Below are positions 1-64,000 of a stretch of DNA of 64,000 nt, piece after piece. Source of the DNA: Thioalkalivibrio sp. ALJ3 (GTDB lineage: Bacteria > Pseudomonadota > Gammaproteobacteria > Ectothiorhodospirales > Ectothiorhodospiraceae); NCBI RefSeq assembly GCF_000377205.1, contig NZ_KB897912.1, positions 1-64,000 on the forward strand, read 5' to 3'. The translations under genes and the position numbers were made by a program. The notes below the pieces were generated by a model. It was not told the DNA's origin. It worked only from the letters and a program-made list of their open reading frames with translations, and ran no database searches. The stretch's first letter is position 1. Each line of letters opens with the position of its first letter.

Positions 1-144
1 ATTGAAAGCAGGGGCTCGGCCGCTTTTGCGCGGGAACGGCGTTGCGGCTCCCTTGTGCAGAATGACTGCACGGCAGTCACCGCGCCTTGTTCCCACGCAA
101 AAGCGACTCGAGCGCGGACGCGCGATTAAATCAGCGTCTCCCTA
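1..144 (-). repeat. Partial copy 1 of a TIR-bounded structured repeat element
   Basis: This is the right-hand part of the dispersed element found complete at four other places; the left part lies outside the window. It reads in the reverse orientation, like the copy at 47891-48162, and shares with that copy the terminal sequence ending GATTAAATCAGCG-TCTCCCTA. Its last bases are TA at 143-144, the edge seen in all copies. It contains the TGACTGC/GCAGTCA hairpin. A reading frame from position 87 into the symporter gene begins inside this repeat and is not a real N-terminus. Confidence 0.85.
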
Positions 145-194
145 GGCTGTGCCCCACGGGCACCCTTCGCGACAACCCCGCAGCCGAGACGCCC

Positions 195-1577
195 ATGGAA
201 CCCGCCGCCACCGAACAGCGCTGGGGTCACCGCTACGCCTTTCTCCTCGCCGCCACGGCCTCGGCGGTCGGGCTCGGCAACATCTGGAAGTTTCCCTATG
301 TCCTCGGGGAGAACGGGGGAGGGGCGTTCCTGCTCGTCTATCTGGCCGCGATCGCCGCCATCGGCGTCCCGGTGATGATGGCCGAGGTCATGATCGGGCG
401 ACGGGGACGCCACTCGCCCGGCTATGCCGCGCGCCGGGTCGCGCGCGAAACCGGTGCGCGCGAGGCCTGGCAGGTCGTGGGCTGGCTGGGTCTCGCCTCC
501 GCCTTCCTGATTATGAGCTTCTACGTGGTCATCGCCGGCTGGTCACTGGCCTATGTCGGCAAGGCCGCGAGTGGCCAGTTCGCCGGAGCGGACGCCGACC
601 AGGTCGCGGCCATCTTCGCCTCAATGACCGCCAATCCCGGAGAGATGATCCTGTGGACAAGTGTCGCCGTGATCGGGGCCTTCGTGATTGTCGGGTTCGG
701 GCTGCGCCGGGGACTGGAGCGCGGCGTTCGTATCCTGATGCCGCTGTTGCTGTTATTGCTGCTGGTCACCACGCTGATCTCGCTGGCCGTCGGCGATCCG
801 TCCAAGGCGTTCGCCTTCATGTTCCGGCCGGATTTTTCGGCACTGGACATGGGTGCCGTGCTGATCGCCATTGGCCAGGCCTTCTTCACCCTGACGCTCG
901 CCGCCGGCGTGCTGATGATGTTCGGTGCCTATCTGCCGAGCGACAGTTCGATTGCACGCACCGCCGTCGGCGTAGCCCTGGCCGACACCCTGATCGCGAT
1001 CATCGCCGGGATCGCGATCTTCCCGGTCGTGTTCGGCTTCGGGCTGGACCCGGCCGAGGGCCCGGGCCTGATGTTCCAGACCCTGCCCCTGTCACTGTCC
1101 GCGGTCCCGGCTGGTGTCTTGCTGGCCACCCTGTTCTTCGTGATGCTGAGCGTCGCCGGCTTCAGCACCATGATTACGAACGTGCAGGCCTTCGTACACC
1201 TGCTGGAGGAACGCCTGCACCTGAATCGCTGGGTCGCGGCGAGCGGGTGCGGGGTCGCCATCTGGCTGCTCAGCCTGGCGACCGTGTTCTCCTTCACCGG
1301 TGCTGGCTGGGCGCAACTCGAATGGTCGATCCTCGGGCGCGAGGTCACGAATGTCTTCGAGCTTGTCGAACACCTGTCCATCAACGTCCTGCTGCCACTG
1401 GGCGGACTGCTGATCGCGGTGTTCGTCGGCTGGGTAATCAAGCCGGACATCTCCCGCGAGGAGATCGCCACGGGCCCCGTCGCCTACCACGTCTGGCGCC
1501 TCTTCCTGCGCTATGTCGCGCCGCTGGCCATTGCCCTGGTCTTTCTCCAGCTCACCGGCCTGATTCCCGGCGCGTGA
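195..1577 (+). CDS. Sodium:neurotransmitter symporter (NSS/SNF family) transporter
   Basis: Predicted inner-membrane Na+-coupled symporter for an amino acid or related amine, related to LeuT and MhsT. The 460-residue length and about eleven hydrophobic segments suit bacterial NSS proteins. The family signature GLGNIWKFPY follows the first hydrophobic stretch (residues about 22-31), as in TM1 with its unwound sodium- and substrate-binding glycines. I chose ATG 195 because an upstream in-frame ATG at 87 lies inside a repeat element and would add 36 unrelated residues. The Shine-Dalgarno sequence is weak. The substrate cannot be told from sequence. It is separated by about 100 bp from the next transporter gene on the same strand. 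Confidence 0.9.
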   Translation: MEPAATEQRWGHRYAFLLAATASAVGLGNIWKFPYVLGENGGGAFLLVYLAAIAAIGVPVMMAEVMIGRRGRHSPGYAARRVARETGAREAWQVVGWLGLASAFLIMSFYVVIAGWSLAYVGKAASGQFAGADADQVAAIFASMTANPGEMILWTSVAVIGAFVIVGFGLRRGLERGVRILMPLLLLLLLVTTLISLAVGDPSKAFAFMFRPDFSALDMGAVLIAIGQAFFTLTLAAGVLMMFGAYLPSDSSIARTAVGVALADTLIAIIAGIAIFPVVFGFGLDPAEGPGLMFQTLPLSLSAVPAGVLLATLFFVMLSVAGFSTMITNVQAFVHLLEERLHLNRWVAASGCGVAIWLLSLATVFSFTGAGWAQLEWSILGREVTNVFELVEHLSINVLLPLGGLLIAVFVGWVIKPDISREEIATGPVAYHVWRLFLRYVAPLAIALVFLQLTGLIPGA

Positions 1578-1678
1578 GGCAACTGGAGGCGCCGATGCGC
1601 CGCTGCCGCGGTGCTGCCTGTCACGGGCACCTAACAGGCAAGGACGCAGACCGCACAAGGCCCCGTTAGAATGCGCGG

Positions 1679-3349
1679 ATGAACGGCGAGTGGATGATCA
1701 CCTTCGAGATCGCGGCGACGCTGTTTGCCGGGCTCGGGCTGTTCTTCGTCGGCATTCGCCTGATCAGCGAGCACCTGCGCCAGCTCGCGGACCAGCGGCT
1801 GCGCGCCCTGGTGGGGCGCGCGACAGGCTCCAACCGCGCCGCCGCCTTCCTGGGTCTTGTGGGCGGGGCCATCACACAAAGCATCCACGCGGTCATCTTC
1901 GTGCTGATCTCGCTGGTCACCGCCGGTGTACTCGATACCCGGCGTGCCCAGCCGGTGATCAACTACGCCAATCTCGGGACCTCGCTGCTGGTCCTGATCG
2001 CCGCGCTCGACCTGACGCTGATGGTCTTTATCCTGGTCGGGATCACCGGGCTGCTGTTCTACTTCGACCGCGACCAGTCCGCCCGTGTACGCCACCTGAT
2101 CCGCGCCATGCTCGGTATCGGGTTGCTGTTCCTCGGCCTGATGTTCATCAAGGAGGGCGCCAAACCACTGAGCGAGCTCACCTGGATGACCGGCCTGATG
2201 TCGCTATCGGCGCAATCCTTGCTGATCGCGTTCGCCACCGGCCTGATCTTTGCGGTCGTCGCGCACTCCGCGTCCAGCATCACCATCGTCACGATGGCAC
2301 TCGCCGCCAGTGGCGTCATCGACCTCGAGTACGGCCTGATGGTGGTGTATGGAGCAAGCTTCGGGACGGGTGTGTCCACGCTGATCCTCGCCGCCTCGCA
2401 CAAGGGACTGGGCCGCCAACTGGCGCTTTATCAGTTCATCCTCAAGGGGCTGGGTCTTCTCCTGCTGCTGCCGCTGTTCTGGATCGAGTTCTACGGCGGC
2501 GTCCCGCTGATCACCTCGGGCCTGGAAGCGCTCGCGATCGGCATCAGCCTGCAGATCGCGCTTGCCTACATCCTCTACCAGGTCGTCTGCGATCTGGCGA
2601 TGCACCCGGTCCACGGGCCCGTTGCCCGCTTCCTGGAGCGCACCGCGCCCCCAACGGAGGAAGAGGCCCTGGGCAAGCCGCATTACATTTACGCAGGAGC
2701 CCAAAAAGACGCCGGGTCCGCACTGGTCCTGGTGGAGAAGGAGCAGTTGCGCCTGCTCAAGCGACTGCCCGACTATCTCGACAGCGTGCGCGACGACAGC
2801 GACGGCGCCCGCCACGAGCGCCTGGCGTTGCATCGCGGCAACCTGCAGGTCACCGAGGCCGTGGAACAGTTTCTCGACGAGATCCTCTCCGGCGCGCTGA
2901 GTGGCGCCACCCTCGATCATGCGATCGTGCTGAAGAACCGCAATCAGCTGCTGCTGCAGCTGGAAGACACGCTGAACGACCTCGCCACGGAGATCGAGCG
3001 TTCCCTCAATGCCGATGCCTCCGCGGAGGCCCGTGCCCTGACCCACAACCTGGTCGAGACCCTCCACATGATGCTGCTGACGCTGACCGACGCGGCGCGC
3101 AGCGGAGATGCCGACGACATCGCCCTGCTGCAGTCGCTGACCCACGACCGCTCAGAACTCATGGACTCGATCCGCCGACGGCTGCTCGCCTCCAGCGATC
3201 TCGAGGGCAGCGTACGCGACGCTGTGTTCGGCGCGACCAGCCTGTTCGAGCGAGGCATCTGGGTCCTGCGGCGCTATGCGCTGTTGTTGACGCCGCCGGA
3301 GGGGGCCTCCTACGAGGCCGAACCCGCCACCGCCCCCACCAAGTCTTAA
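1679..3349 (+). CDS. Na/Pi-cotransporter II-related protein with PhoU-like tail
   Basis: Membrane protein of 556 residues resembling the Na+/phosphate cotransporter family (NptA/YjbB type). The N-terminal 310 residues hold hydrophobic segments with the duplicated Gln-Ser-rich motifs of this family (GGAITQSIHA near residue 61, AHSASSITIV near 200). The C-terminal 200 residues are soluble, helical and charged, like the PhoU-like domain of YjbB. It probably exports or imports phosphate using the sodium gradient. A possible -10 box (TAGAAT, about 1669) lies so close to ATG 1679 that ATG 1694 could be the true start. No phosphate-regulon neighbours are present. Confidence 0.85.
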   Translation: MNGEWMITFEIAATLFAGLGLFFVGIRLISEHLRQLADQRLRALVGRATGSNRAAAFLGLVGGAITQSIHAVIFVLISLVTAGVLDTRRAQPVINYANLGTSLLVLIAALDLTLMVFILVGITGLLFYFDRDQSARVRHLIRAMLGIGLLFLGLMFIKEGAKPLSELTWMTGLMSLSAQSLLIAFATGLIFAVVAHSASSITIVTMALAASGVIDLEYGLMVVYGASFGTGVSTLILAASHKGLGRQLALYQFILKGLGLLLLLPLFWIEFYGGVPLITSGLEALAIGISLQIALAYILYQVVCDLAMHPVHGPVARFLERTAPPTEEEALGKPHYIYAGAQKDAGSALVLVEKEQLRLLKRLPDYLDSVRDDSDGARHERLALHRGNLQVTEAVEQFLDEILSGALSGATLDHAIVLKNRNQLLLQLEDTLNDLATEIERSLNADASAEARALTHNLVETLHMMLLTLTDAARSGDADDIALLQSLTHDRSELMDSIRRRLLASSDLEGSVRDAVFGATSLFERGIWVLRRYALLLTPPEGASYEAEPATAPTKS

Positions 3350-4019
3350 CGCCATATTTTTGATCACACGGCGAAGCTCATTGCCACGTGAGGCTGGGCC
3401 TGGTTCGTCATCCGATGTTTACGTGCCTTCGGTCCACATACTGCCGAGCGCTCACTCGCGAGCGCGCCGCGAGGTACTTTCTTGCTTGCCCAAGAAAGTA
3501 CCCAAAGAAGGGCACCCGGATTCCGCCCGGGAACCTTGCTCCAGGGCCCTCGGGCCGGCGGCGCTGAAACTCGCTTCGCTCAGACAGTCAGCGCCTCTCT
3601 TCCGTCCCGAGGACCCTTCCGCAAGGGGCTGCATACGGGGGGATAAGGTCAAGACAACGGCGATCCAGACGTTCGTGGCAATGGTTGAAGACTAGGTGTT
3701 CCGACATCCTGGGCACGCGCGGCCTGCGGCCCTGGCGTGCCGCGCCCGCCAGCGGGCGCCAGACCCCATCGTAGGATGCTGATGAGCGTAGCGAATCGCA
3801 TCAGGGTTGCCCCGACGTTGGCATGGTGCGTTTCGCTGCGCTCAACGCACCCTACAGCTCGGGACTTTAGGACAGGTGCGGGAACACCGTCGGTTTTGAC
3901 CTTCCCTCCCGATATGAGCCCCTTGTGGAGGGCGGGACAGGCCGGACGATTCAAAATAGAAACGAGGGCGCTGATTGTCTGAGCGCAGCCGAAGGCGTAG
4001 CGAGTTCCAGCGCCGCCGG
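3350..4019. repeat. Gene-free region of composite palindromic repeats
   Basis: No credible gene lies between the transporter and scpB. I see several structures. A perfect 12-bp inverted repeat (GGTACTTTCTTG at 3473-3484, CAAGAAAGTACC at 3491-3502) has a 6-nt loop. A segment is bounded by related inverted ends (GGGGGGATAAGGTCAAGAC near 3637 and its approximate complement ending near 3910). Inside it are the palindromes CTGATG/CATCAG at 3779-3804 and GGTGCG/CGCACC at 3825-3851 and a GC-rich hairpin in GCGCCCGCCAGCGGGCGC near 3741-3760. The motifs resemble dispersed intergenic repeats of gammaproteobacteria. The function is unknown. Confidence 0.55.
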
Positions 4020-4706
4020 CTAGCGGGATTCGCCGTCGGATTCGGGGGAAGACTCGAGGCGGAGCTGACCATTGCCGTCGTCCTCGGGCGGTGCCAGCGT
4101 GAAGCCTGCGTCGGAGGCAACATCCGCCAGATCGCGGATCGCATCGAGCGGCGGCAGCTCCTCCAGCCGCTTCAGGCCGAGGTCGTCGAGGAACGTCCGC
4201 GTCGTCGCATACAGCGCAGGCCGGCCGGGCACCTCCTTGTGCCCCACCACGCGTACCCATTCGCGCTCCTGCAGGGTACGCATGATCCCGGAGCTGACCG
4301 CCACGCCACGTACTGCCTCGATCTCGGCGCGCGTCACCGGCTGGCGATAGGCAATGATCGCAAGCGTCTCCAGAAGTGCACGCGACAGCCGCGCGGGGCG
4401 CTCGGGCTGCGCCGCCTGCACCGTGGCCGAAAAACGCGTCCGCACGCGGAAGCGGTAGCCGCCAGCGGTGCGCACCAGCTCGATGGCCCGATCCGCATAC
4501 CGGTCCTGCAGCCGGGCAATCGCCTGATCCAGCGTCTGCTGGTCGATCTCGCCCAGGTCCTCGCAGGCGGCCTTCAGGTCGCGCGGTGCGACCGGCTCGG
4601 CGGCGGCGAACAGGACCGCCTCGATCGCGAGTTCGATGGCGCCGAGCGTGTCGGTGTCGATCTCGGTAGCGGCCTGCGGGGCGTCAGGGCTGGTGACGTC
4701 GTTCAT
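4020..4706 (-). CDS. scpB: Segregation and condensation protein B
   Basis: Winged-helix (kleisin-associated, KITE) subunit of the SMC-ScpA-ScpB condensin that compacts and segregates the chromosome. The 228-residue product has the typical core with AIELAIEAVLFAAAEP near the N-terminus and LLETLAIIAYRQPVTRAEIE in the second winged helix. The start at 4706 gives an ATGA overlap with the end of scpA, showing translational coupling. The N-terminus carries an acidic extension and the C-terminus an acidic tail. In many gammaproteobacteria rluB follows scpB; here rluB lies about 25 kb away and scpB is followed by repeats. Confidence 0.95.
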   Translation of the reverse strand: MNDVTSPDAPQAATEIDTDTLGAIELAIEAVLFAAAEPVAPRDLKAACEDLGEIDQQTLDQAIARLQDRYADRAIELVRTAGGYRFRVRTRFSATVQAAQPERPARLSRALLETLAIIAYRQPVTRAEIEAVRGVAVSSGIMRTLQEREWVRVVGHKEVPGRPALYATTRTFLDDLGLKRLEELPPLDAIRDLADVASDAGFTLAPPEDDGNGQLRLESSPESDGESR

Positions 4707-5560
4707 GCATCCTCCGTGTCCGGCCGGCCACCACGGCGGCGCAGGCGAATCGGGCTGTAGGGTTCGCTCTGGCCCCACTCCACCAGGCCGGACTTGGTCA
4801 GTTCCAGCACGGCGAGAAACGAAACCACCACGCCCTGGCGCCCTTCGGAGGCTAACAGGAGCGTGACGAAGTCGGTAAACCGCTCCGGGTGCAGGACCTC
4901 GAGGATACTGCTCATGCGCTCGCGCACCGACAACTGCTCGGTGGAGATGTGATGGTGTGCGGAGAGGCTGGCCCGATGCATCACCGCGGCCAGGGCTTCC
5001 ATCAGCTCGTCCATCGTCGGGGCCGGGGGTGGCGGCCCTTCCAAAGCCTCGACGCTGGCAGCGGCGGCGTACACGTCGCGGTCCATGCGCGGGATCTCGT
5101 CCAGCCGCTCGGCCGCGGTCTTGAACTGTTCGTATTCCTGCAACTGCCGGATCAGCGCCATGCGCGGATCCGTGTCCTCGTCCGCGTCGGCCTGCACCGG
5201 GCGCGGCAGCAGCATGCGTGACTTGATCTCGGCGAGCAGGGCCGCCATCACCAGATACTCGCCGGCCAGCTCCAGGCGCAGTGCACGCATGACCTCTATA
5301 TACGCCATGTACTGACGGGTGATCTCGGCGATCGGGATGGCGAGGATGTCGAGGTTCTGCCGCCGGATCAGGTACAGCAGCAGATCCAGCGGGCCCTCGA
5401 ACGATTCGAGAAAGACCTCCAGCGCATCCGGGGGGATATACAAATCGGCTGGCAGCTCGGCCACCGGCTCGCCATGCACGCGATAGACAAACTCGCCTTC
5501 CGCTCCGGTCTCGACCGTCGCGGGGTTGTCCAGGTCCGTCAGCTCATCGCGCGGGTCCAT
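4703..5560 (-). CDS. scpA: Segregation and condensation protein A (kleisin)
   Basis: Kleisin subunit that bridges the SMC heads. The protein has 285 residues. The family hallmark FEGPLDLLLYLIRRQNLDI lies at about residues 54-72, followed by the helical AEITRQYMAYI region and KSRMLLPRP; a C-terminal winged helix follows a charged linker. It overlaps scpB by four bases and follows trpS with a 32-bp gap, so trpS-scpA-scpB is probably one transcript. The first 40 residues are an acidic extension, as in other proteins of this window. Confidence 0.95.
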   Translation of the reverse strand: MDPRDELTDLDNPATVETGAEGEFVYRVHGEPVAELPADLYIPPDALEVFLESFEGPLDLLLYLIRRQNLDILAIPIAEITRQYMAYIEVMRALRLELAGEYLVMAALLAEIKSRMLLPRPVQADADEDTDPRMALIRQLQEYEQFKTAAERLDEIPRMDRDVYAAAASVEALEGPPPPAPTMDELMEALAAVMHRASLSAHHHISTEQLSVRERMSSILEVLHPERFTDFVTLLLASEGRQGVVVSFLAVLELTKSGLVEWGQSEPYSPIRLRRRGGRPDTEDA

Positions 5561-5592
5561 GGCTCATCTCGGTGGGAGCTTCCCGAATGGGG

Positions 5593-6813
5593 TCATCGGA
5601 GGTAGTCCAGGCCCATCACACGGCGCACCTCTTCCAACGTCTCGCGCGCCTCTTCACGCGCGGCCTCGGAGCCCTCAACAATGATCGAGCGCACCAGCGC
5701 CGGGTCCTCGGCATACTCCTTGGCACGTTGCTGGATCGGCTCCAGTTCCGCCTGCACCTCTTCGATCAACGGCCGCTTGCAGTCGATGCAGCCGATCCCG
5801 GCCGAGGTGCAGCCCTCGTGCAGCTCGGCACGCTTAGCCTCGTCGGTGTAGACCAGATGCAGGTCCCAAACCGGGCATTTTTCCGGCGTGCCGGGATCGG
5901 TACGGCGCACGCGCGCCGGATCCGTCGGCATGGTCCGGATCAGCTTTTCCACCTCGGCCGGCTCGGTGCGCAGGCTGATGGTGTTGCCGTAGCTCTTGGA
6001 CATCTTGCGCCCGTCCAGCCCCGGCATCTTCGCGGTCGGCGTGAGCCTGGCCTGAGGCTCCGGCAGGATGATCTTGCCACCACCTTCAAGGTAGCCGAAC
6101 AGTCGTTCGCGATCCCCCAGCGAGATATTCTGCTGCGACTCGAGCATCGCCCGGGCGACTTCCAGCGCCTCGTCCTCGCCGTGCTCCTGGAAACGCTTGC
6201 GCAGGTCGCGGTAGCGCTTGGCGGCCTTCTTGCCCATCTTATCGATCGCGGCCTCGGCCTTCTCCGCAAACCCCGGCTCGCGACCATAGAGATGGTTGAA
6301 GCGACGCGCGATCTCGCGCGTCACCTCCAGATGCGAGACCTGATCCTCGCCGACCGGGACCATGCCGGCACGATAGGCAAGCACATCCGCACTTTGCAGC
6401 ACGGGGTAGCCCAGAAAACCGTAGGTCGCCAGATCCTTCTCGCGCAGCTGTTCCTGCTGGTCCTTGTACGTGGGCACGCGCTCCAGCCAGCCGAGCGGGG
6501 TAATCATCGACAGCAACAGGTGCAGCTCCGCATGCTCCGGCACACGCGACTGCACGAACAGCGTCGCGGAGCCGGGGCTCACCCCGGCCGCCAGCCAGTC
6601 GATCACCATCTCGGTCACATGCTGCTGCAGATCGCCCGGGTCTTCGTAGTGCGTGGTCAGCGCGTGCCAGTCGGCGACGAAGAAGAAGCACTCGTAGTTG
6701 TGCTGCAGCTCGATCCAGTTTTTCAGGACGCCGTGATAATGGCCCAGATGCAGACGGCCGGTCGGGCGCATGCCCGAGATCACGCGCTGGTTCGTTCCCT
6801 GGTTGCTGGTCAC
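5593..6813 (-). CDS. trpS: Tryptophan--tRNA ligase
   Basis: Class I aminoacyl-tRNA synthetase charging tRNA(Trp) in the cytoplasm. The HIGH-type signature is HLGHYHG (residues about 22-28) and the KMSKS loop is complete (GRKMSKSYGN). At 406 residues it belongs to the longer TrpRS group with an insertion between the catalytic halves, in which a helical charged segment (about 185-230) is seen. The start is GTG 6813, preceded by an AAGGA ribosome site eight bases upstream. It lies between the DUF945 gene and scpA, in the same direction. Confidence 0.95.
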   Translation of the reverse strand: MTSNQGTNQRVISGMRPTGRLHLGHYHGVLKNWIELQHNYECFFFVADWHALTTHYEDPGDLQQHVTEMVIDWLAAGVSPGSATLFVQSRVPEHAELHLLLSMITPLGWLERVPTYKDQQEQLREKDLATYGFLGYPVLQSADVLAYRAGMVPVGEDQVSHLEVTREIARRFNHLYGREPGFAEKAEAAIDKMGKKAAKRYRDLRKRFQEHGEDEALEVARAMLESQQNISLGDRERLFGYLEGGGKIILPEPQARLTPTAKMPGLDGRKMSKSYGNTISLRTEPAEVEKLIRTMPTDPARVRRTDPGTPEKCPVWDLHLVYTDEAKRAELHEGCTSAGIGCIDCKRPLIEEVQAELEPIQQRAKEYAEDPALVRSIIVEGSEAAREEARETLEEVRRVMGLDYLR

Positions 6814-6857
6814 GAGTGGTTCCTTCTCCGTTATTCGTGGGGTTCGTTGGGCACGAT

Positions 6858-8219
6858 TCAGAACATTCCACCCGACAAGGCAAACAGCATGCCCAGCAGG
6901 GCTGCTGTGCGATCACGTTCATTCACGTACACGCGACCATCCTCCATCGTCAGGTGTCCGCGCCAGAGCTCAGCATCGGCGTCACGCTGCAACCAGCCCT
7001 GGGCCGCCAGGGCATGGAGACGCTGGTCCAGCTCCGCGTCGGGATAGGCCGCGTCGAACTCGCGCACCCATTCCAGCCCGAGCCGCAGTTCGCTGTCCAG
7101 TACCACCGTCTCCAGCGGCCGGGTGCGGAAGCCGCGCGCATCACCGCGCAGGCCCAGCTCGGTGTCCAGGGCCACCTGATGTGCGGCGGACTCATTGAAC
7201 GAGGCCTTCAGCTCGACCGCTGGGCTGTGTTCGATCATGCGCTCGATCGCGTCGGTGATCACCGACCCGCCGAGCGCCAGGCGCTGCCCGCGTTCGAGTT
7301 CACGCTCCTGCAGCGCCTCCAGGTCCTGGATCATCTGCAACAGTGCCGGGCGATCCCAGCGCAGCACCGCCAACTGGAGATCTACGGTCTCGAGTTCCAG
7401 CACGTCGGCATCCGCCTCGCGCAGGCGGACTTCGTCGATCTCCAGACGGAGGCGGCTGTCCAGGCGATCGTTGTTGGTCTTCTGGAAGGCGTTCACCCGC
7501 GGCCGGGTCAGCTCCATTTCGCCCTGCTCGTCGCGAAAGTGCAGCTGCGCGGCCGCCAGGCCGCCCTCGTAATCCGGCAGGCGGCCGTAGATGCCATCCG
7601 CGTCCGGTTCGAACACGGTCGCAAAACGGGCCTGCTCGATCCGCAGGTCCGCCTCGTCGTCATGCAGACGCAGTGCCGGCAGGTCCAGGCTCAGCAGCAG
7701 TTGCTCCGCCGACCAGGCAAAGCGCCCCTGGCCTGCATCCAGCTCGAGCCACAGCGGCCCTTCGCTATCAACACGGTCGGCCACATCCGGAACCTCCATC
7801 AGGTCCAGCGTCAGGGGCTCGAACTGCACACGCGTGGTCAGACGCCCACCCATGCCGGCGTGCGTCTGCACAACCAGATCGAGCTCACGCAGCAGATGGG
7901 CCGCGAGCGAGCCCTCCGGGGCCTCGAGCGCATCCAGGTCCACGTTCGATTCGCCACGCGCGCCGAGCACCCCGTGGCGCACCCGGTGTTCCAGGGGGAT
8001 AACCAGCTCGGCCTCGCCGTCGTCGAGCGTCAGCTCGCTGCGCGCGGTGGCAGTGCGATAGCTGCGCCGGTACTCGACCATCTCGTGGCGCAGATCCACC
8101 TCGCCGATACGTGCCTGCTGGGCCTCGGTCACGTTGCGCTCGACCTGCCCGCCGACAAACACCGGCCAGGCGGCGACCACGATCAACAGCACCAGTACCA
8201 GCACAACCCACTTACGCAT
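6858..8219 (-). CDS. YdgA-like DUF945 family protein
   Basis: Protein of 453 residues with one N-terminal membrane anchor or uncleaved signal (residues about 5-24) and a long periplasmic part rich in alternating beta strands, as in the DUF945/YdgA family. The first periplasmic residues GGQVERNVTEAQQ match the family N-terminus. No catalytic motif is known for this family and none is visible. I chose ATG 8219 because a GAGAGG ribosome site precedes it. It is followed by trpS with a 44-bp gap and preceded by a yciO-like gene. Confidence 0.75.
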   Translation of the reverse strand: MRKWVVLVLVLLIVVAAWPVFVGGQVERNVTEAQQARIGEVDLRHEMVEYRRSYRTATARSELTLDDGEAELVIPLEHRVRHGVLGARGESNVDLDALEAPEGSLAAHLLRELDLVVQTHAGMGGRLTTRVQFEPLTLDLMEVPDVADRVDSEGPLWLELDAGQGRFAWSAEQLLLSLDLPALRLHDDEADLRIEQARFATVFEPDADGIYGRLPDYEGGLAAAQLHFRDEQGEMELTRPRVNAFQKTNNDRLDSRLRLEIDEVRLREADADVLELETVDLQLAVLRWDRPALLQMIQDLEALQERELERGQRLALGGSVITDAIERMIEHSPAVELKASFNESAAHQVALDTELGLRGDARGFRTRPLETVVLDSELRLGLEWVREFDAAYPDAELDQRLHALAAQGWLQRDADAELWRGHLTMEDGRVYVNERDRTAALLGMLFALSGGMF

Positions 8220-8245
8220 CACGCCTCTCCCGAGTCTCCATGCCC

Positions 8246-8863
8246 TCACGCTTCCTCAAGAAACGCCACGTCGCCGACCCCGTGACGGATGATCTCCGGC
8301 ACATCACCGGTAAGGTCGATCACGCTCGTCGGCTCCAGGGTACCGGCCCCACCATCAACGACCTCGTCCACGACCTTCGACAACCGCTCGTCGATCACCC
8401 AGGGCTCGCTCAGCGGCAGATCCTCGCCCGGAAGCTGCAGGGTCGCGGTCATCAACGGCGACCCCAGCTCCTCCAGCAGCGACGAGACAATGCGGCTGTC
8501 CGGAACGCGCAGACCAATGGTGCGTCGCTTGGGGTGCTGCAGGCGGCGTGGGACCTCGCGCGTAGCGGGCAAAATGAAGGTATAGGGCCCGGGTGTCAGC
8601 CCCTTCATCAGGCGAAAGGCCGTGTTGTCCACCTTGGCATAGACGCCGAGCTCCGAGAGATCCCGGCACAGCAGCGTGAGGTGATGGGTCTCGTCGACCT
8701 GGCGGATGCGGCGGATACGGTCGGCGCCCGCCTTGTCGCCTGGCAGACAGGCCAGGGCATAGCAGGCATCGGTCGGGATCGCGATCACGGCACCCTCGTG
8801 CAGCCGCTCCAGGACTTGCCGGATCAGCCGGGGCTGCGGGTTTTCGGGGTGTATCGCGATCAT
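8246..8863 (-). CDS. YciO/Sua5/YrdC family putative L-threonylcarbamoyladenylate synthase
   Basis: The 205-residue protein has the YrdC-type fold. The N-terminal nucleotide-binding region VIAIPTDACYALAC corresponds to the PTDTxYGL motif, and GPYTFILPAT and GLRVPDS are typical of the YciO branch. Essential tRNA t6A synthesis is normally done by TsaC/Sua5; YciO paralogues are more weakly characterised, so the exact role here is open. It starts the trpS-scpAB direction of transcription and is divergent from the yciI-like gene across 111 bp containing a GGGCGCC/GGCGCCC hairpin. Confidence 0.85.
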   Translation of the reverse strand: MIAIHPENPQPRLIRQVLERLHEGAVIAIPTDACYALACLPGDKAGADRIRRIRQVDETHHLTLLCRDLSELGVYAKVDNTAFRLMKGLTPGPYTFILPATREVPRRLQHPKRRTIGLRVPDSRIVSSLLEELGSPLMTATLQLPGEDLPLSEPWVIDERLSKVVDEVVDGGAGTLEPTSVIDLTGDVPEIIRHGVGDVAFLEEA

Positions 8864-8907
8864 GAAGTCGGGCCACTGATGACAAGGCGCGCAGTGTAGC
8901 GCATGGT

Positions 8908-8944
8908 GGGCGCCGCTTATAAGGCGCCCCGGCTGCGTTAGAAT
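8908..8944 (+). promoter_or_regulatory. Hairpin and candidate -10 box between divergent genes
   Basis: GGGCGCC at 8908-8914 pairs with GGCGCCC at 8923-8929 around a TTATAA-containing loop. A TAGAAT sequence at 8939-8944 is a plausible -10 box for the YciI gene that starts at 8975. No good -35 box is visible, so this is tentative. Confidence 0.35.
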
Positions 8945-8974
8945 TCACGTTCCAACCCACGGAGACCTCGCTTC

Positions 8975-9271
8975 ATGCTCTACATGATCCAGGGCCAGGA
9001 TGCCCCCGACTCGCTGGATGCCCGCCTGGCCGCACGGCCGGAACACGTAGCCCGCCTGCAGGCACTGCACGAGGCCGGCCGCCTGGTCCTGGCCGGCCCG
9101 TTACCGGCGATCGACAGCAACGACCCGGGCCCCGCCGGCTTCACCGGCAGCCTGATCGTGGCCGAGTTTCCGTCGCTTGAGGCCGCCCACGAGTGGGCCG
9201 ACGCCGATCCCTATGTCGCCTCGGGGGTCTATGCCTCGGTGGATGTTCGCCCCTTCAAGCAGGTGTTTTGA
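8975..9271 (+). CDS. YciI family protein
   Basis: Small cytoplasmic protein of 98 residues with the ferredoxin-like YciI fold. The conserved N-terminal strand [17 protein letters not shown], the central His-containing helix [23 protein letters not shown] and the C-terminal strand near VRPFKQVF match the family. The His-Asp pair in these proteins has been proposed as catalytic, but the reaction is unknown for most members. The stop codon at 9271 is separated by only two bases from the next start codon, indicating co-transcription with the parvulin-type isomerase gene. Confidence 0.9.
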
Positions 9272-9273
9272 GC

Positions 9274-10143
9274 ATGCGTACCCGTTCCGCCACGTTCGTT
9301 GCCGCCCTCGCCCTCGCGGGCCTTCTGGCCGCCTGCGGGAATGGCGACGAGGGCCTGCCGCTGCCCGACGAAGAGGCCAGCGAGAACGACGAAGTCATCA
9401 CCGATACCGATGACGAGGACACCGTCGCCATCGTCAACGGCCGCGCGATCACCCGCGCCGACCTGTTCACCTATGCCGGCATGGACGAGGATCCGGGGCT
9501 GGCCGCGCAGGGCGAAGGCGTACTGGACGAGGTCATCAGCCTGGAGCTGCTGCGCCAGGAGGCATTGGAACGCGGGCTGGGCGACGACCCCGAGATCCAG
9601 CGCATCCTGAAGATGGTCGAGACCAACCTGCTGGCTTCCACGCTGATGGAACGCATCGCCGAGGAACTGGACATCACCGACGAGGACGTGGAAGCGGAAT
9701 ACGAGCGCCAGGTCGAGTACCTGCGCGGCACCGAGTACCGCGCCCGTCACATCCTGGTCGAGGACGAGGACAGCGCCCGTGAGCTGCTGGCACAACTGGA
9801 CGACGGGGCCGATTTTGCGGAGCTGGCCGAGGAGCACTCCATCGACCCGGGGTCCGCCGCACGGGGCGGAGACCTGGGCTGGTTCACGCCCGATGGCATG
9901 GTGCCGGAATTCGCGGCCGCCACCGAGGCCCTGGAACCCGGCGAGACGACCGACGCGCCCGTGCAGTCACAGTTTGGCTGGCACCTGATCCGTCTGGACG
10001 ACACCCGCGAGGCTGAAGTCCCGCCGCTGGACGAGGTGCGCGCCGAGATCATCGAGATCCTGGAAAGCCGCGCCATTCAGGAAAAGCTGGAGGCCCTGCG
10101 CGCCGAGGCGACGATCGAGATCCCGAACCGGCCGGAGAACTGA
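9274..10143 (+). CDS. Parvulin-type peptidylprolyl isomerase lipoprotein
   Basis: Periplasmic foldase of 289 residues. A signal peptide ends in the lipobox LLAAC (Cys about residue 19), so the protein is probably membrane-anchored by lipid. An acidic linker is followed by a SurA/PpiC-type N-terminal helical region and one parvulin domain (about 145-245) with YRARHILVEDE at its start, AARGGDLGWF and SQFGWHLIRLDD. It probably isomerises X-Pro bonds in exported proteins. ATG 9274 follows the YciI stop by two bases. Downstream, the gene is convergent with the copper chaperone gene across 23 bp. Confidence 0.9.
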   Translation: MRTRSATFVAALALAGLLAACGNGDEGLPLPDEEASENDEVITDTDDEDTVAIVNGRAITRADLFTYAGMDEDPGLAAQGEGVLDEVISLELLRQEALERGLGDDPEIQRILKMVETNLLASTLMERIAEELDITDEDVEAEYERQVEYLRGTEYRARHILVEDEDSARELLAQLDDGADFAELAEEHSIDPGSAARGGDLGWFTPDGMVPEFAAATEALEPGETTDAPVQSQFGWHLIRLDDTREAEVPPLDEVRAEIIEILESRAIQEKLEALRAEATIEIPNRPEN

Positions 10144-10166
10144 TTCGGCCCGTTCGGGCGGGCTCG

Positions 10167-10715
10167 TCAGTGCCCGTGACCGCCGTGCCCGTGACCCGCG
10201 TCATCGTGTTCCATGTGGTCGTGCCCGGCACCCTCCTCGGCTTCGCCGCGGCGGACCTGCATGTGCAGATCCATCGTCTCGCCGTCCTCGAAGGTCACCC
10301 GCACGGCGACCCAGTCACCGGCCGTCAACGGTTCGTGCAGATCGATGAACATCAGGTGCAGGCCGCCCGGCTCCAGCACCAGGGCCTCGCCCGCGGGCAG
10401 GTCCAGGTACTCGACCTCGCGCATGCGCATCACGCCATCTTCATAGGTGTGCTCGTGCAATTCGGTGGTCTCGGCAATCGGCGACTCTGCGGCCACGATT
10501 CGACGGTCGGACTCGCCGGTGTTTCGCAGCTCCAGGTACCCGGCGGTCGTATCCCCCGGCACCAGGCGCACCCACGGCGTGCCTTCCATCTCCAGCCCTT
10601 CCAGGCATTCGCACACGTTCGGTTCGTCGTCGGCCATCGCGGTGCCACCACCCACACCGAGGCCAAGGACCAGGGCGAAGGCCCCGAGGTGTCGTAATAC
10701 GCCAAATTTGGTCAT
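10167..10715 (-). CDS. Periplasmic copper chaperone PCu(A)C (DUF461) with His-rich tail
   Basis: The 182-residue product has a signal peptide ending near AMA-DDE. The copper-binding elements of the PCu(A)C family are visible: ELHEHTYEDGVMRMREVE, giving His and Met ligands, then GLHLMFIDLHEPL. The C-terminus is an unusual His/Asp/Gly-rich tail (GHDHMEHDDAGHGHGGHGH) that could bind additional metal. The family delivers Cu(I) to the Cu(A) or Cu(B) sites of terminal oxidases. ATG 10715 has a GGAGAG ribosome site; longer frames run upstream into the repeat element at 10748 and should be ignored. Confidence 0.9.
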   Translation of the reverse strand: MTKFGVLRHLGAFALVLGLGVGGGTAMADDEPNVCECLEGLEMEGTPWVRLVPGDTTAGYLELRNTGESDRRIVAAESPIAETTELHEHTYEDGVMRMREVEYLDLPAGEALVLEPGGLHLMFIDLHEPLTAGDWVAVRVTFEDGETMDLHMQVRRGEAEEGAGHDHMEHDDAGHGHGGHGH

Positions 10716-11152
10716 CGCTCTCTCCAAACATCTGACGGGCCGCATACTAAGGAAACACTGATCAATGTACACACTCGCGCTCGAGTCACTTTTGCGTGCG
10801 AACAAGGCGCGGTGACTGCCGTGCAGTCATTCTGCACAAGGGAGCCGCAACGCCGTTCCCGCGCAAAAGCGGCCGAGCCCCTCCGGGGTTGGTACCCCAG
10901 GTTCCCCGATCCTGCGTTGCGCCGCTTGCGGGTAGAACCACTACCCGCTGCACGACGCGTCTTGCCTCGGAAAACCTGGGATACCAACGCGAGTGTGTAC
11001 ATTGATCAGTGTTTCCTTAACCCAGCAGGGATCATCGGCGAGGCAGGGTCGCGCACACAGACAATTCGCTTAAAATGACGCTCCGGGAAGGAACCCTCCG
11101 CCCTCCACGTGCCTCCAAGCGACCGGCCCTGCCCCATCCGACCGAGAATACG
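10716..11152. other. 437-bp divergent intergenic region occupied by the repeat element
   Basis: This gap separates the divergent copper chaperone and RND adaptor genes. Nearly two thirds of it is the repeat element at 10748-11019, whose edge lies 33 bp before the chaperone start codon. Promoters for both genes must therefore lie inside or beside the element. I see no protein-coding gene or clear operator in the rest. Confidence 0.7.
10748..11019 (+). mobile_element. Copy 2 of the TIR-bounded structured element (MITE-like)
   Basis: A complete 272-bp copy counted from TA to TA. The outer ends are perfect inverted repeats of about 33 bp (beginning TAAGGAAACACTGATC). Inside are a TGACTGC/GCAGTCA hairpin and a nested inverted repeat (10891-10903 with 10973-10985, one mismatch) enclosing a 69-bp module. 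The module contains the hairpin GCGGGTAG-AACCA-CTACCCGC at 10928-10948. No transposase gene is present. Flanking TA on both sides is consistent with insertion by an IS630/mariner-like transposase in trans, which is an inference. Confidence 0.85.
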
Positions 11153-12472
11153 ATGCCGCGCCTACTTCGACGTGCCCTGCCCCCTTTGCTGATCCTCGCC
11201 GCCGCGATCGTGGGCTTCCTCGTATTGCGCGCGACCGGCCCCGAGGCGCCTGCGCCAGAGGCCACCGAACGGACCTGGCCGGTGCAGGGGCTGGTGGCCG
11301 AACTCGGCGAACACCACCCGGGCATCCTGCTGAACGGGCGCAGCGCGTCGGCCCAGACGGCCACGCTGCGCGCAGCCGTGGAGGGCGAGATCGAGGCCGT
11401 CCCGGCCCGGATCGGGGCGCACATGGAGGCTGGCGAAACCCTGGTACGCATCGACCCGCGCGAGGCAGAACTGCTGCTGGCCCAGCGCACGGCCGAACGC
11501 CGTGAGCTCGAGGGAGCGAAGGAGAGCGAGGAGATCCGTGCCCGCTTCGATCGCGAGGCCCTGGTGCGCGAGCGCGAGCTCCTGGAGATCGCCGAGCGTG
11601 GGCTGCGCCGGGCTCAGAACCTGCGTGAACGCGATCTTGGTTCCGAAACCGACGTGGACACGGCCCGGGAGGCCCTGGAGCAGGCCAGCCTGACGGTGGA
11701 CAACCGCGAACAGGCGGTGGCCGATGCCCCGATGCGCATGGCCCAGGCAGAGGCCCGCCTGGAGCGCGCACGGGCTGCCGAGGACCAGGCACGCATCGAT
11801 CTCGAGCGCACCACGATCACCGCACCCTTCGATGCCCGCGTGGTCGAGGTCGAGGTGGCAGCCGGCGAGCGCGCCCGCTCGGGCGACCCGCTCGTGCGCC
11901 TGTTCGCGCTCGACGACCTGGAGATTCGCGCCAGCATCCCGGCCTACATCCTCCCGCGCATCGAAGATCTGCTGGACGCGGGCGAGCAGCTGACCGCCCA
12001 TGCCCGGGTGGGCGGGCGGACGGTGCGTACCGAACTGACGCGCCTGGAAGGCGAAACGCGTGCGGGCGAGGCCGGCACGCGCGGCATCTTCGAGGTGCGC
12101 GAAGGGCATTCCGCGCTGAACCTCAACCGCTTCGTCGAACTGACGCTGCGGTTACCGGCCGAGGCCGACAGCGTGGCCGTGCCCTACGAGGCCCTCTATG
12201 GCCGTGACCAGGTATTCCGCGTGGTGGATGACCGCATGCAGTCGCTGCGGGTCGAGCGCCTCGGCGAGTTCGTGACCGACGCCGGGGACGTCCGGGCGCT
12301 GATCCGTCATCCGGATCTGGAGACGGGCGACATCCTGGTCGCCACCCGCCTGCCCAATGCCGTGGACGGACTGAAGGTCGAGGTCGAGGAGCCTGGCGAA
12401 CGCCCGGACCGCGATGCCGCGATCCCGCGCGCCTCCGGCAGCAACGAGGAACAGGATCCAAACGATGGCTGA
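11153..12472 (+). CDS. RND efflux periplasmic adaptor (membrane fusion protein)
   Basis: Adaptor subunit of a tripartite efflux pump. The 439 residues comprise an N-terminal membrane anchor (about 7-26), a split lipoyl/barrel-sandwich domain (ATLRAAVEGEIEAVPARIG and TTITAPFDARVVEVEVAAGE), a long alpha-helical hairpin rich in Glu and Arg between them, a beta-barrel and a C-terminal membrane-proximal region. The acidic tail overlaps the transporter gene by eight bases, so the two are coupled. I chose ATG 11153, which places the hydrophobic segment at the N-terminus. No outer-membrane channel gene is next to it. Confidence 0.92.
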   Translation: MPRLLRRALPPLLILAAAIVGFLVLRATGPEAPAPEATERTWPVQGLVAELGEHHPGILLNGRSASAQTATLRAAVEGEIEAVPARIGAHMEAGETLVRIDPREAELLLAQRTAERRELEGAKESEEIRARFDREALVRERELLEIAERGLRRAQNLRERDLGSETDVDTAREALEQASLTVDNREQAVADAPMRMAQAEARLERARAAEDQARIDLERTTITAPFDARVVEVEVAAGERARSGDPLVRLFALDDLEIRASIPAYILPRIEDLLDAGEQLTAHARVGGRTVRTELTRLEGETRAGEAGTRGIFEVREGHSALNLNRFVELTLRLPAEADSVAVPYEALYGRDQVFRVVDDRMQSLRVERLGEFVTDAGDVRALIRHPDLETGDILVATRLPNAVDGLKVEVEEPGERPDRDAAIPRASGSNEEQDPNDG

Positions 12473-15400
12473 CGCCGATCCCGGCCAGCGCGCCGGCGAC
12501 GGCCCGGACGAGCGCCCGATGCCCGGCGGGGGGACACGCGACAACGGCCAGCCACCGCGCGGTCCCATTCAGCTGTTCCTGGAACACCGCCTGGCCGCGA
12601 ATCTCCTGATCGCACTGATGGTGTTGGCCGGGGCGTTCGCACTGACCAAACTGAACACCCAGTTCTTCCCGAACTTCGAGCTGGACTTCATGACCGTGGA
12701 AGTGGTCTGGAGCGGGGCCAGTGCGGAGGACGTGGAACAGGCGATCATCGATCCGCTGGAACAGGACCTGCGCACCGTGGACGGCCTGCGCAACATGACC
12801 TCGACCTCCGCGCTGGGGGTCGGCGTGGTCACGCTGGAGTTCGAAGCGGGCACCGACATGACGCGGGCCGCCGAACAGGTCAACGACCGCGTTGACCAGC
12901 AGCGCAATCTGCCGGAAGACGCCGAAACCCCCGTGGTCAAACGGATCATCCGCTACGAACCCGTGGCGCGGCTGCTGATTACCGGCCCGGAAGACCCGCA
13001 GCAGCTGCGCCGGCTGGCACGCCAGTTCGAGCGGGAATTGCTGGATGCCGGCATCGCCCAGATCGAGTTTACCGGGCTGACCGAAGACGAGATGGCCATC
13101 CAGGTGCCGGCCCGCGAGCTTTACCGCCTGGATATGACCCTGGACCAGATCGGTGCGCAGGTCCGCGAGATGGCACAGGACTTCCCCGCCGGCTCGGTCG
13201 GCCGTGACGATACCGCGCGTCAGATCCGCAGTCTGGAGCAGGCGCGCGACGTTATCGGCTTCGAGCGGCTGATCCTGCGTGGCGACACCGATCTGGGACG
13301 AATCAGGCTGGGCGATATCGCCGACATCGAACTGCGCCCGCGCGATGGCGAGGTGCGCAGTCGTGCCAACGGCAAGCCCGCGATCGAGATGCAGCTGCTG
13401 CGTTCGGAGACGGGCGACTCGCTGGAGGCCGCGCGCGTCCTCGAGGACTGGCTGGAGGCGACCAGGCCCACCCTGCCCCCGGGCGTGGATGTCCAGGTGA
13501 TGGATGCCTTCTGGGAACTGCTGGCCGAGCGCATCAACCTGTTGCTGAAAAATGGCCTTGGCGGCCTGATGCTGGTGCTGGGGATCCTGTTTTTGTTCCT
13601 CAACCGACATGTCGCGCTGCGCGTGGCGCTGGGTATCCCGATCGCGTTTACCGCCGCCTTTGTCGTGCTGTGGGTCGTGGGTGGCTCGATCAACATGATC
13701 TCGCTGTTCGGCTTCATCATGTCGCTGGGGATCATCGTCGACAACGCGATCGTGGTCTCGGAGCACGCCTACAGCCTGCACCAGCGCGGGCTGGACGCGG
13801 GCCGGGCCGCGCGCGACGGCGCCCGGCGCATGGTCGGGCCGGTGATTGCAGCCTCGTTGACCACGGTCGCCGCCTTCATGCCGCTGATGCTGATTGGCGG
13901 AGTGATCGGCAACATCCTGTTCGACATCCCGCTGGTGGTGATCTGCGTGATCGTGGCAACCCTGCTGATCGCGTTCCTGATCCTGCCGGCCCACTTGAAG
14001 GGGGTGATGCACCGACTGAAGGAACCGCCCGAAAACAGCCTGCGGGCACGCTTCGATGCCGGCTTCGAACATCTGCGTAACGGCCCGTTCCGCCGTGCCG
14101 TTACGCGCTCGGTGGACCACGCGGGTGTCACGCTGGCGCTGGCCGTGGGCGCGCTGATTCTCGCCATTGGCCTGGCCGCCAGTGGCCGCATCGGCTTCAC
14201 CTTCTTCCCCTCGCCCGAGGGCACCATCGTCAACGCCGGGGTGAACTTCGTCGCCGGCACGCCGCCGGAGCGGGTGGAGTCGTTCCTGATCCACGCCGAA
14301 CGCGCCCTCGAGGAGACCGAGGAGGCGCTGGGCGGCAATCTGGTCCGCACCTCCGTGACCCGTCTCGGCAAGGGGATCGACCCGGGCGATGGCAATGCAC
14401 CCAAGGGGGAGCAGTTCGGCAACATCCAGGTGGAGCTGGTCTCGCCGGAAGAACGGACCGTGCGCAACCGCGAGTTCATCCGCGAATGGGAAGACCGCAT
14501 CCAGCAGGCCCCCGGCATCGAGAACTTCTCCATCGACGAGCGCCAGACCGGCCCGCCCGGGCGGGACCTCGATATCCGCCTGACCGGGGACGACCCGCAT
14601 GTACTGAAGGAGGCGGCGCTGGAGCTGGCCGACATGCTGGACGACTTCCCCGGGACCTTCGCCACCAGCGACGACACTCCGTTCGGGCGCGAGCAGTTCG
14701 TGTTTCAGGTGAAGCCCGAGGGCCGTGCGGTCGGGCTGACGACCGAATCGGTCGGGATACAGTTGCGCAACGCCTTTGATGGCTACCTTGCCCAGCTCTA
14801 TCAGGATGGGCTGGAAGAAGTGGAGGTGCGCGTGCGTCTGCCGGATGGCGAACGCCACCGCAGCGAAAGTCTGGAACGGCTGAACCTGCGTCTCCCGGAC
14901 GGGGCCTTCGTGCCACTGGACGACGTCGTGGAATTGCGCTCGCGCCAGGGGTTCGAGACCCTGCGCCACGCCGATACACGACTGGCCATCCAGGTTTCGA
15001 CCGAGGTAGACCGGGCGATCAACAACGCCGCCCGTATCCGGGCGGCACTCGAGGACGGGCCACTGGACGAACTGGCCAACCGCTATGGTGTCGAGTACTC
15101 GTTCGAGGGGCGCGCGGCCGACCAGGAGGAGACCTTTGCCGACATGCAGATGGGCCTGATCCTGGCGCTTGGCCTGATGTACATCGTGCTCGCCTGGGTG
15201 TTCGCCTCCTGGGGCTGGCCACTGATCGTGATGGCGATCATCCCCTTCGGGATCCTCGGTGCGCTGTTCGGGCACTGGGTGATGGGTGTGGAGCTCACCA
15301 TCCTGTCGCTGTTCGGCCTGTTCGGGCTGACCGGGATCGTGGTCAACAACTCGATTATCCTGGTCAGCTTCTACCAGGGATTGCGCGAAACCGGCCTCGC

Positions 15401-15659
15401 CCTGCGCGAGGCCATCGTGGAGGCCGCCTGTCAGCGCCTGCGCGCGGTCATCCTGACCTCGGTCACCACCATCGCCGGTCTTACCCCGCTGCTGTTCGAG
15501 CGCTCGGTGCAGGCCCAGTTCCTGATCCCAATGGCGATCTCGATCGTCTTCGGGCTGGCCTTCGCCACCCTGTTGGTGCTGTTCGTGATCCCCGCCCTGC
15601 TGCGTCTGTACGAGGGTCGATTCGGGCGTGCTGAGGCCACCGAGGCACCCGTTTCTTGA
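12465..15659 (+). CDS. RND family efflux transporter permease (AcrB/MdtB-type)
   Basis: Proton-driven inner-membrane exporter of 1064 residues, the normal size for the family, with two repeats of six TM segments and two large periplasmic loops. The first TM is near residue 40. TM4 contains GIIVDNAIVVSE, keeping one aspartate of the proton relay; the symmetric second half has GIVVNNSIILVSF. Phe and Gly motifs such as FGFIMSLG and LFGLFGLTG are also typical. The N-terminal 35 residues are an acidic, Pro/Gly-rich cytoplasmic extension. Substrates cannot be predicted: it is closer in pattern to the general multidrug branch than to the CusA metal branch. Confidence 0.93.
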   Translation: MADADPGQRAGDGPDERPMPGGGTRDNGQPPRGPIQLFLEHRLAANLLIALMVLAGAFALTKLNTQFFPNFELDFMTVEVVWSGASAEDVEQAIIDPLEQDLRTVDGLRNMTSTSALGVGVVTLEFEAGTDMTRAAEQVNDRVDQQRNLPEDAETPVVKRIIRYEPVARLLITGPEDPQQLRRLARQFERELLDAGIAQIEFTGLTEDEMAIQVPARELYRLDMTLDQIGAQVREMAQDFPAGSVGRDDTARQIRSLEQARDVIGFERLILRGDTDLGRIRLGDIADIELRPRDGEVRSRANGKPAIEMQLLRSETGDSLEAARVLEDWLEATRPTLPPGVDVQVMDAFWELLAERINLLLKNGLGGLMLVLGILFLFLNRHVALRVALGIPIAFTAAFVVLWVVGGSINMISLFGFIMSLGIIVDNAIVVSEHAYSLHQRGLDAGRAARDGARRMVGPVIAASLTTVAAFMPLMLIGGVIGNILFDIPLVVICVIVATLLIAFLILPAHLKGVMHRLKEPPENSLRARFDAGFEHLRNGPFRRAVTRSVDHAGVTLALAVGALILAIGLAASGRIGFTFFPSPEGTIVNAGVNFVAGTPPERVESFLIHAERALEETEEALGGNLVRTSVTRLGKGIDPGDGNAPKGEQFGNIQVELVSPEERTVRNREFIREWEDRIQQAPGIENFSIDERQTGPPGRDLDIRLTGDDPHVLKEAALELADMLDDFPGTFATSDDTPFGREQFVFQVKPEGRAVGLTTESVGIQLRNAFDGYLAQLYQDGLEEVEVRVRLPDGERHRSESLERLNLRLPDGAFVPLDDVVELRSRQGFETLRHADTRLAIQVSTEVDRAINNAARIRAALEDGPLDELANRYGVEYSFEGRAADQEETFADMQMGLILALGLMYIVLAWVFASWGWPLIVMAIIPFGILGALFGHWVMGVELTILSLFGLFGLTGIVVNNSIILVSFYQGLRETGLALREAIVEAACQRLRAVILTSVTTIAGLTPLLFERSVQAQFLIPMAISIVFGLAFATLLVLFVIPALLRLYEGRFGRAEATEAPVS

Positions 15660-15750
15660 TTCTCGCTCGCCAGCGAGTAAACTTCCGGCGCCACGAATTC
15701 CGTTTCACCGGGGCCCGGCCCCGGCAATCCAAACGTCCCAGGAGATTGGC

Positions 15751-16188
15751 ATGGCTGGACATTTCCCGTTTGCTGGTAAGCGCGGCACGCGCTACGGCCT
15801 CGCCCCGCGCGGCACCATCGCCGCCTTTTTCGAAAACCACGGGTTCAACGAGGACCTGCAGGAGAAGTACTACAAGTGGTGGTACGACTGGGCCAAGGAC
15901 TTCGTCGAGAAGGACGCCGACCTCTCCTACACCATGATCACCAAGTTCGACAGCTATCCGATGGGCACCCATGCCCACCACTCGTTCCATCTGAACGGCA
16001 AGTACTGGCCGAGCTGCCTGGACGAGCTGGGCTCGTTCATCCGTGACGTCATCTTCCCGAAGATGGACGAAAAGGCGATGCACGATCTCGAAGAGAAGCA
16101 CGCCAAGCTGATCAAGGACCTGGAGAAGGAAGCCGAGTCCAACCCGCGCGAAGCGGCCCCGGACGTCGGTCTGTTCCGCCACGTCTGA
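15751..16188 (+). CDS. Conserved-looking aromatic-rich protein of unknown function
   Basis: I do not recognise this 145-residue soluble protein. It has no signal peptide or membrane segment. It is rich in aromatic residues and histidine (KYYKWWYDWAKDF near 39-51, GTHAHHSFHLNGKYWPSC near 75-92), has a single cysteine, and ends in a charged predicted coiled coil (LEEKHAKLIKDLEKEAE) before a short tail ending in GLFRHV. A near-consensus AGGAG ribosome site and a strong rho-independent terminator directly behind the gene suggest an abundant monocistronic product. The RND gene ends 91 bp upstream and nth starts beyond the terminator. Confidence 0.75.
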   Translation: MAGHFPFAGKRGTRYGLAPRGTIAAFFENHGFNEDLQEKYYKWWYDWAKDFVEKDADLSYTMITKFDSYPMGTHAHHSFHLNGKYWPSCLDELGSFIRDVIFPKMDEKAMHDLEEKHAKLIKDLEKEAESNPREAAPDVGLFRHV

Positions 16189-16209
16189 CCGGCACCCTCG
16201 CCGCAGCAT

Positions 16210-16240
16210 CCGGCCCCGCCCTGCGGGGCCGGTTTGTTTA
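16210..16240 (+). terminator. Rho-independent terminator
   Basis: A GC-rich hairpin (CCGGCCCCGC...GCGGGGCCGG, 16210-16232) is followed by TTTGTTTA, directly after the unknown 145-residue gene. It separates that gene from nth, which starts at 16255. Confidence 0.85.
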
Positions 16241-16254
16241 GGGAAACCTGCTTA

Positions 16255-16902
16255 ATGAACGCCGCGAAGCGTGAAGCCATCTTCGAACGCCTGAAGGCGG
16301 CGAACCCCGAGCCGACCACCGAGCTCGAGTACAACACCCCCTTCGAGCTACTGATCGCGGTCATCCTGTCGGCCCAGGCCACGGATGTCGGCGTGAACAA
16401 GGCCACCCGCCGCCTCTACCCCGTCGCCAACACGCCCGAGGCCATCCTCGCGCTGGGCCTCGACGGGCTGAAGGAACACATCAAGACCATCGGCCTGTAC
16501 AACGCCAAGGCCGAGAACGTGATCAAGACCTGCCGCATCCTGGTGGAACAGCACGGGAGCGAGGTTCCACGCGACCGCAAATCGCTGGAGGCCCTTCCGG
16601 GTGTGGGGCGCAAGACCGCCAACGTGATCCTGAATACGGCATTCGGCATTCCGACGATTGCAGTGGACACCCACATCTTCAGGGTCGCCAACCGCACCGG
16701 ACTGGCGCCCGGCAAGAACGTGCTGGACGTCGAAAAGCGACTGATGCGGCTAACACCGAAGCCCTATTTGCAGGACGCCCATCACTGGCTGATCCTGCAT
16801 GGACGTTATGTCTGCAAGGCCCGCAAGCCCGAATGCTGGCGCTGTCCGATCGAGGACCTGTGTGAATACAAGGCGAAGACGCCACCCCCAGCCGGGGCCT
16901 GA
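16255..16902 (+). CDS. nth: Endonuclease III
   Basis: DNA glycosylase/AP lyase for oxidised pyrimidines. The 215-residue protein has the helix-hairpin-helix LPGVGRKTANVIL with the catalytic lysine and the downstream aspartate in VDTHIFRV, followed by the [4Fe-4S] ligands in the C-x6-C-x2-C-x5-C arrangement (CKARKPECWRCPIEDLC). All catalytic features are intact, in contrast to the second HhH-GPD protein at 28599-29258. ATG 16255 is preferred over the in-frame ATG at 16234, which lies in the terminator region. DUF1841 follows on the same strand 28 bp downstream. Confidence 0.95.
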   Translation: MNAAKREAIFERLKAANPEPTTELEYNTPFELLIAVILSAQATDVGVNKATRRLYPVANTPEAILALGLDGLKEHIKTIGLYNAKAENVIKTCRILVEQHGSEVPRDRKSLEALPGVGRKTANVILNTAFGIPTIAVDTHIFRVANRTGLAPGKNVLDVEKRLMRLTPKPYLQDAHHWLILHGRYVCKARKPECWRCPIEDLCEYKAKTPPPAGA

Positions 16903-16930
16903 ACGCCCCCATACCTTCGAGGAACACCCC

Positions 16931-17356
16931 ATGTACGGCAACCGCGACCAGATCCGCACCCAGTTCGTCGACGCCTGGCATAAGGCACAAGCTGGCGAGA
17001 CGTTGACCGACCTGGAACAGCAGCTGGTGGACGTGATCTCGGAACACCCCGAGTACCACGAGTTCATCAAGGACCGCGAGACTGCCCTGACCGGCGAGTT
17101 TCCGCCGGAACTGGGCACCTCCAATCCATTCCTGCACATGGCCATGCACCTGAGCCTGCGCGACCAGGCTCGCACTGACCGCCCCACTGGCATTCAGGCC
17201 GCACACGCGAGCCTGTGTGCCCGTTTTGGCGTGATGGATGCCGAGCACCGGATGATGGAGTGCCTGGGCCAGGCCCTGTGGGAGGCCCAGCGCAACAACA
17301 CGCCGCCGGACCAGAATGCCTACCTCGAATGCATCCAGCGCCTCGCGGCGCGCTAG
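16931..17356 (+). CDS. DUF1841 family protein
   Basis: Cytoplasmic protein of 141 residues resembling the DUF1841 family found in beta- and gammaproteobacteria. The conserved middle section NPFLHMAMHLSLRDQ with its His/Met/Leu pattern, the DRPTGI motif and the C-terminal NNTPPDQNAYLECI are typical. No signal peptide or membrane segment is visible and no function is known. It lies 28 bp behind nth and is probably co-transcribed with it. Confidence 0.85.
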   Translation: MYGNRDQIRTQFVDAWHKAQAGETLTDLEQQLVDVISEHPEYHEFIKDRETALTGEFPPELGTSNPFLHMAMHLSLRDQARTDRPTGIQAAHASLCARFGVMDAEHRMMECLGQALWEAQRNNTPPDQNAYLECIQRLAAR

Positions 17357-17364
17357 GGACGGAT

Positions 17365-17844
17365 CTAACGCGCAAACAGGCGCTGCCACCAGCGCCGGCG
17401 GCTTCCGGTTGGCGGCATCACGGCTTGCAGATCCACAGGAGGGACCCGCGAGAGCACCCAACCGGGCAGAATCCGCAGGCCCGAAGAACCACAACTGGCG
17501 CCCAGATGGTTGGGATCAAAGATCTTCACGAAAGTGGGGGCATCACGGTCGTCGACATAGACGATTCCGCAGTAATCTTCGTCGTGGTCGCGGCGCAGCA
17601 GCCGATCGACCTCTTCGATGAAATGCAGAAAATCGGCGCGCGCCGCTGGCTCGGGGGGCACCGACTCCCCAACCGCATAGATATACCAGTGATCGTCCGC
17701 CTGCTCGCGCAAGCGTGCCCACACGGCATCCAGATCGCTCCAGTGCAACACGCCCGTACTGCCCGCCTGGAAACGCTGGAGAAAGTCGTGGTCGACAGCA
17801 GGCGGGGCGGGCATCGCAGTGGCCGGTTGAGGATGAGTCATCAT
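17365..17844 (-). CDS. Uncharacterised small acidic protein
   Basis: I do not recognise this protein of about 159 residues. It has no signal peptide or membrane segment. The region WSDLDAVWARLREQADDHWYIYAVG and DFLHFIEEVDRLLRRDHDEDYCGIVYVDD looks like a compact alpha/beta domain rich in Asp and aromatic residues; it ends with a basic tail (GSRRRWWQRLFAR). ATG 17844 or 17841 are equally possible starts. It converges on DUF1841 (8 bp gap) and is divergent from the SRPBCC gene. Confidence 0.6.
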   Translation of the reverse strand: MMTHPQPATAMPAPPAVDHDFLQRFQAGSTGVLHWSDLDAVWARLREQADDHWYIYAVGESVPPEPAARADFLHFIEEVDRLLRRDHDEDYCGIVYVDDRDAPTFVKIFDPNHLGASCGSSGLRILPGWVLSRVPPVDLQAVMPPTGSRRRWWQRLFAR

Positions 17845-17936
17845 CGTAGCCCGCCGTGGATCTGGTTGCATGGAACCCCTGGCCTGCGCGAGCCTCTGAT
17901 CAGCAAGTACCGCTCACTCTCCCCAGCGCCTGGACG

Positions 17937-18371
17937 ATGCGTCAGCTTACTCACAATACCTCTCTTCGCGCGAAGCCGGAGCAGGTCTTCGACCTGTTGA
18001 GCCACGTGCCCAATTTTGTCGATCTGTGCGACAACGTGGAGCATATCGAGCCGCTGGGGGACGAGCGCTACCGCTGGACCATCCGCGCGGCGGGAATGAA
18101 GCTGCATTTCGATGTGGAGGTCTGCGAAGCCGAACGCCCGGAGTACTTCGCGTGGCGCTCGATCCGCGGCATCCAGAATCGCGGCAGCTACCGCCTGAGC
18201 CCCGGCGAACCCGGCCACACGCAGGTGGAGTTCGAGTTGCAGTACCGCCTGGGCAGCCCGCTGCTCGAAGCCGCGGTGCGCCGCGCCGCGCACTCGCTGG
18301 TCGAACGCGTGTCCGGCCAGCTGATGACCCGCGTACAGCACCGCCTCGATGTCGAGAACGGTCGCGCCTGA
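17937..18371 (+). CDS. SRPBCC/START-like (COQ10/RatA-type) lipid-binding-fold protein
   Basis: A 144-residue protein with the pattern of the polyketide cyclase/COQ10 family: an N-terminal strand then AKPEQVFDLLSHVPNFVDLCDNV, with later strands FDVEVCEAERPEYFAWRS and TQVEFELQYRL and a long C-terminal amphipathic helix. Family members bind hydrophobic ligands, such as ubiquinone in Coq10, or act on ribosomes (RatA). Which role applies here cannot be said. It converges on the MFS gene with an 18-bp gap. Confidence 0.75.
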   Translation: MRQLTHNTSLRAKPEQVFDLLSHVPNFVDLCDNVEHIEPLGDERYRWTIRAAGMKLHFDVEVCEAERPEYFAWRSIRGIQNRGSYRLSPGEPGHTQVEFELQYRLGSPLLEAAVRRAAHSLVERVSGQLMTRVQHRLDVENGRA

Positions 18372-18389
18372 CAATCCGGAGGACGCGCC

Positions 18390-19547
18390 CTAAAGCGTGC
18401 GCACCGGCGTCTTGTGCCGCCACTCCCCGTACACCGAGGCGAGCAAGCCGGCAGCCGCCAGAAACGCTGCAAACACATAGACCGAGGCCGGGCTGATTCC
18501 GTCCCACAGATAGCCCGCGACCAGGCTCCCCGCCGCACCCCCCATCCCGAATGCCAGGGAGGAGTACAGGGCCTGTCCGCGCCCTTGTAGCCGCCCCGGA
18601 AAGAAATAATGGATCAGCGAGATGGCGGCCGCGTGATACACGCCATAGCTGGCCGCGTGCAGCGCCTGGATGAACAGCAGCATGGGCAACGAGTCGGGTA
18701 TCGCAGCCAGAAGCCCCCAGCGCAGGGTGGTCAGCACCAGTGCCACGGATACCAGAAACCACGCCCCGAAGCGCAGGATCAGCTTGGGCATCAGCAGGAA
18801 CAGGACCACCTCCGCCGCCACTCCGAGCGCCCACAACTGCCCGGCCACCGCCCGCGAGAATCCGGCCTCCTCCAGATACAGCGTGAAGAACGCGTAGTAC
18901 GGCCCATGGCTCGCCTGCATGAAGAAGCAGGCCAGAAACAGCGCGATCACCTCGGGCCGCTTCAATACCGCGACCAGCGCCGGGACATTGTTGTCCTGCT
19001 CCATATCGCGCACCGGCTCGCGCACCCAAAGCGTCGCCAGCCAGAGTGCGGCGAAGATCCCGAGGACAATCCAGGGCAGCCAGGCGATGTCGATATGGTC
19101 GAACGCCCAGCCCAGCAGCGCGACCGCGACGATAAACCCGACCGACCCCCAGAGCCGTACCAGCGCGTAGCGATGGGCATCGCGGCCCAGGGTGCGCATG
19201 GTGGTGGCCTCGAACTGCGGGAGGATTGCATTCCAGAAAAAGCTGAAGGCGGCCATCACCACGGCCAGCCACCAGTAGCCGGTGTACAGCAACACCCCGG
19301 CAAAGGCGACGACACCGCCAAAGGCCCCCCAACGAGTGATCGGCATGTGCGCGCCGGCGCGATCCGCGAGCCAGCCCCAGACGTTGGGCGCGATGATCTT
19401 GGTGGCGAGCACGATCGCCATCAGCTCGCCGATCTGCGATCCGCTAAAGCCGGCCTCGGCCAGATACGGGCCCCAGAACGGCATGAACGCGCCGAGGCTC
19501 GCGAAATAGAAAAAGTAGACCGTGGAGAGGCGTGCGCTGGGGATCAC
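18390..19547 (-). CDS. MFS transporter (HcaT/phenylpropionate-permease-like)
   Basis: Integral membrane protein of 385 residues with about twelve hydrophobic segments. The N-terminal pattern YFFYFASLGAFMPFWGPYL and the internal WGSVGFI motif match the MFS_1-like group of HcaT (3-phenylpropionate permease), whose members often have unknown substrates. It probably follows aroC in one transcript, since it starts 45 bp behind the aroC stop, though the two functions are not obviously linked. Confidence 0.85.
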   Translation of the reverse strand: MIPSARLSTVYFFYFASLGAFMPFWGPYLAEAGFSGSQIGELMAIVLATKIIAPNVWGWLADRAGAHMPITRWGAFGGVVAFAGVLLYTGYWWLAVVMAAFSFFWNAILPQFEATTMRTLGRDAHRYALVRLWGSVGFIVAVALLGWAFDHIDIAWLPWIVLGIFAALWLATLWVREPVRDMEQDNNVPALVAVLKRPEVIALFLACFFMQASHGPYYAFFTLYLEEAGFSRAVAGQLWALGVAAEVVLFLLMPKLILRFGAWFLVSVALVLTTLRWGLLAAIPDSLPMLLFIQALHAASYGVYHAAAISLIHYFFPGRLQGRGQALYSSLAFGMGGAAGSLVAGYLWDGISPASVYVFAAFLAAAGLLASVYGEWRHKTPVRTL

Positions 19548-19592
19548 CAGAGCGGACCTCCGGAGGCACGGGCACGGCGGAGCGCGCCCATG

Positions 19593-20699
19593 TCAGTCGT
19601 GCGGCAGGTCGCGCAGTTCCGGCAGGCCGGTGTCACCGACGTCGGCGTTCTGCCCGCGATGGCGCAAGGCATGATCCATCAGCACGAGTGCCATCATCGC
19701 TTCGGCGATCGGGGTCGCGCGGATGCCCACGCAGGGGTCATGCCGACCCTTGGTGACCACCTCCACCGGCTCGCCGGCGGTGTTGATGCTGCGCCCGGGC
19801 AGACGGATGCTCGAGGTCGGCTTGAGCGCGATGCTCGCGCGCACGGCCTGGCCGGTGCTGATCCCGCCCAGCACGCCGCCAGCGTGGTTCGAGAGAAAGC
19901 CCTCGGGGGTGATCTCGTCGCGGTGCTCGGTACCCCGCTGGTTGACCGACTCGAAACCGGCCCCGATCTCCACGCCCTTGACCGCGTTGATGCTCATCAG
20001 CGCATGCGCCAGTTCGGCATCCAGGCGGTCGAACACCGGCTCGCCCCAGCCCGCCGGCACACCGACGGCCTCGACGGTCACCCGCGCGCCGATCGAATCG
20101 CCGGACTTGCGCAGGGCATCCATGTATTCCTCCAGCTCCGCGACCTTGTCCGGGTCGGGGCAGAAGAACGGGTTGTCGTTGACGATCTCCGGCTGCTTCG
20201 CCTCCAACTCGATCGGGCCCAGCTGTGACAGCCAGCCACGGATCTCGATCCCGTAGCGTTGCTGAAGGTAACGCCGGGCGATGCCACCGGCCGCTACGCG
20301 CAGCGCGGTCTCGCGCGCGGAGCTGCGCCCGCCGCCGCGGTAATCGCGCAGGCCGTATTTGCGGTGATAGGTGTAGTCCGCGTGCCCCGGACGGAAGCGA
20401 TCCATGATCTCGCTGTAGTCCTTGGAGCGCTGATCGACATTCTCGATCAGCAGTCCGATCGGGGTACCGGTGGTTCGACCCTCGAACACCCCGGACAGGA
20501 TGCGTACCTGGTCCGGCTCGCGGCGCTGGGTGGTGTGGCGCGACTGTCCCGGCCGGCGGCGATCCAGATCAAACTGCAGGTCCGCCTCGCAAAGCTCCAG
20601 ACCCGGCGGACAGCCGTCCACCACCGCGCCCAGGGCCGGCCCGTGACTCTCACCAAAGGTACTGACGACGAACAGTCGTCCAAAGCTGTTTCCCGACAT
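19593..20699 (-). CDS. aroC: Chorismate synthase
   Basis: Last enzyme of the shikimate pathway, converting EPSP to chorismate with reduced FMN. The 368 residues carry the family signatures [14 protein letters not shown] near the N-terminus, [18 protein letters not shown] and [17 protein letters not shown], plus the C-terminal FMN-contacting [10 protein letters not shown] and [15 protein letters not shown] 20699 is the start; an in-frame extension upstream overlaps the promoter region of the divergent gene. The MFS gene follows it. Confidence 0.96.
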
Positions 20700-20821
20700 G
20701 CGCGATAGTGTATCCGCGCCGAGCGGTGCTGTCGCCTGTTGCTGCTCCGACCGGACGGCAAAGCCACGAAGTTTCTGCCATGATCGGCAGCGCAGCATCC
20801 AACAAGCAAAAGGAGATGGAT

Positions 20822-21328
20822 ATGTCGCGTTCGATCAAGCGCCTGGCCGCCGGTACCGCCGCCGCAACCTGTCTGGGACTGGCCAGCGTCGCCCAGGCCG
20901 ACGTGTTCAATCAGCGCATGATGAGCATGGAGCTGGCCAACGACATCGCCGAGGCTGCGGTGCTCGCCTGCCGCGAGAAGGGACACCAGACCAGCGCCGT
21001 GGTCGTCGACCGATCCGGGAACGATCGCTCCGTAATGCGTGACAATCTGGCCGCCGTGCAAACCATCCAGATTGCCGGCGACAAGGCCCGCGCCACGGTC
21101 ATGTCCGGTACCAGTTCTGGCAACTTCCGTGATAACCGCGAAGAAATCCGCATGGAGATGAACCACGTGGACGGCATCATCATGCTGGCGGGCGGGCTGC
21201 CGATCGAGGTGGCCGGCAGCATGATCGGCGCGGTGGGCGTATCCGGTGCCCCTGGTGGTGATCTGGATGAAGAATGCGCCCAGGCCGCGCTAGACTCGGT
21301 TCAGGAGCGACTCGACTTCGCGATGTAA
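20822..21328 (+). CDS. Periplasmic GlcG/HbpS-like (DUF336) protein
   Basis: A 168-residue protein with a cleavable signal peptide ([14 protein letters not shown]). The mature part matches the GlcG/HbpS/DUF336 fold: [32 protein letters not shown] near the N-terminus and a [22 protein letters not shown] loop near the C-terminus. HbpS binds haem in Streptomyces; other members bind cofactors or have unknown roles. The start at 20822 is chosen because AGGAG lies seven bases upstream. It is followed by a rhodanese gene 46 bp downstream. Confidence 0.85.
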
Positions 21329-21374
21329 GTTGCGCGTGGCCAGGGACGGCCGCCAACCCACGCCCGGAGCCTCA

Positions 21375-21830
21375 ATGAAAGATCCACTCGCCAGCCAGAA
21401 AGCGGTTGCCGCACCCGGTGTACACCGGATCAGCCCGCAGGAGGCCCACCAGCGGCTGCAGCAGCGCCCGCGCGACCTGCTGATCGACATCCGCTCCACG
21501 ATGGAATTCCTGTTCGTCGGGCATCCGCAGGGCGCCATCCATATCCCGTGGATCGACGAACCGGACTGGACCGTGAACCCTCACTTTGTGCCTCAGGTGC
21601 GCAAACTGCTGCTGGGGGGGGCCGAGGATCACAGCGAGGATGCCCCCGCGCTCTACCTGATCTGCCGCAGCGGCAAGCGCACACTGTCCGCCGGCCAGGC
21701 CCTGGTCGATGCCGGCATCGAGAACGTGTATTCGGTGGAAGAAGGCTTTGAAGGGCCGCTGGACGAACACCACCAGCGTTCCACCCGCGGTGGCTGGCGC
21801 TACCACGGGCTCCCCTGGGAACAGTGCTGA
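21375..21830 (+). CDS. Rhodanese-domain protein
   Basis: Single-domain sulfurtransferase-like protein of 151 residues without a signal peptide. The active-site loop CRSGKRT has the catalytic cysteine (persulfide carrier), preceded by LLIDIRSTMEFLFVGHPQGAIHIPW and followed by AGIENVYSVEEGFEGP. It probably moves sulfane sulfur in the cytoplasm; the partner is not evident. It follows the GlcG-like gene on the same strand and converges on rnk with a 30-bp gap. Confidence 0.9.
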   Translation: MKDPLASQKAVAAPGVHRISPQEAHQRLQQRPRDLLIDIRSTMEFLFVGHPQGAIHIPWIDEPDWTVNPHFVPQVRKLLLGGAEDHSEDAPALYLICRSGKRTLSAGQALVDAGIENVYSVEEGFEGPLDEHHQRSTRGGWRYHGLPWEQC

Positions 21831-21860
21831 GCGAGTCAGCGCCTGGCGCAACCGAGCTCG

Positions 21861-22277
21861 CTAGCGGTGATACTCGCCGGCGCGCTCCGGCTGATACTCG
21901 ACGGCCTCGATACGCACATGCATCTGCCCTCCGCCCGGGCGCGGCCATTCGATCTCGTCCCCCTCGGACAGCCCCAGCAGCGCACTGCCCACCGGCGCCA
22001 GAATCGACAGCGTGCCGCCGCTGTCGTCTACATCGCGCGGGTAGACCAGCGTCAGCGAGAACTCCTCGCCGGATTCGACCACCCGGAACCGGACCTTCGA
22101 ATTCATCGTGACAACCGAACCCGGGATCTCGCGCGAATCCACGACATCCGCGCGGTCCAGCTCGGCCTCCAGGTCTCCCTTGCCGGGAAAGCTGTCGTCC
22201 GGCAGCGATTCCAGCAGCTTGTCCAGACGCTCAATGTCCGTGCTGGAGACGACAATCTTCGGCTTTTTCACTTTCAC
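21861..22277 (-). CDS. rnk: Regulator of nucleoside diphosphate kinase
   Basis: A 138-residue protein with a short N-terminal coiled coil and a C-terminal GreA/GreB-like domain (LAPVGSALLGLSEGDEIEWP), the Rnk arrangement. Rnk binds RNA polymerase near the secondary channel without cleavage activity. The core sequence IVVSSTDIERLDKLLESL at the N-terminus is typical. It stands alone between two rhodanese genes. Confidence 0.92.
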   Translation of the reverse strand: MKVKKPKIVVSSTDIERLDKLLESLPDDSFPGKGDLEAELDRADVVDSREIPGSVVTMNSKVRFRVVESGEEFSLTLVYPRDVDDSGGTLSILAPVGSALLGLSEGDEIEWPRPGGGQMHVRIEAVEYQPERAGEYHR

Positions 22278-22421
22278 ACTCCAGAATGCAGAACGCGCCT
22301 CCGGGGAGACGCGCCAGGCAAGAAACTTTCGAGACTTTCCGGAAACCGGAACACGAGGCTCGGAGACTAGCCAAGACGAGACGGAAAAGCCATCCCACGG
22401 CTCGGCACGGTCCTCAGCAGA

Positions 22422-22769
22422 CTATGGAGTCCGGGTCTCCCGCCATGCGGCGTAACCACCGCGCAGGACATGGGCATCGATACCCATCGCGCGCAGGCTT
22501 TCGGCCACCAGCTGGGACCGGCCACGGCCCCCACAGAACACCACGACGGGCTGCTGGGGGTCCTGCATGTGGGATTCGATGCTGGCCTCCAGCTTGGGCC
22601 GGGGGATATTCACCGCGCCTTCAATACTGCCTTCGGCCGCCTCCTCCTGCTGGCGCACATCCACCAGCAGAAAGGACCGCCCCGCCTGGCGCCAGTCGAC
22701 CAGTTCCGCGGGGTCCAGATGCGGCAGCTTTGCTTCCAGTTCGGCGATGCGTTTGTCGAAAAGACTCAC
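22422..22769 (-). CDS. Rhodanese-domain protein
   Basis: Small cytoplasmic protein of 115 residues: a short amphipathic N-terminal helix then one rhodanese domain with LLVDVRQQEEAAEGSIEGAVNIP and the active loop FCGGRGRSQ containing the catalytic cysteine. The loop sequence differs from that of the rhodanese at 21375-21830, so the two probably serve different partners. It lies 62 bp downstream of the thioredoxin/NnrS-like fusion and in the same direction, so it may belong to that operon. Confidence 0.9.
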   Translation of the reverse strand: MSLFDKRIAELEAKLPHLDPAELVDWRQAGRSFLLVDVRQQEEAAEGSIEGAVNIPRPKLEASIESHMQDPQQPVVVFCGGRGRSQLVAESLRAMGIDAHVLRGGYAAWRETRTP

Positions 22770-22831
22770 TGTCAGCGGCTCCGTTGAATGCCCATGTGCA
22801 GCATTCTACCGCCTCGGCAGGAGCAGGACCT

Positions 22832-23500
22832 TCACAGGGACGGGCGCAGCAGGAACGGCGCGATGCGCAGCGTGAACAGCGCAAGCCCAACAAATGCGGC
22901 CACCGCACCGACTACGGTCAGCATCGGCACGCTCAGCAACCAGCCGAGGCCCATGCCCAGCGCCGCGACATGCACAAGCACCTGCGGCGTCCAGGCCCAA
23001 AGCCAGCCACCCGCAATCGGGTGCCCGGTAAAGCGCGGCAGCATGTGCTCGCCGAGGCCCATGATCAGCAGCAGCAGGAATCCAAGCGTAAAGCCATGCA
23101 GCGCGGCTGGGCGCGCCGCGCCATCCAGAAAAAAACCGCCCAGTGGCAGCGCGGCCCCCGCGATCAGCAGCCAGATCATGGCACCCAGTACCGAGGCACG
23201 GCTGGAGGCCGAAAGTCCCAGCCCGACATGACGCGCGGCCTTCTGCGTACGTTCTGGGGCATCGGCGACCAGCTCGGTCGCGGCCGTGCGGTCCAGCAGC
23301 CCGATGTGCTTCAGCTCGCCGTCCACGACCACGGCCGGGATGGAGCGTATGCGCAACCGGGTCGCCAGTTGACGCCCCTCCGGCTGCCCCATGTCGACCA
23401 CCGCGAAATCGATCTGCTTCTTCTGGGCCACCTCGCGCCAGATGCGCTCGGCATCGTGGCAGGAGGCACACCATTCGGACACCAGCAGTTCCACCTTCAT
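22832..23500 (-). CDS. Thioredoxin-like domain fused to an NnrS-like four-helix membrane domain
   Basis: The 222-residue protein begins with a thioredoxin-fold domain (about 1-80) carrying a redox motif WCASC (Cys11, Cys14) and a cis-Pro-like IPAVVVDG. A short linker leads into about four membrane helices (about 100-215). The second helix contains HGFTLGFLLLLIMGLGEHMLP followed by RFTGHP, which closely parallels the small membrane protein at 23967-24365 and the H-x-H-x4-GF...P-x-x-(T/S)G pattern of NnrS. The histidines could bind haem or copper. I know no described family with this fusion. It lies 14 bp behind the GcvH-like gene. Confidence 0.75.
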   Translation of the reverse strand: MKVELLVSEWCASCHDAERIWREVAQKKQIDFAVVDMGQPEGRQLATRLRIRSIPAVVVDGELKHIGLLDRTAATELVADAPERTQKAARHVGLGLSASSRASVLGAMIWLLIAGAALPLGGFFLDGAARPAALHGFTLGFLLLLIMGLGEHMLPRFTGHPIAGGWLWAWTPQVLVHVAALGMGLGWLLSVPMLTVVGAVAAFVGLALFTLRIAPFLLRPSL

Positions 23501-23514
23501 GAATCGAGTCCCCG

Positions 23515-23967
23515 TCAGTCCGCGCAGCGCATGCAGTGGATGTCGTAGCGGTCGATCCACTGCTTGAGCCCGTCGACGGCTTCGGGCCCTGTATGCAGCC
23601 GTTCCAGGGCCTTTTGCGGGTCGTCCGGGCGCATCACCACCACCCAGGCATCGGTATAGGGGGCGACATTCACCAGTCCGGGGTCGGCCTCCACGGCGGG
23701 GTTAATGCGCTCGATGGTGCCGTCGAAGGGCGTGGGGATGCCCCCCGCCCACTTGCCGGATTCCAGGCGCGCGACCGGCTTGCCCGCGGCCCGGTGCGAA
23801 CCCGGCTTGCGAAAGCGGAAGTACTGTACCCGCCCCGCCATGGTCTGGGCGGGGTCGGTGATACCGAGGGTAAAGGTGCCGTCGTCCTCCGGGCGGACCC
23901 AGACGTAGTCGAGGTCGTAGAACAGGTCATCCGGGAGCTCGCAGCCGTTGTATTCGGTATGGCTCAT
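23515..23967 (-). CDS. GcvH-like lipoyl-binding protein with C-terminal CxxC
   Basis: The 150-residue product matches the glycine cleavage H-protein fold. The lipoylation-site region is LESGKWAGGIPTPFDG, with Lys72 the expected lipoyl-lysine, followed by INPAVEADPGLVNVAPYTDAWVVVM as in H proteins. The C-terminal extension ends CMRCAD, giving a CxxC pair (145/148) that ordinary GcvH lacks. No gcvT or gcvP lies in the window, so a glycine-cleavage role is not supported. GcvH-like carriers with other roles include LbpA of the sHdr sulfur oxidation system, a possible but unproven analogy. Its ATG overlaps the stop of the upstream membrane gene by one base. Confidence 0.8.
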   Translation of the reverse strand: MSHTEYNGCELPDDLFYDLDYVWVRPEDDGTFTLGITDPAQTMAGRVQYFRFRKPGSHRAAGKPVARLESGKWAGGIPTPFDGTIERINPAVEADPGLVNVAPYTDAWVVVMRPDDPQKALERLHTGPEAVDGLKQWIDRYDIHCMRCAD

Positions 23968-24365
23968 TACGCCCCCTTCGGACCGTAGTGGCGCACGGTG
24001 AGTGCGATATTCAGTGCGAACAGGATCATCGCGCCCCAGGCCACCGCCCCGCCGACCGCAACCGTCGGGTTATGGAACATCATCCAGCCGGCGATCATCA
24101 CCCAGAGACCAAGATTGGCCAGCACGAACTGCACATGCCCCAGCCGTTCCGAGAACAGTGAACGACCGGAAAACCGCGGCAGCACGTGCAGCCCCACGCC
24201 GTAAATCATCATGATCACGAATCCCAGCAGCATCAGATGGCCATGGATACGCGGCACATTGCCAGGGATCAGCCCCGGGTGAGCCAGCCAGAGGATGCCG
24301 ATGAGCCCACCCAGCAGCGCATAGGCCAGCGCGGCCAGGATGAACATCCGGTTACGTGGATGCAT
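23967..24365 (-). CDS. Small NnrS-like/haem-copper-oxidase-like four-helix membrane protein
   Basis: A 132-residue protein with four predicted membrane helices. The second helix carries RIHGHLMLLGFVIMMIYGVG followed by LHVLPRFSG, resembling the conserved helix of NnrS and of haem-copper oxidase subunit I, with several His residues suited to metal or haem binding. It is a paralogue of the membrane half of the thioredoxin fusion two genes downstream. It is the first gene of the minus-strand operon and starts 72 bp from a perfect FNR/DNR-type site. A role in nitric-oxide or low-oxygen physiology is inferred from this context. Confidence 0.75.
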   Translation of the reverse strand: MHPRNRMFILAALAYALLGGLIGILWLAHPGLIPGNVPRIHGHLMLLGFVIMMIYGVGLHVLPRFSGRSLFSERLGHVQFVLANLGLWVMIAGWMMFHNPTVAVGGAVAWGAMILFALNIALTVRHYGPKGA

Positions 24366-24436
24366 ATCGCGTTCGCTCCCTTTTCTTGTTTGTTCTGCAG
24401 CGAGAACAGACTACGATAAGATGCATAATAAATGCA

Positions 24437-24450
24437 TTGATCGAGATCAA
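24437..24450. promoter_or_regulatory. Perfect FNR/ANR/DNR-type operator
   Basis: TTGATCGAGATCAA is an exact match to the FNR-family consensus TTGAT-N4-ATCAA. It lies in the 169-bp gap between the divergent NnrS-like (minus) and hemerythrin (plus) genes, 72 and 85 bp from the start codons. A further AT-rich palindromic stretch (ATGCATAATAAATGCAT) is at 24421-24437. On the minus strand, TATCGT near 24412-24417 would put the site close to -41.5, the usual position for activation. Confidence 0.8.
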
Positions 24451-24534
24451 CACGGACACGAGCGCTTTCAGGGACAGTGACCCTGCCTGTGATTCAAACG
24501 CAGCCGATTGTCCCGTCGTCACCCGAGCCTATTG

Positions 24535-25092
24535 ATGAAACTGCAGCTCCACGAACCCGCTCCCGGCTTCCACCGCCCGATCGACCTCCTGCGGGCCTGT
24601 CACCGTCGGATCACGAGCTGCCTCGACACGCTGGAACGGCTGCCGGGACATCTTGAACAGCACGGGGCCGACGCGCAGGCCCAGTCCGCGGCACGCCGTG
24701 TGCTGGCCTACTTCGAGCAGGCCGCCCCACAACACCACGCCGACGAAGACGAGGACCTGTTCCCGATCCTGAATGCGTACCGCAACCACCCCGAGGCCCA
24801 CCCGCAGCTGGGTGAATGGATCGATCGCCTCAGTGCCGAGCACCCCCACCTTGAAGCCGACTGGGACGCCCTGGAACCGGCCCTGCAGATCATCGCATCC
24901 GGGCACACGGACCCGCTGCAGGGCGCGGGAGACTGGATCCGGCACTACCGGGCACATCTCGAATTGGAGGATAACGCGGTGCTGCCCCTGGCCGATCATC
25001 TGCTCAGCGCCGAGGAACGCACCCGGATAGGCCGCTCCATGGCGCGCCGGCGGGGCATCCCGACTGTGCACGCGGAACCAGCCGATGAGTGA
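24535..25092 (+). CDS. Hemerythrin HHE-domain protein
   Basis: A soluble protein of 185 residues with a four-helix hemerythrin-like domain. Probable iron ligands lie in CHRRI, APQHHADEDEDLFP and HYRAHLELEDNAVLP, the usual H...HxxxE...HxxxxE/D pattern. Such domains bind a di-iron centre and can sense or carry O2 or bind NO. ATG 24535 is preferred over an in-frame TTG at 24508, although neither has a strong ribosome site. It overlaps the next hemerythrin gene by eight bases and shares the FNR-type site with the divergent operon. Confidence 0.88.
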   Translation: MKLQLHEPAPGFHRPIDLLRACHRRITSCLDTLERLPGHLEQHGADAQAQSAARRVLAYFEQAAPQHHADEDEDLFPILNAYRNHPEAHPQLGEWIDRLSAEHPHLEADWDALEPALQIIASGHTDPLQGAGDWIRHYRAHLELEDNAVLPLADHLLSAEERTRIGRSMARRRGIPTVHAEPADE

Positions 25093-25792
25093 CTTCCTGC
25101 TGGATCTGCGGGGACTGGCCGACCACGCGCACACGCGCGCTTACTACACGCTGCGTGAACTGCAGCCGAGTCAGGTCTTCGACGTCTGGCTGGATCAGGA
25201 ACCGCAGTTGCTGATGGATGCGGTCAGCCTGCAGCTGCGCCACGCCATCCACTGGCAGGTGCAGGAGAGTGGTCCGCCGCTGTGGAAGCTGCGCGTCCAG
25301 CGCCGCGAGGATGTCGCACCCGTGGACCTCGTCGATCTCCTGCTGCGCGACCACCTGCGCATTGACCGCCTGTTCGCCAGCGCGCTGCACAAGGTCAATG
25401 CGGGCGATCTCGAGGGTGCGGCCCCCGATTTCCAGGCCTATGTAGAAGGCCTGCGCCTACACGTTCATGTAGAAAATGAGCTGATCGTTCCGGCACTGGA
25501 GGTCTCGCGCGGGACCGGCGGCCAGGACCCGGTGGCCATCATGCTGCGCGAGCACGACCAAATCCTGGAACAAACGGCCCTGCTGGAACACGAGTTTCAG
25601 GAAGGGGTCGAGGATACCTGGATGGTGGCGCCATTCTTTGCCCTGATCTCCGGGGCCCTCGCCAAGCACGAAAGTCGCGAGGAACAAAACGTCTTCCCCG
25701 ACTGGGGACACCGCCTGCGGCACGATCCCGGCCTGGCGGCCGAACTACTGGAGAAGGCCCGTCAGCAGTTGGAGTACAGGGCCAACAACTGA
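25085..25792 (+). CDS. DUF2249-hemerythrin fusion protein
   Basis: The 235-residue protein joins an N-terminal TusA/SirA-fold DUF2249 domain (about 1-75, MSDFLLDLRGLADHAHTRA then LRHAIHWQVQESGPPLWKLRV) to a C-terminal hemerythrin domain (about 80-232) with ligand motifs DHLRIDRLFASALH, HVHVENELIVPAL, REHDQILEQ and KHESREEQNVFPDW. This combination is common in denitrifiers and is often near NO-related genes. Overlap with the preceding hemerythrin gene implies translational coupling. It presumably acts in the cytoplasm in a response to NO or oxygen, but the exact role is unknown. Confidence 0.88.
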   Translation: MSDFLLDLRGLADHAHTRAYYTLRELQPSQVFDVWLDQEPQLLMDAVSLQLRHAIHWQVQESGPPLWKLRVQRREDVAPVDLVDLLLRDHLRIDRLFASALHKVNAGDLEGAAPDFQAYVEGLRLHVHVENELIVPALEVSRGTGGQDPVAIMLREHDQILEQTALLEHEFQEGVEDTWMVAPFFALISGALAKHESREEQNVFPDWGHRLRHDPGLAAELLEKARQQLEYRANN

Positions 25793-25853
25793 GCGGGGTC
25801 GGCAATACAAAACGAGTGTGTCAGGATAGTCCACCGCTACGGCCCGACACGAC

Positions 25854-28598
25854 GTGACACCACTCCTCCTCAAGACCGGCTTCCCCCGACCTTTCCAGTG
25901 GCTTCGCGAGTGGCTCGCGGCATGGCCGGCGGGCGTGCTGGCCGTGGGCCTCCTGCTCCTTGGCAGCGCCAACCTTCAGGCCGATGAACCATCGGAGCCC
26001 CTGATCGTATCCCAGGACCATGCCTGGCCGCCTTTTGCCTTCGCAGACAGGGGTGGCGAACCGCGTGGGCTCCTCATCGATTTGTGGCGGGCGATCGCCG
26101 ACGAACTCGACCGCCCGGTTGAATTCCGCCTGGTCGACTGGCCGCGCACCCTGGATCTCGTGCGCGACGGCGAGGCCGATGTCCATGGCGGGCTGATTCG
26201 GTCGCCCGAACGCGAACAGACACTGGCGTTCAGCGAAGGGTTGCTCCCCTTGCGAACCTTCGTGTTCGTGCGTACCGGAGCCCCGGTGGCCAGCCTCGAT
26301 GAGTTGACCCACAAACCGGCTGGTGTGGTCGACGGCAGCTTCGAACTCGAGTTCATGCAGCGCGAACGCCCCGAACACCCCTTGCAGATTTTCGATAACA
26401 ACGAGCAGATGATGCGCGCCGCGGTGGACGGCACGATCGATGTCTTCGTCGGTGACTACCCGGTCGCCATGTACCTGCTGGACCGGTATGGCGAACCGGG
26501 CATGTTTCACCCCCTCGACTTGCTCTATGAACAACCCCTGCGCGCGGCAGTCGCTCATGGCGACGAGGCACTACTGAACGAGATCGATACCGCAATTGCA
26601 CAGCTGGACGACGAGTTACTGCGCCAAATTACCCAACGCTGGATCCAATCGAACACCGTCGAGGTAATCCCGGCCTGGCTGGCCCCCACGGTTATTGGCA
26701 TGGTTCTGCTTGCCCTGCTCCTGTATGCCGTCCTGCTCCTTCGGCAACGTCGCACGCTCGAAAGGCGGGTACGTGAGCGCACCGCCGAGCTCGAGGACGA
26801 GCGCGAACTGCTGCGCACTCTGAGCGAACATGCCGCCGCTGGCGTGTTCATCCTGCAGAACGACCGCTTCAAGACCGTGAACCGAGCGCTCACACGCATC
26901 CTTCAGCGCCCGGAATCCCAGCTGCTGTCCAACCCCTTCTACGAGATCATCCACCCGGACCAGCGCGCGGCCATGACCCAGCGGGCTCGCGACCGCATCG
27001 CTGGCAAGACGGTACCGGATCATTTCGAGATGAAAGTCATCACTGGCGAAGGCACGACCCGCTGGGTGGAACTGACCGCCGGGCGCGTGGAACTGCAAAG
27101 CGGCCCGGCAAGCATCGGCACGATGTACGACGTGACTCAGCGGCGGGCGCTGGAGGATCAGTTGCGTGCCAGCGAAAGCCAGTATCGTCAACTGGTCGAG
27201 AACATCGGTGACATCGTTTACACCCTCACACCCGAGGGCGTGATCTCCTACGTCTCGCCGCAATGGACTCGTGTGCTGGGCTATAGCGCCGAAGAAGTCA
27301 CCGGAACTCCCATAGTTGACTACGTGCACTCGGATGACCGCGAGGAGTTCGGCCGCTTCCTGAAACGCACGGTTCGTTCGAGCAATGGCGAGCACGAAAT
27401 CGAATATCGCATCCGTCATCACGGCGGGGAGTGGCGCTGGCACGTCTCGAGCGGTGCGTCGATCCGCGACACGTCCGGCCAGTTGACCGGATATGTAGGC
27501 GTGGCCCGGGACATCACCGAGCGACGCCACATGCATGACGAAATACGGTATCAGGCCCGTTTCAATGCCATGCTCGCGCGTCTTTCATCCGATTTCGTAA
27601 CGGCGAACGCGGACCTCATGGACGAACGCATCGATACCGCCCTCGCCGACATCGGGCGCTTTTTCGAGAGTGATCGCTGCTACCTGTTCGAGTTGTCGCC
27701 AGAAGGCGACCAAATGGACAACACCCACGAATGGTGTGCCCGCGGCGTGTTCTCCGTGATGGGCCAGTTGCGGCAAGTGGATCTGCGCGAACTCCCCTGG
27801 TGGCGTGCACGCATGCTGGAGATGCTCGAACAACGCACGCCGGTTGTCATCCCCGCGGTGGACGACCTCCCCGAGGAGGCCGCCACCGAACGCAAGTTGT
27901 TCCAGCAACAGGCGATCAAGACCCTGATCTGCGTACCCATCCTGACCGGGCAACAGGTGACCGGCTTTCTCGGCATGGACATGCTGCGCCACCGTAGCTG
28001 GCGCAATGATCAGGCGGAGCTGCTGCTGGTGCTCGGCAACCTGATCTCCGAGGCCTTGCAACGCAACCACCTGGAGATTCAGCTACGTGACCTGGGAATC
28101 ACGGATCCATTGACCGGTCTCTACAATCGCCGCTACCTGATAGAGCGTCTGCGTGAACAGATCGAGGCCTGGCGCCGCCATGGCGAAAGCTTTGCCCTGG
28201 CGATCCTCGATCTGGATCATTTCAAGGCGCTCAACGACACCTGCGGGCACCTGGCCGGCGACGAGGTCCTGCGCAACTTTGGCGACGTGCTTCGGCGCCA
28301 GCGTCGGGCCTTCGATATCGCGGCACGCTTCGGTGGCGAGGAATTCATCGTGGTGCTCACCCATGTCAATCGCGAGGCCGCCATGATCGCCATCGAGCGT
28401 CTGTTGCAGGCTGCCCGGGAACTCGACACCCATTTCGAAGGCGAGTCACTGGCGTTCACGGTCAGTGCCGGCCTCGCCTGGTCCGAGGAATGCGATCCCG
28501 CGAACCTGACACCCGAGGCGTTGATCGATCTGGCGGACGAACGCCTGTATCGCGCAAAGGCAAAGGGGCGCGACCGGCTGGTGGCCGGGGACGAGTAA
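25854..28598 (+). CDS. Diguanylate cyclase with periplasmic SBP, two PAS, GAF and GGDEF domains
   Basis: A 914-residue inner-membrane sensor that should make cyclic di-GMP. Order: signal or anchor (about 20-42), periplasmic solute-binding-protein-3 domain (about 48-265), one TM (about 274-298), coiled coil, PAS 1 (about 325-435), PAS 2 (about 443-560), GAF (about 575-735), GGDEF (about 745-910). The active loop is GGEEF (about 826-830), an allowed variant, and an I-site RAFD stands five residues before it, so product inhibition is expected. The start is GTG 25854 with a weak ribosome site. It follows the hemerythrin genes by 61 bp; the ligand of the periplasmic domain is unknown. Confidence 0.92.
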   Translation: MTPLLLKTGFPRPFQWLREWLAAWPAGVLAVGLLLLGSANLQADEPSEPLIVSQDHAWPPFAFADRGGEPRGLLIDLWRAIADELDRPVEFRLVDWPRTLDLVRDGEADVHGGLIRSPEREQTLAFSEGLLPLRTFVFVRTGAPVASLDELTHKPAGVVDGSFELEFMQRERPEHPLQIFDNNEQMMRAAVDGTIDVFVGDYPVAMYLLDRYGEPGMFHPLDLLYEQPLRAAVAHGDEALLNEIDTAIAQLDDELLRQITQRWIQSNTVEVIPAWLAPTVIGMVLLALLLYAVLLLRQRRTLERRVRERTAELEDERELLRTLSEHAAAGVFILQNDRFKTVNRALTRILQRPESQLLSNPFYEIIHPDQRAAMTQRARDRIAGKTVPDHFEMKVITGEGTTRWVELTAGRVELQSGPASIGTMYDVTQRRALEDQLRASESQYRQLVENIGDIVYTLTPEGVISYVSPQWTRVLGYSAEEVTGTPIVDYVHSDDREEFGRFLKRTVRSSNGEHEIEYRIRHHGGEWRWHVSSGASIRDTSGQLTGYVGVARDITERRHMHDEIRYQARFNAMLARLSSDFVTANADLMDERIDTALADIGRFFESDRCYLFELSPEGDQMDNTHEWCARGVFSVMGQLRQVDLRELPWWRARMLEMLEQRTPVVIPAVDDLPEEAATERKLFQQQAIKTLICVPILTGQQVTGFLGMDMLRHRSWRNDQAELLLVLGNLISEALQRNHLEIQLRDLGITDPLTGLYNRRYLIERLREQIEAWRRHGESFALAILDLDHFKALNDTCGHLAGDEVLRNFGDVLRRQRRAFDIAARFGGEEFIVVLTHVNREAAMIAIERLLQAARELDTHFEGESLAFTVSAGLAWSEECDPANLTPEALIDLADERLYRAKAKGRDRLVAGDE

Positions 28599-29258
28599 TC
28601 AGCGTTTCTCAGGGTCCTCGCGCCCCGGACAGGCATCACTGAGAGGACATTCCTGACAAAGCGGTTTGGGACGGCAGCGCTGCTTGCCGTGCTCCACGAT
28701 CAGCGCGTGCAGATCGTTGAAGGCCTGCGCATCCGGCCCCAGTTCCGACTCCACCCAGGCCCGCAGGTCGTCGTAGGAACCACGGGCATGCGGCAGGCCC
28801 AGCCGTTCGAACAGCCGCCGGGTGTAGGCATCGACCACGAACACGGGCCGCTCAAAGGCGTACAGCACGATGTCGTCCGCCGTCTCCGGCCCCACGCCCT
28901 TGACGCCCAGAAGGGCCGATCGCAGGGCTTCGGTTTCCATGCGGGCCAGGGCTTCCACCCCGCCCTGCTGTTCCAGAAAGCGCAGCAGGTGCCGCAGGCG
29001 CTCGGCCTTCACGTTGAAGTACCCGCTGGGGCGGATGTGCTCGGCCAGGGTCTCGTGCGGGAGTTCCAGCAGGGCTTCCGGGTCCAGCACATCCGCCGCG
29101 CGCAGATTGGCGATCGCACGTTCGACATTGGTCCAGCTGGTGTTCTGCGTGAGCACCGCGCCCACCATGACCTCGAACGCCGACTCCGCCGGCCACCACT
29201 GCAGGTCGCCGTAGGCGTCCTGCAGGCGCTGCCGAACCTCGACCACGCGCAACGGCAT
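28599..29258 (-). CDS. HhH-GPD DNA glycosylase, endonuclease III-related
   Basis: The 219-residue protein belongs to the HhH-GPD superfamily with a [4Fe-4S] motif at its C-terminus (CRPKPLCQECPLSDAC). The hairpin is VKGVGPETADDIVLYA; the lysine used for the lyase step in Nth is replaced by Glu, whereas the catalytic Asp is present in VVDAYTRRLF. It is therefore probably a monofunctional glycosylase; the family includes the MagIII-type 3-methyladenine glycosylases. Its start codon overlaps the rluB stop by one base, indicating co-transcription. Confidence 0.85.
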   Translation of the reverse strand: MPLRVVEVRQRLQDAYGDLQWWPAESAFEVMVGAVLTQNTSWTNVERAIANLRAADVLDPEALLELPHETLAEHIRPSGYFNVKAERLRHLLRFLEQQGGVEALARMETEALRSALLGVKGVGPETADDIVLYAFERPVFVVDAYTRRLFERLGLPHARGSYDDLRAWVESELGPDAQAFNDLHALIVEHGKQRCRPKPLCQECPLSDACPGREDPEKR

Positions 29259-30214
29259 CAGGACCGCGCCCGACCACCCGGCTTGCGTGGCCCGCCCTTG
29301 CGCCCGGACCGTCCTGGCGCCCCGCGCCCGGTCTTGCCGCCCTTGCCGGGGCCGCTCCCCGGCTTGGTGGAGGTCCAGCGATCCGCTTCGCGTACGCGCC
29401 CCCCCGACTTGCCCCGCTTGCCACGCGCGGGCCGGGTGTTGCGGCCCGGCCCGCGGCGCCGACCCCGCTCGCGAATGGATTCCGGCACTGGCAGCTCGAC
29501 CGCCTCGTACAGCGCCTCGACCTCGCTCACCTCCAGATCACGGGAGGCGCCCGTCTTCAGGCCACGCCCGAGCACCACCGGCCCGTAGCGCACCCGGATC
29601 AGCCGACTGACGGTCACCCCGACCGCGTCCCACAGGCGGCGCACCAGGCGGTTGCGTCCTTCGCTGACCACGACATGAAACCAGTGGTTGGCGCCATCGC
29701 CGCCGCGCTCTTCCAGGACATCGAAACGCGCGGGACCATCCTCCAGCTCGACCCCTTCCAGCAGCATGCGCCGCGTATCGTCGGGGACCTCGCCGAGCAC
29801 CCGCACCGCATATTCGCGCTCCAGCGAATGGCTGGGGTGCATCAGGCGATTGGCCAGTTCGCCATCAGTGGTGAACAGCAAAAGCCCTGAGGTATTCAGG
29901 TCGAGACGCCCAACCGCCACCCAGCGCTGCCCCTTCAGGCGCGGCAGGCTGGCGAACACGGGCTTGCGGCCCTCGGGATCGCTACGACTGCAGATCTCGC
30001 CGACCGGCTTGTGATACACGAGCCAGCGATGGGCATGCTCCGCCATGTGGATCACGCGCCCGCGCACGCGGATCACGTCATTCGGCCCCACCTGATCGCC
30101 CAGCTTGGCCGTGCGCTGGTTGACCTTCACCTCGCCGCGCTCGATCCAGCCCTCGATCTCGCGCCGCGAACCGAGGCCGCGCGCCGCCAGGACCTTTTGT
30201 ACCCGTTCCGACAT
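29258..30214 (-). CDS. rluB: 23S rRNA pseudouridine synthase RluB-type
   Basis: A 318-residue protein with an N-terminal S4 RNA-binding domain (ERVQKVLAARGLGSRREIE, about 3-60) and a RsuA/RluB-type catalytic domain; the catalytic Asp is in VGRLDLNTSGLLLFTTDG. The C-terminal 70 residues are a long Arg/Lys/Gly/Pro-rich disordered tail likely to bind RNA. It modifies U2605-equivalent in helix 89-90 of 23S rRNA in relatives. In many gammaproteobacteria it follows scpAB; here it is about 25 kb away. The start at ATG 30214 removes an upstream extension reaching into the moaB promoter. Confidence 0.92.
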   Translation of the reverse strand: MSERVQKVLAARGLGSRREIEGWIERGEVKVNQRTAKLGDQVGPNDVIRVRGRVIHMAEHAHRWLVYHKPVGEICSRSDPEGRKPVFASLPRLKGQRWVAVGRLDLNTSGLLLFTTDGELANRLMHPSHSLEREYAVRVLGEVPDDTRRMLLEGVELEDGPARFDVLEERGGDGANHWFHVVVSEGRNRLVRRLWDAVGVTVSRLIRVRYGPVVLGRGLKTGASRDLEVSEVEALYEAVELPVPESIRERGRRRGPGRNTRPARGKRGKSGGRVREADRWTSTKPGSGPGKGGKTGRGAPGRSGRKGGPRKPGGRARS

Positions 30215-30248
30215 TCCTGCTGACTCCAGACGTCTCGACCCGGCCGCA

Positions 30249-30279
30249 TTGCCGCGACCGGACCCGCATTCATTATGAT
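30249..30279 (+). promoter_or_regulatory. Candidate sigma-70 promoter of moaB
   Basis: A TTGCCG sequence at 30249-30254 and TATGAT at 30274-30279 are spaced 19 bp apart, in the 98-bp gap between divergent rluB and moaB. The -10 match is good; the -35 match and spacing are imperfect, so this is tentative. Confidence 0.4.
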
Positions 30280-30312
30280 GGGCGCTCACGATACACCAAC
30301 AGGACGTTGCCC

Positions 30313-30849
30313 ATGAGCGCCCAGAGCCCGGAAACCACCCCCGTCCAGACCCCGCTGAACATCGCCGTCCTCACGGTATCCGACAGCCGAACGCTGGCCG
30401 AGGACCGCTCGGGGGATGCCCTCGTGGAGCGGCTGGAGGGCGCAGGGCACCGCCTGGCCGAGCGCCGCGTGGTCCGGGACGACATCTACGCGATCCGCGC
30501 CGAACTCTCGCGCTGGATTGCCGACCCGGAGATCGACGCGGTGCTGACCACTGGCGGCACCGGCATCACCGGCCGCGACGGCACGCCGGAAGCCGCCTCG
30601 GTGCTGCTGGACAAGACGATCGAGGGCTTCGGCGAGCTGTTCCGCATGCTGTCCTATGAAGAGATCGGTACCTCCAGCCTGCAGTCCCGCGCCCTGTCGG
30701 GCGTGGCCAACGGCACTTATGTCTTCGTGCTGCCCGGCTCCACCGGCGCCTGCCGCACCGCCTGGGACCGCATCATCCAGGCCCAGCTGGACGCCCGCAC
30801 CATGCCCTGCAACCTGACCATGCTGATGCCGCGCCTGAAGGAGTCCTGA
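30313..30849 (+). CDS. moaB: Molybdenum cofactor biosynthesis protein B
   Basis: A 178-residue protein of the MoaB/MogA adenylyltransferase fold. The key motif [16 protein letters not shown] (about 80-95) and the nucleotide-site region [16 protein letters not shown] are intact. It prepares molybdopterin for metal insertion by adenylylation or assists it, in the cytoplasm. ATG 30313 has AGGA eight bases upstream; an in-frame TTG two codons earlier is less likely. No other mo genes are nearby. Confidence 0.93.
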
Positions 30850-30853
30850 GCGG

Positions 30854-31282
30854 TCAATCCGGATCGGCCCCGGGCTCGTCGGGGGCGAAGCACACCGGCG
30901 AAGCGTGTCCGCCGGTTCGCTCCTCCTCGGCCCTCTCGGCATTGAGGAGATCGCGCAACACCGCCGCGTGGCTGTGCTCCACATCCCGCGTCGCCGTCAG
31001 CAGGGTCAGGCGGCCACGGCGGGCATACCCCAGCAACCGGCCAAAGGCCTCGGGGCCCGCGTCCAGTTCCGCCTGATAACGACGGCTGAAGTCACGCCAG
31101 CGACCCGGGTCATGCGCGAACCAGCGGCGCAGGTCCGCCGATGGCGCGACAGACTTCTCCCAGGCGTCCAATGCGAGCGTGGATTTCTTCACCCCGCGCG
31201 GCCACAGGCGGTCAACCAGCACGCGGAACCCGTCCTCGGGATCGACCGGATCGTAGACGCGCCGAATCCACACCCGGTCCAT
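30854..31282 (-). CDS. DUF488 (YeaO-like) family protein
   Basis: Cytoplasmic protein of 142 residues with the DUF488/YeaO pattern: RRVYDPVDPEDGFRVLVDRLWPRGVKK near the N-terminus, then WFAHDPGRWRDFSRRYQAEL and LTLLTATRDVEHSHAAVL. The strictly conserved DRLWPRG motif is present. Function is unknown; members often lie beside stress or transport genes. The acidic C-terminus is an addition. It follows the amidotransferase gene by only seven bases. Confidence 0.88.
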   Translation of the reverse strand: MDRVWIRRVYDPVDPEDGFRVLVDRLWPRGVKKSTLALDAWEKSVAPSADLRRWFAHDPGRWRDFSRRYQAELDAGPEAFGRLLGYARRGRLTLLTATRDVEHSHAAVLRDLLNAERAEEERTGGHASPVCFAPDEPGADPD

Positions 31283-31289
31283 GCAGCGC

Positions 31290-33074
31290 TTACCGATCCA
31301 CGTGTGTCTGCAGCCAGTACTCGAGCAGGGCCGCGTGCCAGAGCTTGGAGCCCTGGATGCGGGTGAAGTACTGGTCCGGGGCGTCCAGCAGCTTGTCGAT
31401 GTAGGCCGGCTGGTACAGCCCGCGCTCGCGCGAGGCGCGCGAGGTGAGGATGTCGCGCATGAACTCGAGGAATTCCCCGCGCACGTATTTCAGCGCCGGC
31501 ACCGGGAAATAACCCTTGGGCCGGTCCAGCACCGCATCCGGCAGGCGCCCGCGGGCGATGCGGCGCAGCACGTCCTTGCCGCCGTCACCGAGCTTCAGGT
31601 GCGGCGGCATCGCGGCGGCCGTCTCCACCAGCTCGTGATCCAGGAACGGCACCCGCGCCTCCAGGCCGAAGGCCATCGTCATGTTGTCCACACGCTTGAC
31701 CGGATCGTCCACGATCAACGTGGTCACATCCAGCGCCAGCACCGCGTCGATGAAGGAATCCGCGCGGTCGGTCTCGAGTTCGGCAAACTGCTCGCGCAGC
31801 CAGTCGCCGGTCACGTCGTTCGCCGGCGGGTGGCGCAGCGTTTCGGCCATCTCGGGGTGGTCGCGGTCGAAGTAGTGGCGGCGGAAACGTTCCACCCAGT
31901 CGCCATGGCGGTCCTCGGCCATCTGCGGGTACCAGAAGTAGCCGCCGAAGACCTCGTCCGCGCCCTGGCCGGACTGCACCACCTTCACATGCTGCGAGAC
32001 CTGCTCGGACAGCAGGTAGAAGGCCACCGCGTCCTGGCCGAACATTGGCTCGGCCATCGCCCCAACCGCCTCCGGCAATCGGGCCAGCACCTGGTCGTTG
32101 GGGATCAGCGTGGCCTGGTGGTCGGTGGCGTAGCGCTCGGCGACCGGATCGGAGTATTCGAACTCCGAGCCCTTCTCCTCCGGCTGGTCCTCGAAGCCGA
32201 CGGTAAAGGTGCGCAGGTCCTGGGCCCCCTCCTCCATCGCCAACGCCACCAGCAGGGAGGAATCCAGTCCGCCGGAGAGCAGCACGCCCACCGGCACGTC
32301 GGCCACCTCCAGGCGCTTTCGCACGGCCGCGCGGAGGCCATGTTCAATACGCTCCTGCCACTCGGCATCGGAGACCGGGTGATCCGGGCGACGGGCTTGC
32401 AGCGTCCAGTAGCGCTGCAGCCGTTCCTGCCCTCGCGCATCGATGCTCAGGTAATGCCCCGGCTCCAGCTTGCGGATGCCGCGCAGCACGGTACGCGGCG
32501 CGGGCACCACCGCGTGCAGCGAGAACAGCATGTGCAGCGCCTCGGCATCCAGCTCGGTGTCCACGTCGCCCGGCGCCAGCAGCGCCTGGGTGTTGGAGGC
32601 GAAGCGGATGCCGTCGCCGGTGCGCGCCAGGTACAACGGCTTGATGCCCATGCGGTCGCGCGCCAGCAACAGGCGCTGCGCATGGCCGTCATACAAGGCA
32701 AAGGCGAACATGCCGTGCAGCCGGGCCACGATGCCCTCGCCCCACTCAGCGTAGCCGCGCAGGATGACCTCGGTATCGCCGGTGGAAAAGAAGCGATGGC
32801 CGCGGCCCTCCAGCTCGCTGCGCAGAGCGCGGAAGTTGTAGATCGCGCCATTGAACACCAACGCGAGCCCGGTCTCCGGGTCGAACATCGGCTGATGCGC
32901 GCGCTGCGACAGGTCCAGGATCGACAGGCGCCGGTGCCCCAGCGCGACCCGCCCGGAGGCCCACAGCCCGTCGGCATCCGGCCCGCGCCGTTCCAGGCAG
33001 GGCAGCATGCGCGCCACGATCTCGCCGCTGGCGCGCCGCTCACCCCAGACGAATTCTCCCGCGATCCCGCACAT
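31290..33074 (-). CDS. Glutamine-dependent asparagine synthase family amidotransferase (AsnO-like)
   Basis: A 594-residue class II amidotransferase. The N-terminal Cys2 (MCGIAGEF) is the glutaminase nucleophile and the PP-loop LLSGGLDSSLL (about 258-268) is the ATP site. Motifs VVQSGQGADEVFGG, DDPVKRVDNMTMAFGLEAR and GYFPVPALK, together with the length, resemble the AsnO-type enzyme of the NAGGN (N-acetylglutaminylglutamine amide) osmolyte system more than E. coli AsnB. The usual partner ngg gene is not in the window, so the true product, asparagine or an amidated osmolyte, is unresolved. A LysR gene lies 82 bp upstream and DUF488 is directly downstream. Confidence 0.88.
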   Translation of the reverse strand: MCGIAGEFVWGERRASGEIVARMLPCLERRGPDADGLWASGRVALGHRRLSILDLSQRAHQPMFDPETGLALVFNGAIYNFRALRSELEGRGHRFFSTGDTEVILRGYAEWGEGIVARLHGMFAFALYDGHAQRLLLARDRMGIKPLYLARTGDGIRFASNTQALLAPGDVDTELDAEALHMLFSLHAVVPAPRTVLRGIRKLEPGHYLSIDARGQERLQRYWTLQARRPDHPVSDAEWQERIEHGLRAAVRKRLEVADVPVGVLLSGGLDSSLLVALAMEEGAQDLRTFTVGFEDQPEEKGSEFEYSDPVAERYATDHQATLIPNDQVLARLPEAVGAMAEPMFGQDAVAFYLLSEQVSQHVKVVQSGQGADEVFGGYFWYPQMAEDRHGDWVERFRRHYFDRDHPEMAETLRHPPANDVTGDWLREQFAELETDRADSFIDAVLALDVTTLIVDDPVKRVDNMTMAFGLEARVPFLDHELVETAAAMPPHLKLGDGGKDVLRRIARGRLPDAVLDRPKGYFPVPALKYVRGEFLEFMRDILTSRASRERGLYQPAYIDKLLDAPDQYFTRIQGSKLWHAALLEYWLQTHVDR

Positions 33075-33156
33075 CGAGTTTTTCCTTGCTGGTTGGATTG
33101 GGGTCGAATTGCCACCCTGCCCGACACGAACAGGGCTTCGCCCCGCAAGCAGACTC

Positions 33157-34089
33157 CTACTGATTGGGGGCCTCTTCCGGGGCCGTGCCGAAGGCTGTCT
33201 CCAGCGCCTCCATCAGGGCCTCACTGGCGGCCCCGGCGCGGTCGCGATCCGCGTGCGCCATGTAGAACGGAACCTCGTGTCGCGTACCCGCCTCCAGGCT
33301 AAGTTCGACCAGTCGCCCCTGGTCGAGATCCTCCGCGACACGATCTAGCGGCAGCCAGGCGAAACCGATCCCGGAGCGCAGAATGTCTCGCGCGGTACTC
33401 ATGTGCGACACGGTCCAGCGCTGATCGGCCTCGACCCAGCCACCCTGCCCGGCCTGCCGTTCGCCGGAGTCGCGCACCACGATCTGGCGCTGAGTCTGAA
33501 GGTCCCGCCGCGTCAGCCGCCGACCGCCGGCCAGCGGGTGCCCAGGGTGTGCCACGCACACCATGATCTGATCCGTCAGCCAGGCGCCCAGATAGCCGCC
33601 GGGCAGCTCCGGCGCGATCAATATATCCACGCGGCCTTCGTGCAGGAGTTCCGGGCCGCCGCTCAGGACGACCTCCTCCAGCTGAACACGCGTGGCCGGA
33701 TAGGCACGGGAAAAGCGCTCCAGCGCCTGGATCACCGGGCCGCGCGGCAGGATCTGGTCTACCGCCAGCCGCACCTCGGACTCCACACCGGCCGCGAGCG
33801 CTCCGGCCAGGGCCTCGATCTCGGCGGCCTCCTCCAGCAGGTGCTCGGCCCGGCGCAGTAGCGCCACGCCCGCCGGGGTCAAGACCGCCTTGCGGCCCTG
33901 GACTTCGAAGACCTCGACGCCCAGGCGCTCTTCCAGCTTCTGCACCGCATGGTTCACGCTGGAGGGGCTCTTGTGTACCTGTTCCGCGGCACGGGCAAAG
34001 CCGCCGGCGGCCACTACCGCCTGCAGCATGCGCCATTGCTCCAGGGAGACGCGGATCAACAGACTCGCCCGCGCCGAGATTCCGGCCAT
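33157..34089 (-). CDS. LysR-family transcriptional regulator
   Basis: A protein of about 310 residues. The N-terminal winged helix-turn-helix reads LEQWRMLQAVVAAGGFARAAEQVHKSPSSVNHAVQKLEERLGVEVFE, the LTTR pattern shifted slightly by a QVH-KSPSSVN helix, followed by a linker helix and a periplasmic-binding-fold effector domain. A GTG at 34137 and TTG near 34050 are alternative starts. It lies 82 bp upstream of the AsnO-like gene, in the same direction, which makes that gene a possible target. The repeat element at 34190-34474 sits about 100 bp upstream. Confidence 0.85.
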   Translation of the reverse strand: MAGISARASLLIRVSLEQWRMLQAVVAAGGFARAAEQVHKSPSSVNHAVQKLEERLGVEVFEVQGRKAVLTPAGVALLRRAEHLLEEAAEIEALAGALAAGVESEVRLAVDQILPRGPVIQALERFSRAYPATRVQLEEVVLSGGPELLHEGRVDILIAPELPGGYLGAWLTDQIMVCVAHPGHPLAGGRRLTRRDLQTQRQIVVRDSGERQAGQGGWVEADQRWTVSHMSTARDILRSGIGFAWLPLDRVAEDLDQGRLVELSLEAGTRHEVPFYMAHADRDRAGAASEALMEALETAFGTAPEEAPNQ

Positions 34090-34471
34090 CCCGCCCCGAC
34101 GCGGCGTTCCGGTTCTGGCGAGAGGCTGCATCGCCACTGCCGTGGCTTGGCCTCACGCAGCCTCGAACGGCACGCCTCCGGATTCATCCTAGGGAAACAC
34201 TGATCCATGTACACGCTCGCGCTCGAGTCGCTTTTGCGTGCGAACAAGGCGCGGTGACTGCCGTGCAGCATTCTGCACAAGGGAACCGCAACGCCGTTCC
34301 CGCGCAAAAGCGGCCGAGCCCCTGCTTTAAAAGGATCGTGGGGTTGGCACCCCAGGTTCCCCGATCCTGCGTTGCGGCCCTTGCCGGTAGAACCACTACC
34401 GGCTACGCACCGCGCCTTGTCTCGGAAAACCTGGGGTACCAACGCGAGCGTGTACATGGATCAGTGTTTCC
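34090..34471. other. Gene-free stretch dominated by repeat copy 3
   Basis: From the LysR start to the ORF6N-like gene stop, this region holds about 100 bp without clear structure and then the repeat element at 34190-34474. The LysR promoter must lie in the first 100 bp or within the element. No gene is seen. Confidence 0.7.
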
Positions 34472-34474
34472 CTA
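34190..34474 (+). mobile_element. Copy 3 of the TIR-bounded structured element
   Basis: A complete copy of 285 bp from TA to TA with perfect outer inverted repeats beginning TAGGGAAACACTGATC. The inner inverted repeat (34346-34358 with 34428-34440) encloses a 69-bp module with the hairpin GCCGGTAG-AACCA-CTACCGGC at 34383-34403, in which both arms differ from copy 2 but still pair. A short extra stretch, CTGCTTTAAAAGGATCGT, precedes the inner repeat. The right TA together with the adjacent base of the element forms the TAG stop of the neighbouring ORF6N-like gene. Confidence 0.88.
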
Positions 34475-34861
34475 CTGTTCTTCCGGGCACCCGCAGCCGG
34501 TCTTGTGGATACGCCGATGCCACTCCTCGCGCATCCGCGCGTAAGCGGTCGTGGTCATCAGCAGCAGATGGACCGTGGAGGGGTAGATCCGGCCATCCAT
34601 GCGCAGGGTCTCGGTCAGCTCCGGGTACTTGCCCTCGGGGATGTAGAAAAAGTCCTGCCCCTCGCGCAGCTGGTCCTTTTGCGCCTTGAACAGGCGAAAG
34701 GCCGTGCCCTTGGGCACGCCGTTCCATTCGTCGATCTGGCGCAGGCTCAGGGTGGCGTACCCCGCGTGGATGATCGGGTCCGGCAGGGCGGCGCTGGCGG
34801 AACCCTCGCGCCCGGGAAACAGTCCTGCACTACGGGGGTCTTCGTCGCTTTCAATCCTCAT
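34472..34861 (-). CDS. ORF6N-like domain protein ending at the repeat edge
   Basis: A cytoplasmic protein of 129 residues. The central part (LSLRQIDEWNGVPKGTAFRL through DQLREGQDFFYIPEG and PSTVHLLLMTTTAYARM) resembles the ORF6N/KilA-type DNA-binding domains found in phage and bacterial regulators; this is a pattern match only. The C-terminus has CGC near the end. Its stop codon TAG is created by the TA of the repeat element plus the element's first G. It is divergent from sohB across 50 bp. Confidence 0.6.
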   Translation of the reverse strand: MRIESDEDPRSAGLFPGREGSASAALPDPIIHAGYATLSLRQIDEWNGVPKGTAFRLFKAQKDQLREGQDFFYIPEGKYPELTETLRMDGRIYPSTVHLLLMTTTAYARMREEWHRRIHKTGCGCPEEQ

Positions 34862-34911
34862 GCTGGCATTATGGCATGCCGAAAGCCGGCCGACGGAACA
34901 GGACGACACGA

Positions 34912-35994
34912 ATGGAATTGTTACAGGAATACGGGCTGTTCTTCGCCAAACTCGTGACCGCCCTCGTGGTGGTGCTGATCTTCGTGAGCGCCGTGGCGGG
35001 GGTGATCGCCAAGAGCCGCGAGCGGCGGCCCGACCGCCTGACGGTACGCAAGCTGAACGATCGTTATCGCCGTATGGAGAAGACCATTCGCCACGCGGTC
35101 GAGGGAAGCGCCAACTGGCGAGAGCGGCTGCGCAAGAAGCTGGGATGGCAACGCGGCGACTCCTCCTCCAGCAAAGGTGAGTCCGCCGAACCGCCAAAGC
35201 CGGATACACCGACCGAACATCCCGGCCAGGATTCCGGCGAACAGGACCGACCAAGGGTTTACGTACTTCGCTTCACCGGCGACATCCGCGCCTCCAGCGT
35301 CGACAGTCTGCGCGAGGAGGTGACCGCGATCCTGACCCTCGCCCGCCCCGAGCAGGACCGGGTCATCGTATGCCTGGAGAGCCCGGGCGGGCTCGTCCCG
35401 TCGTACGGCCTGGCCGCCTCGCAACTGGCCCGCCTGCGCGACCAGGGGCTGGACCTGACCGTTGCCGTGGATCGTGTCGCCGCCAGCGGCGGGTACATGA
35501 TGGCCGCGGTGGCGCACCGGATCGTGGCCGCGCCCTTCGCGGTGCTGGGGTCGATCGGGGTCGTGGCCCAGATTCCGAATCTGCACCGCTGGCTGGAGCG
35601 CCATGACATCGATGTCGAACTACTGACCGCCGGCGAATACAAACGCACCCTGACTGTACTCGGGGAGAACACGGACGAGGGCCGCCGCAAGTTCCGCGAG
35701 CAGCTGGAAGAGGCTCACGATCAGTTCAAGACGTTTCTCTCTCGTTACCGGCCGTCACTGGACCTGGAAAAATTGGCGACCGGCGAACACTGGTACGGCG
35801 AACAGGCACACGAACTGGGCCTGGCCGACGAACTGCGAACCAGCGATGATCTGCTGCTGGAGACCAGCCGCGAGGCTGACCTGTTCGAGATTACCTATAC
35901 CCGCCCGCAGCGCCTGAGCCGGCGCATCACGCTGGCGATGGAGTCCATTGTCGAGCGTGTGCTGCGCAGCCAGGGACCCGAGGCACGGCTTTGA
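34912..35994 (+). CDS. sohB: SohB-type S49 serine protease
   Basis: A membrane-anchored protease of 360 residues. An N-terminal TM (about 12-32) is followed by a charged linker and the S49 (SppA/SohB) domain from about 115. The nucleophile serine is in VAASGGYMMA and the catalytic lysine in GEYKRTLT; the ClpP-like fold is clear. Family members act in the periplasm or inner membrane on signal-peptide remnants or damaged membrane proteins. ATG 34912 has AGGA upstream. The DsrE-like reading frame overlaps its end, but the likely DsrE start lies 78 bp downstream. Confidence 0.92.
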   Translation: MELLQEYGLFFAKLVTALVVVLIFVSAVAGVIAKSRERRPDRLTVRKLNDRYRRMEKTIRHAVEGSANWRERLRKKLGWQRGDSSSSKGESAEPPKPDTPTEHPGQDSGEQDRPRVYVLRFTGDIRASSVDSLREEVTAILTLARPEQDRVIVCLESPGGLVPSYGLAASQLARLRDQGLDLTVAVDRVAASGGYMMAAVAHRIVAAPFAVLGSIGVVAQIPNLHRWLERHDIDVELLTAGEYKRTLTVLGENTDEGRRKFREQLEEAHDQFKTFLSRYRPSLDLEKLATGEHWYGEQAHELGLADELRTSDDLLLETSREADLFEITYTRPQRLSRRITLAMESIVERVLRSQGPEARL

Positions 35995-36071
35995 GCCATC
36001 TCGGCATAAAGGGAAGAAGAACACGTCCCTGCCCGTCGACCATGCAAAGGACCAATTCGGAGGATATGACC

Positions 36072-36572
36072 ATGCAAAACCGTTCCCACACCCCCGCGTT
36101 GCTGTTGTGTCTGCTCGCCAGCCTGGCCTTCTTTGCCCTGCCGCTGAAGGCGGCCGCCGACGACCAGATGCCCTGGGGCTCGGCCGAGATGATGGACCGC
36201 GAATACCAGCCACGAAAGGTGGTCTACGACGTCTACGTGGACACCGAGGACGAACTGAACATGGTTCTGGACCGCGTCAGCATGCTGAACAACGTCTACG
36301 AGTCCGATCCGTTCGAAGCCCACATCGTGCTGGTTCTGCACGGGCGCGAGGTGCCGTTCTTCACTCGTGATCAGTTCGACGAGCGCGAGGAGACCATGCG
36401 CCGAGCCAAGTCCCTTACCGAAGGTGGCGTGGTGGAATTCCGGATGTGCGAGGCCTCCGCCCGGCTGCGGGGTATCGAGCACGAAGAGATCCACGGCTTC
36501 GTGAATCTGGTGCCCATGGCCGACGCCGAGATCGTCGAGCTGCAGCACGAGGGCTACCTGCTGATGCAGTGA
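36072..36572 (+). CDS. Periplasmic DsrE/DsrF-like protein
   Basis: A 166-residue protein with a clear signal peptide (LLLCLLASLAFFALPLKAAA). The mature part has the DsrE-like alpha/beta fold (VVYDVYVDTEDELNMVLDRVSMLNNV, EAHIVLVLHGREVPFF, GVVEFRMCEASARLRGI), with one conserved-type cysteine in RMCEAS. Exported DsrE-like proteins occur widely in sulfur bacteria; a sulfur-carrier role is possible but not shown. The start at 36072 has GGAGG eight bases upstream. A long hairpin separates it from the next exported haem-type protein. Confidence 0.85.
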   Translation: MQNRSHTPALLLCLLASLAFFALPLKAAADDQMPWGSAEMMDREYQPRKVVYDVYVDTEDELNMVLDRVSMLNNVYESDPFEAHIVLVLHGREVPFFTRDQFDEREETMRRAKSLTEGGVVEFRMCEASARLRGIEHEEIHGFVNLVPMADAEIVELQHEGYLLMQ

Positions 36573-36583
36573 GGCCCGCCTTC

Positions 36584-36613
36584 AGGCAGACGCCAGCACC
36601 CTGGCGTCTGCCT
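36584..36613. terminator. 13-bp perfect inverted repeat between two genes
   Basis: AGGCAGACGCCAG at 36584-36596 pairs exactly with CTGGCGTCTGCCT at 36601-36613 around CACC. No T-run follows, so it may be a partial terminator or an mRNA-stability hairpin between the DsrE-like and ethylbenzene-dehydrogenase-like genes. Confidence 0.6.
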
Positions 36614-36691
36614 GGTCACGCCCCCTCAAAGTCCCCGTGTCGACGGCCTTGCCCTCGTCCCATGCGATCGCATCCCGAGGAGTTCCCGCTC

Positions 36692-38038
36692 ATGAAACGA
36701 CGCCTGTTCGCCTTTCTGCTCGCGGCCACCGGCCCCACCCTGGTCATGGCCGACGAACCGCGGATGAGCGACCCTGATCGCAATGTCTATATCCCGGGGG
36801 CCGAGGACAGCGAGGGCGTATTGCGCGTGGCTGCGGTCTACAACAGCGACCGCATTCGGATTCACTACGAGTACGAGACTCACAGCCCCAGCTGGTATCA
36901 CCAATACTGGCGCTACGAGGATGGCGAATGGGTGCGTTATGGCTCCGGCGGCCCGGAGCCGGACGAACACGGCCTGTACGAAGACCGGATCTCGATGATG
37001 CTGGATGACGGCTCGGTCGACGACTTCATGCGCCTCGGTGGCTGGATGACGGCGCACGAGGGCATGCGCAGCCTGAGTTCGGAGGTGGATCACGACGACG
37101 TACGCGAACACCCCAAGCTGGGCGAGGAGATGGGCCGTAGCGACGTGCGCAAGTACCTGCCGCAGACCCGCGAGACCGATGACCCGGAAGACGTCTCCTG
37201 GGACGCCATCCGCGATGATGACGAACTCGAGGCGATGCGCGAGAACGGCGAATTCCTCGATCTCTGGCAGTGGCGGGCACACCGCAGCCACCCGGTCGGA
37301 TATGCGGACAACGGCTATGTGCTGCACTACCGCCTCGCCTCCGAGGGCGACAGCATGTTCACCACCAACTGGGACGACGACGCCGACCAGCCCGCCTATA
37401 TGTTCGACCCCGACCAGGTGGGCGCCCCGGCCCTCGACTGGAAGCGCCTGGTCGCGGGCGAATACGGCCAGAACGACCCCTACTTCCTGTCGGAAGACAA
37501 CTCGATGGCATTCGATCCAGACTACGACTGGCAGGAGGGTGACACACTACCCCAGCGCTTCCTGCGCGAGCCCAGTGGCAGCCGCGGCGCGATCGAGGCT
37601 TCGGGCGGCTACCAGGACGGGGCCTGGCGCATCGCGTTGACCCGCTCACTCGACGCCCCGGACCCGCGCGACAGCAAGGCACTCGAGCAAGGCAATACCT
37701 ACAACGTCGCCTTCGCCGTGCACCACGGCACGGGAGCCCGCTGGCATCTGGTCTCGCTGCCCATGACACTGGGTCTGGACGATGGCGAGGCCGACATCAA
37801 GGCCCAGTACACGGACGGGCATCTGGACGACGCCGATCTTGAGTGGACCGAGGTCCCGGTGTTCTATCCGGGACAGATGACTTACCAGGACCTGCACGGC
37901 GACACGCACGGGGCCGGTGGCCCGCTCGTGCGCGACGGCGACCTGGGCGTGCTTGATGCCCACGATCCGGAGGGGCTCGCGGACGTGATCATCGAGCACG
38001 AGCTGCGCCAGCTGGAGGACCAGGGAGACACTGACTGA
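36692..38038 (+). CDS. Periplasmic ethylbenzene-dehydrogenase-like haem-binding protein
   Basis: A 448-residue exported protein (signal peptide MKRRLFAFLLAATGPTLVMA). The mature sequence has the beta-sandwich pattern of the EBDH gamma/DOMON-like cytochrome b domain: VAAVYNSDRIRIHYEYET near 48, HPVGYADNGYVLHYRLASEG, ASGGYQDGAWRIALTRSLD and YNVAFAVHHGTGARWHLVSLPMTLG. It is unusually long and acidic. Family members bind one haem b in DMSO-reductase-type enzymes; no catalytic molybdenum subunit gene is nearby, so its redox partner is unknown. A GAGGAG ribosome site precedes ATG 36692. It converges on the symporter gene. Confidence 0.8.
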   Translation: MKRRLFAFLLAATGPTLVMADEPRMSDPDRNVYIPGAEDSEGVLRVAAVYNSDRIRIHYEYETHSPSWYHQYWRYEDGEWVRYGSGGPEPDEHGLYEDRISMMLDDGSVDDFMRLGGWMTAHEGMRSLSSEVDHDDVREHPKLGEEMGRSDVRKYLPQTRETDDPEDVSWDAIRDDDELEAMRENGEFLDLWQWRAHRSHPVGYADNGYVLHYRLASEGDSMFTTNWDDDADQPAYMFDPDQVGAPALDWKRLVAGEYGQNDPYFLSEDNSMAFDPDYDWQEGDTLPQRFLREPSGSRGAIEASGGYQDGAWRIALTRSLDAPDPRDSKALEQGNTYNVAFAVHHGTGARWHLVSLPMTLGLDDGEADIKAQYTDGHLDDADLEWTEVPVFYPGQMTYQDLHGDTHGAGGPLVRDGDLGVLDAHDPEGLADVIIEHELRQLEDQGDTD

Positions 38039-38055
38039 ACGCCGCACGAGGCCGC

Positions 38056-39030
38056 CTACAGGGTGCCGGCTGGCGGCGAACCTCTCCTTGAGGATGGGAA
38101 CAGTCGCGGCATCCAGCGCAGGTAGCCGAGCATCCCGAACAGTTCGACCAGCGACTGCAGCACGATGACCATGACGGCCGCGTGTAACGCCTCGGGCAGC
38201 GCAAGGGCCACCGGCAGAACGACAAACGAGTTGCGCGTACCCAGGCTGAACGCCAGCGTGCGCCCCTGCTCGCCGGGCAGGCCGAAGACCCGGGCCAGAA
38301 CCCATGCCAGCGCTGCCGCACCGAGCAGGTACAGCAGGTACACCGGGATCACGCCCATTAACTCCAGTCCGCCCTCGAACACCACGTGGGCCTCCGCCAG
38401 GGTGATCAGCCCCACCACCAGCGCCAGTAGCGGAACGGTGGCAACTGCAAAGCGGTTCTGCCAGAACTGTACGCGGCCCCGCAGCCTGAGCGCCTGTTCC
38501 AGCAGTATTGCCGCAAGCAGCGGCAGGCCGATCAGCAGCGCAGCCGCGGCGAACACGGTCGGCGACATCAGGCCGAGGGCCTCCCCCGGCCCCAGGATGA
38601 TGGTCAGGTAAACGGGCAGCATCAGAAACTGTGCCGCCAGGCTCACCGGCGTAAATGCCGCCGCACGCGCACCATCCCCGCCGCCCTGTCGCGCAAAGGT
38701 GATGAACCAGTCGGTGCAGGGCATCAGCAGGACCAGCAGGATGCCCAGCCGTATCGCCGGATCGTCGGGGGCCAGCGGCAGCAGCGCGACCAGCAGCAGG
38801 GGCACCAGCACGAAGTTCCCCACCAGCGCGGCGACCAGGAAACGCCGGTCGTTGAAGGCGAGCCGGATCGCCTCCCACGGGATTTGCGCGAAGGTGACGA
38901 ACAGCAACAGCCCGAGCGCGACCCACACCCAGGCGGTCAGTCCCTCGCCAAGCCCCGGCCAGAGGCCGGCCAGCACCAGACCCATCACAATGGCGGCAAG
39001 ATAGATCCATACCTGAAGGCGTTCCAGCAT
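38056..39030 (-). CDS. Bile acid:sodium symporter / ACR3-type transporter
   Basis: A 324-residue protein with about ten TM segments of the BASS/ACR3 superfamily. The motif LLMPCTDWFITFA contains the conserved cysteine of arsenite-exporting ACR3-type pumps, and SLGTRNSFVVLPVALALP in the fourth repeat half is typical. Its divergent neighbour is arsS, which supports a role in arsenic (arsenite or organoarsenical) transport, though other BASS proteins carry organic anions. The gap to arsS contains a 14-bp palindrome. Confidence 0.8.
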   Translation of the reverse strand: MLERLQVWIYLAAIVMGLVLAGLWPGLGEGLTAWVWVALGLLLFVTFAQIPWEAIRLAFNDRRFLVAALVGNFVLVPLLLVALLPLAPDDPAIRLGILLVLLMPCTDWFITFARQGGGDGARAAAFTPVSLAAQFLMLPVYLTIILGPGEALGLMSPTVFAAAALLIGLPLLAAILLEQALRLRGRVQFWQNRFAVATVPLLALVVGLITLAEAHVVFEGGLELMGVIPVYLLYLLGAAALAWVLARVFGLPGEQGRTLAFSLGTRNSFVVLPVALALPEALHAAVMVIVLQSLVELFGMLGYLRWMPRLFPSSRRGSPPAGTL

Positions 39031-39108
39031 CGAGACACGTTACCAGAACCCCACGCTGTATCCGGGCTTCGTTGCCCTCGGCATCGGGACGGTTCAGGCT
39101 TGGAAATA

Positions 39109-39122
39109 ATCGATATATCGAT
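39109..39122. promoter_or_regulatory. 14-bp palindrome in the transporter/arsS divergent gap
   Basis: ATCGATATATCGAT is a perfect palindrome 29-42 bp upstream of the arsS start. Its AT-rich sequence stands out in this GC-rich DNA. It may be an operator (an ArsR-type site is one option) or part of a -10 region; no regulator gene lies beside it. Confidence 0.4.
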
Positions 39123-39150
39123 ACATCTCCTTCAGTCGGCCGCCGATGTC

Positions 39151-40110
39151 ATGCCTCACCAAGAGCTTCTGATTGCCTACCACGATTTCCCTCCGGTCAC
39201 GCGCGATCGGGTAGAGACCCTGCAGGCCAACCTCGGCTATGTCTGTAACCAGACCTGCTTTCATTGCCATGTGAACGCCGGGCCGAACCGGCGCGAGATC
39301 ATGCCGCCGGAAGTGATCGACGAGCTGCTCGCCTGCTGTGATCGCTGCGACATCCAGACCCTCGACCTGACCGGTGGCGCCCCGGAACTGAATCCCGGGT
39401 TTCGCGACCTGGTCCGCAACGCCCGCCAGCGTGGAATACACGTGATCGATCGCTGCAACCTGACCATCCTCGGCGAACCCGGGCAGGACGACCTGGCAGC
39501 GTTCCTGGCCGAACAGGGCGTCGAGATCGTGGCCTCTCTGCCCTGTTATCTGGAAGAGAACGTCGATGCCCAGCGTGGCGACGGTGTGTTCGAACGCAGC
39601 ATTGCAGGTCTGAAGCAGCTCAATGCCCTGGGTTACGGCCAGCCCGGCAGCGGGCTCGGTCTCAACCTGGTCTACAACCCGCAAGGGCCGAGTCTGCCGC
39701 CCCCGCAGGCCGAACTGGAAGCCGCCTACCACGAGCACCTCGAACGCGAGTACGGCATCCGTTTCAACGCGCTGTTCACGATCACCAACATGCCCATTCA
39801 CCGCTTCGCCAAGACGCTTGCGCGTGAAGGCCGTTACAACGCCTACATGCAGACGCTGCGAAACGCCCATCAGTCGTCTAACCTCGCGGGCGTCATGTGT
39901 CGGACACTCGTCTCGGTCGACTGGCAGGGATACGTACACGACTGTGACTTCAACCAGATGCTGGAGTTGCCCCTGGGGGCCGGCCGGGGCCGCCGCGTGC
40001 ACATCGGCGAGCTGACGCCCGACTATCTGGCGCAGGCACCGATTGCGGTCGGCGACCACTGCTACGGGTGCACGGCCGGCCAGGGTTCCAGCTGCGGCGG
40101 GGCACTTTGA
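39151..40110 (+). CDS. arsS: Radical SAM protein ArsS (arsenosugar biosynthesis)
   Basis: A 319-residue radical SAM enzyme. The cluster-binding motif CNQTCFHCH follows VETLQANLGYV near the N-terminus (about 30-46). TGGAPELNPGFR (SAM binding) and the C-terminal cysteines CRTLV, HDCDFNQML and CYGCTAGQGSSCGGAL suit the extended ArsS family with auxiliary Cys motifs. ArsS adds the 5'-deoxyadenosyl group to dimethylarsenite to give an arsenosugar precursor. The ATG at 39151 matches the usual short N-terminus. It is divergent from an ACR3-like transporter and 49 bp upstream of a DUF302 gene. Confidence 0.9.
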   Translation: MPHQELLIAYHDFPPVTRDRVETLQANLGYVCNQTCFHCHVNAGPNRREIMPPEVIDELLACCDRCDIQTLDLTGGAPELNPGFRDLVRNARQRGIHVIDRCNLTILGEPGQDDLAAFLAEQGVEIVASLPCYLEENVDAQRGDGVFERSIAGLKQLNALGYGQPGSGLGLNLVYNPQGPSLPPPQAELEAAYHEHLEREYGIRFNALFTITNMPIHRFAKTLAREGRYNAYMQTLRNAHQSSNLAGVMCRTLVSVDWQGYVHDCDFNQMLELPLGAGRGRRVHIGELTPDYLAQAPIAVGDHCYGCTAGQGSSCGGAL

Positions 40111-40159
40111 GTACCCTGCGACCATTCAAATCCTCAACCACGATGAAAAGGAGTTCGTC

Positions 40160-40624
40160 ATGAAAAAGACCCTTCTGGCCACCACACTGTCGCTCGCCCT
40201 CGCCGCTACGTCCGCGCAGGCATTCGATGTGGACGGCATGATCACCAAGGCCAGCCCGCACTCGGCCTCGGAAACACTGGACCGCCTCGAGTCCGCCTTG
40301 GAGGCGAACGATGTCAACGTCGCCCTGCGCTGGGATCACGCCAGCAAGGCCGCGGGCGAGGACATTGATCTTGGCCCGACCGAGCTGCTGCTGTTCGGCA
40401 ATCCGGCCCTGGGCAGCCACATGTTCACCAGCCGCCAGCACGCCGGTATCGACCTGCCGATGAAGGCGCTGGCCTGGACCGATGCGGACGGGCAGACCTG
40501 GCTGGCCTATAACGACCCCGAATGGCTGGCCGCGCGCCACGGGATCGACGATCGCGAGGAAATCGTCGAACAGATGAGCAACGCGCTCGACAACCTGTCC
40601 AGCGCGGCGATCGCCGACGACTGA
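40160..40624 (+). CDS. Periplasmic DUF302 family protein
   Basis: A 154-residue exported protein (signal peptide [21 protein letters not shown]). The mature domain has the DUF302 pattern: an N-terminal helix-strand region [24 protein letters not shown] then [20 protein letters not shown] and [20 protein letters not shown]. The function is unknown; these proteins are common in sulfur and metal-oxidising bacteria. AAGGAG precedes the ATG. It follows arsS on the same strand by 49 bp, so it may belong to an arsenic-related unit, but the link is only positional. Confidence 0.85.
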
Positions 40625-40686
40625 GCACCAGCACCCGGCGGGCGATTCGTTATAGTGGGGGCCGGACCCAATTCACCGGGGGACTC

Positions 40687-41184
40687 ATGGATCGCCCGCC
40701 TCATTTCAATCCTTCGGCGCGTGCCGAAGATGTGCTCGGCTGGCGCGAATGGGTCGGCCTGCCGGATCTCGGCCTCGGGGCCATCAAGTGCAAGGTGGAC
40801 ACCGGCGCACGCAGTTCCGCGCTGCACGCCTTTTATGTCGAGAGTTTCACCCGCGACGGGCGTGAGTGGGTGCGCTTTGGCATCCATCCCTATCAGCAGG
40901 ATGACCAGACCGAGGCCTGGTGCGAGGCCCCGGTGCTGGATGTCCGCAACGTGACCGACTCCGGCGGCCATACCGGGGAGCGCTATTTCATCGCCACCCG
41001 TGCAAAAATCGGTGATCGAGTGGTCCCTCTGGAACTTTCCCTGACCAGCCGCGATACCATGCGCTTTCGTATGCTGCTCGGACGCGAGGCCATGCGGGGG
41101 CGCTTTCTGGTCGACCCCCGGGCGTCGTTCTTGCTCGGGCGCCCCACTCCACATCTCGCAACACCGGAATCCACGCCCGAATGA
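40687..41184 (+). CDS. RimB-like retropepsin-fold protease (ATP-dependent zinc protease family)
   Basis: A 165-residue cytoplasmic protein of the family often labelled ATP-dependent zinc protease. The motif [13 protein letters not shown] contains Asp38 in a D-T-G-A arrangement, the signature of aspartic retropepsin-like proteases, and [11 protein letters not shown] near 120 is the second conserved part. In Pseudomonas, RimB of this family removes or trims the glutamates that RimK adds to ribosomal protein S6. It overlaps rimK by four bases (ATGA). A TATAGT box at 40651-40656 could be its -10 element. Confidence 0.88.
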
Positions 41185-42086
41185 AGCTCGGAATCCTCTC
41201 GCGCAACAGCAAGCTCTACTCCACCCGGCGCCTGGTGGAGGCAGCCCAGCAACGCGGCCACGAAATCCGCGTGGTGGACCCGCTGCGCTGCTACATGAAC
41301 ATCACGGCACACAAGCCGCAAATCCACTACAAGGGCGATGTCCTCGACCAGTTCAACGCGGTGATCCCGCGTATCGGTGCCTCCATTACCTTCTACGGTA
41401 CCGCGGTGCTGCGTCAGTTCGAGATGATGAGCGTCTATCCCCTGAACGAATCGGTGGCCATTTCGCGCTCGCGCGACAAGCTGCGCAGCCTGCAACTGCT
41501 GTCGCGCCGCGGCATCGGGCTCCCGGTGACCGGGTTTGCCCACTCCCCCGACGATATCGACGACCTGCTCGAGACCGTCGGCGGCGCACCCTGCGTAATC
41601 AAGCTGCTGGAAGGGACCCAGGGCCTGGGGGTCGTGCTGGCCGAGACCAAGCAGGCCGCCGATAGCGTGATCCAGGCGTTCATGGGTCTCAGGCAGCATA
41701 TTCTGGTGCAGGAATACATCAAGGAGGCCAAGGGATCGGATATCCGCTGTTTCGTGATCGGCGAGAAGGTCGTCGCCTCGATGAAGCGCCAGGCGAAAGA
41801 CGGCGAGTTTCGCTCCAATCTGCATCGCGGTGGCACGGCGACACTGTGCCGTATCACCCCCGAGGAACGGGCCACGGCCGTCCGCGCGGCCAAGGTAATG
41901 GGGCTGAACGTCTGCGGCGTGGACCTCCTGCGCTCCAACCATGGAGCGGTGGTAATGGAGGTCAACTCCTCGCCGGGCCTGGAGGGGATCGAAAACGCGT
42001 CCGGCAAGGATGTCGCCGGCATGATCATCGAGTTCATCGAGAAGAACGCCAAGCCGAACCGCACCAAGACCAAGGGCCGTGGTTGA
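41181..42086 (+). CDS. rimK: ATP-grasp ligase RimK (ribosomal protein S6 glutamate ligase)
   Basis: A 301-residue ATP-grasp enzyme of normal RimK length. Recognisable parts are the N-terminal [21 protein letters not shown], the ATP-lid region [20 protein letters not shown] and the metal-binding end [18 protein letters not shown]. It adds glutamates to the C-terminus of ribosomal protein S6 and in this family can also make other peptide bonds. It is translationally coupled to the RimB-like gene before it and the deacylase gene behind it (TGATG overlap). Confidence 0.93.
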
Positions 42087-43156
42087 TGGCCACGCCCAGA
42101 GCCGACCGTAACGACCCTATCACCATTGGCGGGACGACTGTCCGCCCGGGCGAACGGCGCACGGTGGAGTTGCAGCTCGGCGCCCTGTACACCCACACCC
42201 CGACCAATATGCCCGTGCAGGTCCTGTGCGGCCGGCGCAAAGGGCCGATTCTGTTCGTCAGCGCCGCCATACATGGCGACGAGATCAACGGCGTGGAGAT
42301 CATCCGCCGCCTGCTGAAGATCCCGGCGCTGCGGCGCATGCGGGGCACACTGCTGGCGGTCCCCGTGGTCAACATGCACGGCTTCATCAACCAAAGCCGC
42401 TACCTGCCCGACCGGCGCGACCTGAATCGCTGTTTCCCGGGCTCGCCCAAAGGTTCGCTGGGTGCCCGGATTGCACGGCTGTTCATGCGCGAGATCGTCC
42501 ACCGCAGTACCCACGGGATCGACCTGCACACCGGGGCGATCCATCGCTCCAACCTGCCGCAGATCCGGGCCAACCTCGACCACGCGGAGACACAGGAACT
42601 GGCGCGTGCCTTCGGCGCACCGGTGGTCCTGAATTCCGCACTGCGCGACGGATCCCTGCGCGAAGCCGCTGCTGAGCGGGATACGCCGATCCTGCTGTAC
42701 GAGGCCGGCGAGGCCCTGCGCTTCGACGAGCTGTCCATCCGCGGCGGTGTGCACGGGATCATCGAGGTGATGCGGCATCTCGGCATGCTGCCGGCGATCC
42801 GGCGCCGCAGCCCACGCGAGCCTATCATGGCCCGCACCAGCGGCTGGGTACGTGCCCCCCAAAGCGGCATCCTGCGCAGCTTCGTGCGCCAGGGCGACCG
42901 CGTGGTCCGCGACCAGACGCGCCTGGCGATCGTCTCCGATCCCTTCGGCGAGACCGAGACCGAGGTCCTCGCCCCGGCCTCGGGGATCGTCATCGGGCAG
43001 CTCAACCTGCCCCTGATCAACGAGGGCGACGCCCTGTTCCATATCGCGCAGTTCAACCGGACCGATCTGGCGGTGGAGCGCCTGGAGACCTTCCAGGAGA
43101 ACCTCGAGGCCAGCGACTACCCCTACGCCGACGCCCCGCGCCCGGAAACGCCCTGA
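42086..43156 (+). CDS. Succinylglutamate desuccinylase/aspartoacylase family protein
   Basis: A 356-residue zinc carboxypeptidase-like hydrolase. The metal ligands are in AAIHGDEINGVEIIRRLL (H and E) and GIDLHTGAIHRSNLPQ (H), with the DRRDLNRCFPG substrate-binding Arg-rich motif; the C-terminal part forms a lipoyl-like barrel (SGWVRAPQSGILRSFVRQGD). It probably releases an N-acyl or glutamyl group from a small molecule or peptide. Coupled to rimK by a one-base overlap, it is likely the third part of a RimB-RimK unit. The substrate is not known. Confidence 0.88.
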   Translation: MATPRADRNDPITIGGTTVRPGERRTVELQLGALYTHTPTNMPVQVLCGRRKGPILFVSAAIHGDEINGVEIIRRLLKIPALRRMRGTLLAVPVVNMHGFINQSRYLPDRRDLNRCFPGSPKGSLGARIARLFMREIVHRSTHGIDLHTGAIHRSNLPQIRANLDHAETQELARAFGAPVVLNSALRDGSLREAAAERDTPILLYEAGEALRFDELSIRGGVHGIIEVMRHLGMLPAIRRRSPREPIMARTSGWVRAPQSGILRSFVRQGDRVVRDQTRLAIVSDPFGETETEVLAPASGIVIGQLNLPLINEGDALFHIAQFNRTDLAVERLETFQENLEASDYPYADAPRPETP

Positions 43157-43232
43157 CGTTCACACTCGCGGGGGATCAAAACCCGCTGTCACCACGTCTA
43201 CGGCTTGAACCCATTCAACCAGACCTCTGTCC

Positions 43233-44573
43233 ATGACCCGTTTGCCCCTGTGGCTCAACGCCCTGCTCCTGACTGGCGCCCTGTGTGCCAGCCCCGCCCT
43301 GGCCCAAGAGATTGCCGAACAGACCCCGGACGATGCCCAGACCGGTGCGGTCTCCGCCGCCACCAGCATCGATGCTGGCGGGGCCGAGATCCCGGTCGAG
43401 CGCTATCCCGCCGATGGCGAGGCCGTACTGCTGTGGTTCCCGTCCGAGCACGGGCTGCTGGACGGCCATCGGCAGCAGGCCCTGGCGCTGCAGGCCGCCG
43501 GCGTCGAAGTCTGGCTGGCGGACCCGTTCGCCGGGCACTTCCTCCCCGAGGCCGCCTCCAGCTTCGACGAGATGCCGACCGAGACCGTGGGCGACCTGAT
43601 TGAGACCGCGCACGCCGAGGACGAGCGTGCGGTTTTCGTGTTCGGCAATGACCGTGCCCTGCCCTGGCTGCTGACGGGCCTGTATCACTGGCAGGAGGAG
43701 CACCCCGAGGCAGAACACCTCCTGGGGCTGATCATGATGAGTCCGTACCTGCATACCGGCGTTGACACCGACGAGGCCGAGATGCAGCCCATCGTCGGCG
43801 TCACCAACCTGCCGGTCTACATCATCCAGCCCATGCTGTCCCCGCAATTCCAGCACCTCGGGCTGATCCGCTCGACCCTGAGCGACGGGGGCAGCACCGT
43901 CGGCGCGCGCCTGCTACCCGAGCTACGGGACCGGTTCTTTTTCCGCCCCGATGCGATGGAAGCCGAACTCCTGGCACGCGAAACCTTCCACCAGGAACTC
44001 GTCTATGGCATGGACCTGTTGCGGCGCCTGCCCGCCGCGCGCACCGCCGCCGCATCCGACGACCTGGATCTGAGCGTGAACACGCCCACCGGCGGCGACG
44101 TCCAGCTGGATGCACTGGACGAGCCGGTCGCGGCGCCCGAACTGGTCCGCCCGGACCTGGCCGGCGAGGAACACCGTCTGGAGGACTATCGTGGCGAGGT
44201 CGTGCTGATCAATTTCTGGGCCAGCTGGTGCCCGCCCTGCGTGCACGAAATGCCTTCCATGCAGCTACTGGAAGACGAGCTGCGCGAAGAGGGCTTTCGC
44301 ATCCTCGCCGTGAATCTTGGCGAAGACGAAGAGACCATCCGCGACTTCATCGAAAACGAGGTGCAAACCGAGTTTACCATCCTGCTCGACCCGGACCAGG
44401 AGTCGCTGAACGACTGGCGCGCGATGGCCTACCCCACCAGCTATGTCGTCGACCGCGAGGGCAACCTGCGCTACTACCTGTTCGGCGCGATCGAGTGGAC
44501 CGAACCCGGCGTCATCGACCAGATGCGCGAGCTGCTCGAGGAAGACTACGAAGCCCCGGAAGGCGACGATTAG
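43233..44573 (+). CDS. Exported fusion of a degenerate alpha/beta-hydrolase-like domain and a TlpA-like thioredoxin
   Basis: A 446-residue protein with a signal peptide (LTGALCASPALAQ). Residues about 50-275 resemble an alpha/beta-hydrolase (DUF3530-like), but the elbow region VFGNDRALPW lacks the nucleophilic serine. Residues about 300-440 form a TlpA/ResA-type thioredoxin with WASWCPPCVHEMPS and the cis-proline in AYPTSYVVD. Periplasmic TlpA proteins reduce cytochrome c or copper-binding partners; the hydrolase-like part may dock a partner. It converges on the sulfatase gene with a four-base overlap of stop regions. Confidence 0.82.
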   Translation: MTRLPLWLNALLLTGALCASPALAQEIAEQTPDDAQTGAVSAATSIDAGGAEIPVERYPADGEAVLLWFPSEHGLLDGHRQQALALQAAGVEVWLADPFAGHFLPEAASSFDEMPTETVGDLIETAHAEDERAVFVFGNDRALPWLLTGLYHWQEEHPEAEHLLGLIMMSPYLHTGVDTDEAEMQPIVGVTNLPVYIIQPMLSPQFQHLGLIRSTLSDGGSTVGARLLPELRDRFFFRPDAMEAELLARETFHQELVYGMDLLRRLPAARTAAASDDLDLSVNTPTGGDVQLDALDEPVAAPELVRPDLAGEEHRLEDYRGEVVLINFWASWCPPCVHEMPSMQLLEDELREEGFRILAVNLGEDEETIRDFIENEVQTEFTILLDPDQESLNDWRAMAYPTSYVVDREGNLRYYLFGAIEWTEPGVIDQMRELLEEDYEAPEGDD

Positions 44574-46165
44574 TCCGAGCCGGGCGGCGTCCCGAACGCC
44601 TCGCGCAGCCAGCCGCGCAGGGCGTCAAAGCCATGCTCCGCCCGCTCCGAGGGCGGCTGCATGCCCGGGACGAACCCGTACTCGCGAAACGGCTCCAGCA
44701 AGGCTGGATCGCCGCTGATGACGTGCACGGGCACGGCCCAGCTGGCGTCCTGACCGGTCACCAGGGCGGCCGGCTGGTGATCGCCCAGCATGAAAAACAG
44801 CGTGTCCTCGTCCACGTACCGCGCCGCATAGCCCCCGGTCACCTCCAGCGAATAGCGCACCGACTCCGCGTAGTACTCGCGCACGCGATCGAAGTCCCGC
44901 CACAACGACTCCGGGGTCGGTCCCTTGCCGGCCCACTCGTCGAAGACCGCGCCGTCCCCGATCGCCTCCCAGTCCTCCAGCACCGGCAGGATCGGGGTCC
45001 ACGGCGCATGCGAACTGATCAGGGCCAGCATCGCGAATACCGGACGTTCCGAGGGCCCGCGGATCTCGCGTTCGAAGAACGACCAGGTGTACTGATCCGG
45101 CATGGTCACCCAGAAAAACGGTGGCCCGGCGTACTCGAACCCGTGCTTGTCGACGATCCGGTCCCAGCGAAACCACTGACCCTCCGGCCAGTCGAGCTGG
45201 ATCGCCGGGGCCAGCATGGCCGTCTCGTGTCCGGTGGCCTGAAAGTCCTGCACCAGGGTGTCGCGGGTCTGTGCCTGCAGGGCGTCGTAATGCCCGGCAT
45301 AGCGCACTTGCAGGCCCGTGAGCAGCGAAGCCTGCGCCAACCAGGACTGCCCACCGGCGATCGGGGCCTCCAGTACGCCAGTCACGACATGCAGGTCCGC
45401 GTCGTCGAGTTGCTCGCCGATAAAATCCAGGCTCGGCACGATCACCGGTGCATAACGCTCGTCGAACACGGCCGAGACCCCGTAGGACTCTACCAGTCCC
45501 AGGATCACATCCACGTCGCCAAGACCCGGCAAGGGACGCCCCTCGGCCTGCTCGCGGGTCTGTTCCAGGCGCTCGCGAAATGCGCGGTTCTCCGCCAATG
45601 CCCCCTGCCCAGCCACAATCTGCTCCTGGACCGAAACCATCCCGGGCGCGGCCGTACCCGGCGGAGCCGCCCCTCGCATGGAGCCGAGCGCCCCCACCAG
45701 CCCGAGCGTGAACAGCCCGACCGCGACGGACAGGGGTATCCGGCGCCCTGGTGCCGACTGCACGGTCAGCGCGAACAGGCCACGAGCAGCGCCTGCGATG
45801 ATCGCGACCAGCCCCGCGACCAGGACGACCACCAGCCCCACCGTGGCCCAAACATCCAGATTGCCGGTCACCAGCCGCCAGACCGCGTCCAGCAGGATCC
45901 AGTCCTGGATCACGTTCAGGGGACGTACCAGGCTGATGCGGGTCAGGGCATCGAACAGCGCCAGAACCACCAGCGCCAGCAGAATAAAACCAGCCAGCCA
46001 GGCCAACGCGCGTGCCAGCCGCCCGGCGGGCAGCAGCGCGAACAGCCCTACCAGCAAGACCGCTTCCCAGGCCAGCCAGTGGGGTCCGATTCCCGCGTGA
46101 CGGGGCACGTCCAGCCCCAGCAGCACGACGTTGAGTGCCGCGAGGGTCAGCAGCAGTCGGATCAC
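44570..46165 (-). CDS. Membrane sulfatase/phosphoglycerol transferase family protein
   Basis: A protein of about 531 residues with four or five N-terminal TM segments (to about 165) and a periplasmic alkaline-phosphatase-superfamily domain. Active-site region GLVESYGVSAVF, HAPWTP and the metal-binding MLGDHQPAALV match the LTA-synthase/sulfatase family; the usual nucleophile Thr/Ser is Ser here (ESYGVS). Relatives add phosphoglycerol or phosphoethanolamine to surface lipids or glycans. GTG 46165 is preferred; the longer ATG start at 46204 lies inside the repeat element. Before that insertion the gene lay about nine bases behind the cytochrome b561 stop. Confidence 0.8.
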   Translation of the reverse strand: MIRLLLTLAALNVVLLGLDVPRHAGIGPHWLAWEAVLLVGLFALLPAGRLARALAWLAGFILLALVVLALFDALTRISLVRPLNVIQDWILLDAVWRLVTGNLDVWATVGLVVVLVAGLVAIIAGAARGLFALTVQSAPGRRIPLSVAVGLFTLGLVGALGSMRGAAPPGTAAPGMVSVQEQIVAGQGALAENRAFRERLEQTREQAEGRPLPGLGDVDVILGLVESYGVSAVFDERYAPVIVPSLDFIGEQLDDADLHVVTGVLEAPIAGGQSWLAQASLLTGLQVRYAGHYDALQAQTRDTLVQDFQATGHETAMLAPAIQLDWPEGQWFRWDRIVDKHGFEYAGPPFFWVTMPDQYTWSFFEREIRGPSERPVFAMLALISSHAPWTPILPVLEDWEAIGDGAVFDEWAGKGPTPESLWRDFDRVREYYAESVRYSLEVTGGYAARYVDEDTLFFMLGDHQPAALVTGQDASWAVPVHVISGDPALLEPFREYGFVPGMQPPSERAEHGFDALRGWLREAFGTPPGSD

Positions 46166-46179
46166 GGGCGGACGGACAT

Positions 46180-46465
46180 TAGGGAAACACTGATCTATGT
46201 ACACGCTCGCGCTCGAGTCGCTTTTGCGTGCGAACGAGGCGCGGCGACCGCCGTGCAGTCATTCTGCACAAGGGAACCGCAACGCCGTGCGCGCGCCCGT
46301 TTTTGATAACAACAGGCGGCCGAGCCCCTTCGGGGTTGGCACCCCAGGTTTTCCGAGACAAGGCGCGGTGCGCAGCCGGTAGTGGCTCTACCGGCAAGGG
46401 CCGCAACGCAGGATCGGGGAACCTGGGGTGCCAACGCGAGCGTGTACATTAATAGTGTCTCCCTA
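46180..46465 (+). mobile_element. Copy 4 of the TIR-bounded structured element, inner module inverted
   Basis: A complete copy of 286 bp from TA to TA. The left end matches copies 2 and 3 (TAGGGAAACACTGATC); the right end is slightly diverged and resembles the other subfamily (GTGTCTCCCTA). The inner inverted repeat (46338-46350 with 46420-46432) is perfect. The 69-bp module between its arms (46351-46419) is reversed relative to the other copies: its complement differs from copy 3 at about two positions. The hairpin GCCGGTAG/CTACCGGC is at 46375-46395. The right TA forms the TAG stop of cytochrome b561. Confidence 0.88.
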
Positions 46466-47044
46466 GCGCCGCGGGGAACCGAACGTCATCCGCTGCAGGA
46501 CACCATCCCGGCGCACACGCCAGTGGTACAGGGCCGCCGAGATATGGCCCAGTGCCAGCACCAGAATGGTGATCCCCAGGATCTGGTGCCAGGCGAACAG
46601 GGTCTCCGACAGCGCCTCGTTTTCCGGGAACAGGCCCGGCAGGATCAGCGGACCCAGTTGCACCGGGTAGCCGCCGGCCGCCGTCGCCCACCAGCCGATC
46701 ACCGGCATCACGATCAGCAGCAGATACAGCAGCCCGTGGACCGACTCGGCCGCGATGCGCTGGGCCGAAGGCAACGCGACCGCGTAGGGCGGCTTGCCGT
46801 GACGCAGACGCAGGCCCACACGCACCAGCATCAGCAGCAAAATCAGCACCCCGAAGCTCTTGTGCCAGGTATAGATAGTGTCGGTCATGCCCTCGCCAAA
46901 GCGGTCCTGCAACCCGTCGAAGCCAAACCAGCCGATGGTGCCGCCCAGCGCCAGCGCACCCAGCACCAGCACGGCGACCGCCCAGTGCACAATCCGCTGG
47001 CTCAGGGCGTAACGCGGCCACTCTCCAGTATTGCCCGTATCCAT
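46463..47044 (-). CDS. Cytochrome b561 family protein
   Basis: A 193-residue inner-membrane protein with four TM segments and the bacterial b561 haem-ligand histidines: RIVHWAVAVLV (TM1), YTWHKSFGVLI (TM2), HGLLYLLLIVMP and FAWHQILGITILVLALGHIS. It probably transfers electrons from quinol to a periplasmic acceptor, as in the CybB group. ATG 47044 has a ribosome site (GGGAG). Its stop TAG is produced at the edge of the repeat element. The pre-insertion sequence would read TAA here. It is divergent from the HAD phosphatase gene. Confidence 0.88.
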   Translation of the reverse strand: MDTGNTGEWPRYALSQRIVHWAVAVLVLGALALGGTIGWFGFDGLQDRFGEGMTDTIYTWHKSFGVLILLLMLVRVGLRLRHGKPPYAVALPSAQRIAAESVHGLLYLLLIVMPVIGWWATAAGGYPVQLGPLILPGLFPENEALSETLFAWHQILGITILVLALGHISAALYHWRVRRDGVLQRMTFGSPRR

Positions 47045-47167
47045 CCCGCACTCCCGTTCGTGTATGTCCCCAACATGCCGCCCACACACGATACCTGCAA
47101 CCCGTCGTTCCCCCACCTCGCCTGGCGAGATACACCCGTCACCGTGCAGGGCCAGTATGCTTTGAAC

Positions 47168-47893
47168 ATGCGCTCACCCGAACCCACTACCCCATCGCTG
47201 GCCGGCGTACGCTGCCTGACGTTCGACCTCGACGACACCCTGTGGCCGGTGATGCCGGTGATCCAACATGCGGAGGCGCGCTTCTACGCCTGGCTGCGCG
47301 AGCATGCGCCGGTCATCTGCGAACGGTTTGATCCGCAGGCGCTGATTGCCGAACGGGCCGCCTTCATGCGCGCCGCACCTGAGGATGAACGCCACGATCT
47401 GACGCGGCTGCGCAAGCACTGGCTGCGCGAGCTGGCCACGGACTGTGGCTGCTGTCCTGATTTGTTGTCCGACGAGGGATTCGAGGTGTTCTGGCATGCG
47501 CGCAACGAGGTGACGCCCTTCCCCGAGGCTGACGGCGTACTCGCCACGCTGTCGCGTCACTTTCGGCTGGGCGCGATCAGTAACGGCAATGCCGATGTCT
47601 TTCGCACGCCCCTGGGGCGTCATTTCGACTTCGCGATCGCGGCGGGCGAGGCCGGCGCGGCCAAGCCCGACCCGGTAATCTTCGCACAAGCCCGCGAGCA
47701 GGCCGGCGTCGACCCCGAACGGATCCTGCATGTGGGCGATGACAGCACCAGCGACGTCCTCGGGGCCCTGAACGCCGGGTTCCATGCGGCCTGGTTCAAC
47801 CCCGACGCGCTGCCCTGGGAACACGGGCGGCCCCGACCGGTGCTGACACTGGGCCGCCTGGGCCAGTTGCCCCGACATCTCGGGATCGACTAG
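47168..47893 (+). CDS. YigB-like HAD-superfamily phosphatase
   Basis: A 241-residue HAD-IA hydrolase. Motif I is TFDLDDTLWP, motif II is the Ser/Thr in AISNGNADVF, motif III is the Lys in GAAKPDPVIF and motif IV is HVGDDSTSDVLGALNAGFHAAW. This pattern, including SNGN and DDxTxDV, is closest to E. coli YigB, which hydrolyses FMN in riboflavin-linked metabolism. The stop codon TAG at 47891-47893 is made of the TA edge of the repeat plus its first G. An upstream extension of the reading frame overlaps cytochrome b561 and is not real. Confidence 0.87.
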   Translation: MRSPEPTTPSLAGVRCLTFDLDDTLWPVMPVIQHAEARFYAWLREHAPVICERFDPQALIAERAAFMRAAPEDERHDLTRLRKHWLRELATDCGCCPDLLSDEGFEVFWHARNEVTPFPEADGVLATLSRHFRLGAISNGNADVFRTPLGRHFDFAIAAGEAGAAKPDPVIFAQAREQAGVDPERILHVGDDSTSDVLGALNAGFHAAWFNPDALPWEHGRPRPVLTLGRLGQLPRHLGID

Positions 47894-48162
47894 GGAGACG
47901 CTGATTTAATCGCACGTCCGCGTTGGTGCCCCCTGTTTTCCGAGACAAGGCGCGTCGTGCAGCGGGTAGTGGTTCTACCCGCAAGCGGCGCAACGCAGGA
48001 TCGGGGAACAGGGGGCACCAACCCCGAAGGGGCTCGGCCGCTTTTGCGCGCGAACAGCGTTGCGGTTCCCTTGTGCAGAATGACTGCACGGCAGTCACCG
48101 CGCCTTGTTCGCACGCAAAAGCGACTCGAGCGCGGACGTGCGATTAAATCAGCGTCTCCCTA
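47891..48162 (-). mobile_element. Copy 5 of the TIR-bounded structured element (second subfamily)
   Basis: A 272-bp copy in reverse orientation. The outer arms (TAGGGAGACGCTGATTTAATC at the left, perfect complement at the right) differ from copies 2-4 on both sides and still pair. The inner arms GGTGCCCCCTGTT (47925-47937) and AACAGGGGGCACC (48007-48019) also differ on both sides and pair perfectly. The hairpin GCGGGTAG-TGGTT-CTACCCGC is at 47962-47982. It lies between the convergent HAD and arfB genes, where its hairpins could end transcription from both sides. Confidence 0.88.
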
Positions 48163-48189
48163 GGCGTCCATCGCCGCAGCCCCACCCCC

Positions 48190-48609
48190 TCAGTCGGGAT
48201 CAACGCGGCCGCGCAGGGCCTTCTTGCGGCCACGGTGGGTCTTGCCCTCAAGACGACGCAGCTTGGAGGCGCGTGTAGGCCGGGTCGGCTTGCGCGTCTT
48301 GATCGGGCGGCCCGCCTCGCGCAGGAGTTCGCTCAGGCGCTCCAGCGCATCCTCGCGGTTGGCCTCCTGGGTGCGGTGCTGCTGAGCCTTGATCACCACC
48401 ACACCATCCTTGCTGATGCGCTGGTCACGACGGCGCAGCAGGCGCTGCTTGTAGACGTCGGGCAGGCTGGAGGCGCGGATGTCGAAACGCAGGTGGATGG
48501 CCGAGGCGACCTTGTTCACATTCTGTCCGCCCGCGCCCTGGGCCCGGATCGCCGTCAGTTCGATCTCGTCTTCGGGCACCGCGACGCTGTTGGAGATGCG
48601 AAGAACCAT
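48190..48609 (-). CDS. arfB: Alternative ribosome-rescue factor ArfB (YaeJ)
   Basis: A 139-residue peptidyl-tRNA hydrolase of the release-factor superfamily. The GGQ motif is in [19 protein letters not shown] (about 24-42) and the C-terminus is a basic unstructured tail ([21 protein letters not shown]) that enters the empty mRNA channel of stalled ribosomes. It lacks the codon-recognition domain, as expected for ArfB. It follows the small lipoprotein gene directly (adjacent codons), so the two are co-transcribed. Confidence 0.94.
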
Positions 48610-48921
48610 TCAGCGAAAGTCGCCGTCCTTGATTCGGCCCTCGTCATCCAGCTCCGCGAAAAAGCGCGAGTTGTCCTGGCGGTACTCGTGGGTCGCAATC
48701 TCGCCCGGCAGCACGAGGGTCACGTCCGGGTAGACGCGTTCGAACTCCTCCGGACTCGGCCGGGTTTCCAGGAAGTGCAGAAACGGGTTCATCTGCTGGA
48801 CCGTCCCCGGACGAGGCTCCGGCCCGTCCGCCCGCGTCTCGGTCTTGTGCACCGCGCAACCGCTGATCCCCAGCGCCAGAAGCACTGCCACTACCGGCAT
48901 CCATCGAAGTCGTCGTGCCAT
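48610..48921 (-). CDS. Small lipoprotein of unknown function
   Basis: A 103-residue protein with a signal peptide and lipobox ALGISGC (Cys about 22), then a short acidic domain containing NPFLHFLETRPSPEEFERVYPDV and TLVLPGEIATHEYRQDNSRFFAELD. I do not recognise a family with certainty. It is probably anchored in the inner or outer membrane. Its stop lies next to the arfB start codon, and prfC begins about 1.7 kb upstream on the same strand with a 109-bp gap. Confidence 0.7.
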   Translation of the reverse strand: MARRLRWMPVVAVLLALGISGCAVHKTETRADGPEPRPGTVQQMNPFLHFLETRPSPEEFERVYPDVTLVLPGEIATHEYRQDNSRFFAELDDEGRIKDGDFR

Positions 48922-49030
48922 ACATCCCTCCGGCGTCTGTCATGTCCACCGTCAGCGCGAGGCGCCACAGGTGCTGCGGCGATGTCCTGGAACCAGTCCG
49001 GCACCAGGGCCCCGCCCCACAGTCGAGCCC

Positions 49031-50623
<1,593 letters not shown>

Positions 50624-50705
50624 TTTCTTGGGCCGCCTGAATGAAGCGCGGCAGTTTAACGCGAAAACGGGCCTGGCGTGGCGTTTACCCGGTGCCCCTG
50701 ACGCA

Positions 50706-50735
50706 AACGGCCCCGGACCGAAACCCGGGGCCGTT
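50706..50735 (-). terminator. Candidate rho-independent terminator of the Sel1 gene
   Basis: AACGGCCCCGG (50706-50716) pairs with CCGGGGCCGTT (50725-50735). On the minus strand the hairpin is followed by TGCG rather than a long T-run, just beyond the Sel1-repeat gene stop, so it is a fair but weak terminator. Confidence 0.6.
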
Positions 50736-50767
50736 CGTATCTGCCGGGAACAGCAGGACGGGGAGAA

Positions 50768-51571
50768 TCAGCGTGCAGAAGCTCGCTGGATCGCGGCGGA
50801 CTGTTCGTCCAGGCGGCCCTGGGCAAGATCCAGATCGCGCTGACTCATGCGCGTCTTGACGGCCTCCAGGCGCTCGCTGTCCTCGGCCAGGGAATACCAG
50901 ACGTAGGCTTCGACCAGATCGCGCTCCACACCCTGCCCGTTCTGATGCAGACGCCCCAGGCCGATCTGCGAGTTGCGATCACCGCGTTCCGCAGCCTTGG
51001 TATACCACTGGGCGGCCTTGGCCGGATCCGGGTTCGTCCCCCGTCCCGTTTCATGCAGGAAGCCGTAGTAGTACTTGGCCGAGACCTGTCCCTGTTCCGC
51101 CGCCTTGCCCAGCCACTCCAGGGCCTCGCCGTTCGACCGTTCGTTACGGGCGTAGTGACTGCCCAGCCAGTATTGCGCGTCCGCATAGCCCAGTTCGGCC
51201 GAGCGGGTGTAGTGCTCAAGAGCCTTGTCTTCATCCACTGACGTACCACGCCCGGAGGAAAACATGAAACCGAGATAGTAATGCGCCCCCGCATGGTCCT
51301 CGTCCGCCGCACGCGCGAACCAGCGCAGCGCCGCGTCATAGTCCACGTCGGTGCCACGCCCCACGTAGTTGGCCATTCCAACGTCGAACATCGCCCGCGT
51401 ATCACCCCGCTGGGCATTGCTCTCGCGAATCTCGTACCAGACCCCGAGCAACTCCTGCTGGCGCTCAACCTCGTCGTAGCCAAAATCCTGGGCCTGGACG
51501 ACACCAGCTCCAAGGGCCAGCGGTAATGTCAGGGGGAGAGAAACAAACAACGCACGCAGGGATCGGGACAT
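50768..51571 (-). CDS. Exported Sel1-repeat protein
   Basis: A 267-residue protein with a signal peptide (LPLTLPLALGAGVVQAQ). The mature part has about five Sel1-like (TPR-related) repeats, recognisable by A..WYxxAAExGxAxAQYxLGxxY patterns such as ALRWFARAADEDHAGAHYYL and ALEHYTRSAELGYADAQYWL. Such repeats form a curved scaffold for protein partners. A palindromic TATGATCATA (51611-51620) suits a -10 box, and a CCGGCAT/ATGCCGG hairpin lies at 51594-51609 in the leader. The partner is not evident. Confidence 0.87.
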   Translation of the reverse strand: MSRSLRALFVSLPLTLPLALGAGVVQAQDFGYDEVERQQELLGVWYEIRESNAQRGDTRAMFDVGMANYVGRGTDVDYDAALRWFARAADEDHAGAHYYLGFMFSSGRGTSVDEDKALEHYTRSAELGYADAQYWLGSHYARNERSNGEALEWLGKAAEQGQVSAKYYYGFLHETGRGTNPDPAKAAQWYTKAAERGDRNSQIGLGRLHQNGQGVERDLVEAYVWYSLAEDSERLEAVKTRMSQRDLDLAQGRLDEQSAAIQRASAR

Positions 51572-51728
51572 GAGGGCAGCCTCGCAGGGAATTCCGGCAT
51601 CAATGCCGGCTATGATCATAGACTGCCCCCCGTCCTGCGCGCAAAACGAACGCACCGGGACGTGAACCCGGCTTCGCAAAACGCCCGCGAAAGCCCGCAA
51701 AACGCGTTTGATGTCACGAATCCTGGCG

Positions 51729-52208
51729 TCACGCCCCGGCCGGCGCCGCGCAGCGGCGGCTCAGCACCCAGGCATCCTCGCGTCCGCTGTGCAGCGGGTA
51801 ATAGCGCGGCCGGGTGCCGATGTGTTCGAACCCCTCCGAGCGGTAGAGCTGGAGCGCCGCGACATTGGAGGGGCGCACCTCCAGAAACAGAGCCTCGGCC
51901 TGCTGCTCGCAGGCATAGTCGAGCAGACGGCGCAGCATGTAGCGCCCCAGCCCATACCCCTGCCAGCGTCGGTCGATCGTCAGGTTCAGCAGATGTGCCT
52001 CGCCGGCCGCCACCGTCAGTACGGCATGACCCACCTGGCGCTCGTCGACCTCCAGGATCCAGCAGTCGTAGCCGACCCGGATGCAGTCCTCGAAGATGCG
52101 CGCGGTCCAGGGATAGTGGTAGGCCTCGCGCTCGATGCCCATTACACGCTCGACATCCTCGGCCAGCATGCGGCGCATCCGGGGTTGTACTTGCGGCTCG
52201 GCACTCAT
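51729..52208 (-). CDS. rimI: Ribosomal-protein-alanine N-acetyltransferase
   Basis: A 159-residue GNAT acetyltransferase. The acetyl-CoA binding motif is DRRWQGYGLGRYMLRRLLDYA (Q/R-x-x-G-x-G/A type), with NVAALQLYRSEGFEHIGTRPRYYP close to the RimI end motif. RimI acetylates the N-terminus of S18 and can act with tsaB in other families. It is followed by the family-4 uracil-DNA glycosylase gene upstream on the same strand, a pair often seen in this order in gammaproteobacteria. Confidence 0.93.
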   Translation of the reverse strand: MSAEPQVQPRMRRMLAEDVERVMGIEREAYHYPWTARIFEDCIRVGYDCWILEVDERQVGHAVLTVAAGEAHLLNLTIDRRWQGYGLGRYMLRRLLDYACEQQAEALFLEVRPSNVAALQLYRSEGFEHIGTRPRYYPLHSGREDAWVLSRRCAAPAGA

Positions 52209-52301
52209 GACGCGGGGCTGGGTCTCCTGGGGTGAATTCCTGTCTGAAGATATAGGTGGGTAGCTGTTGGCGACGTTCCCGAATACACACCCCAGGTGGG
52301 G

Positions 52302-53093
52302 TCAAGAGCCGGGAGCACTGGTCAGACACCCCCGCGCGCGCCGCAGATCCTGCCAGACCTTGGCCTTGTCCTGCGGCTTCCGCAAAAGATAGGCCGGATG
52401 ATAGGTCACCACCAACGGCACTTCCCGATACCGATGCGGGCCGCCACGCAGACGGCCCAGCGGCTGATCGGTCTCCAGCAGATGCTGGGCGGCGATACGC
52501 CCCAGCGCAACGATCACCTCGGGCTGCACCAGCGCGATCTGGCGGTCGAGGAAGCCACGGCAGGCCCGGGACTCCTCGGGGCTGGGGTCGCGGTTGTTCG
52601 GCGGCCGGCACTTCAGCACGTTGGCGATAAACACATCCTGTCGCCGATCAAGGCCCAGTGCCGCCAGCATGTTGTCCAGCAACTGGCCGGCACGCCCGAC
52701 AAACGGCTCGCCTCGACGGTCTTCCTCGGCCCCGGGGGCCTCGCCGACAAACAGCCACCGGGCGCGGCGATCGCCCACGCCAAACACCGTCTGCGTACGC
52801 TGACTGGCAAGCTCGGCGCAGGCCGTGCAGTCGCGCACTCGTGCTTCGAGTTCCGGCCAGCCGAGTGCCGCGACCTCGCCTTCAACCGGCGTATTCACGG
52901 GAGGCGCGAGCGCCTCGGAAGGCTCGGGGGGCACGGCTGACGCAGAGGCCACATCGACCCGGGGGCCTATCGCCGGTGAAGCTGGCTCGGACGCCGGGGC
53001 TTCCACCGCGGTATCCAAAGCCCCCTCCCGGGCACGCCAGACCGGAATCCCCATATCGGCCAGGATACGGCGTTTGCGCGCCGACAGATCCAC
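52302..53093 (-). CDS. Family-4-type uracil-DNA glycosylase
   Basis: A 263-residue protein with a poorly conserved N-terminal extension (about 1-75, Pro/Ala/Glu-rich) and the UDG fold. Motif A is [24 protein letters not shown], and the downstream [10 protein letters not shown] carries the active-site His. Cysteines in [11 protein letters not shown] and [10 protein letters not shown] suit the [4Fe-4S] cluster of family-4 enzymes. It removes uracil from DNA. It is immediately followed by pssA upstream (3-bp gap) on the same strand and precedes rimI. Confidence 0.9.
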
Positions 53094-53096
53094 GCG

Positions 53097-53906
53097 TCAA
53101 TCCCCCGATGGTGTACGGCGACGATGGCGGCGCCAACGTTCCAGCGTCAGCAGGGGCCCGGAGAGGCCATAGATCACGAATCCCGCCCACAGGACCTTGG
53201 GCGGGTCCAGCGCCAGTAGCATCAGTGCCCCCACCACCCCGACGATCGCCAGGAAGGGCACGCGATGCTTGAAGTCCATGTCCTTGAAACTGAAGTAGGT
53301 CAGATTACTGACCATCGCCGCACCCGCGAGCACCGTCACGATCAGGATCGCGATCACGTACGGATCGGCCAGGTCTGCCGGAATCCCTAGGTCTTCCAGC
53401 ACCCAGACCATCCCCACCACCAATGCAGCGGCGGCGGGGCTCGGCAGCCCCTGGAAGAACCGCTTGTCGACGACGGCCAGACGGCTGTTGAAGCGCGCCA
53501 GCCGCAGTGCCGCGGCGGTGGCAAAGAAGAAGGCCGCTACCCAGCCGAGATTGCCCAGATCCTGCAGCTGCCACAGGTACACGACCAGGGCCGGGGCCAC
53601 CCCGAAGGAAACCAGGTCGGAGAGCGAGTCGTACTGCGCACCGAACTCGCTTTGCGTGTCCGTCATCCGCGCCACGCGGCCATCCAGCGTATCCAGGACC
53701 ATGGCAACGAACACTGCGATCGCGGCGGTCGTAAACTCGCCATTGATCGCGGAGACGATGGCGAAAAAGCCGGAGAACAGCACCCCGGTGGTAAACAGGT
53801 TGGGCAACAGGAAGATCCCGCGACGACGTCGGGCACGGCCCTCGTGCCGGTCGTCGCCCCCGTTCATCTCGTCAATATCGCTTGATCCCTCGTCATCCGG
53901 CGTCAC
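53097..53906 (-). CDS. pssA: CDP-diacylglycerol--serine O-phosphatidyltransferase
   Basis: A 269-residue integral membrane enzyme with about eight TM segments and an acidic N-terminal extension. The CDP-alcohol phosphatidyltransferase motif D-G-x2-A-R-x8-G-x3-D-x3-D is DGRVARMTDTQSEFGAQYDSLSD. It makes phosphatidylserine, the precursor of phosphatidylethanolamine. Its start overlaps the end of the decarboxylase-like gene by four bases (ATGA), so both are translated together. Confidence 0.94.
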   Translation of the reverse strand: MTPDDEGSSDIDEMNGGDDRHEGRARRRRGIFLLPNLFTTGVLFSGFFAIVSAINGEFTTAAIAVFVAMVLDTLDGRVARMTDTQSEFGAQYDSLSDLVSFGVAPALVVYLWQLQDLGNLGWVAAFFFATAAALRLARFNSRLAVVDKRFFQGLPSPAAAALVVGMVWVLEDLGIPADLADPYVIAILIVTVLAGAAMVSNLTYFSFKDMDFKHRVPFLAIVGVVGALMLLALDPPKVLWAGFVIYGLSGPLLTLERWRRHRRRTPSGD

Positions 53907-54571
53907 TCCAGCACCTCCACGGTCGCGCCCACCTCGCCACTGGCCTCCGGCAGACCCCCAATCACGGTAGAGCCCGCCAGCACCTTCTGGCCAACCTGGG
54001 CCATCACCTGGGACCCGGCGGGCAGCCAGACTTCGAAGGTAGCACCGAATCCGGCGAAACCCATGCGTTTGCCGCGCCCGAGTCGGTTGCCAGGCACCAC
54101 GTTCTGCAGACGGATCATGCGTGGCCAGTGGTTGACCGACAGGGCAAGCGTCAGGCGTGTGCCCTCGTCCGTCACCAACGCGAAAGCCGCGCGATGATCC
54201 AGTTGTCCATCCGGCGGGCTGTCCGTTTCCTTGCCCGGCCAGATCCGCTCCACCACTTTCGATTCCTGTGGTGCATGGACATTGTATTCCCCCAGACGCC
54301 GCTGACGAATGCGGATACGCCGGGCGGGCTTGCCGGTAAAGGGATCGGTTGCCTCGTCAATCGCCTCCACCGTGCCGTCGGCCGGGGCGATCACTCCAAG
54401 CGCCGGTGCCGCCGCCTTGCGCCGAAGATCGCGGAAGAGCCCCATCAGCGCCACGGTCAGCAGCACCATGAAAACGCCCAGCTCCGCCTCTCCGACCAGC
54501 AGCGAGATCACTGCCATCCAGGCAGCAATGATCACGAACAGGCGGCCTTCGGGGGCAAGCGGAAACAGCAT
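53903..54571 (-). CDS. Phosphatidylserine-decarboxylase-like protein lacking the pyruvoyl serine
   Basis: A 222-residue protein with two N-terminal TM segments and the short (type A) PSD fold: YNVHAPQ and the C-terminal KRMGFAGFGATFEVWLPAG. Psd proenzymes self-cleave between Gly and Ser in LGST/FGS to make pyruvate at the new N-terminus. Here the corresponding position is Gly176-Ala177, so self-activation as in known enzymes should fail. The nearby AGSTVIG occurs later, where functional PSDs have AGETVLA, and is not the normal cleavage position. The gene is coupled to pssA, so it still probably acts in phospholipid metabolism. Confidence 0.8.
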   Translation of the reverse strand: MLFPLAPEGRLFVIIAAWMAVISLLVGEAELGVFMVLLTVALMGLFRDLRRKAAAPALGVIAPADGTVEAIDEATDPFTGKPARRIRIRQRRLGEYNVHAPQESKVVERIWPGKETDSPPDGQLDHRAAFALVTDEGTRLTLALSVNHWPRMIRLQNVVPGNRLGRGKRMGFAGFGATFEVWLPAGSQVMAQVGQKVLAGSTVIGGLPEASGEVGATVEVLE

Positions 54572-54635
54572 GGGGTTCTCGGAGGGAGCGCGGGTGCGCG
54601 ACCCGAGGCCAGCGCCCCGGGCCGACCCCGACGGA

Positions 54636-55700
<1,065 letters not shown>

Positions 55701-55744
55701 TCAAAAAGCCCGTGCCTGGCCGGCACGAACAAAAGCGAAGGCGA

Positions 55745-56239
55745 TTACAGTTGCAGCGCGACGTCGCCGCGGGCGATGCCCATCACACCCGAGCGCACGA
55801 CCTCCAGCACCGGGAACGGCGAGACCGCCTCGAGGAAGGCATCCAGCTTGGAGCCTTCGCCGGTGATCTCGATCACGTAGGTCTGCTGGGTCACGTCGAT
55901 GATGCGACCGCGGAAGATATCGGTCAGGCGCTTGACCTCTTCCCGATCGGCCGCCTCGCCGACACGCACCTTGATCAGGGCCATCTCGCGCTCGATGTGC
56001 GGGTGAGCGGTCATGTCCAGCAGCTTGATCACGTCGACCAGCTTGTTCAGCTGCTTGGTGATCTGCTCGACGATCTCGTCGGAACCACTGGTCACGATGG
56101 TCATGCGCGACAGCGACGGGTCGTCGGTCGGCGCGACGGTCAGCGATTCGATGTTGTAGCCACGCGCGGAGAACAGGCCGGCCACCCGCGAGAGGGCACC
56201 GGATTCGTTTTCCAGCAGGACACTGATGATATGACGCAT
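55745..56239 (-). CDS. ilvH: Acetolactate synthase small subunit
   Basis: Regulatory subunit of the AHAS III-type enzyme, 164 residues. An N-terminal ACT domain (MRHIISVLLENESGALSRVAGLFSARGYNIESL) binds valine and causes feedback inhibition; the C-terminal part (ERLTDIFRGRIIDVTQQTYVIEITG-like region) completes the fold. It follows the large-subunit gene after 22 bp, as usual for ilvIH. Confidence 0.95.
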   Translation of the reverse strand: MRHIISVLLENESGALSRVAGLFSARGYNIESLTVAPTDDPSLSRMTIVTSGSDEIVEQITKQLNKLVDVIKLLDMTAHPHIEREMALIKVRVGEAADREEVKRLTDIFRGRIIDVTQQTYVIEITGEGSKLDAFLEAVSPFPVLEVVRSGVMGIARGDVALQL

Positions 56240-56261
56240 ACGGCTCTTCCCTGTACCCGGT

Positions 56262-57980
56262 TCAGACCAGGATCATTTCGTTCTGGCCGGCGCCGGCCGG
56301 GATCATCGGATAGACGTTCTCGGACTGGTCGGTGATGAAGTCCAAAAACACCAGGCGCTCCTTCTGCGCGAGGGCCTCCTTGATTGCGCCCTCGACATCG
56401 CCCGGCTGGTCGATGCGCATGCCCACATGGCCATACGCCTCGGCCAGCTTCACGAAATCGGGCAGCGCATCCATGTAGGACATCGCGTAGCGCCCCTGGT
56501 AGAAGAACTCCTGCCACTGCCGGACCATGCCCAGATAGCGGTTGTTCAGGTTCAGGATCTTGATCGGCAACTGGTACTGGTAGCAGGTCGACAGCTCCTG
56601 GATGCACATCTGGATGCTGGCCTCGCCGGTGATGCAGCCGACCGTCGCATCCGGATGGGCGAACTGCACGCCCATCGCGAACGGCAGGCCTACGCCCATC
56701 GTCCCCAGACCGCCCGAATTGATCCAGCGGTTGGGCTTGTCGAAGCCGTAGAACTGGGCGGCCCACATCTGGTGCTGGCCGACGTCCGAGGTCACAAAGG
56801 CTTCGCCCTGGGTCAGCTCCCAGAACTTCTGTACCACGTACTGCGGCTTGATCAGCTCGGAATCGCGGTCGTACTTCAGGCAGTCCTGCGACTGCCACTC
56901 GCGGATCTGCTTCCACCAGGCGTCCAGCGCCTCCGGGTCCGGCTTCGCGTTGGCGGCGTCCAGCGCCTTGATCAGCGCACGCAGCACCGGCTCCACCTCG
57001 CCGACGATGGGCACGTCGACCTTCACGTTCTTGGAGATCGAGGACGGGTCTACATCGACATGAACGATCTTCGCGTGCGGGCAGAACTTCTCGATGTTGC
57101 CGGTCACGCGGTCGTCAAAGCGCGCGCCGATCGCGATCAGCACGTCGGCGTGGTGCATGGCCATGTTGGCCTCGTAGGTCCCGTGCATGCCCAGCATGCC
57201 GAGGAACTGCTTGTCCGACGACGGATAGCCGCCAAGCCCCATCAACGTGTTGGTGATCGGGTAGCCGAGCTTGCGGGTAAATTCGGTCAGCGCCTCGGAG
57301 CCCTTGCCCAGGATCACGCCCCCGCCGGTGTAGATCATCGGCTGCTTCGCCGACAGGATCAGGTCCACCGCCTTGTCGATCTGGCCGGTATAGCCGCCAG
57401 AGGTCGGGTTGTACGAGCGCATGTGGATGGACTCGGGATACTCGAACTCGCAGCTCGCCGCCGTCACATCCTTCGGGATATCCACGACCACCGGTCCGGG
57501 GCGGCCGGTGGTCGCCACGTAGAAGGCCTTCTTGATCGTGGTCGCCAGGTCCTTCACGTCCTTGACCAGGAAGTTGTGCTTCACGCAGGGTCGGGTAATC
57601 CCCACGGTATCCACTTCCTGGAAAGCATCGTTGCCGATCAGGCTGGTCGGCACCTGGCCGGTGAAGACGACCAGCGGCACCGAGTCCATGTAGGCATCGG
57701 CGATCCCGGTAATCGCATTGGTCGCGCCGGGACCGGATGTGACCAGCGCGACACCCGGCTTGTCGGAGGACTTGGCATAGCCCTCGGCCGCGTGCACCGC
57801 GCCCTGCTCGTGTCGCACCAGTACGTGCGAAACCTTGTCCTGGCGATACAGCGCATCATAGATGTGCAGTACCGCCCCGCCGGGATACCCGAATACGACG
57901 TCGACACCCTCGGCCTGCAGGCTGCGGCAGAAGATTTCGGCGCCGGTGATGGCGGTGGAGGAGCTTGCGGTCTCGGACAT
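56262..57980 (-). CDS. ilvI: Acetolactate synthase large subunit, biosynthetic type
   Basis: A 572-residue ThDP- and FAD-dependent enzyme making acetolactate and acetohydroxybutyrate. The N-terminal GADVVFGYPGGAVL-type region and catalytic Glu (HEQGAVHAAEGYAKSS), the RPGPVVVDIPKDVT section, and the ThDP motif ITGEASIQM...NLNN are present; the glycine of the GDG/GEG motif is Ala here. The start at 57980 has AAGGA about ten bases upstream. It begins the ilvI-ilvH-ilvC transcript; a hairpin stands in its leader. Confidence 0.95.
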   Translation of the reverse strand: MSETASSSTAITGAEIFCRSLQAEGVDVVFGYPGGAVLHIYDALYRQDKVSHVLVRHEQGAVHAAEGYAKSSDKPGVALVTSGPGATNAITGIADAYMDSVPLVVFTGQVPTSLIGNDAFQEVDTVGITRPCVKHNFLVKDVKDLATTIKKAFYVATTGRPGPVVVDIPKDVTAASCEFEYPESIHMRSYNPTSGGYTGQIDKAVDLILSAKQPMIYTGGGVILGKGSEALTEFTRKLGYPITNTLMGLGGYPSSDKQFLGMLGMHGTYEANMAMHHADVLIAIGARFDDRVTGNIEKFCPHAKIVHVDVDPSSISKNVKVDVPIVGEVEPVLRALIKALDAANAKPDPEALDAWWKQIREWQSQDCLKYDRDSELIKPQYVVQKFWELTQGEAFVTSDVGQHQMWAAQFYGFDKPNRWINSGGLGTMGVGLPFAMGVQFAHPDATVGCITGEASIQMCIQELSTCYQYQLPIKILNLNNRYLGMVRQWQEFFYQGRYAMSYMDALPDFVKLAEAYGHVGMRIDQPGDVEGAIKEALAQKERLVFLDFITDQSENVYPMIPAGAGQNEMILV

Positions 57981-58011
57981 GGTGGTCGACTTCCTTACCT
58001 TAAGGGCTCGC

Positions 58012-58034
58012 GCGTGATCGTCGCGGGATCACGC
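58012..58034. promoter_or_regulatory. Hairpin in the ilvI leader
   Basis: GCGTGATC at 58012-58019 pairs perfectly with GATCACGC at 58027-58034. It lies about 32-54 bases upstream of ilvI on the minus strand. I found no Leu/Val/Ile-rich leader peptide beside it, so attenuation is only a possibility. Confidence 0.35.
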
Positions 58035-58135
58035 ATCAGGAATCAAAATAGCCCAACATCCTAATATGAAATGACGATTTTTCCCAGCACGCAGCGAGCA
58101 GGAAATCGTCCAGGAGCAGGCGCAGACAGCCGGTT

Positions 58136-58345
58136 TCAGTCGTCCGACTTCTTCACGTCCGCCGCGGGCAGGCCGGGGTTGGTCGGGCGGCGGGCATCGT
58201 CACTGGACATGTCCTGCGGCGCCATCTGCTGTTCCAGACCCTGCGGCGGGTTCATCTCCTCTTCCTCGCCTCCGCAACCCACCAGCACAAACGTGGCGGC
58301 CATGGACAGAACGAGGAATCCAGTGATGCGGGTATGGCGATACAT
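58136..58345 (-). CDS. Very small lipoprotein
   Basis: A 69-residue protein with a signal peptide and lipobox VLVGC (about residue 23-24), then an acidic, Pro/Met/Gln-rich tail without recognisable domain (CGGEEEEMNPPQGLEQQMAP). AAGGAAG precedes ATG 58345. It is not related to its neighbours by function. It may be a lipid-anchored surface peptide; I know no family. Confidence 0.65.
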   Translation of the reverse strand: MYRHTRITGFLVLSMAATFVLVGCGGEEEEMNPPQGLEQQMAPQDMSSDDARRPTNPGLPAADVKKSDD

Positions 58346-58455
58346 AGCATTCTTCCTTGCGAGACAGGGGCGTGAACGGGCGAGCTTGCCGCGAGACCAG
58401 TGGCTTGGCAACAATCCACCACGGCGAGACGCTGATTCCCGCGCGGGTCCGGACT

Positions 58456-59361
58456 CTACGACGCCCCCACCGGCAGGATCCGTGTCCCGGCCTGCCCCGC
58501 AACGATCGCGGCGGCGTCCTCGAGCGCCCCGATGCCGGCCCGGGCGCCCTGTCCGGCCACACGCCGGGCGGCCTCCATCTTCGGACCCATCGACCCGGCC
58601 GGAAACGTCGCGGGGTCGACCGCGCTCACCAGCAACGCCTTGAGTCGCGTAGCGTCGGGCTCGCCCCAATTCCAGTAGACACCATCAACATCCGTCAACA
58701 TCAGGAGCCAGTCCGCCTCCAGCTCTACCGCCAGTCGCGCGGCGGTCAGGTCCTTGTCCACCACTGCCTCGATACCGTACAGGCGACCTTTGTCGTCACG
58801 CGCGACCGGCACGCCGCCGCCGCCCGCGCAGATCGCGAGGGATCCGCCGTCGACCAGGGTCCGCACCGCCTCGACGCCCAGCACCTTCTGCGGCTCCGGC
58901 GAAGCCACCACGCGCCGCCAGCCGTTACTGTCGCGGGCGATATCCCAACCGCGCTCCTCGGCCAGCGCATGCGCCCGGGATTCTTCCCAGGTCGGGCCGA
59001 TGAACTTCTCGGGGCGGGCAAACGCCGGATCCTCCGGGTCGACTTCGGTCTGCGTCAGGAGGCTGGCGATCCGGTCATGGCCCAGGGCGTTGTGCAGTTC
59101 CTGCGCGAGGATGTAGCCGATCATCCCGTGGCTCTCGGCGCCGACCACATCCAGCGGCCAGTGGATGGAATCGGCCTCCGCCTGGCTGGCCAGCAACCCG
59201 ACCTGCGGACCATTGCCGTGCGTTACCACGACCTCGTGCTCATTGGCTACATCGGCGATGGCCCGCGCCGCGGCACGGGCGTTGCGCCGCTGGCCCTCGG
59301 CCGACGGCGTCTCGCCGCGTTGCAGCAGGGCGTTTCCGCCCAGCGCGATCACGATGCGCAT
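58456..59361 (-). CDS. arcC: Carbamate kinase
   Basis: A 301-residue amino-acid-kinase fold enzyme that makes ATP from carbamoyl phosphate (or the reverse). The glycine-rich start VIALGGNALLQRGE, the GNGPQVGLLASQAE and GGGGVPVARDD motifs, and the final MGPKMEAARR match the family. No arcA, arcB or ureidoglycine/agmatine genes lie next to it, so the source of carbamoyl phosphate is not evident. It lies 39 bp behind dcd. Confidence 0.93.
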   Translation of the reverse strand: MRIVIALGGNALLQRGETPSAEGQRRNARAAARAIADVANEHEVVVTHGNGPQVGLLASQAEADSIHWPLDVVGAESHGMIGYILAQELHNALGHDRIASLLTQTEVDPEDPAFARPEKFIGPTWEESRAHALAEERGWDIARDSNGWRRVVASPEPQKVLGVEAVRTLVDGGSLAICAGGGGVPVARDDKGRLYGIEAVVDKDLTAARLAVELEADWLLMLTDVDGVYWNWGEPDATRLKALLVSAVDPATFPAGSMGPKMEAARRVAGQGARAGIGALEDAAAIVAGQAGTRILPVGAS

Positions 59362-59400
59362 GGCGGCCTCCTCAGTAATGTCCTGGTGGAACGGTGGACG

Positions 59401-59967
59401 TCAGGTCCGGGGCAGGGTGACGCCACGCTGGCCCTGGTACTTGCCACCGCGGTCCTTGTATGAGGTCTCGCAGACCTCGTCGGACTGCAGGAACAGCATC
59501 TGCGCCACACCCTCATTGGCGTAGATCTTGGCTGGCAGCGGCGTGGTGTTGGAGAACTCCAGGGTCACGTGGCCTTCCCACTCGGGTTCCAGCGGGGTCA
59601 CGTTCACGATGATGCCGCAGCGCGCGTAGGTCGATTTGCCGAGGCAGATGGTCAGCACGTCGCGCGGGATGCGGAAGTACTCGACGGTATGCGCCAGCGC
59701 AAAGGAGTTGGGCGGGATGATGCAGACATCGGAGTGCACGTCTACAAAGCTGCCCTCATCGAAGCCCTTGGGGTCGACGATGCTCGAGTTGATGTTGGTG
59801 AAGATCTTGAAATGGTCCGAGCAGCGCACGTCGTAGCCGTAGCTGGACGTGCCGTAGGAGACGATACGCTGCTCGTCGTGATAGCGGACCTGACCGGGCT
59901 CGAAGGGCTCGATCATGCCCTTCGTTTCGGCCATCTCCCGGATCCAGCGGTCCGACTTGATGCTCAT
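59401..59967 (-). CDS. dcd: dCTP deaminase
   Basis: A 188-residue trimeric enzyme converting dCTP to dUTP. Signature pieces are [14 protein letters not shown] at the start, [11 protein letters not shown] (the region with the catalytic Arg), [20 protein letters not shown] and the catalytic Glu in [24 protein letters not shown]. It is separated from mrp by 28 bp on the same strand and followed by arcC. Confidence 0.96.
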
Positions 59968-59995
59968 CTGCCTGCCCCTGGTTGTGATCGCCGGA

Positions 59996-61087
59996 TCAGT
60001 TGTTCTGGATGACGATGTTGGGGAACTTGCTGCTGTAGTCCTTCGCCTGCTCCGCGAGTTTGGCGCCCGTGCGACGCGCGATCTCGCGGTAAATCTCGGC
60101 AATCCGGCCGTCCGGATCCGCGATCACGGTCGGCTCGCCGCCATCAGCCTGCTCACGGATGTGAATGTCCAGCGGCAGGGCGCCGAGCATGTCCACGCCG
60201 TATTCCTCGGCCATGCCCTCGGCACCGCCCTGGCCGAAGATGTGCTCCTCGTGGCCACACTTCGAGCAGATGTGGATGCTCATGTTCTCGATGATGCCCA
60301 GTACCGGTACCTCGACCTTTTCGAACATGAGCAGGCCCTTGCGTGCATCCAGCAGGGCAATGTCCTGCGGGGTGGTGACAATCACCGCGCCGGAAACCGG
60401 GATCTTCTGCGACAGCGTCAGTTGCACGTCGCCGGTACCCGGCGGCAGGTCGATCACCAGATAGTCGAGGTCCTTCCAGTTGGTCTCGTTCAGCAGTTGT
60501 TCCAAGGCCTGGGTGACCATCGGGCCACGCCAGATCATCGGCGTGTCCTCGTCGATCAGGAAGCCAATGGACATCGCCTGCACGCCGTGGCGCTCCAGCG
60601 GCTCCATGGACTTGCCGTCCTTCGACTCGGGACGATCCTTGATGCCCAGCATGCGCGGCTGGCTGGGGCCATAGATGTCCGCATCCAGGATGCCGACCTG
60701 CGCCCCTTCGGCGGCCAGGCCCAAGGCCAGATTGACCGCGGTGGTGGACTTGCCCACCCCGCCCTTGCCGGAGGCCACGGCGATGATGTTCTTGATGCCG
60801 GGCATCGGCTTCAGGCTCTTCTGCACCGCGTGGGCGGTCACCTTCGTGCCGATGGTCACCTCGGACGATTCGAGACCGGGGACGCCCGCCAGCGCGCCCT
60901 GGATCGCAGCACGCAGTTCGTCGTGATAGCCATTGGCGGAGTAACCCATCTCGATGCTGATGACCGCACGCGCGCCCTCCACGCGGATATCCTTGACCGC
61001 TCCGGCGGCCACCAGGTCCTGCTCCAGGTACTTGTCCTGAACGGTCTTCAGGGCGTTTTCGATCTGCTCGCGCGAGAGTTCGGCCAT
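59996..61087 (-). CDS. apbC: Iron-sulfur cluster carrier protein Mrp/ApbC
   Basis: A 363-residue P-loop NTPase. Walker A is [16 protein letters not shown] (about 111-126), and the CxxC is in [14 protein letters not shown], the site of the bridging [4Fe-4S] cluster. An N-terminal MIP18-like domain (about 1-95) precedes it. It delivers Fe-S clusters to apo-proteins. ATG 61087 is the start. It is divergent from metG across a 461-bp, unusually AT-rich gap, a gene pair commonly divergent in gammaproteobacteria. Confidence 0.95.
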
Positions 61088-61548
61088 GGCGTTCGTTCCA
61101 TCCAGCGGTTGGGAGTAATCGCGCGATTCTACTGGGCGCAAATCGACACGCCAATGGCACCACCCGTCGCCAGTCCTTTGCTCAATGCCGGGGGAGGGGT
61201 CCTCACCGTCCTGTCAACCCCTTGCGGCGATCTTTATGCACATGAATTCAGATCGCCTTGAAAAAGGCCACAGATAGCAACCAAACGGCCGAAACCACTG
61301 GACAAAGAACTCTTATCTATATGTTTTATAATAATAAAAATGAATTGAACGTTTTTTGACCAATCTGTACAGGGTCCTTGCGTGACAAGGCCTGGCGATG
61401 AATTCCACCCTGTTGCCCACAGAGTTATCCACAGCTTCTGTGGAAAACGCCGTGGCGGATGCAATGTGCCTCGACAACCTGGCTGGCAGCCCCGACAATA
61501 GCGCCCCTGCATTCCGCCGCCCGCCGCTACCGAGGCACGAGCCCGACG
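61088..61548. other. 461-bp AT-rich mrp/metG divergent region with DnaA-box-like pair
   Basis: No gene fits in this gap. A stretch from about 61250 to 61365 is AT-rich, unlike the rest of the window, and includes TATAAT at 61327-61332, a candidate -10 box. At 61425-61433 TTATCCACA is a perfect DnaA-box sequence, and TGTGGAAAA at 61439-61447 is the complement of TTTTCCACA, a second match, in inverted orientation with five bases between. It probably contains the promoters for both genes. Confidence 0.6.
61425..61447. promoter_or_regulatory. Inverted pair of DnaA-box-like sites
   Basis: TTATCCACA (plus) and TTTTCCACA (minus) face each other with a five-base gap (GCTTC), about 100 bp before metG. 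The first is an exact match to the DnaA box. Chance is not excluded. Confidence 0.5.
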
Positions 61549-63585
61549 ATGACTGACACGCCGCGCAAGATCCTGGTCACCAGCGCCCTGCCCTACGCCA
61601 ACGGGCCGATCCATCTGGGGCACCTCGTCGAGTACATCCAGACCGATATCTGGGTGCGCTTCCAGCGTGCGCGCGGTCACGAGGTCGTCTACGTCTGCGC
61701 CGATGATGCGCACGGCACCCCGATCATGCTGAAGGCCCGCGCGGAAGGCATCGAACCCGAGGAGCTGATTGCGCGCGTGCGTCAGGAGCACGAGGCCGAC
61801 TTCAGCGAGTTTCTGGTCGATTTCGACCACTACCACTCGACCCACTCGGACGAGAACCGCGAGCTGGCCGGGCGCATCTACACCGCGCTGCGCGACGCCG
61901 GCCACATCGAAACCCGCACCATCGACCAGGCCTACGATCCCGAGGCCGGGATGTTCCTGCCCGATCGCTTCATCAAGGGCACCTGCCCGAACTGCGGCGC
62001 GGAGGAACAGTACGGCGACTCCTGCGAGGCCTGCGGCGCGACCTACAGCCCGCTGGACCTGAAAGACTCGGTCTCCGCGATCAGTGGTGCCCGCCCGGAA
62101 TCGCGTCAGTCCGAGCATTACTTCTTCAAGCTCGGCGACTTCGAGACCTTCCTGCGCGAATGGACCGGCTCCGGCCGCCTGCAGGATGCGATCCGCAACA
62201 AGCTGGACGAGTGGTTCGACGCGGGCCTGACCGACTGGGACATCTCGCGCGACGCCCCCTACTTCGGCTTCGAGATCCCCAATGCCCCGGGCAAGTACTT
62301 CTACGTCTGGCTCGATGCGCCGATCGGCTACATGGCGAGCTTTCGTGCGCATGCCGACCAGCAGGGCCTGGATTTCGACGCCTGGTGGGGCGCGGACTCC
62401 GAGGCCGAGCTGTATCACTTCATCGGCAAGGATATCGCATACTTCCATACGCTCTTCTGGCCGGCCATGCTGCACGGCGCAGGCTTTCGTACGCCCAGCG
62501 CGGTCTTCTGCCACGGCTTTCTGACCGTCAACGGACAGAAGATGTCCAAGTCACGCGGCACGTTCATCCGCGCCCGCGACTACCTGGACCACCTGAACCC
62601 GGAATCCCTGCGCTACTACCTGGCCGCCAAGCTGGGCGCCGGGGTCGACGATCTCGACCTCAACCTGGACGACTTCGTCCAGCGCGTGAACTCCGATCTG
62701 GTCGGCAAGCTGGTGAACATCGCCAGCCGCTGCGCCGGCTTCATCACCAAGCGCTCGAACGGCGAGCTGGCGGCCGAGCTGCCGCGCCCGGACCTGCACG
62801 AGGCCTTCGTGGCCGAGGGCGAGGCCATCGCGGCCGCGTTCGAGAACCGCGAATACGCCCAGGCCATCCGCCGCATCATGGCGCTGGCCGACCAGGCGAA
62901 CCAGTACATCGACGAGGCCCAGCCCTGGGTGCTGGCGAAGCAGGAAGGCCGCGAGGCCGAGGTGCAGGCCATCTCCACCCAGGGGCTGGACCTGTTCCGC
63001 ATCCTGATCGTCTACCTCGCCCCGGTGCTGCCGCGACTGGCGGCCGACGCCGCGGCCTTTCTCCGGCTGGACAGCCTGGCCTGGGACACGCGCGAGCCGC
63101 TGGTCGGGCGCGCGATCGAGAAGTTCAAGCCGCTGATGACGCGCATCGAGGGCGAGACCGTCGACAAGCTGCTGGAGGCCTCGAAGGCCACCCTGGCCGC
63201 TGCCGAGCCCGAACCGGCCGCCAGCACCGAAGCAGAACCCGACGCGGACCCCATCGCCGAAACCATCGACTTCGACACCTTCGCAAAGGTCGACCTGCGC
63301 ATCGCGCGCATCACCAGTGCCGAGCATGTTGAAGGCGCAGACAAGCTATTGAAGCTCACCCTCGATATCGGCTCGGAGACGCGCCAGGTGTTTGCCGGGA
63401 TCAAGTCGGCTTATTCCCCGGAGGACCTCGTCGGCCGCCACACCGTGATGGTGGCCAACCTCGCGCCGCGCAAGATGCGCTTTGGCGTATCCGAGGGCAT
63501 GGTCCTGGCGGCCGGCCCCGGCGGCTCGGAACTGTACATCCTGAACCCGGACGACGGCGCTCGACCCGGAATGCGGGTCAAATAG
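61549..63585 (+). CDS. metG: Methionine--tRNA ligase
   Basis: A 678-residue class I synthetase with a C-terminal tRNA-binding (Trbp/EMAP-like) domain. HIGH is HLGH (residues 22-25) after [15 protein letters not shown] is complete (QKMSKSRG, about 330), and a zinc knuckle is seen at [19 protein letters not shown] (about 146-163). The C-terminal domain (from about 580, [11 protein letters not shown]) is joined by an acidic, Glu/Pro-rich linker. It charges both initiator and elongator tRNA(Met). The start is ATG 61549. Confidence 0.97.
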
Positions 63586-63654
63586 GCCGCCCGCGTCATG
63601 GATTTGCACCCACGGCTCGCGTAAGCTGCCGCTCTTTTGTCGATACCCGGACGC

Positions 63655-64000
63655 ATGGACCAAAGCCCCGAATTCCTGGCACAGGTACGCCTGCTGGCCG
63701 AAGCAGGACGTGATCTCTCGGCGCGCGGCTGGCTGCCCGCGCGCACCGGCCACTTCTCGGCGCGCCTGGACGACCGGCATATCGCCGTCACCGCGCCCAA
63801 TCGCGAGAAGAGCTTTCTCGACCGCCATGACTTCCTGGTGGTCGATCTCGACGGCCACGTGGTCGCCGGCAGCGAGGAGCCGGCCCCGGAGACCTTCCTG
63901 CACATCATCATGTACCGCCACGATGCCCAGCTGGGCGCCGTGCTGCATACGCATTCCGTGCACGCGACCGTCCTGTCGCGCCAGTTCCCCGGCGCGCTCG
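63655..64000 (+). CDS. mtnB: Methylthioribulose-1-phosphate dehydratase, partial
   Basis: The first 115 codons of a class II aldolase-like protein of the methionine salvage pathway; the gene runs beyond the window. The N-terminus reads LLAEAGRDLSARGWLPARTG with HFSARLDDRHIAVTAP, followed by the LHTHSVHATVLSR motif with the zinc-binding histidines, the MtnB pattern. It lies 69 bp downstream of metG, a neighbourhood that makes methionine-related sense. The catalytic C-terminal part cannot be seen. Confidence 0.88.
   Translation, partial: MDQSPEFLAQVRLLAEAGRDLSARGWLPARTGHFSARLDDRHIAVTAPNREKSFLDRHDFLVVDLDGHVVAGSEEPAPETFLHIIMYRHDAQLGAVLHTHSVHATVLSRQFPGAL

Follow-up and report, generated by a model that had tools for sequence, protein, structure and literature searches.

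Copies of the element in the window

The window analysed here (positions 1–64,000 of contig NZ_KB897912.1, from the 2.63-Mb genome of Thioalkalivibrio sp. ALJ3, a sulfur bacterium of soda lakes) holds five copies of a short inverted-repeat element. Inspection of the sequence places four complete copies (272, 285, 286, and 272 bp) and one partial copy where the original prediction had them. The partial copy (1–144, minus strand) has right-end (RE) type ends, is truncated by the contig start, and retains an end match at 130–144. The first complete copy (10748–11019, 272 bp, plus strand) is of the LE-LE type (TAAGGAAACACTGATCAATG) and lies between genes called as divergent. The second (34190–34474, 285 bp, plus strand) is also LE-LE, with a long loop C, and is flanked by two genes called on the minus strand; its terminal CTA provides the stop codon of the right-hand ORF, and the flanking ORFs tested had no Pfam match. 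In this copy, the A-side arm of the terminal inverted repeat (TIR) stem (34190–34221, plus strand; partner 34443–34474) is followed by hairpin A (34229–34312, plus strand; outer arms 34229–34245 and 34296–34312) and hairpin B (34343–34443, plus strand; arms 34343–34364 and 34422–34443).

The remaining two copies lie close to identifiable genes. That at 46180–46465 (286 bp, plus strand) carries plug1 and has a damaged right TIR in which 15 bp of the arm still match. Its inner 101 bp, hairpin B (46335–46435, minus strand), are inverted relative to the other copies and 97% complementary to 34343–34443, a feature absent from the original prediction. A cytochrome b561-type gene (PF01292; 46463–47116, minus strand) adjoins this copy, and its transcription enters the copy via the B side. 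The last copy (47891–48162, 272 bp, minus strand) is RE-RE (TAGGGAGACGCTGATTTAATC), with a TIR stem arm at 47891–47922 pairing with 48131–48162. Its insertion point is the TAG stop codon of a HAD-type hydrolase gene (47171–47893, plus strand; PF00702, E 9e-20), and the stop was kept, overlapping element bases 1–3. In copies 10748–11019 and 34190–34474 the TIR arms span 32 bp with 100% complementarity; in copy 47891–48162 they span 36 bp at 97%, counting flanking bases. The two TIR subfamilies proposed earlier are real in these window copies. The evidence favours an element without genes but does not prove it: some copies are overlapped by mechanical ORFs (≥90 aa) from the window ORF list, and three such ORFs had no Pfam match. 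Five of the nine window proteins tested lacked a Pfam match, among them 149–1669, a wrongly chosen frame.

Family, target, and partner insertion sequence

A 15-base end pattern, allowing at most one mismatch, gave 137 matches in the whole genome and none with the pattern reversed as a control, and at least 52 near-full copies are present there. The expectation of high copy number is thus borne out, and the possibility that the genome holds no further copies is dismissed. Across the family, elements measure 265–317 bp with a TIR of 32 bp. The family belongs to Thioalkalivibrio, and diverged relatives of it occur in Methylonatrum and in Ectothiorhodospiraceae bins. A match in Thiobacillus denitrificans RG was rejected as a member, and removal of two Thiobacillus items (L052) from 193 left a pooled dataset of 191 copies representing 158 sites; tandem counts were unchanged, because both items sit at convergent sites.

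This abundant MITE family, for which an IS5-type partner is identified below, is apparently undescribed. The original prediction had known of no described family, and our searches agree, though agreement is not proof: Rfam, searched at gathering score in the window and at E up to 1 in the copy L001, gave no match, the element was unmatched among PLSDB plasmids and phages at E 1e-5, the whole-element pattern had no match in viral contigs, and the papers on Thioalkalivibrio repeats among the matches listed dealt with REPs. The hairpin core was also considered as a phage-borne module and rejected. The viral-contig pattern CAAGGCGCG..GCGCAACGC gave at least 120 stretches, judged to be chance matches because well-paired arms occurred in one of 116 usable matches and an element end in none.

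Empty sites in relatives argue for mobility, as expected of the MITE with a TA target that had been proposed from the element's TIRs, TA ends, and lack of a transposase gene; the element is therefore not present at every orthologous site. Specifically, site 47891 is empty in genome G001 (GACTAGGCG vs GACTA-element-TAGGCG) and occupied by a copy of different build in G020, while site 46180 is empty in G020, reading CA there, and retains one TIR in G001. Five further filled/empty pairs were judged by eye (L067/L378, L079/L394, L373/L364, L364/L373, and L088/L207). An automatic list of 36 empty sites contained many low-identity or self matches (L052, L071); only the pairs named here were used. 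Of the seven pairs used, four have an empty counterpart that reads TA; in the other three it reads CA or TG (CA at 46180 and L364/L373, TG at L373/L364). Among filled sites, TA borders the element on either side at 101 of 158 (CTAG|CTAG 64, TTAA|TTAA 11, TTAG|CTAA 5, others 21), and with the empty sites this supports a target duplication of either 2 or 4 bp. The insertion target is TA within YTAR, mostly CTAG or TTAA, and the inner A/T bases are confined almost wholly to TTAA sites, which plain TA duplication fails to explain. YTAR is the target of the IS5 group.

The suggested check for a full-length insertion sequence (IS) with the element's TIRs found one in relatives, an IS5-family IS of ~1.2 kb. 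The transposase between the shared ends matches NF033581 (E 2e-91 or better), PF01609, and PF05598. Ten loci carry the IS protein: both ends are present in eight, spaced 1175–1226 bp (one degenerate), and of the other two, one has a single end at a contig edge and one is a fragment without ends. The IS is full or near-full length in five of 30 genus genomes (three copies in G044), with a fragment in a sixth. The element resembles IS5-family insertion sequences (NF033581) in its target and in end sequences that match over 15–20 bp at each end, and differs from them in having neither a transposase nor other similarity. To see whether the element's interior is a deletion derivative of the IS, two copies were compared by blastn with eight IS copies; matches beyond the ends were short words at E ≥0.02. 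At the level of sequence, both element ends are shown to be copies of one single IS end.

In the element's own genome, neither PF01609 (DDE_Tnp_1) nor the partner IS protein (at E 1e-30) had a match. Because the partner was not found there, it is the shared ends only that point to an IS5-type transposase, which would mobilise the element in trans. The original prediction had instead named an IS630/Tc1-mariner-type enzyme, consistent with TA at both ends. We now think this can hardly be so, as PF13358 (DDE_3) has no match in the own genome, these ends in relatives flank an IS5-family transposase, and the target is YTAR.

As the original prediction supposed, the sites are mostly intergenic. Not all are: of 99 tandem sites, 4 resemble interrupted genes, and in one of these the element splits a GSDH domain. 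A further tandem site reads open in a different frame, and 12 trim a gene's 3' end. To say that no copy lies inside a gene was too strong, since the caller splits an interrupted gene into two. A promoter and terminator scan of two copies found no promoter; its single terminator-like match is no more than chance would give.

Fold, ends, and modules

Copy 47891 folds as one cruciform, with a 32-bp stem and hairpins A, C, and B. Its fold z-scores are −15 as DNA and −17 as RNA of either strand, none of 200 shuffles scoring as well, and scores range from −13 to −17 across the two elements tested. Across genera, 51 of the 111 pairs show two-sided change. Cells with two-sided change number 228, vs 84 in shuffles, with none of 500 shuffles as good and the signal abolished by sliding; this shuffle control ignores kinship, and the reference structure is drawn from one of its own sequences. 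Given an alignment of 24 sequences, RNAalifold was misled by the similar cores of hairpins A and B into pairing one with the other, and the single-copy fold, biased towards that copy, was used instead. Within the TIR stem, G-U pairs seem commoner on the usually non-transcribed strand (two positions dominate, as read off counts), and selection on the transcribed stem is therefore not favoured.

Called from bases 19–21, end types over the 158 sites are LE-LE in 116, RE-RE in 41, and undecided in one, and in four sets the two TIR arms of one copy match each other better than arms of different copies do (permutation p ≤0.0018). At three positions ~15 nt are either present or absent, giving bimodal lengths; all eight module combinations are represented among the 148 classifiable sites of the 158, and copies at the same site (L183) differ in all three modules between two genomes. 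Hairpin B at first seemed to invert often, but this was rejected, inversion being found in 1 of 142 elements. No apical loop is inverted alone in the readable copies (standard A loop in 132 of 142, B loop in 134 of 142), and plug1 is inverted in L043, L049, and L130. The big hairpins carry the conserved internal motifs CAAGGCGCG and GCAAC.

Orientation relative to transcription

Between co-directed genes, transcription enters the element from the B side at 77 tandem sites vs 23 entered from the other side (p 5.5e-8), with neighbours taken from a home-made gene caller and sites from several genomes of one genus. The preference depends on distance: the B-first ratio is 45:6 where the downstream start lies within 60 bp (a cut picked after data inspection), 29:13 at 61–300 bp, and 3:4 beyond 300 bp. 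It recurs in the own genome (19:7) and in other genomes (58:16), in both halves of a split by local GC skew (38:13 and 39:10, GC skew being a weak proxy for replication direction), and at sites absent from the first set (20:7, p 0.019), which derive partly from first-set genomes. In Methylonatrum-type relatives the preference is absent (3 vs 6 tandem; two called neighbours at 11 of 13 loci). The bias suggests that the RNA copy of the element matters to the surrounding genes, and selection on the transcribed orientation, as argued for ERIC, is its best reading.

Gene calling, interrupted genes scored as pairs, or the counting of related sites might produce such a bias artificially, a concern raised by the home-made caller, the several genomes of one genus, the cut set after the data were seen, and the four tandem sites that resemble one interrupted gene. 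Yet when 20 tandem sites were drawn at random, 37 of their 40 called neighbours matched Pfam on the strand called, dropping the four apparent interrupted genes leaves 73:22 overall and 41:5 for starts within 60 bp, and merging homologous sites leaves 74:22, or 67:20 when merged by either homologous flank. As the bias also holds outside the first set and in own and other genomes alike, we consider an artefact very improbable, and more so than before the Pfam check of neighbours, which lowered our estimate.

On balance, we regard as probable that this is a cruciform MITE moved by an IS5-type enzyme, with selection acting on its transcribed orientation via RNA effects on the neighbouring message. 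The IS5-type transposase would cut at the shared ends, template-switch copying between arms would preserve complementarity, and recombination among copies may mix the modules. The co-transcribed RNA structure would then, most likely, affect the surrounding message according to its orientation, through processing, stability, or polarity, and the disfavoured orientation would be purged, above all with the next gene start nearby. More tentatively, the element might be a mobile, strand-specific operon spacer, its B-first RNA being tolerated or even helpful in the gap from a stop codon to the following start and the reverse harmful, with selection orienting it genus-wide and template switching keeping stems paired and ends symmetric; this is possible, but we would not lean on it.

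Two other explanations were weighed. The element could be a selected structural RNA or regulatory module that is incidentally mobile, for instance an attenuator or a site of processing by RNase III or RNase E, at many sites, which would suit the two-sided changes across genera, the conserved hairpin motifs, and the orientation bias. We find this rather doubtful, given that the element tolerates swapped modules and, once, an inverted hairpin, that the L183 copies differ in every module, and that the transcribed strand shows no sign of a G-U preference. Alternatively, a neutral MITE could owe its ends, stems, and orientation to copying and insertion, with no RNA effect and the bias reflecting transcription- or replication-coupled insertion preference. 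Homogenised arms and inverted spacers are reported to arise from template switching by itself (PMC8604942, PMC8794818), so covariation need not imply selection; inverted modules are indeed present (46180; plug1 in three copies), and Methylonatrum-type copies lack the bias. Against this, a transposase should perceive no orientation in symmetric ends, the bias rises as the downstream start comes nearer, which insertion preference does not obviously predict, and it is similar at either sign of local GC skew. We therefore judge neutrality unlikely, a little more so than the structural module.

If selection acts through RNA as in our preferred reading, some 100 between-gene sites of known orientation constitute a natural experiment on intergenic hairpins in operons. 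The element further allows mobility (empty sites), structure upkeep (co-changing arms, symmetric ends), and post-insertion selection (distance-dependent orientation) to be separated.

BOX of pneumococcus has boxB units in tandem repetition. In the part of the BOX and RUP literature drawn on here, BOX is modular with IS-like ends, as is our element, and its boxB effect is orientation-dependent (PMC3049150); there boxB units vary, whereas the present element has three separate sites, each with a ~15-nt insert, inside a closed cruciform. Excerpted accounts of ERIC/IRU of enterobacteria, including a review table, give 127 bp with a 7-bp TIR and describe co-transcription with orientation-dependent destabilisation of the upstream message through an exposed RNase E site (PMC2229807, PMC10969869). 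The likeness lies in a short, TA-bounded, intergenic inverted repeat with a preferred orientation (77:23 in Thioalkalivibrio); the present element differs in size (265–317 bp), in the IS5-type partner found, in orientation counted over many sites, and in an RNA effect that is here inferred. Correia/NEMIS of Neisseria (107 and 155 bp, 24-bp TIR) shares a similar TIR length, TA ends, and structured transcripts, predicted for our element; sizes differ, and in the portions of these sources consulted RNase III processing is reported for Correia/NEMIS (PMC2229807, PMC10969869). Template-switch hairpin evolution, as far as the cited extracts go, has been described in RNA genes and yeast coding DNA (PMC8794818, PMC8604942), with the same homogenised arms and inverted loops or modules, and would here extend to a bacterial MITE, TIRs included. 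GTAG-1 and GTAG-5 REPs appear, in the sections of PMC3733652 available, in two other Thioalkalivibrio. REP/BIME elements, tetranucleotide-tagged 20–40 bp palindromes with a Y1 RAYT transposase, differ from the present element in size and TIR anatomy.

Abundance, distribution and mobility

The five copies in the window (1–144, 10748–11019, 34190–34474, 46180–46465 and 47891–48162) were borne out by sequence and inverted-repeat inspection as the original prediction had described them, and they belong to a real, abundant and apparently undescribed MITE family. In the Thioalkalivibrio sp. ALJ3 genome (2.63 Mb, 12 contigs, with the window as bases 1–64000 of contig 8), the 15-base end pattern, with one mismatch allowed, matched at 137 places (100 of them listed) vs. 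0 for a backward control. From the listed places 65 stretches were fetched. Copy counts for this genome are lower bounds: together with the window, these stretches hold at least 50 copies of 255–317 bp read by a paired-end script, two further copies with a damaged end (window 46180 and L110:2158–2442), shortened copies of 245, 229 and 162 bp (L116, L094 and L142), and additional copies cut by contig ends. The starts of contigs C2, C3, C7, C8 and C9 and the ends of C1, C2 and C4 lie in or right at element copies, so the assembly breaks at the element.

Across genome contigs, a paired-end pattern scan matched 83 stretches, by title 69 from Thioalkalivibrio, 3 from Methylonatrum kenyense, 10 from Ectothiorhodospiraceae bins and 1 from Thiobacillus denitrificans; the last was rejected as a family member because its interior is unrelated. 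A one-copy query against 40 related genomes matched 14, including 13 of 25 same-genus genomes (ALJ3 counted), and the single distant genome matched did so once and weakly (E 4e-4). That no described family was known agrees with the literature covered: the paper found for Thioalkalivibrio and MITEs is on REPs, and the Thioalkalivibrio repeats it treats are short GTAG repeats (PMC3733652), while among the titles and abstract openings listed for related subjects none names this family.

Empty sites argue for mobility. Beside the window's cytochrome b561 and HAD genes, a related genome (G001, 92% identical DNA) lacks the element at the 47891 site and reads GATCGACTAGGCG, vs. GATCGACTA-element-TAGGCG in ALJ3. 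The 46180 site is empty in G020, with CA vs. TA in ALJ3, while in G001 a single TIR remains there. Joined flanks, compared with the bacterial loci that had been fetched, gave a list of 36 sites, of which we relied on those clear by eye: the empty counterpart reads TA at L067/L378, L079/L394, L088/L207 and the window site, CA at L364/L373 and TG at L373/L364. The target is YTAR, with at least TA duplicated, because the 101 of 158 sites with TA at both ends have the four-base contexts CTAG|CTAG (64), TTAA|TTAA (11), TTAG|CTAA (5) and others (21). By anatomy and mobility, the element is a MITE. Among the 101 sites with TA at both ends, copies with A as their first inner base occur almost only at TTAA (TTAA|TTAA 11, CTAA|TTAG 0), and simple TA duplication does not predict this TTAA restriction of inner-A/T elements.

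Probable partner transposase and origin of the ends

The proposed enzyme, of IS630/Tc1-mariner type, found no support: PF13358 has 0 matches in the ALJ3 genome, and in relatives the element's ends surround an IS5-family gene. PF01609 also has 0 matches in ALJ3, but a search of twelve other genomes gave matches in five, and at three of these loci (L212, L213 and L215) the ends flank the transposase gene. The transposases in relatives are IS5-family (NF033581, E 2e-91 or better; PF01609 plus PF05598). The IS protein was found in 6 of 30 genus genomes, complete or nearly so in 5 of them and as a fragment in G006; G044 has three copies and ALJ3 none. Both ends are present, 1175–1226 bp apart, at 8 of 10 IS loci, including the degenerate L431 with two stops; of the other two, L423 shows a single end, lying at a contig edge, and L428 is a fragment without ends (L212, L215 and L213 above recur here as L423, L426 and L427).

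The two IS ends are unlike each other, one reading ...CTGATCAATG and the other ...CTGATTTAATC, ...CTGATTTAATT, ...CTGATTTATTC or ...TTGATTTATGC. Typed at bases 19–21, MITE copies carry two ends of the ...CTGATCAATG type (LE-LE) at 116 of 158 sites and two of the other type (RE-RE) at 41, with 1 undecided. The stem of the internal hairpin B tracks end type (CAGGTT in 105 LE-LE and CTGTT in 36 RE-RE of 159 sites), the exceptions being CAGGTT in 3 RE-RE sites, CTGTT in the undecided site and 14 others. This MITE does not look like a gene-deleted IS, because outside the ends MITE and IS have only short words in common (E 0.02 or worse). The element instead consists of a palindromic core of unrelated sequence, flanked by one IS end in two copies, and it is an IS5 derivative by its ends and target but not by its interior. 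At L216 (G021) a different PF01609 transposase lies beside an end-like GGAAGGCGCTGAAAAAAGC and may be where a further end type comes from.

Placement and orientation among genes

Gene neighbours came from our own codon-usage caller, applied to 191 copies, which occupy 158 sites; 151 of these sites have a called gene to either side. The caller puts no copy within a gene, but it splits an element-cut gene in two; apparent interruptions number 4 of 99 tandem sites, i.e., between co-directed genes (one further tandem site left out). Specifically, the copy at L055:6726–7011 splits a glucose/sorbosone dehydrogenase-type gene whose halves match one GSDH Pfam profile (1–186 and 188–332), and L065, L081 and L367 were judged by frame. 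Of the same 99 sites, one more (L144) stays open in a different frame, and at 12 the 3' end of a gene is trimmed. Many copies directly adjoin a stop codon, which is provided or kept intact by the element itself: TAG in its first three bases, or TGA at bases 12–14. In a check of the caller on 20 tandem sites drawn at random, 37 of their 40 called neighbours matched Pfam on the called strand.

At tandem sites transcription enters from the hairpin-B side 77 times and from the A side 23 times (p 5.5e-8). The B:A ratio was 23:8 in the first ALJ3 count, 44:11 in the next set, and 20:7 (p 0.019) at sites outside the first set, some of which share its genomes; it is 74:22 or 67:20 after merging by homologous flanks and 73:22 without the four interrupted genes. 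By distance to the next start it is 45:6 within 60 bp (41:5 without interrupted genes), 29:13 at 61–300 bp and 3:4 beyond; the 60-bp cut was picked after the data were seen, and sites outside the first set give 15:1 under it. The bias does not track the local GC skew (38:13 and 39:10 in two halves). Methylonatrum-type copies have no B-side preference (3:6), and convergent sites none for which end lies nearer the stop (13 of 26). Because the element's ends are symmetric, we read the bias as probable selection after insertion, acting via the transcript. Scans of two copies found no promoter, and their one terminator-like match is within chance expectation. This orientation preference is a part that a specialist would not expect. 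Among described elements ERIC, with its reported orientation-dependent destabilisation of the upstream message (PMC2229807, PMC10969869), is closest in behaviour.

Fold, modules and related repeats

As a single strand, a 272-base copy has one predicted structure, with hairpins A, C (small) and B on a TIR stem of 32 bp (DNA −119 kcal/mol, z −15; RNA z −17 for both strands). For a copy from Methylonatrum the value is z −13. An alignment of 24 sequences from several genera, read against the structure of one member copy, has 89% of cells paired and two-sided change in 51 of 111 pairs; such cells number 228 vs. 84 in shuffles that ignore relatedness. None of the five measures used was reached by the shuffles (0/500), and sliding the partners lowers pairing to 36–47%. 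The big-hairpin cores (CAAGGCGCG and GCAAC) are conserved.

Three two-state positions are each ~15 nt longer or not, and all eight combinations occur among the 148 classifiable of 158 sites (60, 37, 28, 8, 6, 6, 2 and 1). At the 47891 site the ALJ3 and G020 copies differ at all three; therefore modules were exchanged in place or sites reused. Hybrid copies, e.g., L128, whose B stem belongs to different subfamilies on its two sides, point to recombination between copies. TIR arms match better within than between copies in four sets, and inversions affect hairpin B in 1 of 142 (46180) and plug1, one insertable ~15-nt module, at L043, L049 and L130. Template switching, whose two reported marks are homogenised arms and inverted spacers (PMC8604942, PMC8794818), has probably acted here, as the matching arms and inverted modules suggest. 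BOX elements are likewise reported to be modular, with a part of orientation-dependent effect (PMC3049150). The end-symmetric, modular cruciform is also a part that a specialist would not expect.

Other repeats resemble the element in part. End-to-end palindromes of ~28–32 bp, the whole interior apparently lost, lie at L101:2056–2083, L091:6640–6671 and near L151:6523. A repeat starting TAGGGAAGCGCTGA, with unrelated interior, at L125:1933–2114 and near L106:10561, may be a second MITE, moved by the same enzyme or one related to it. L052:2809–3102 (Thiobacillus denitrificans RG) holds a pair of distinct short repeats that carry the same ends and have one TA in common, one containing a GCGAGGAGCGAAGCGACGCGGCAATCC-type palindrome, and at L071:455–1038 two element copies, one with GGGAGACGCT and the other with GGGAAACACT ends, stand back to back with one TA in common.
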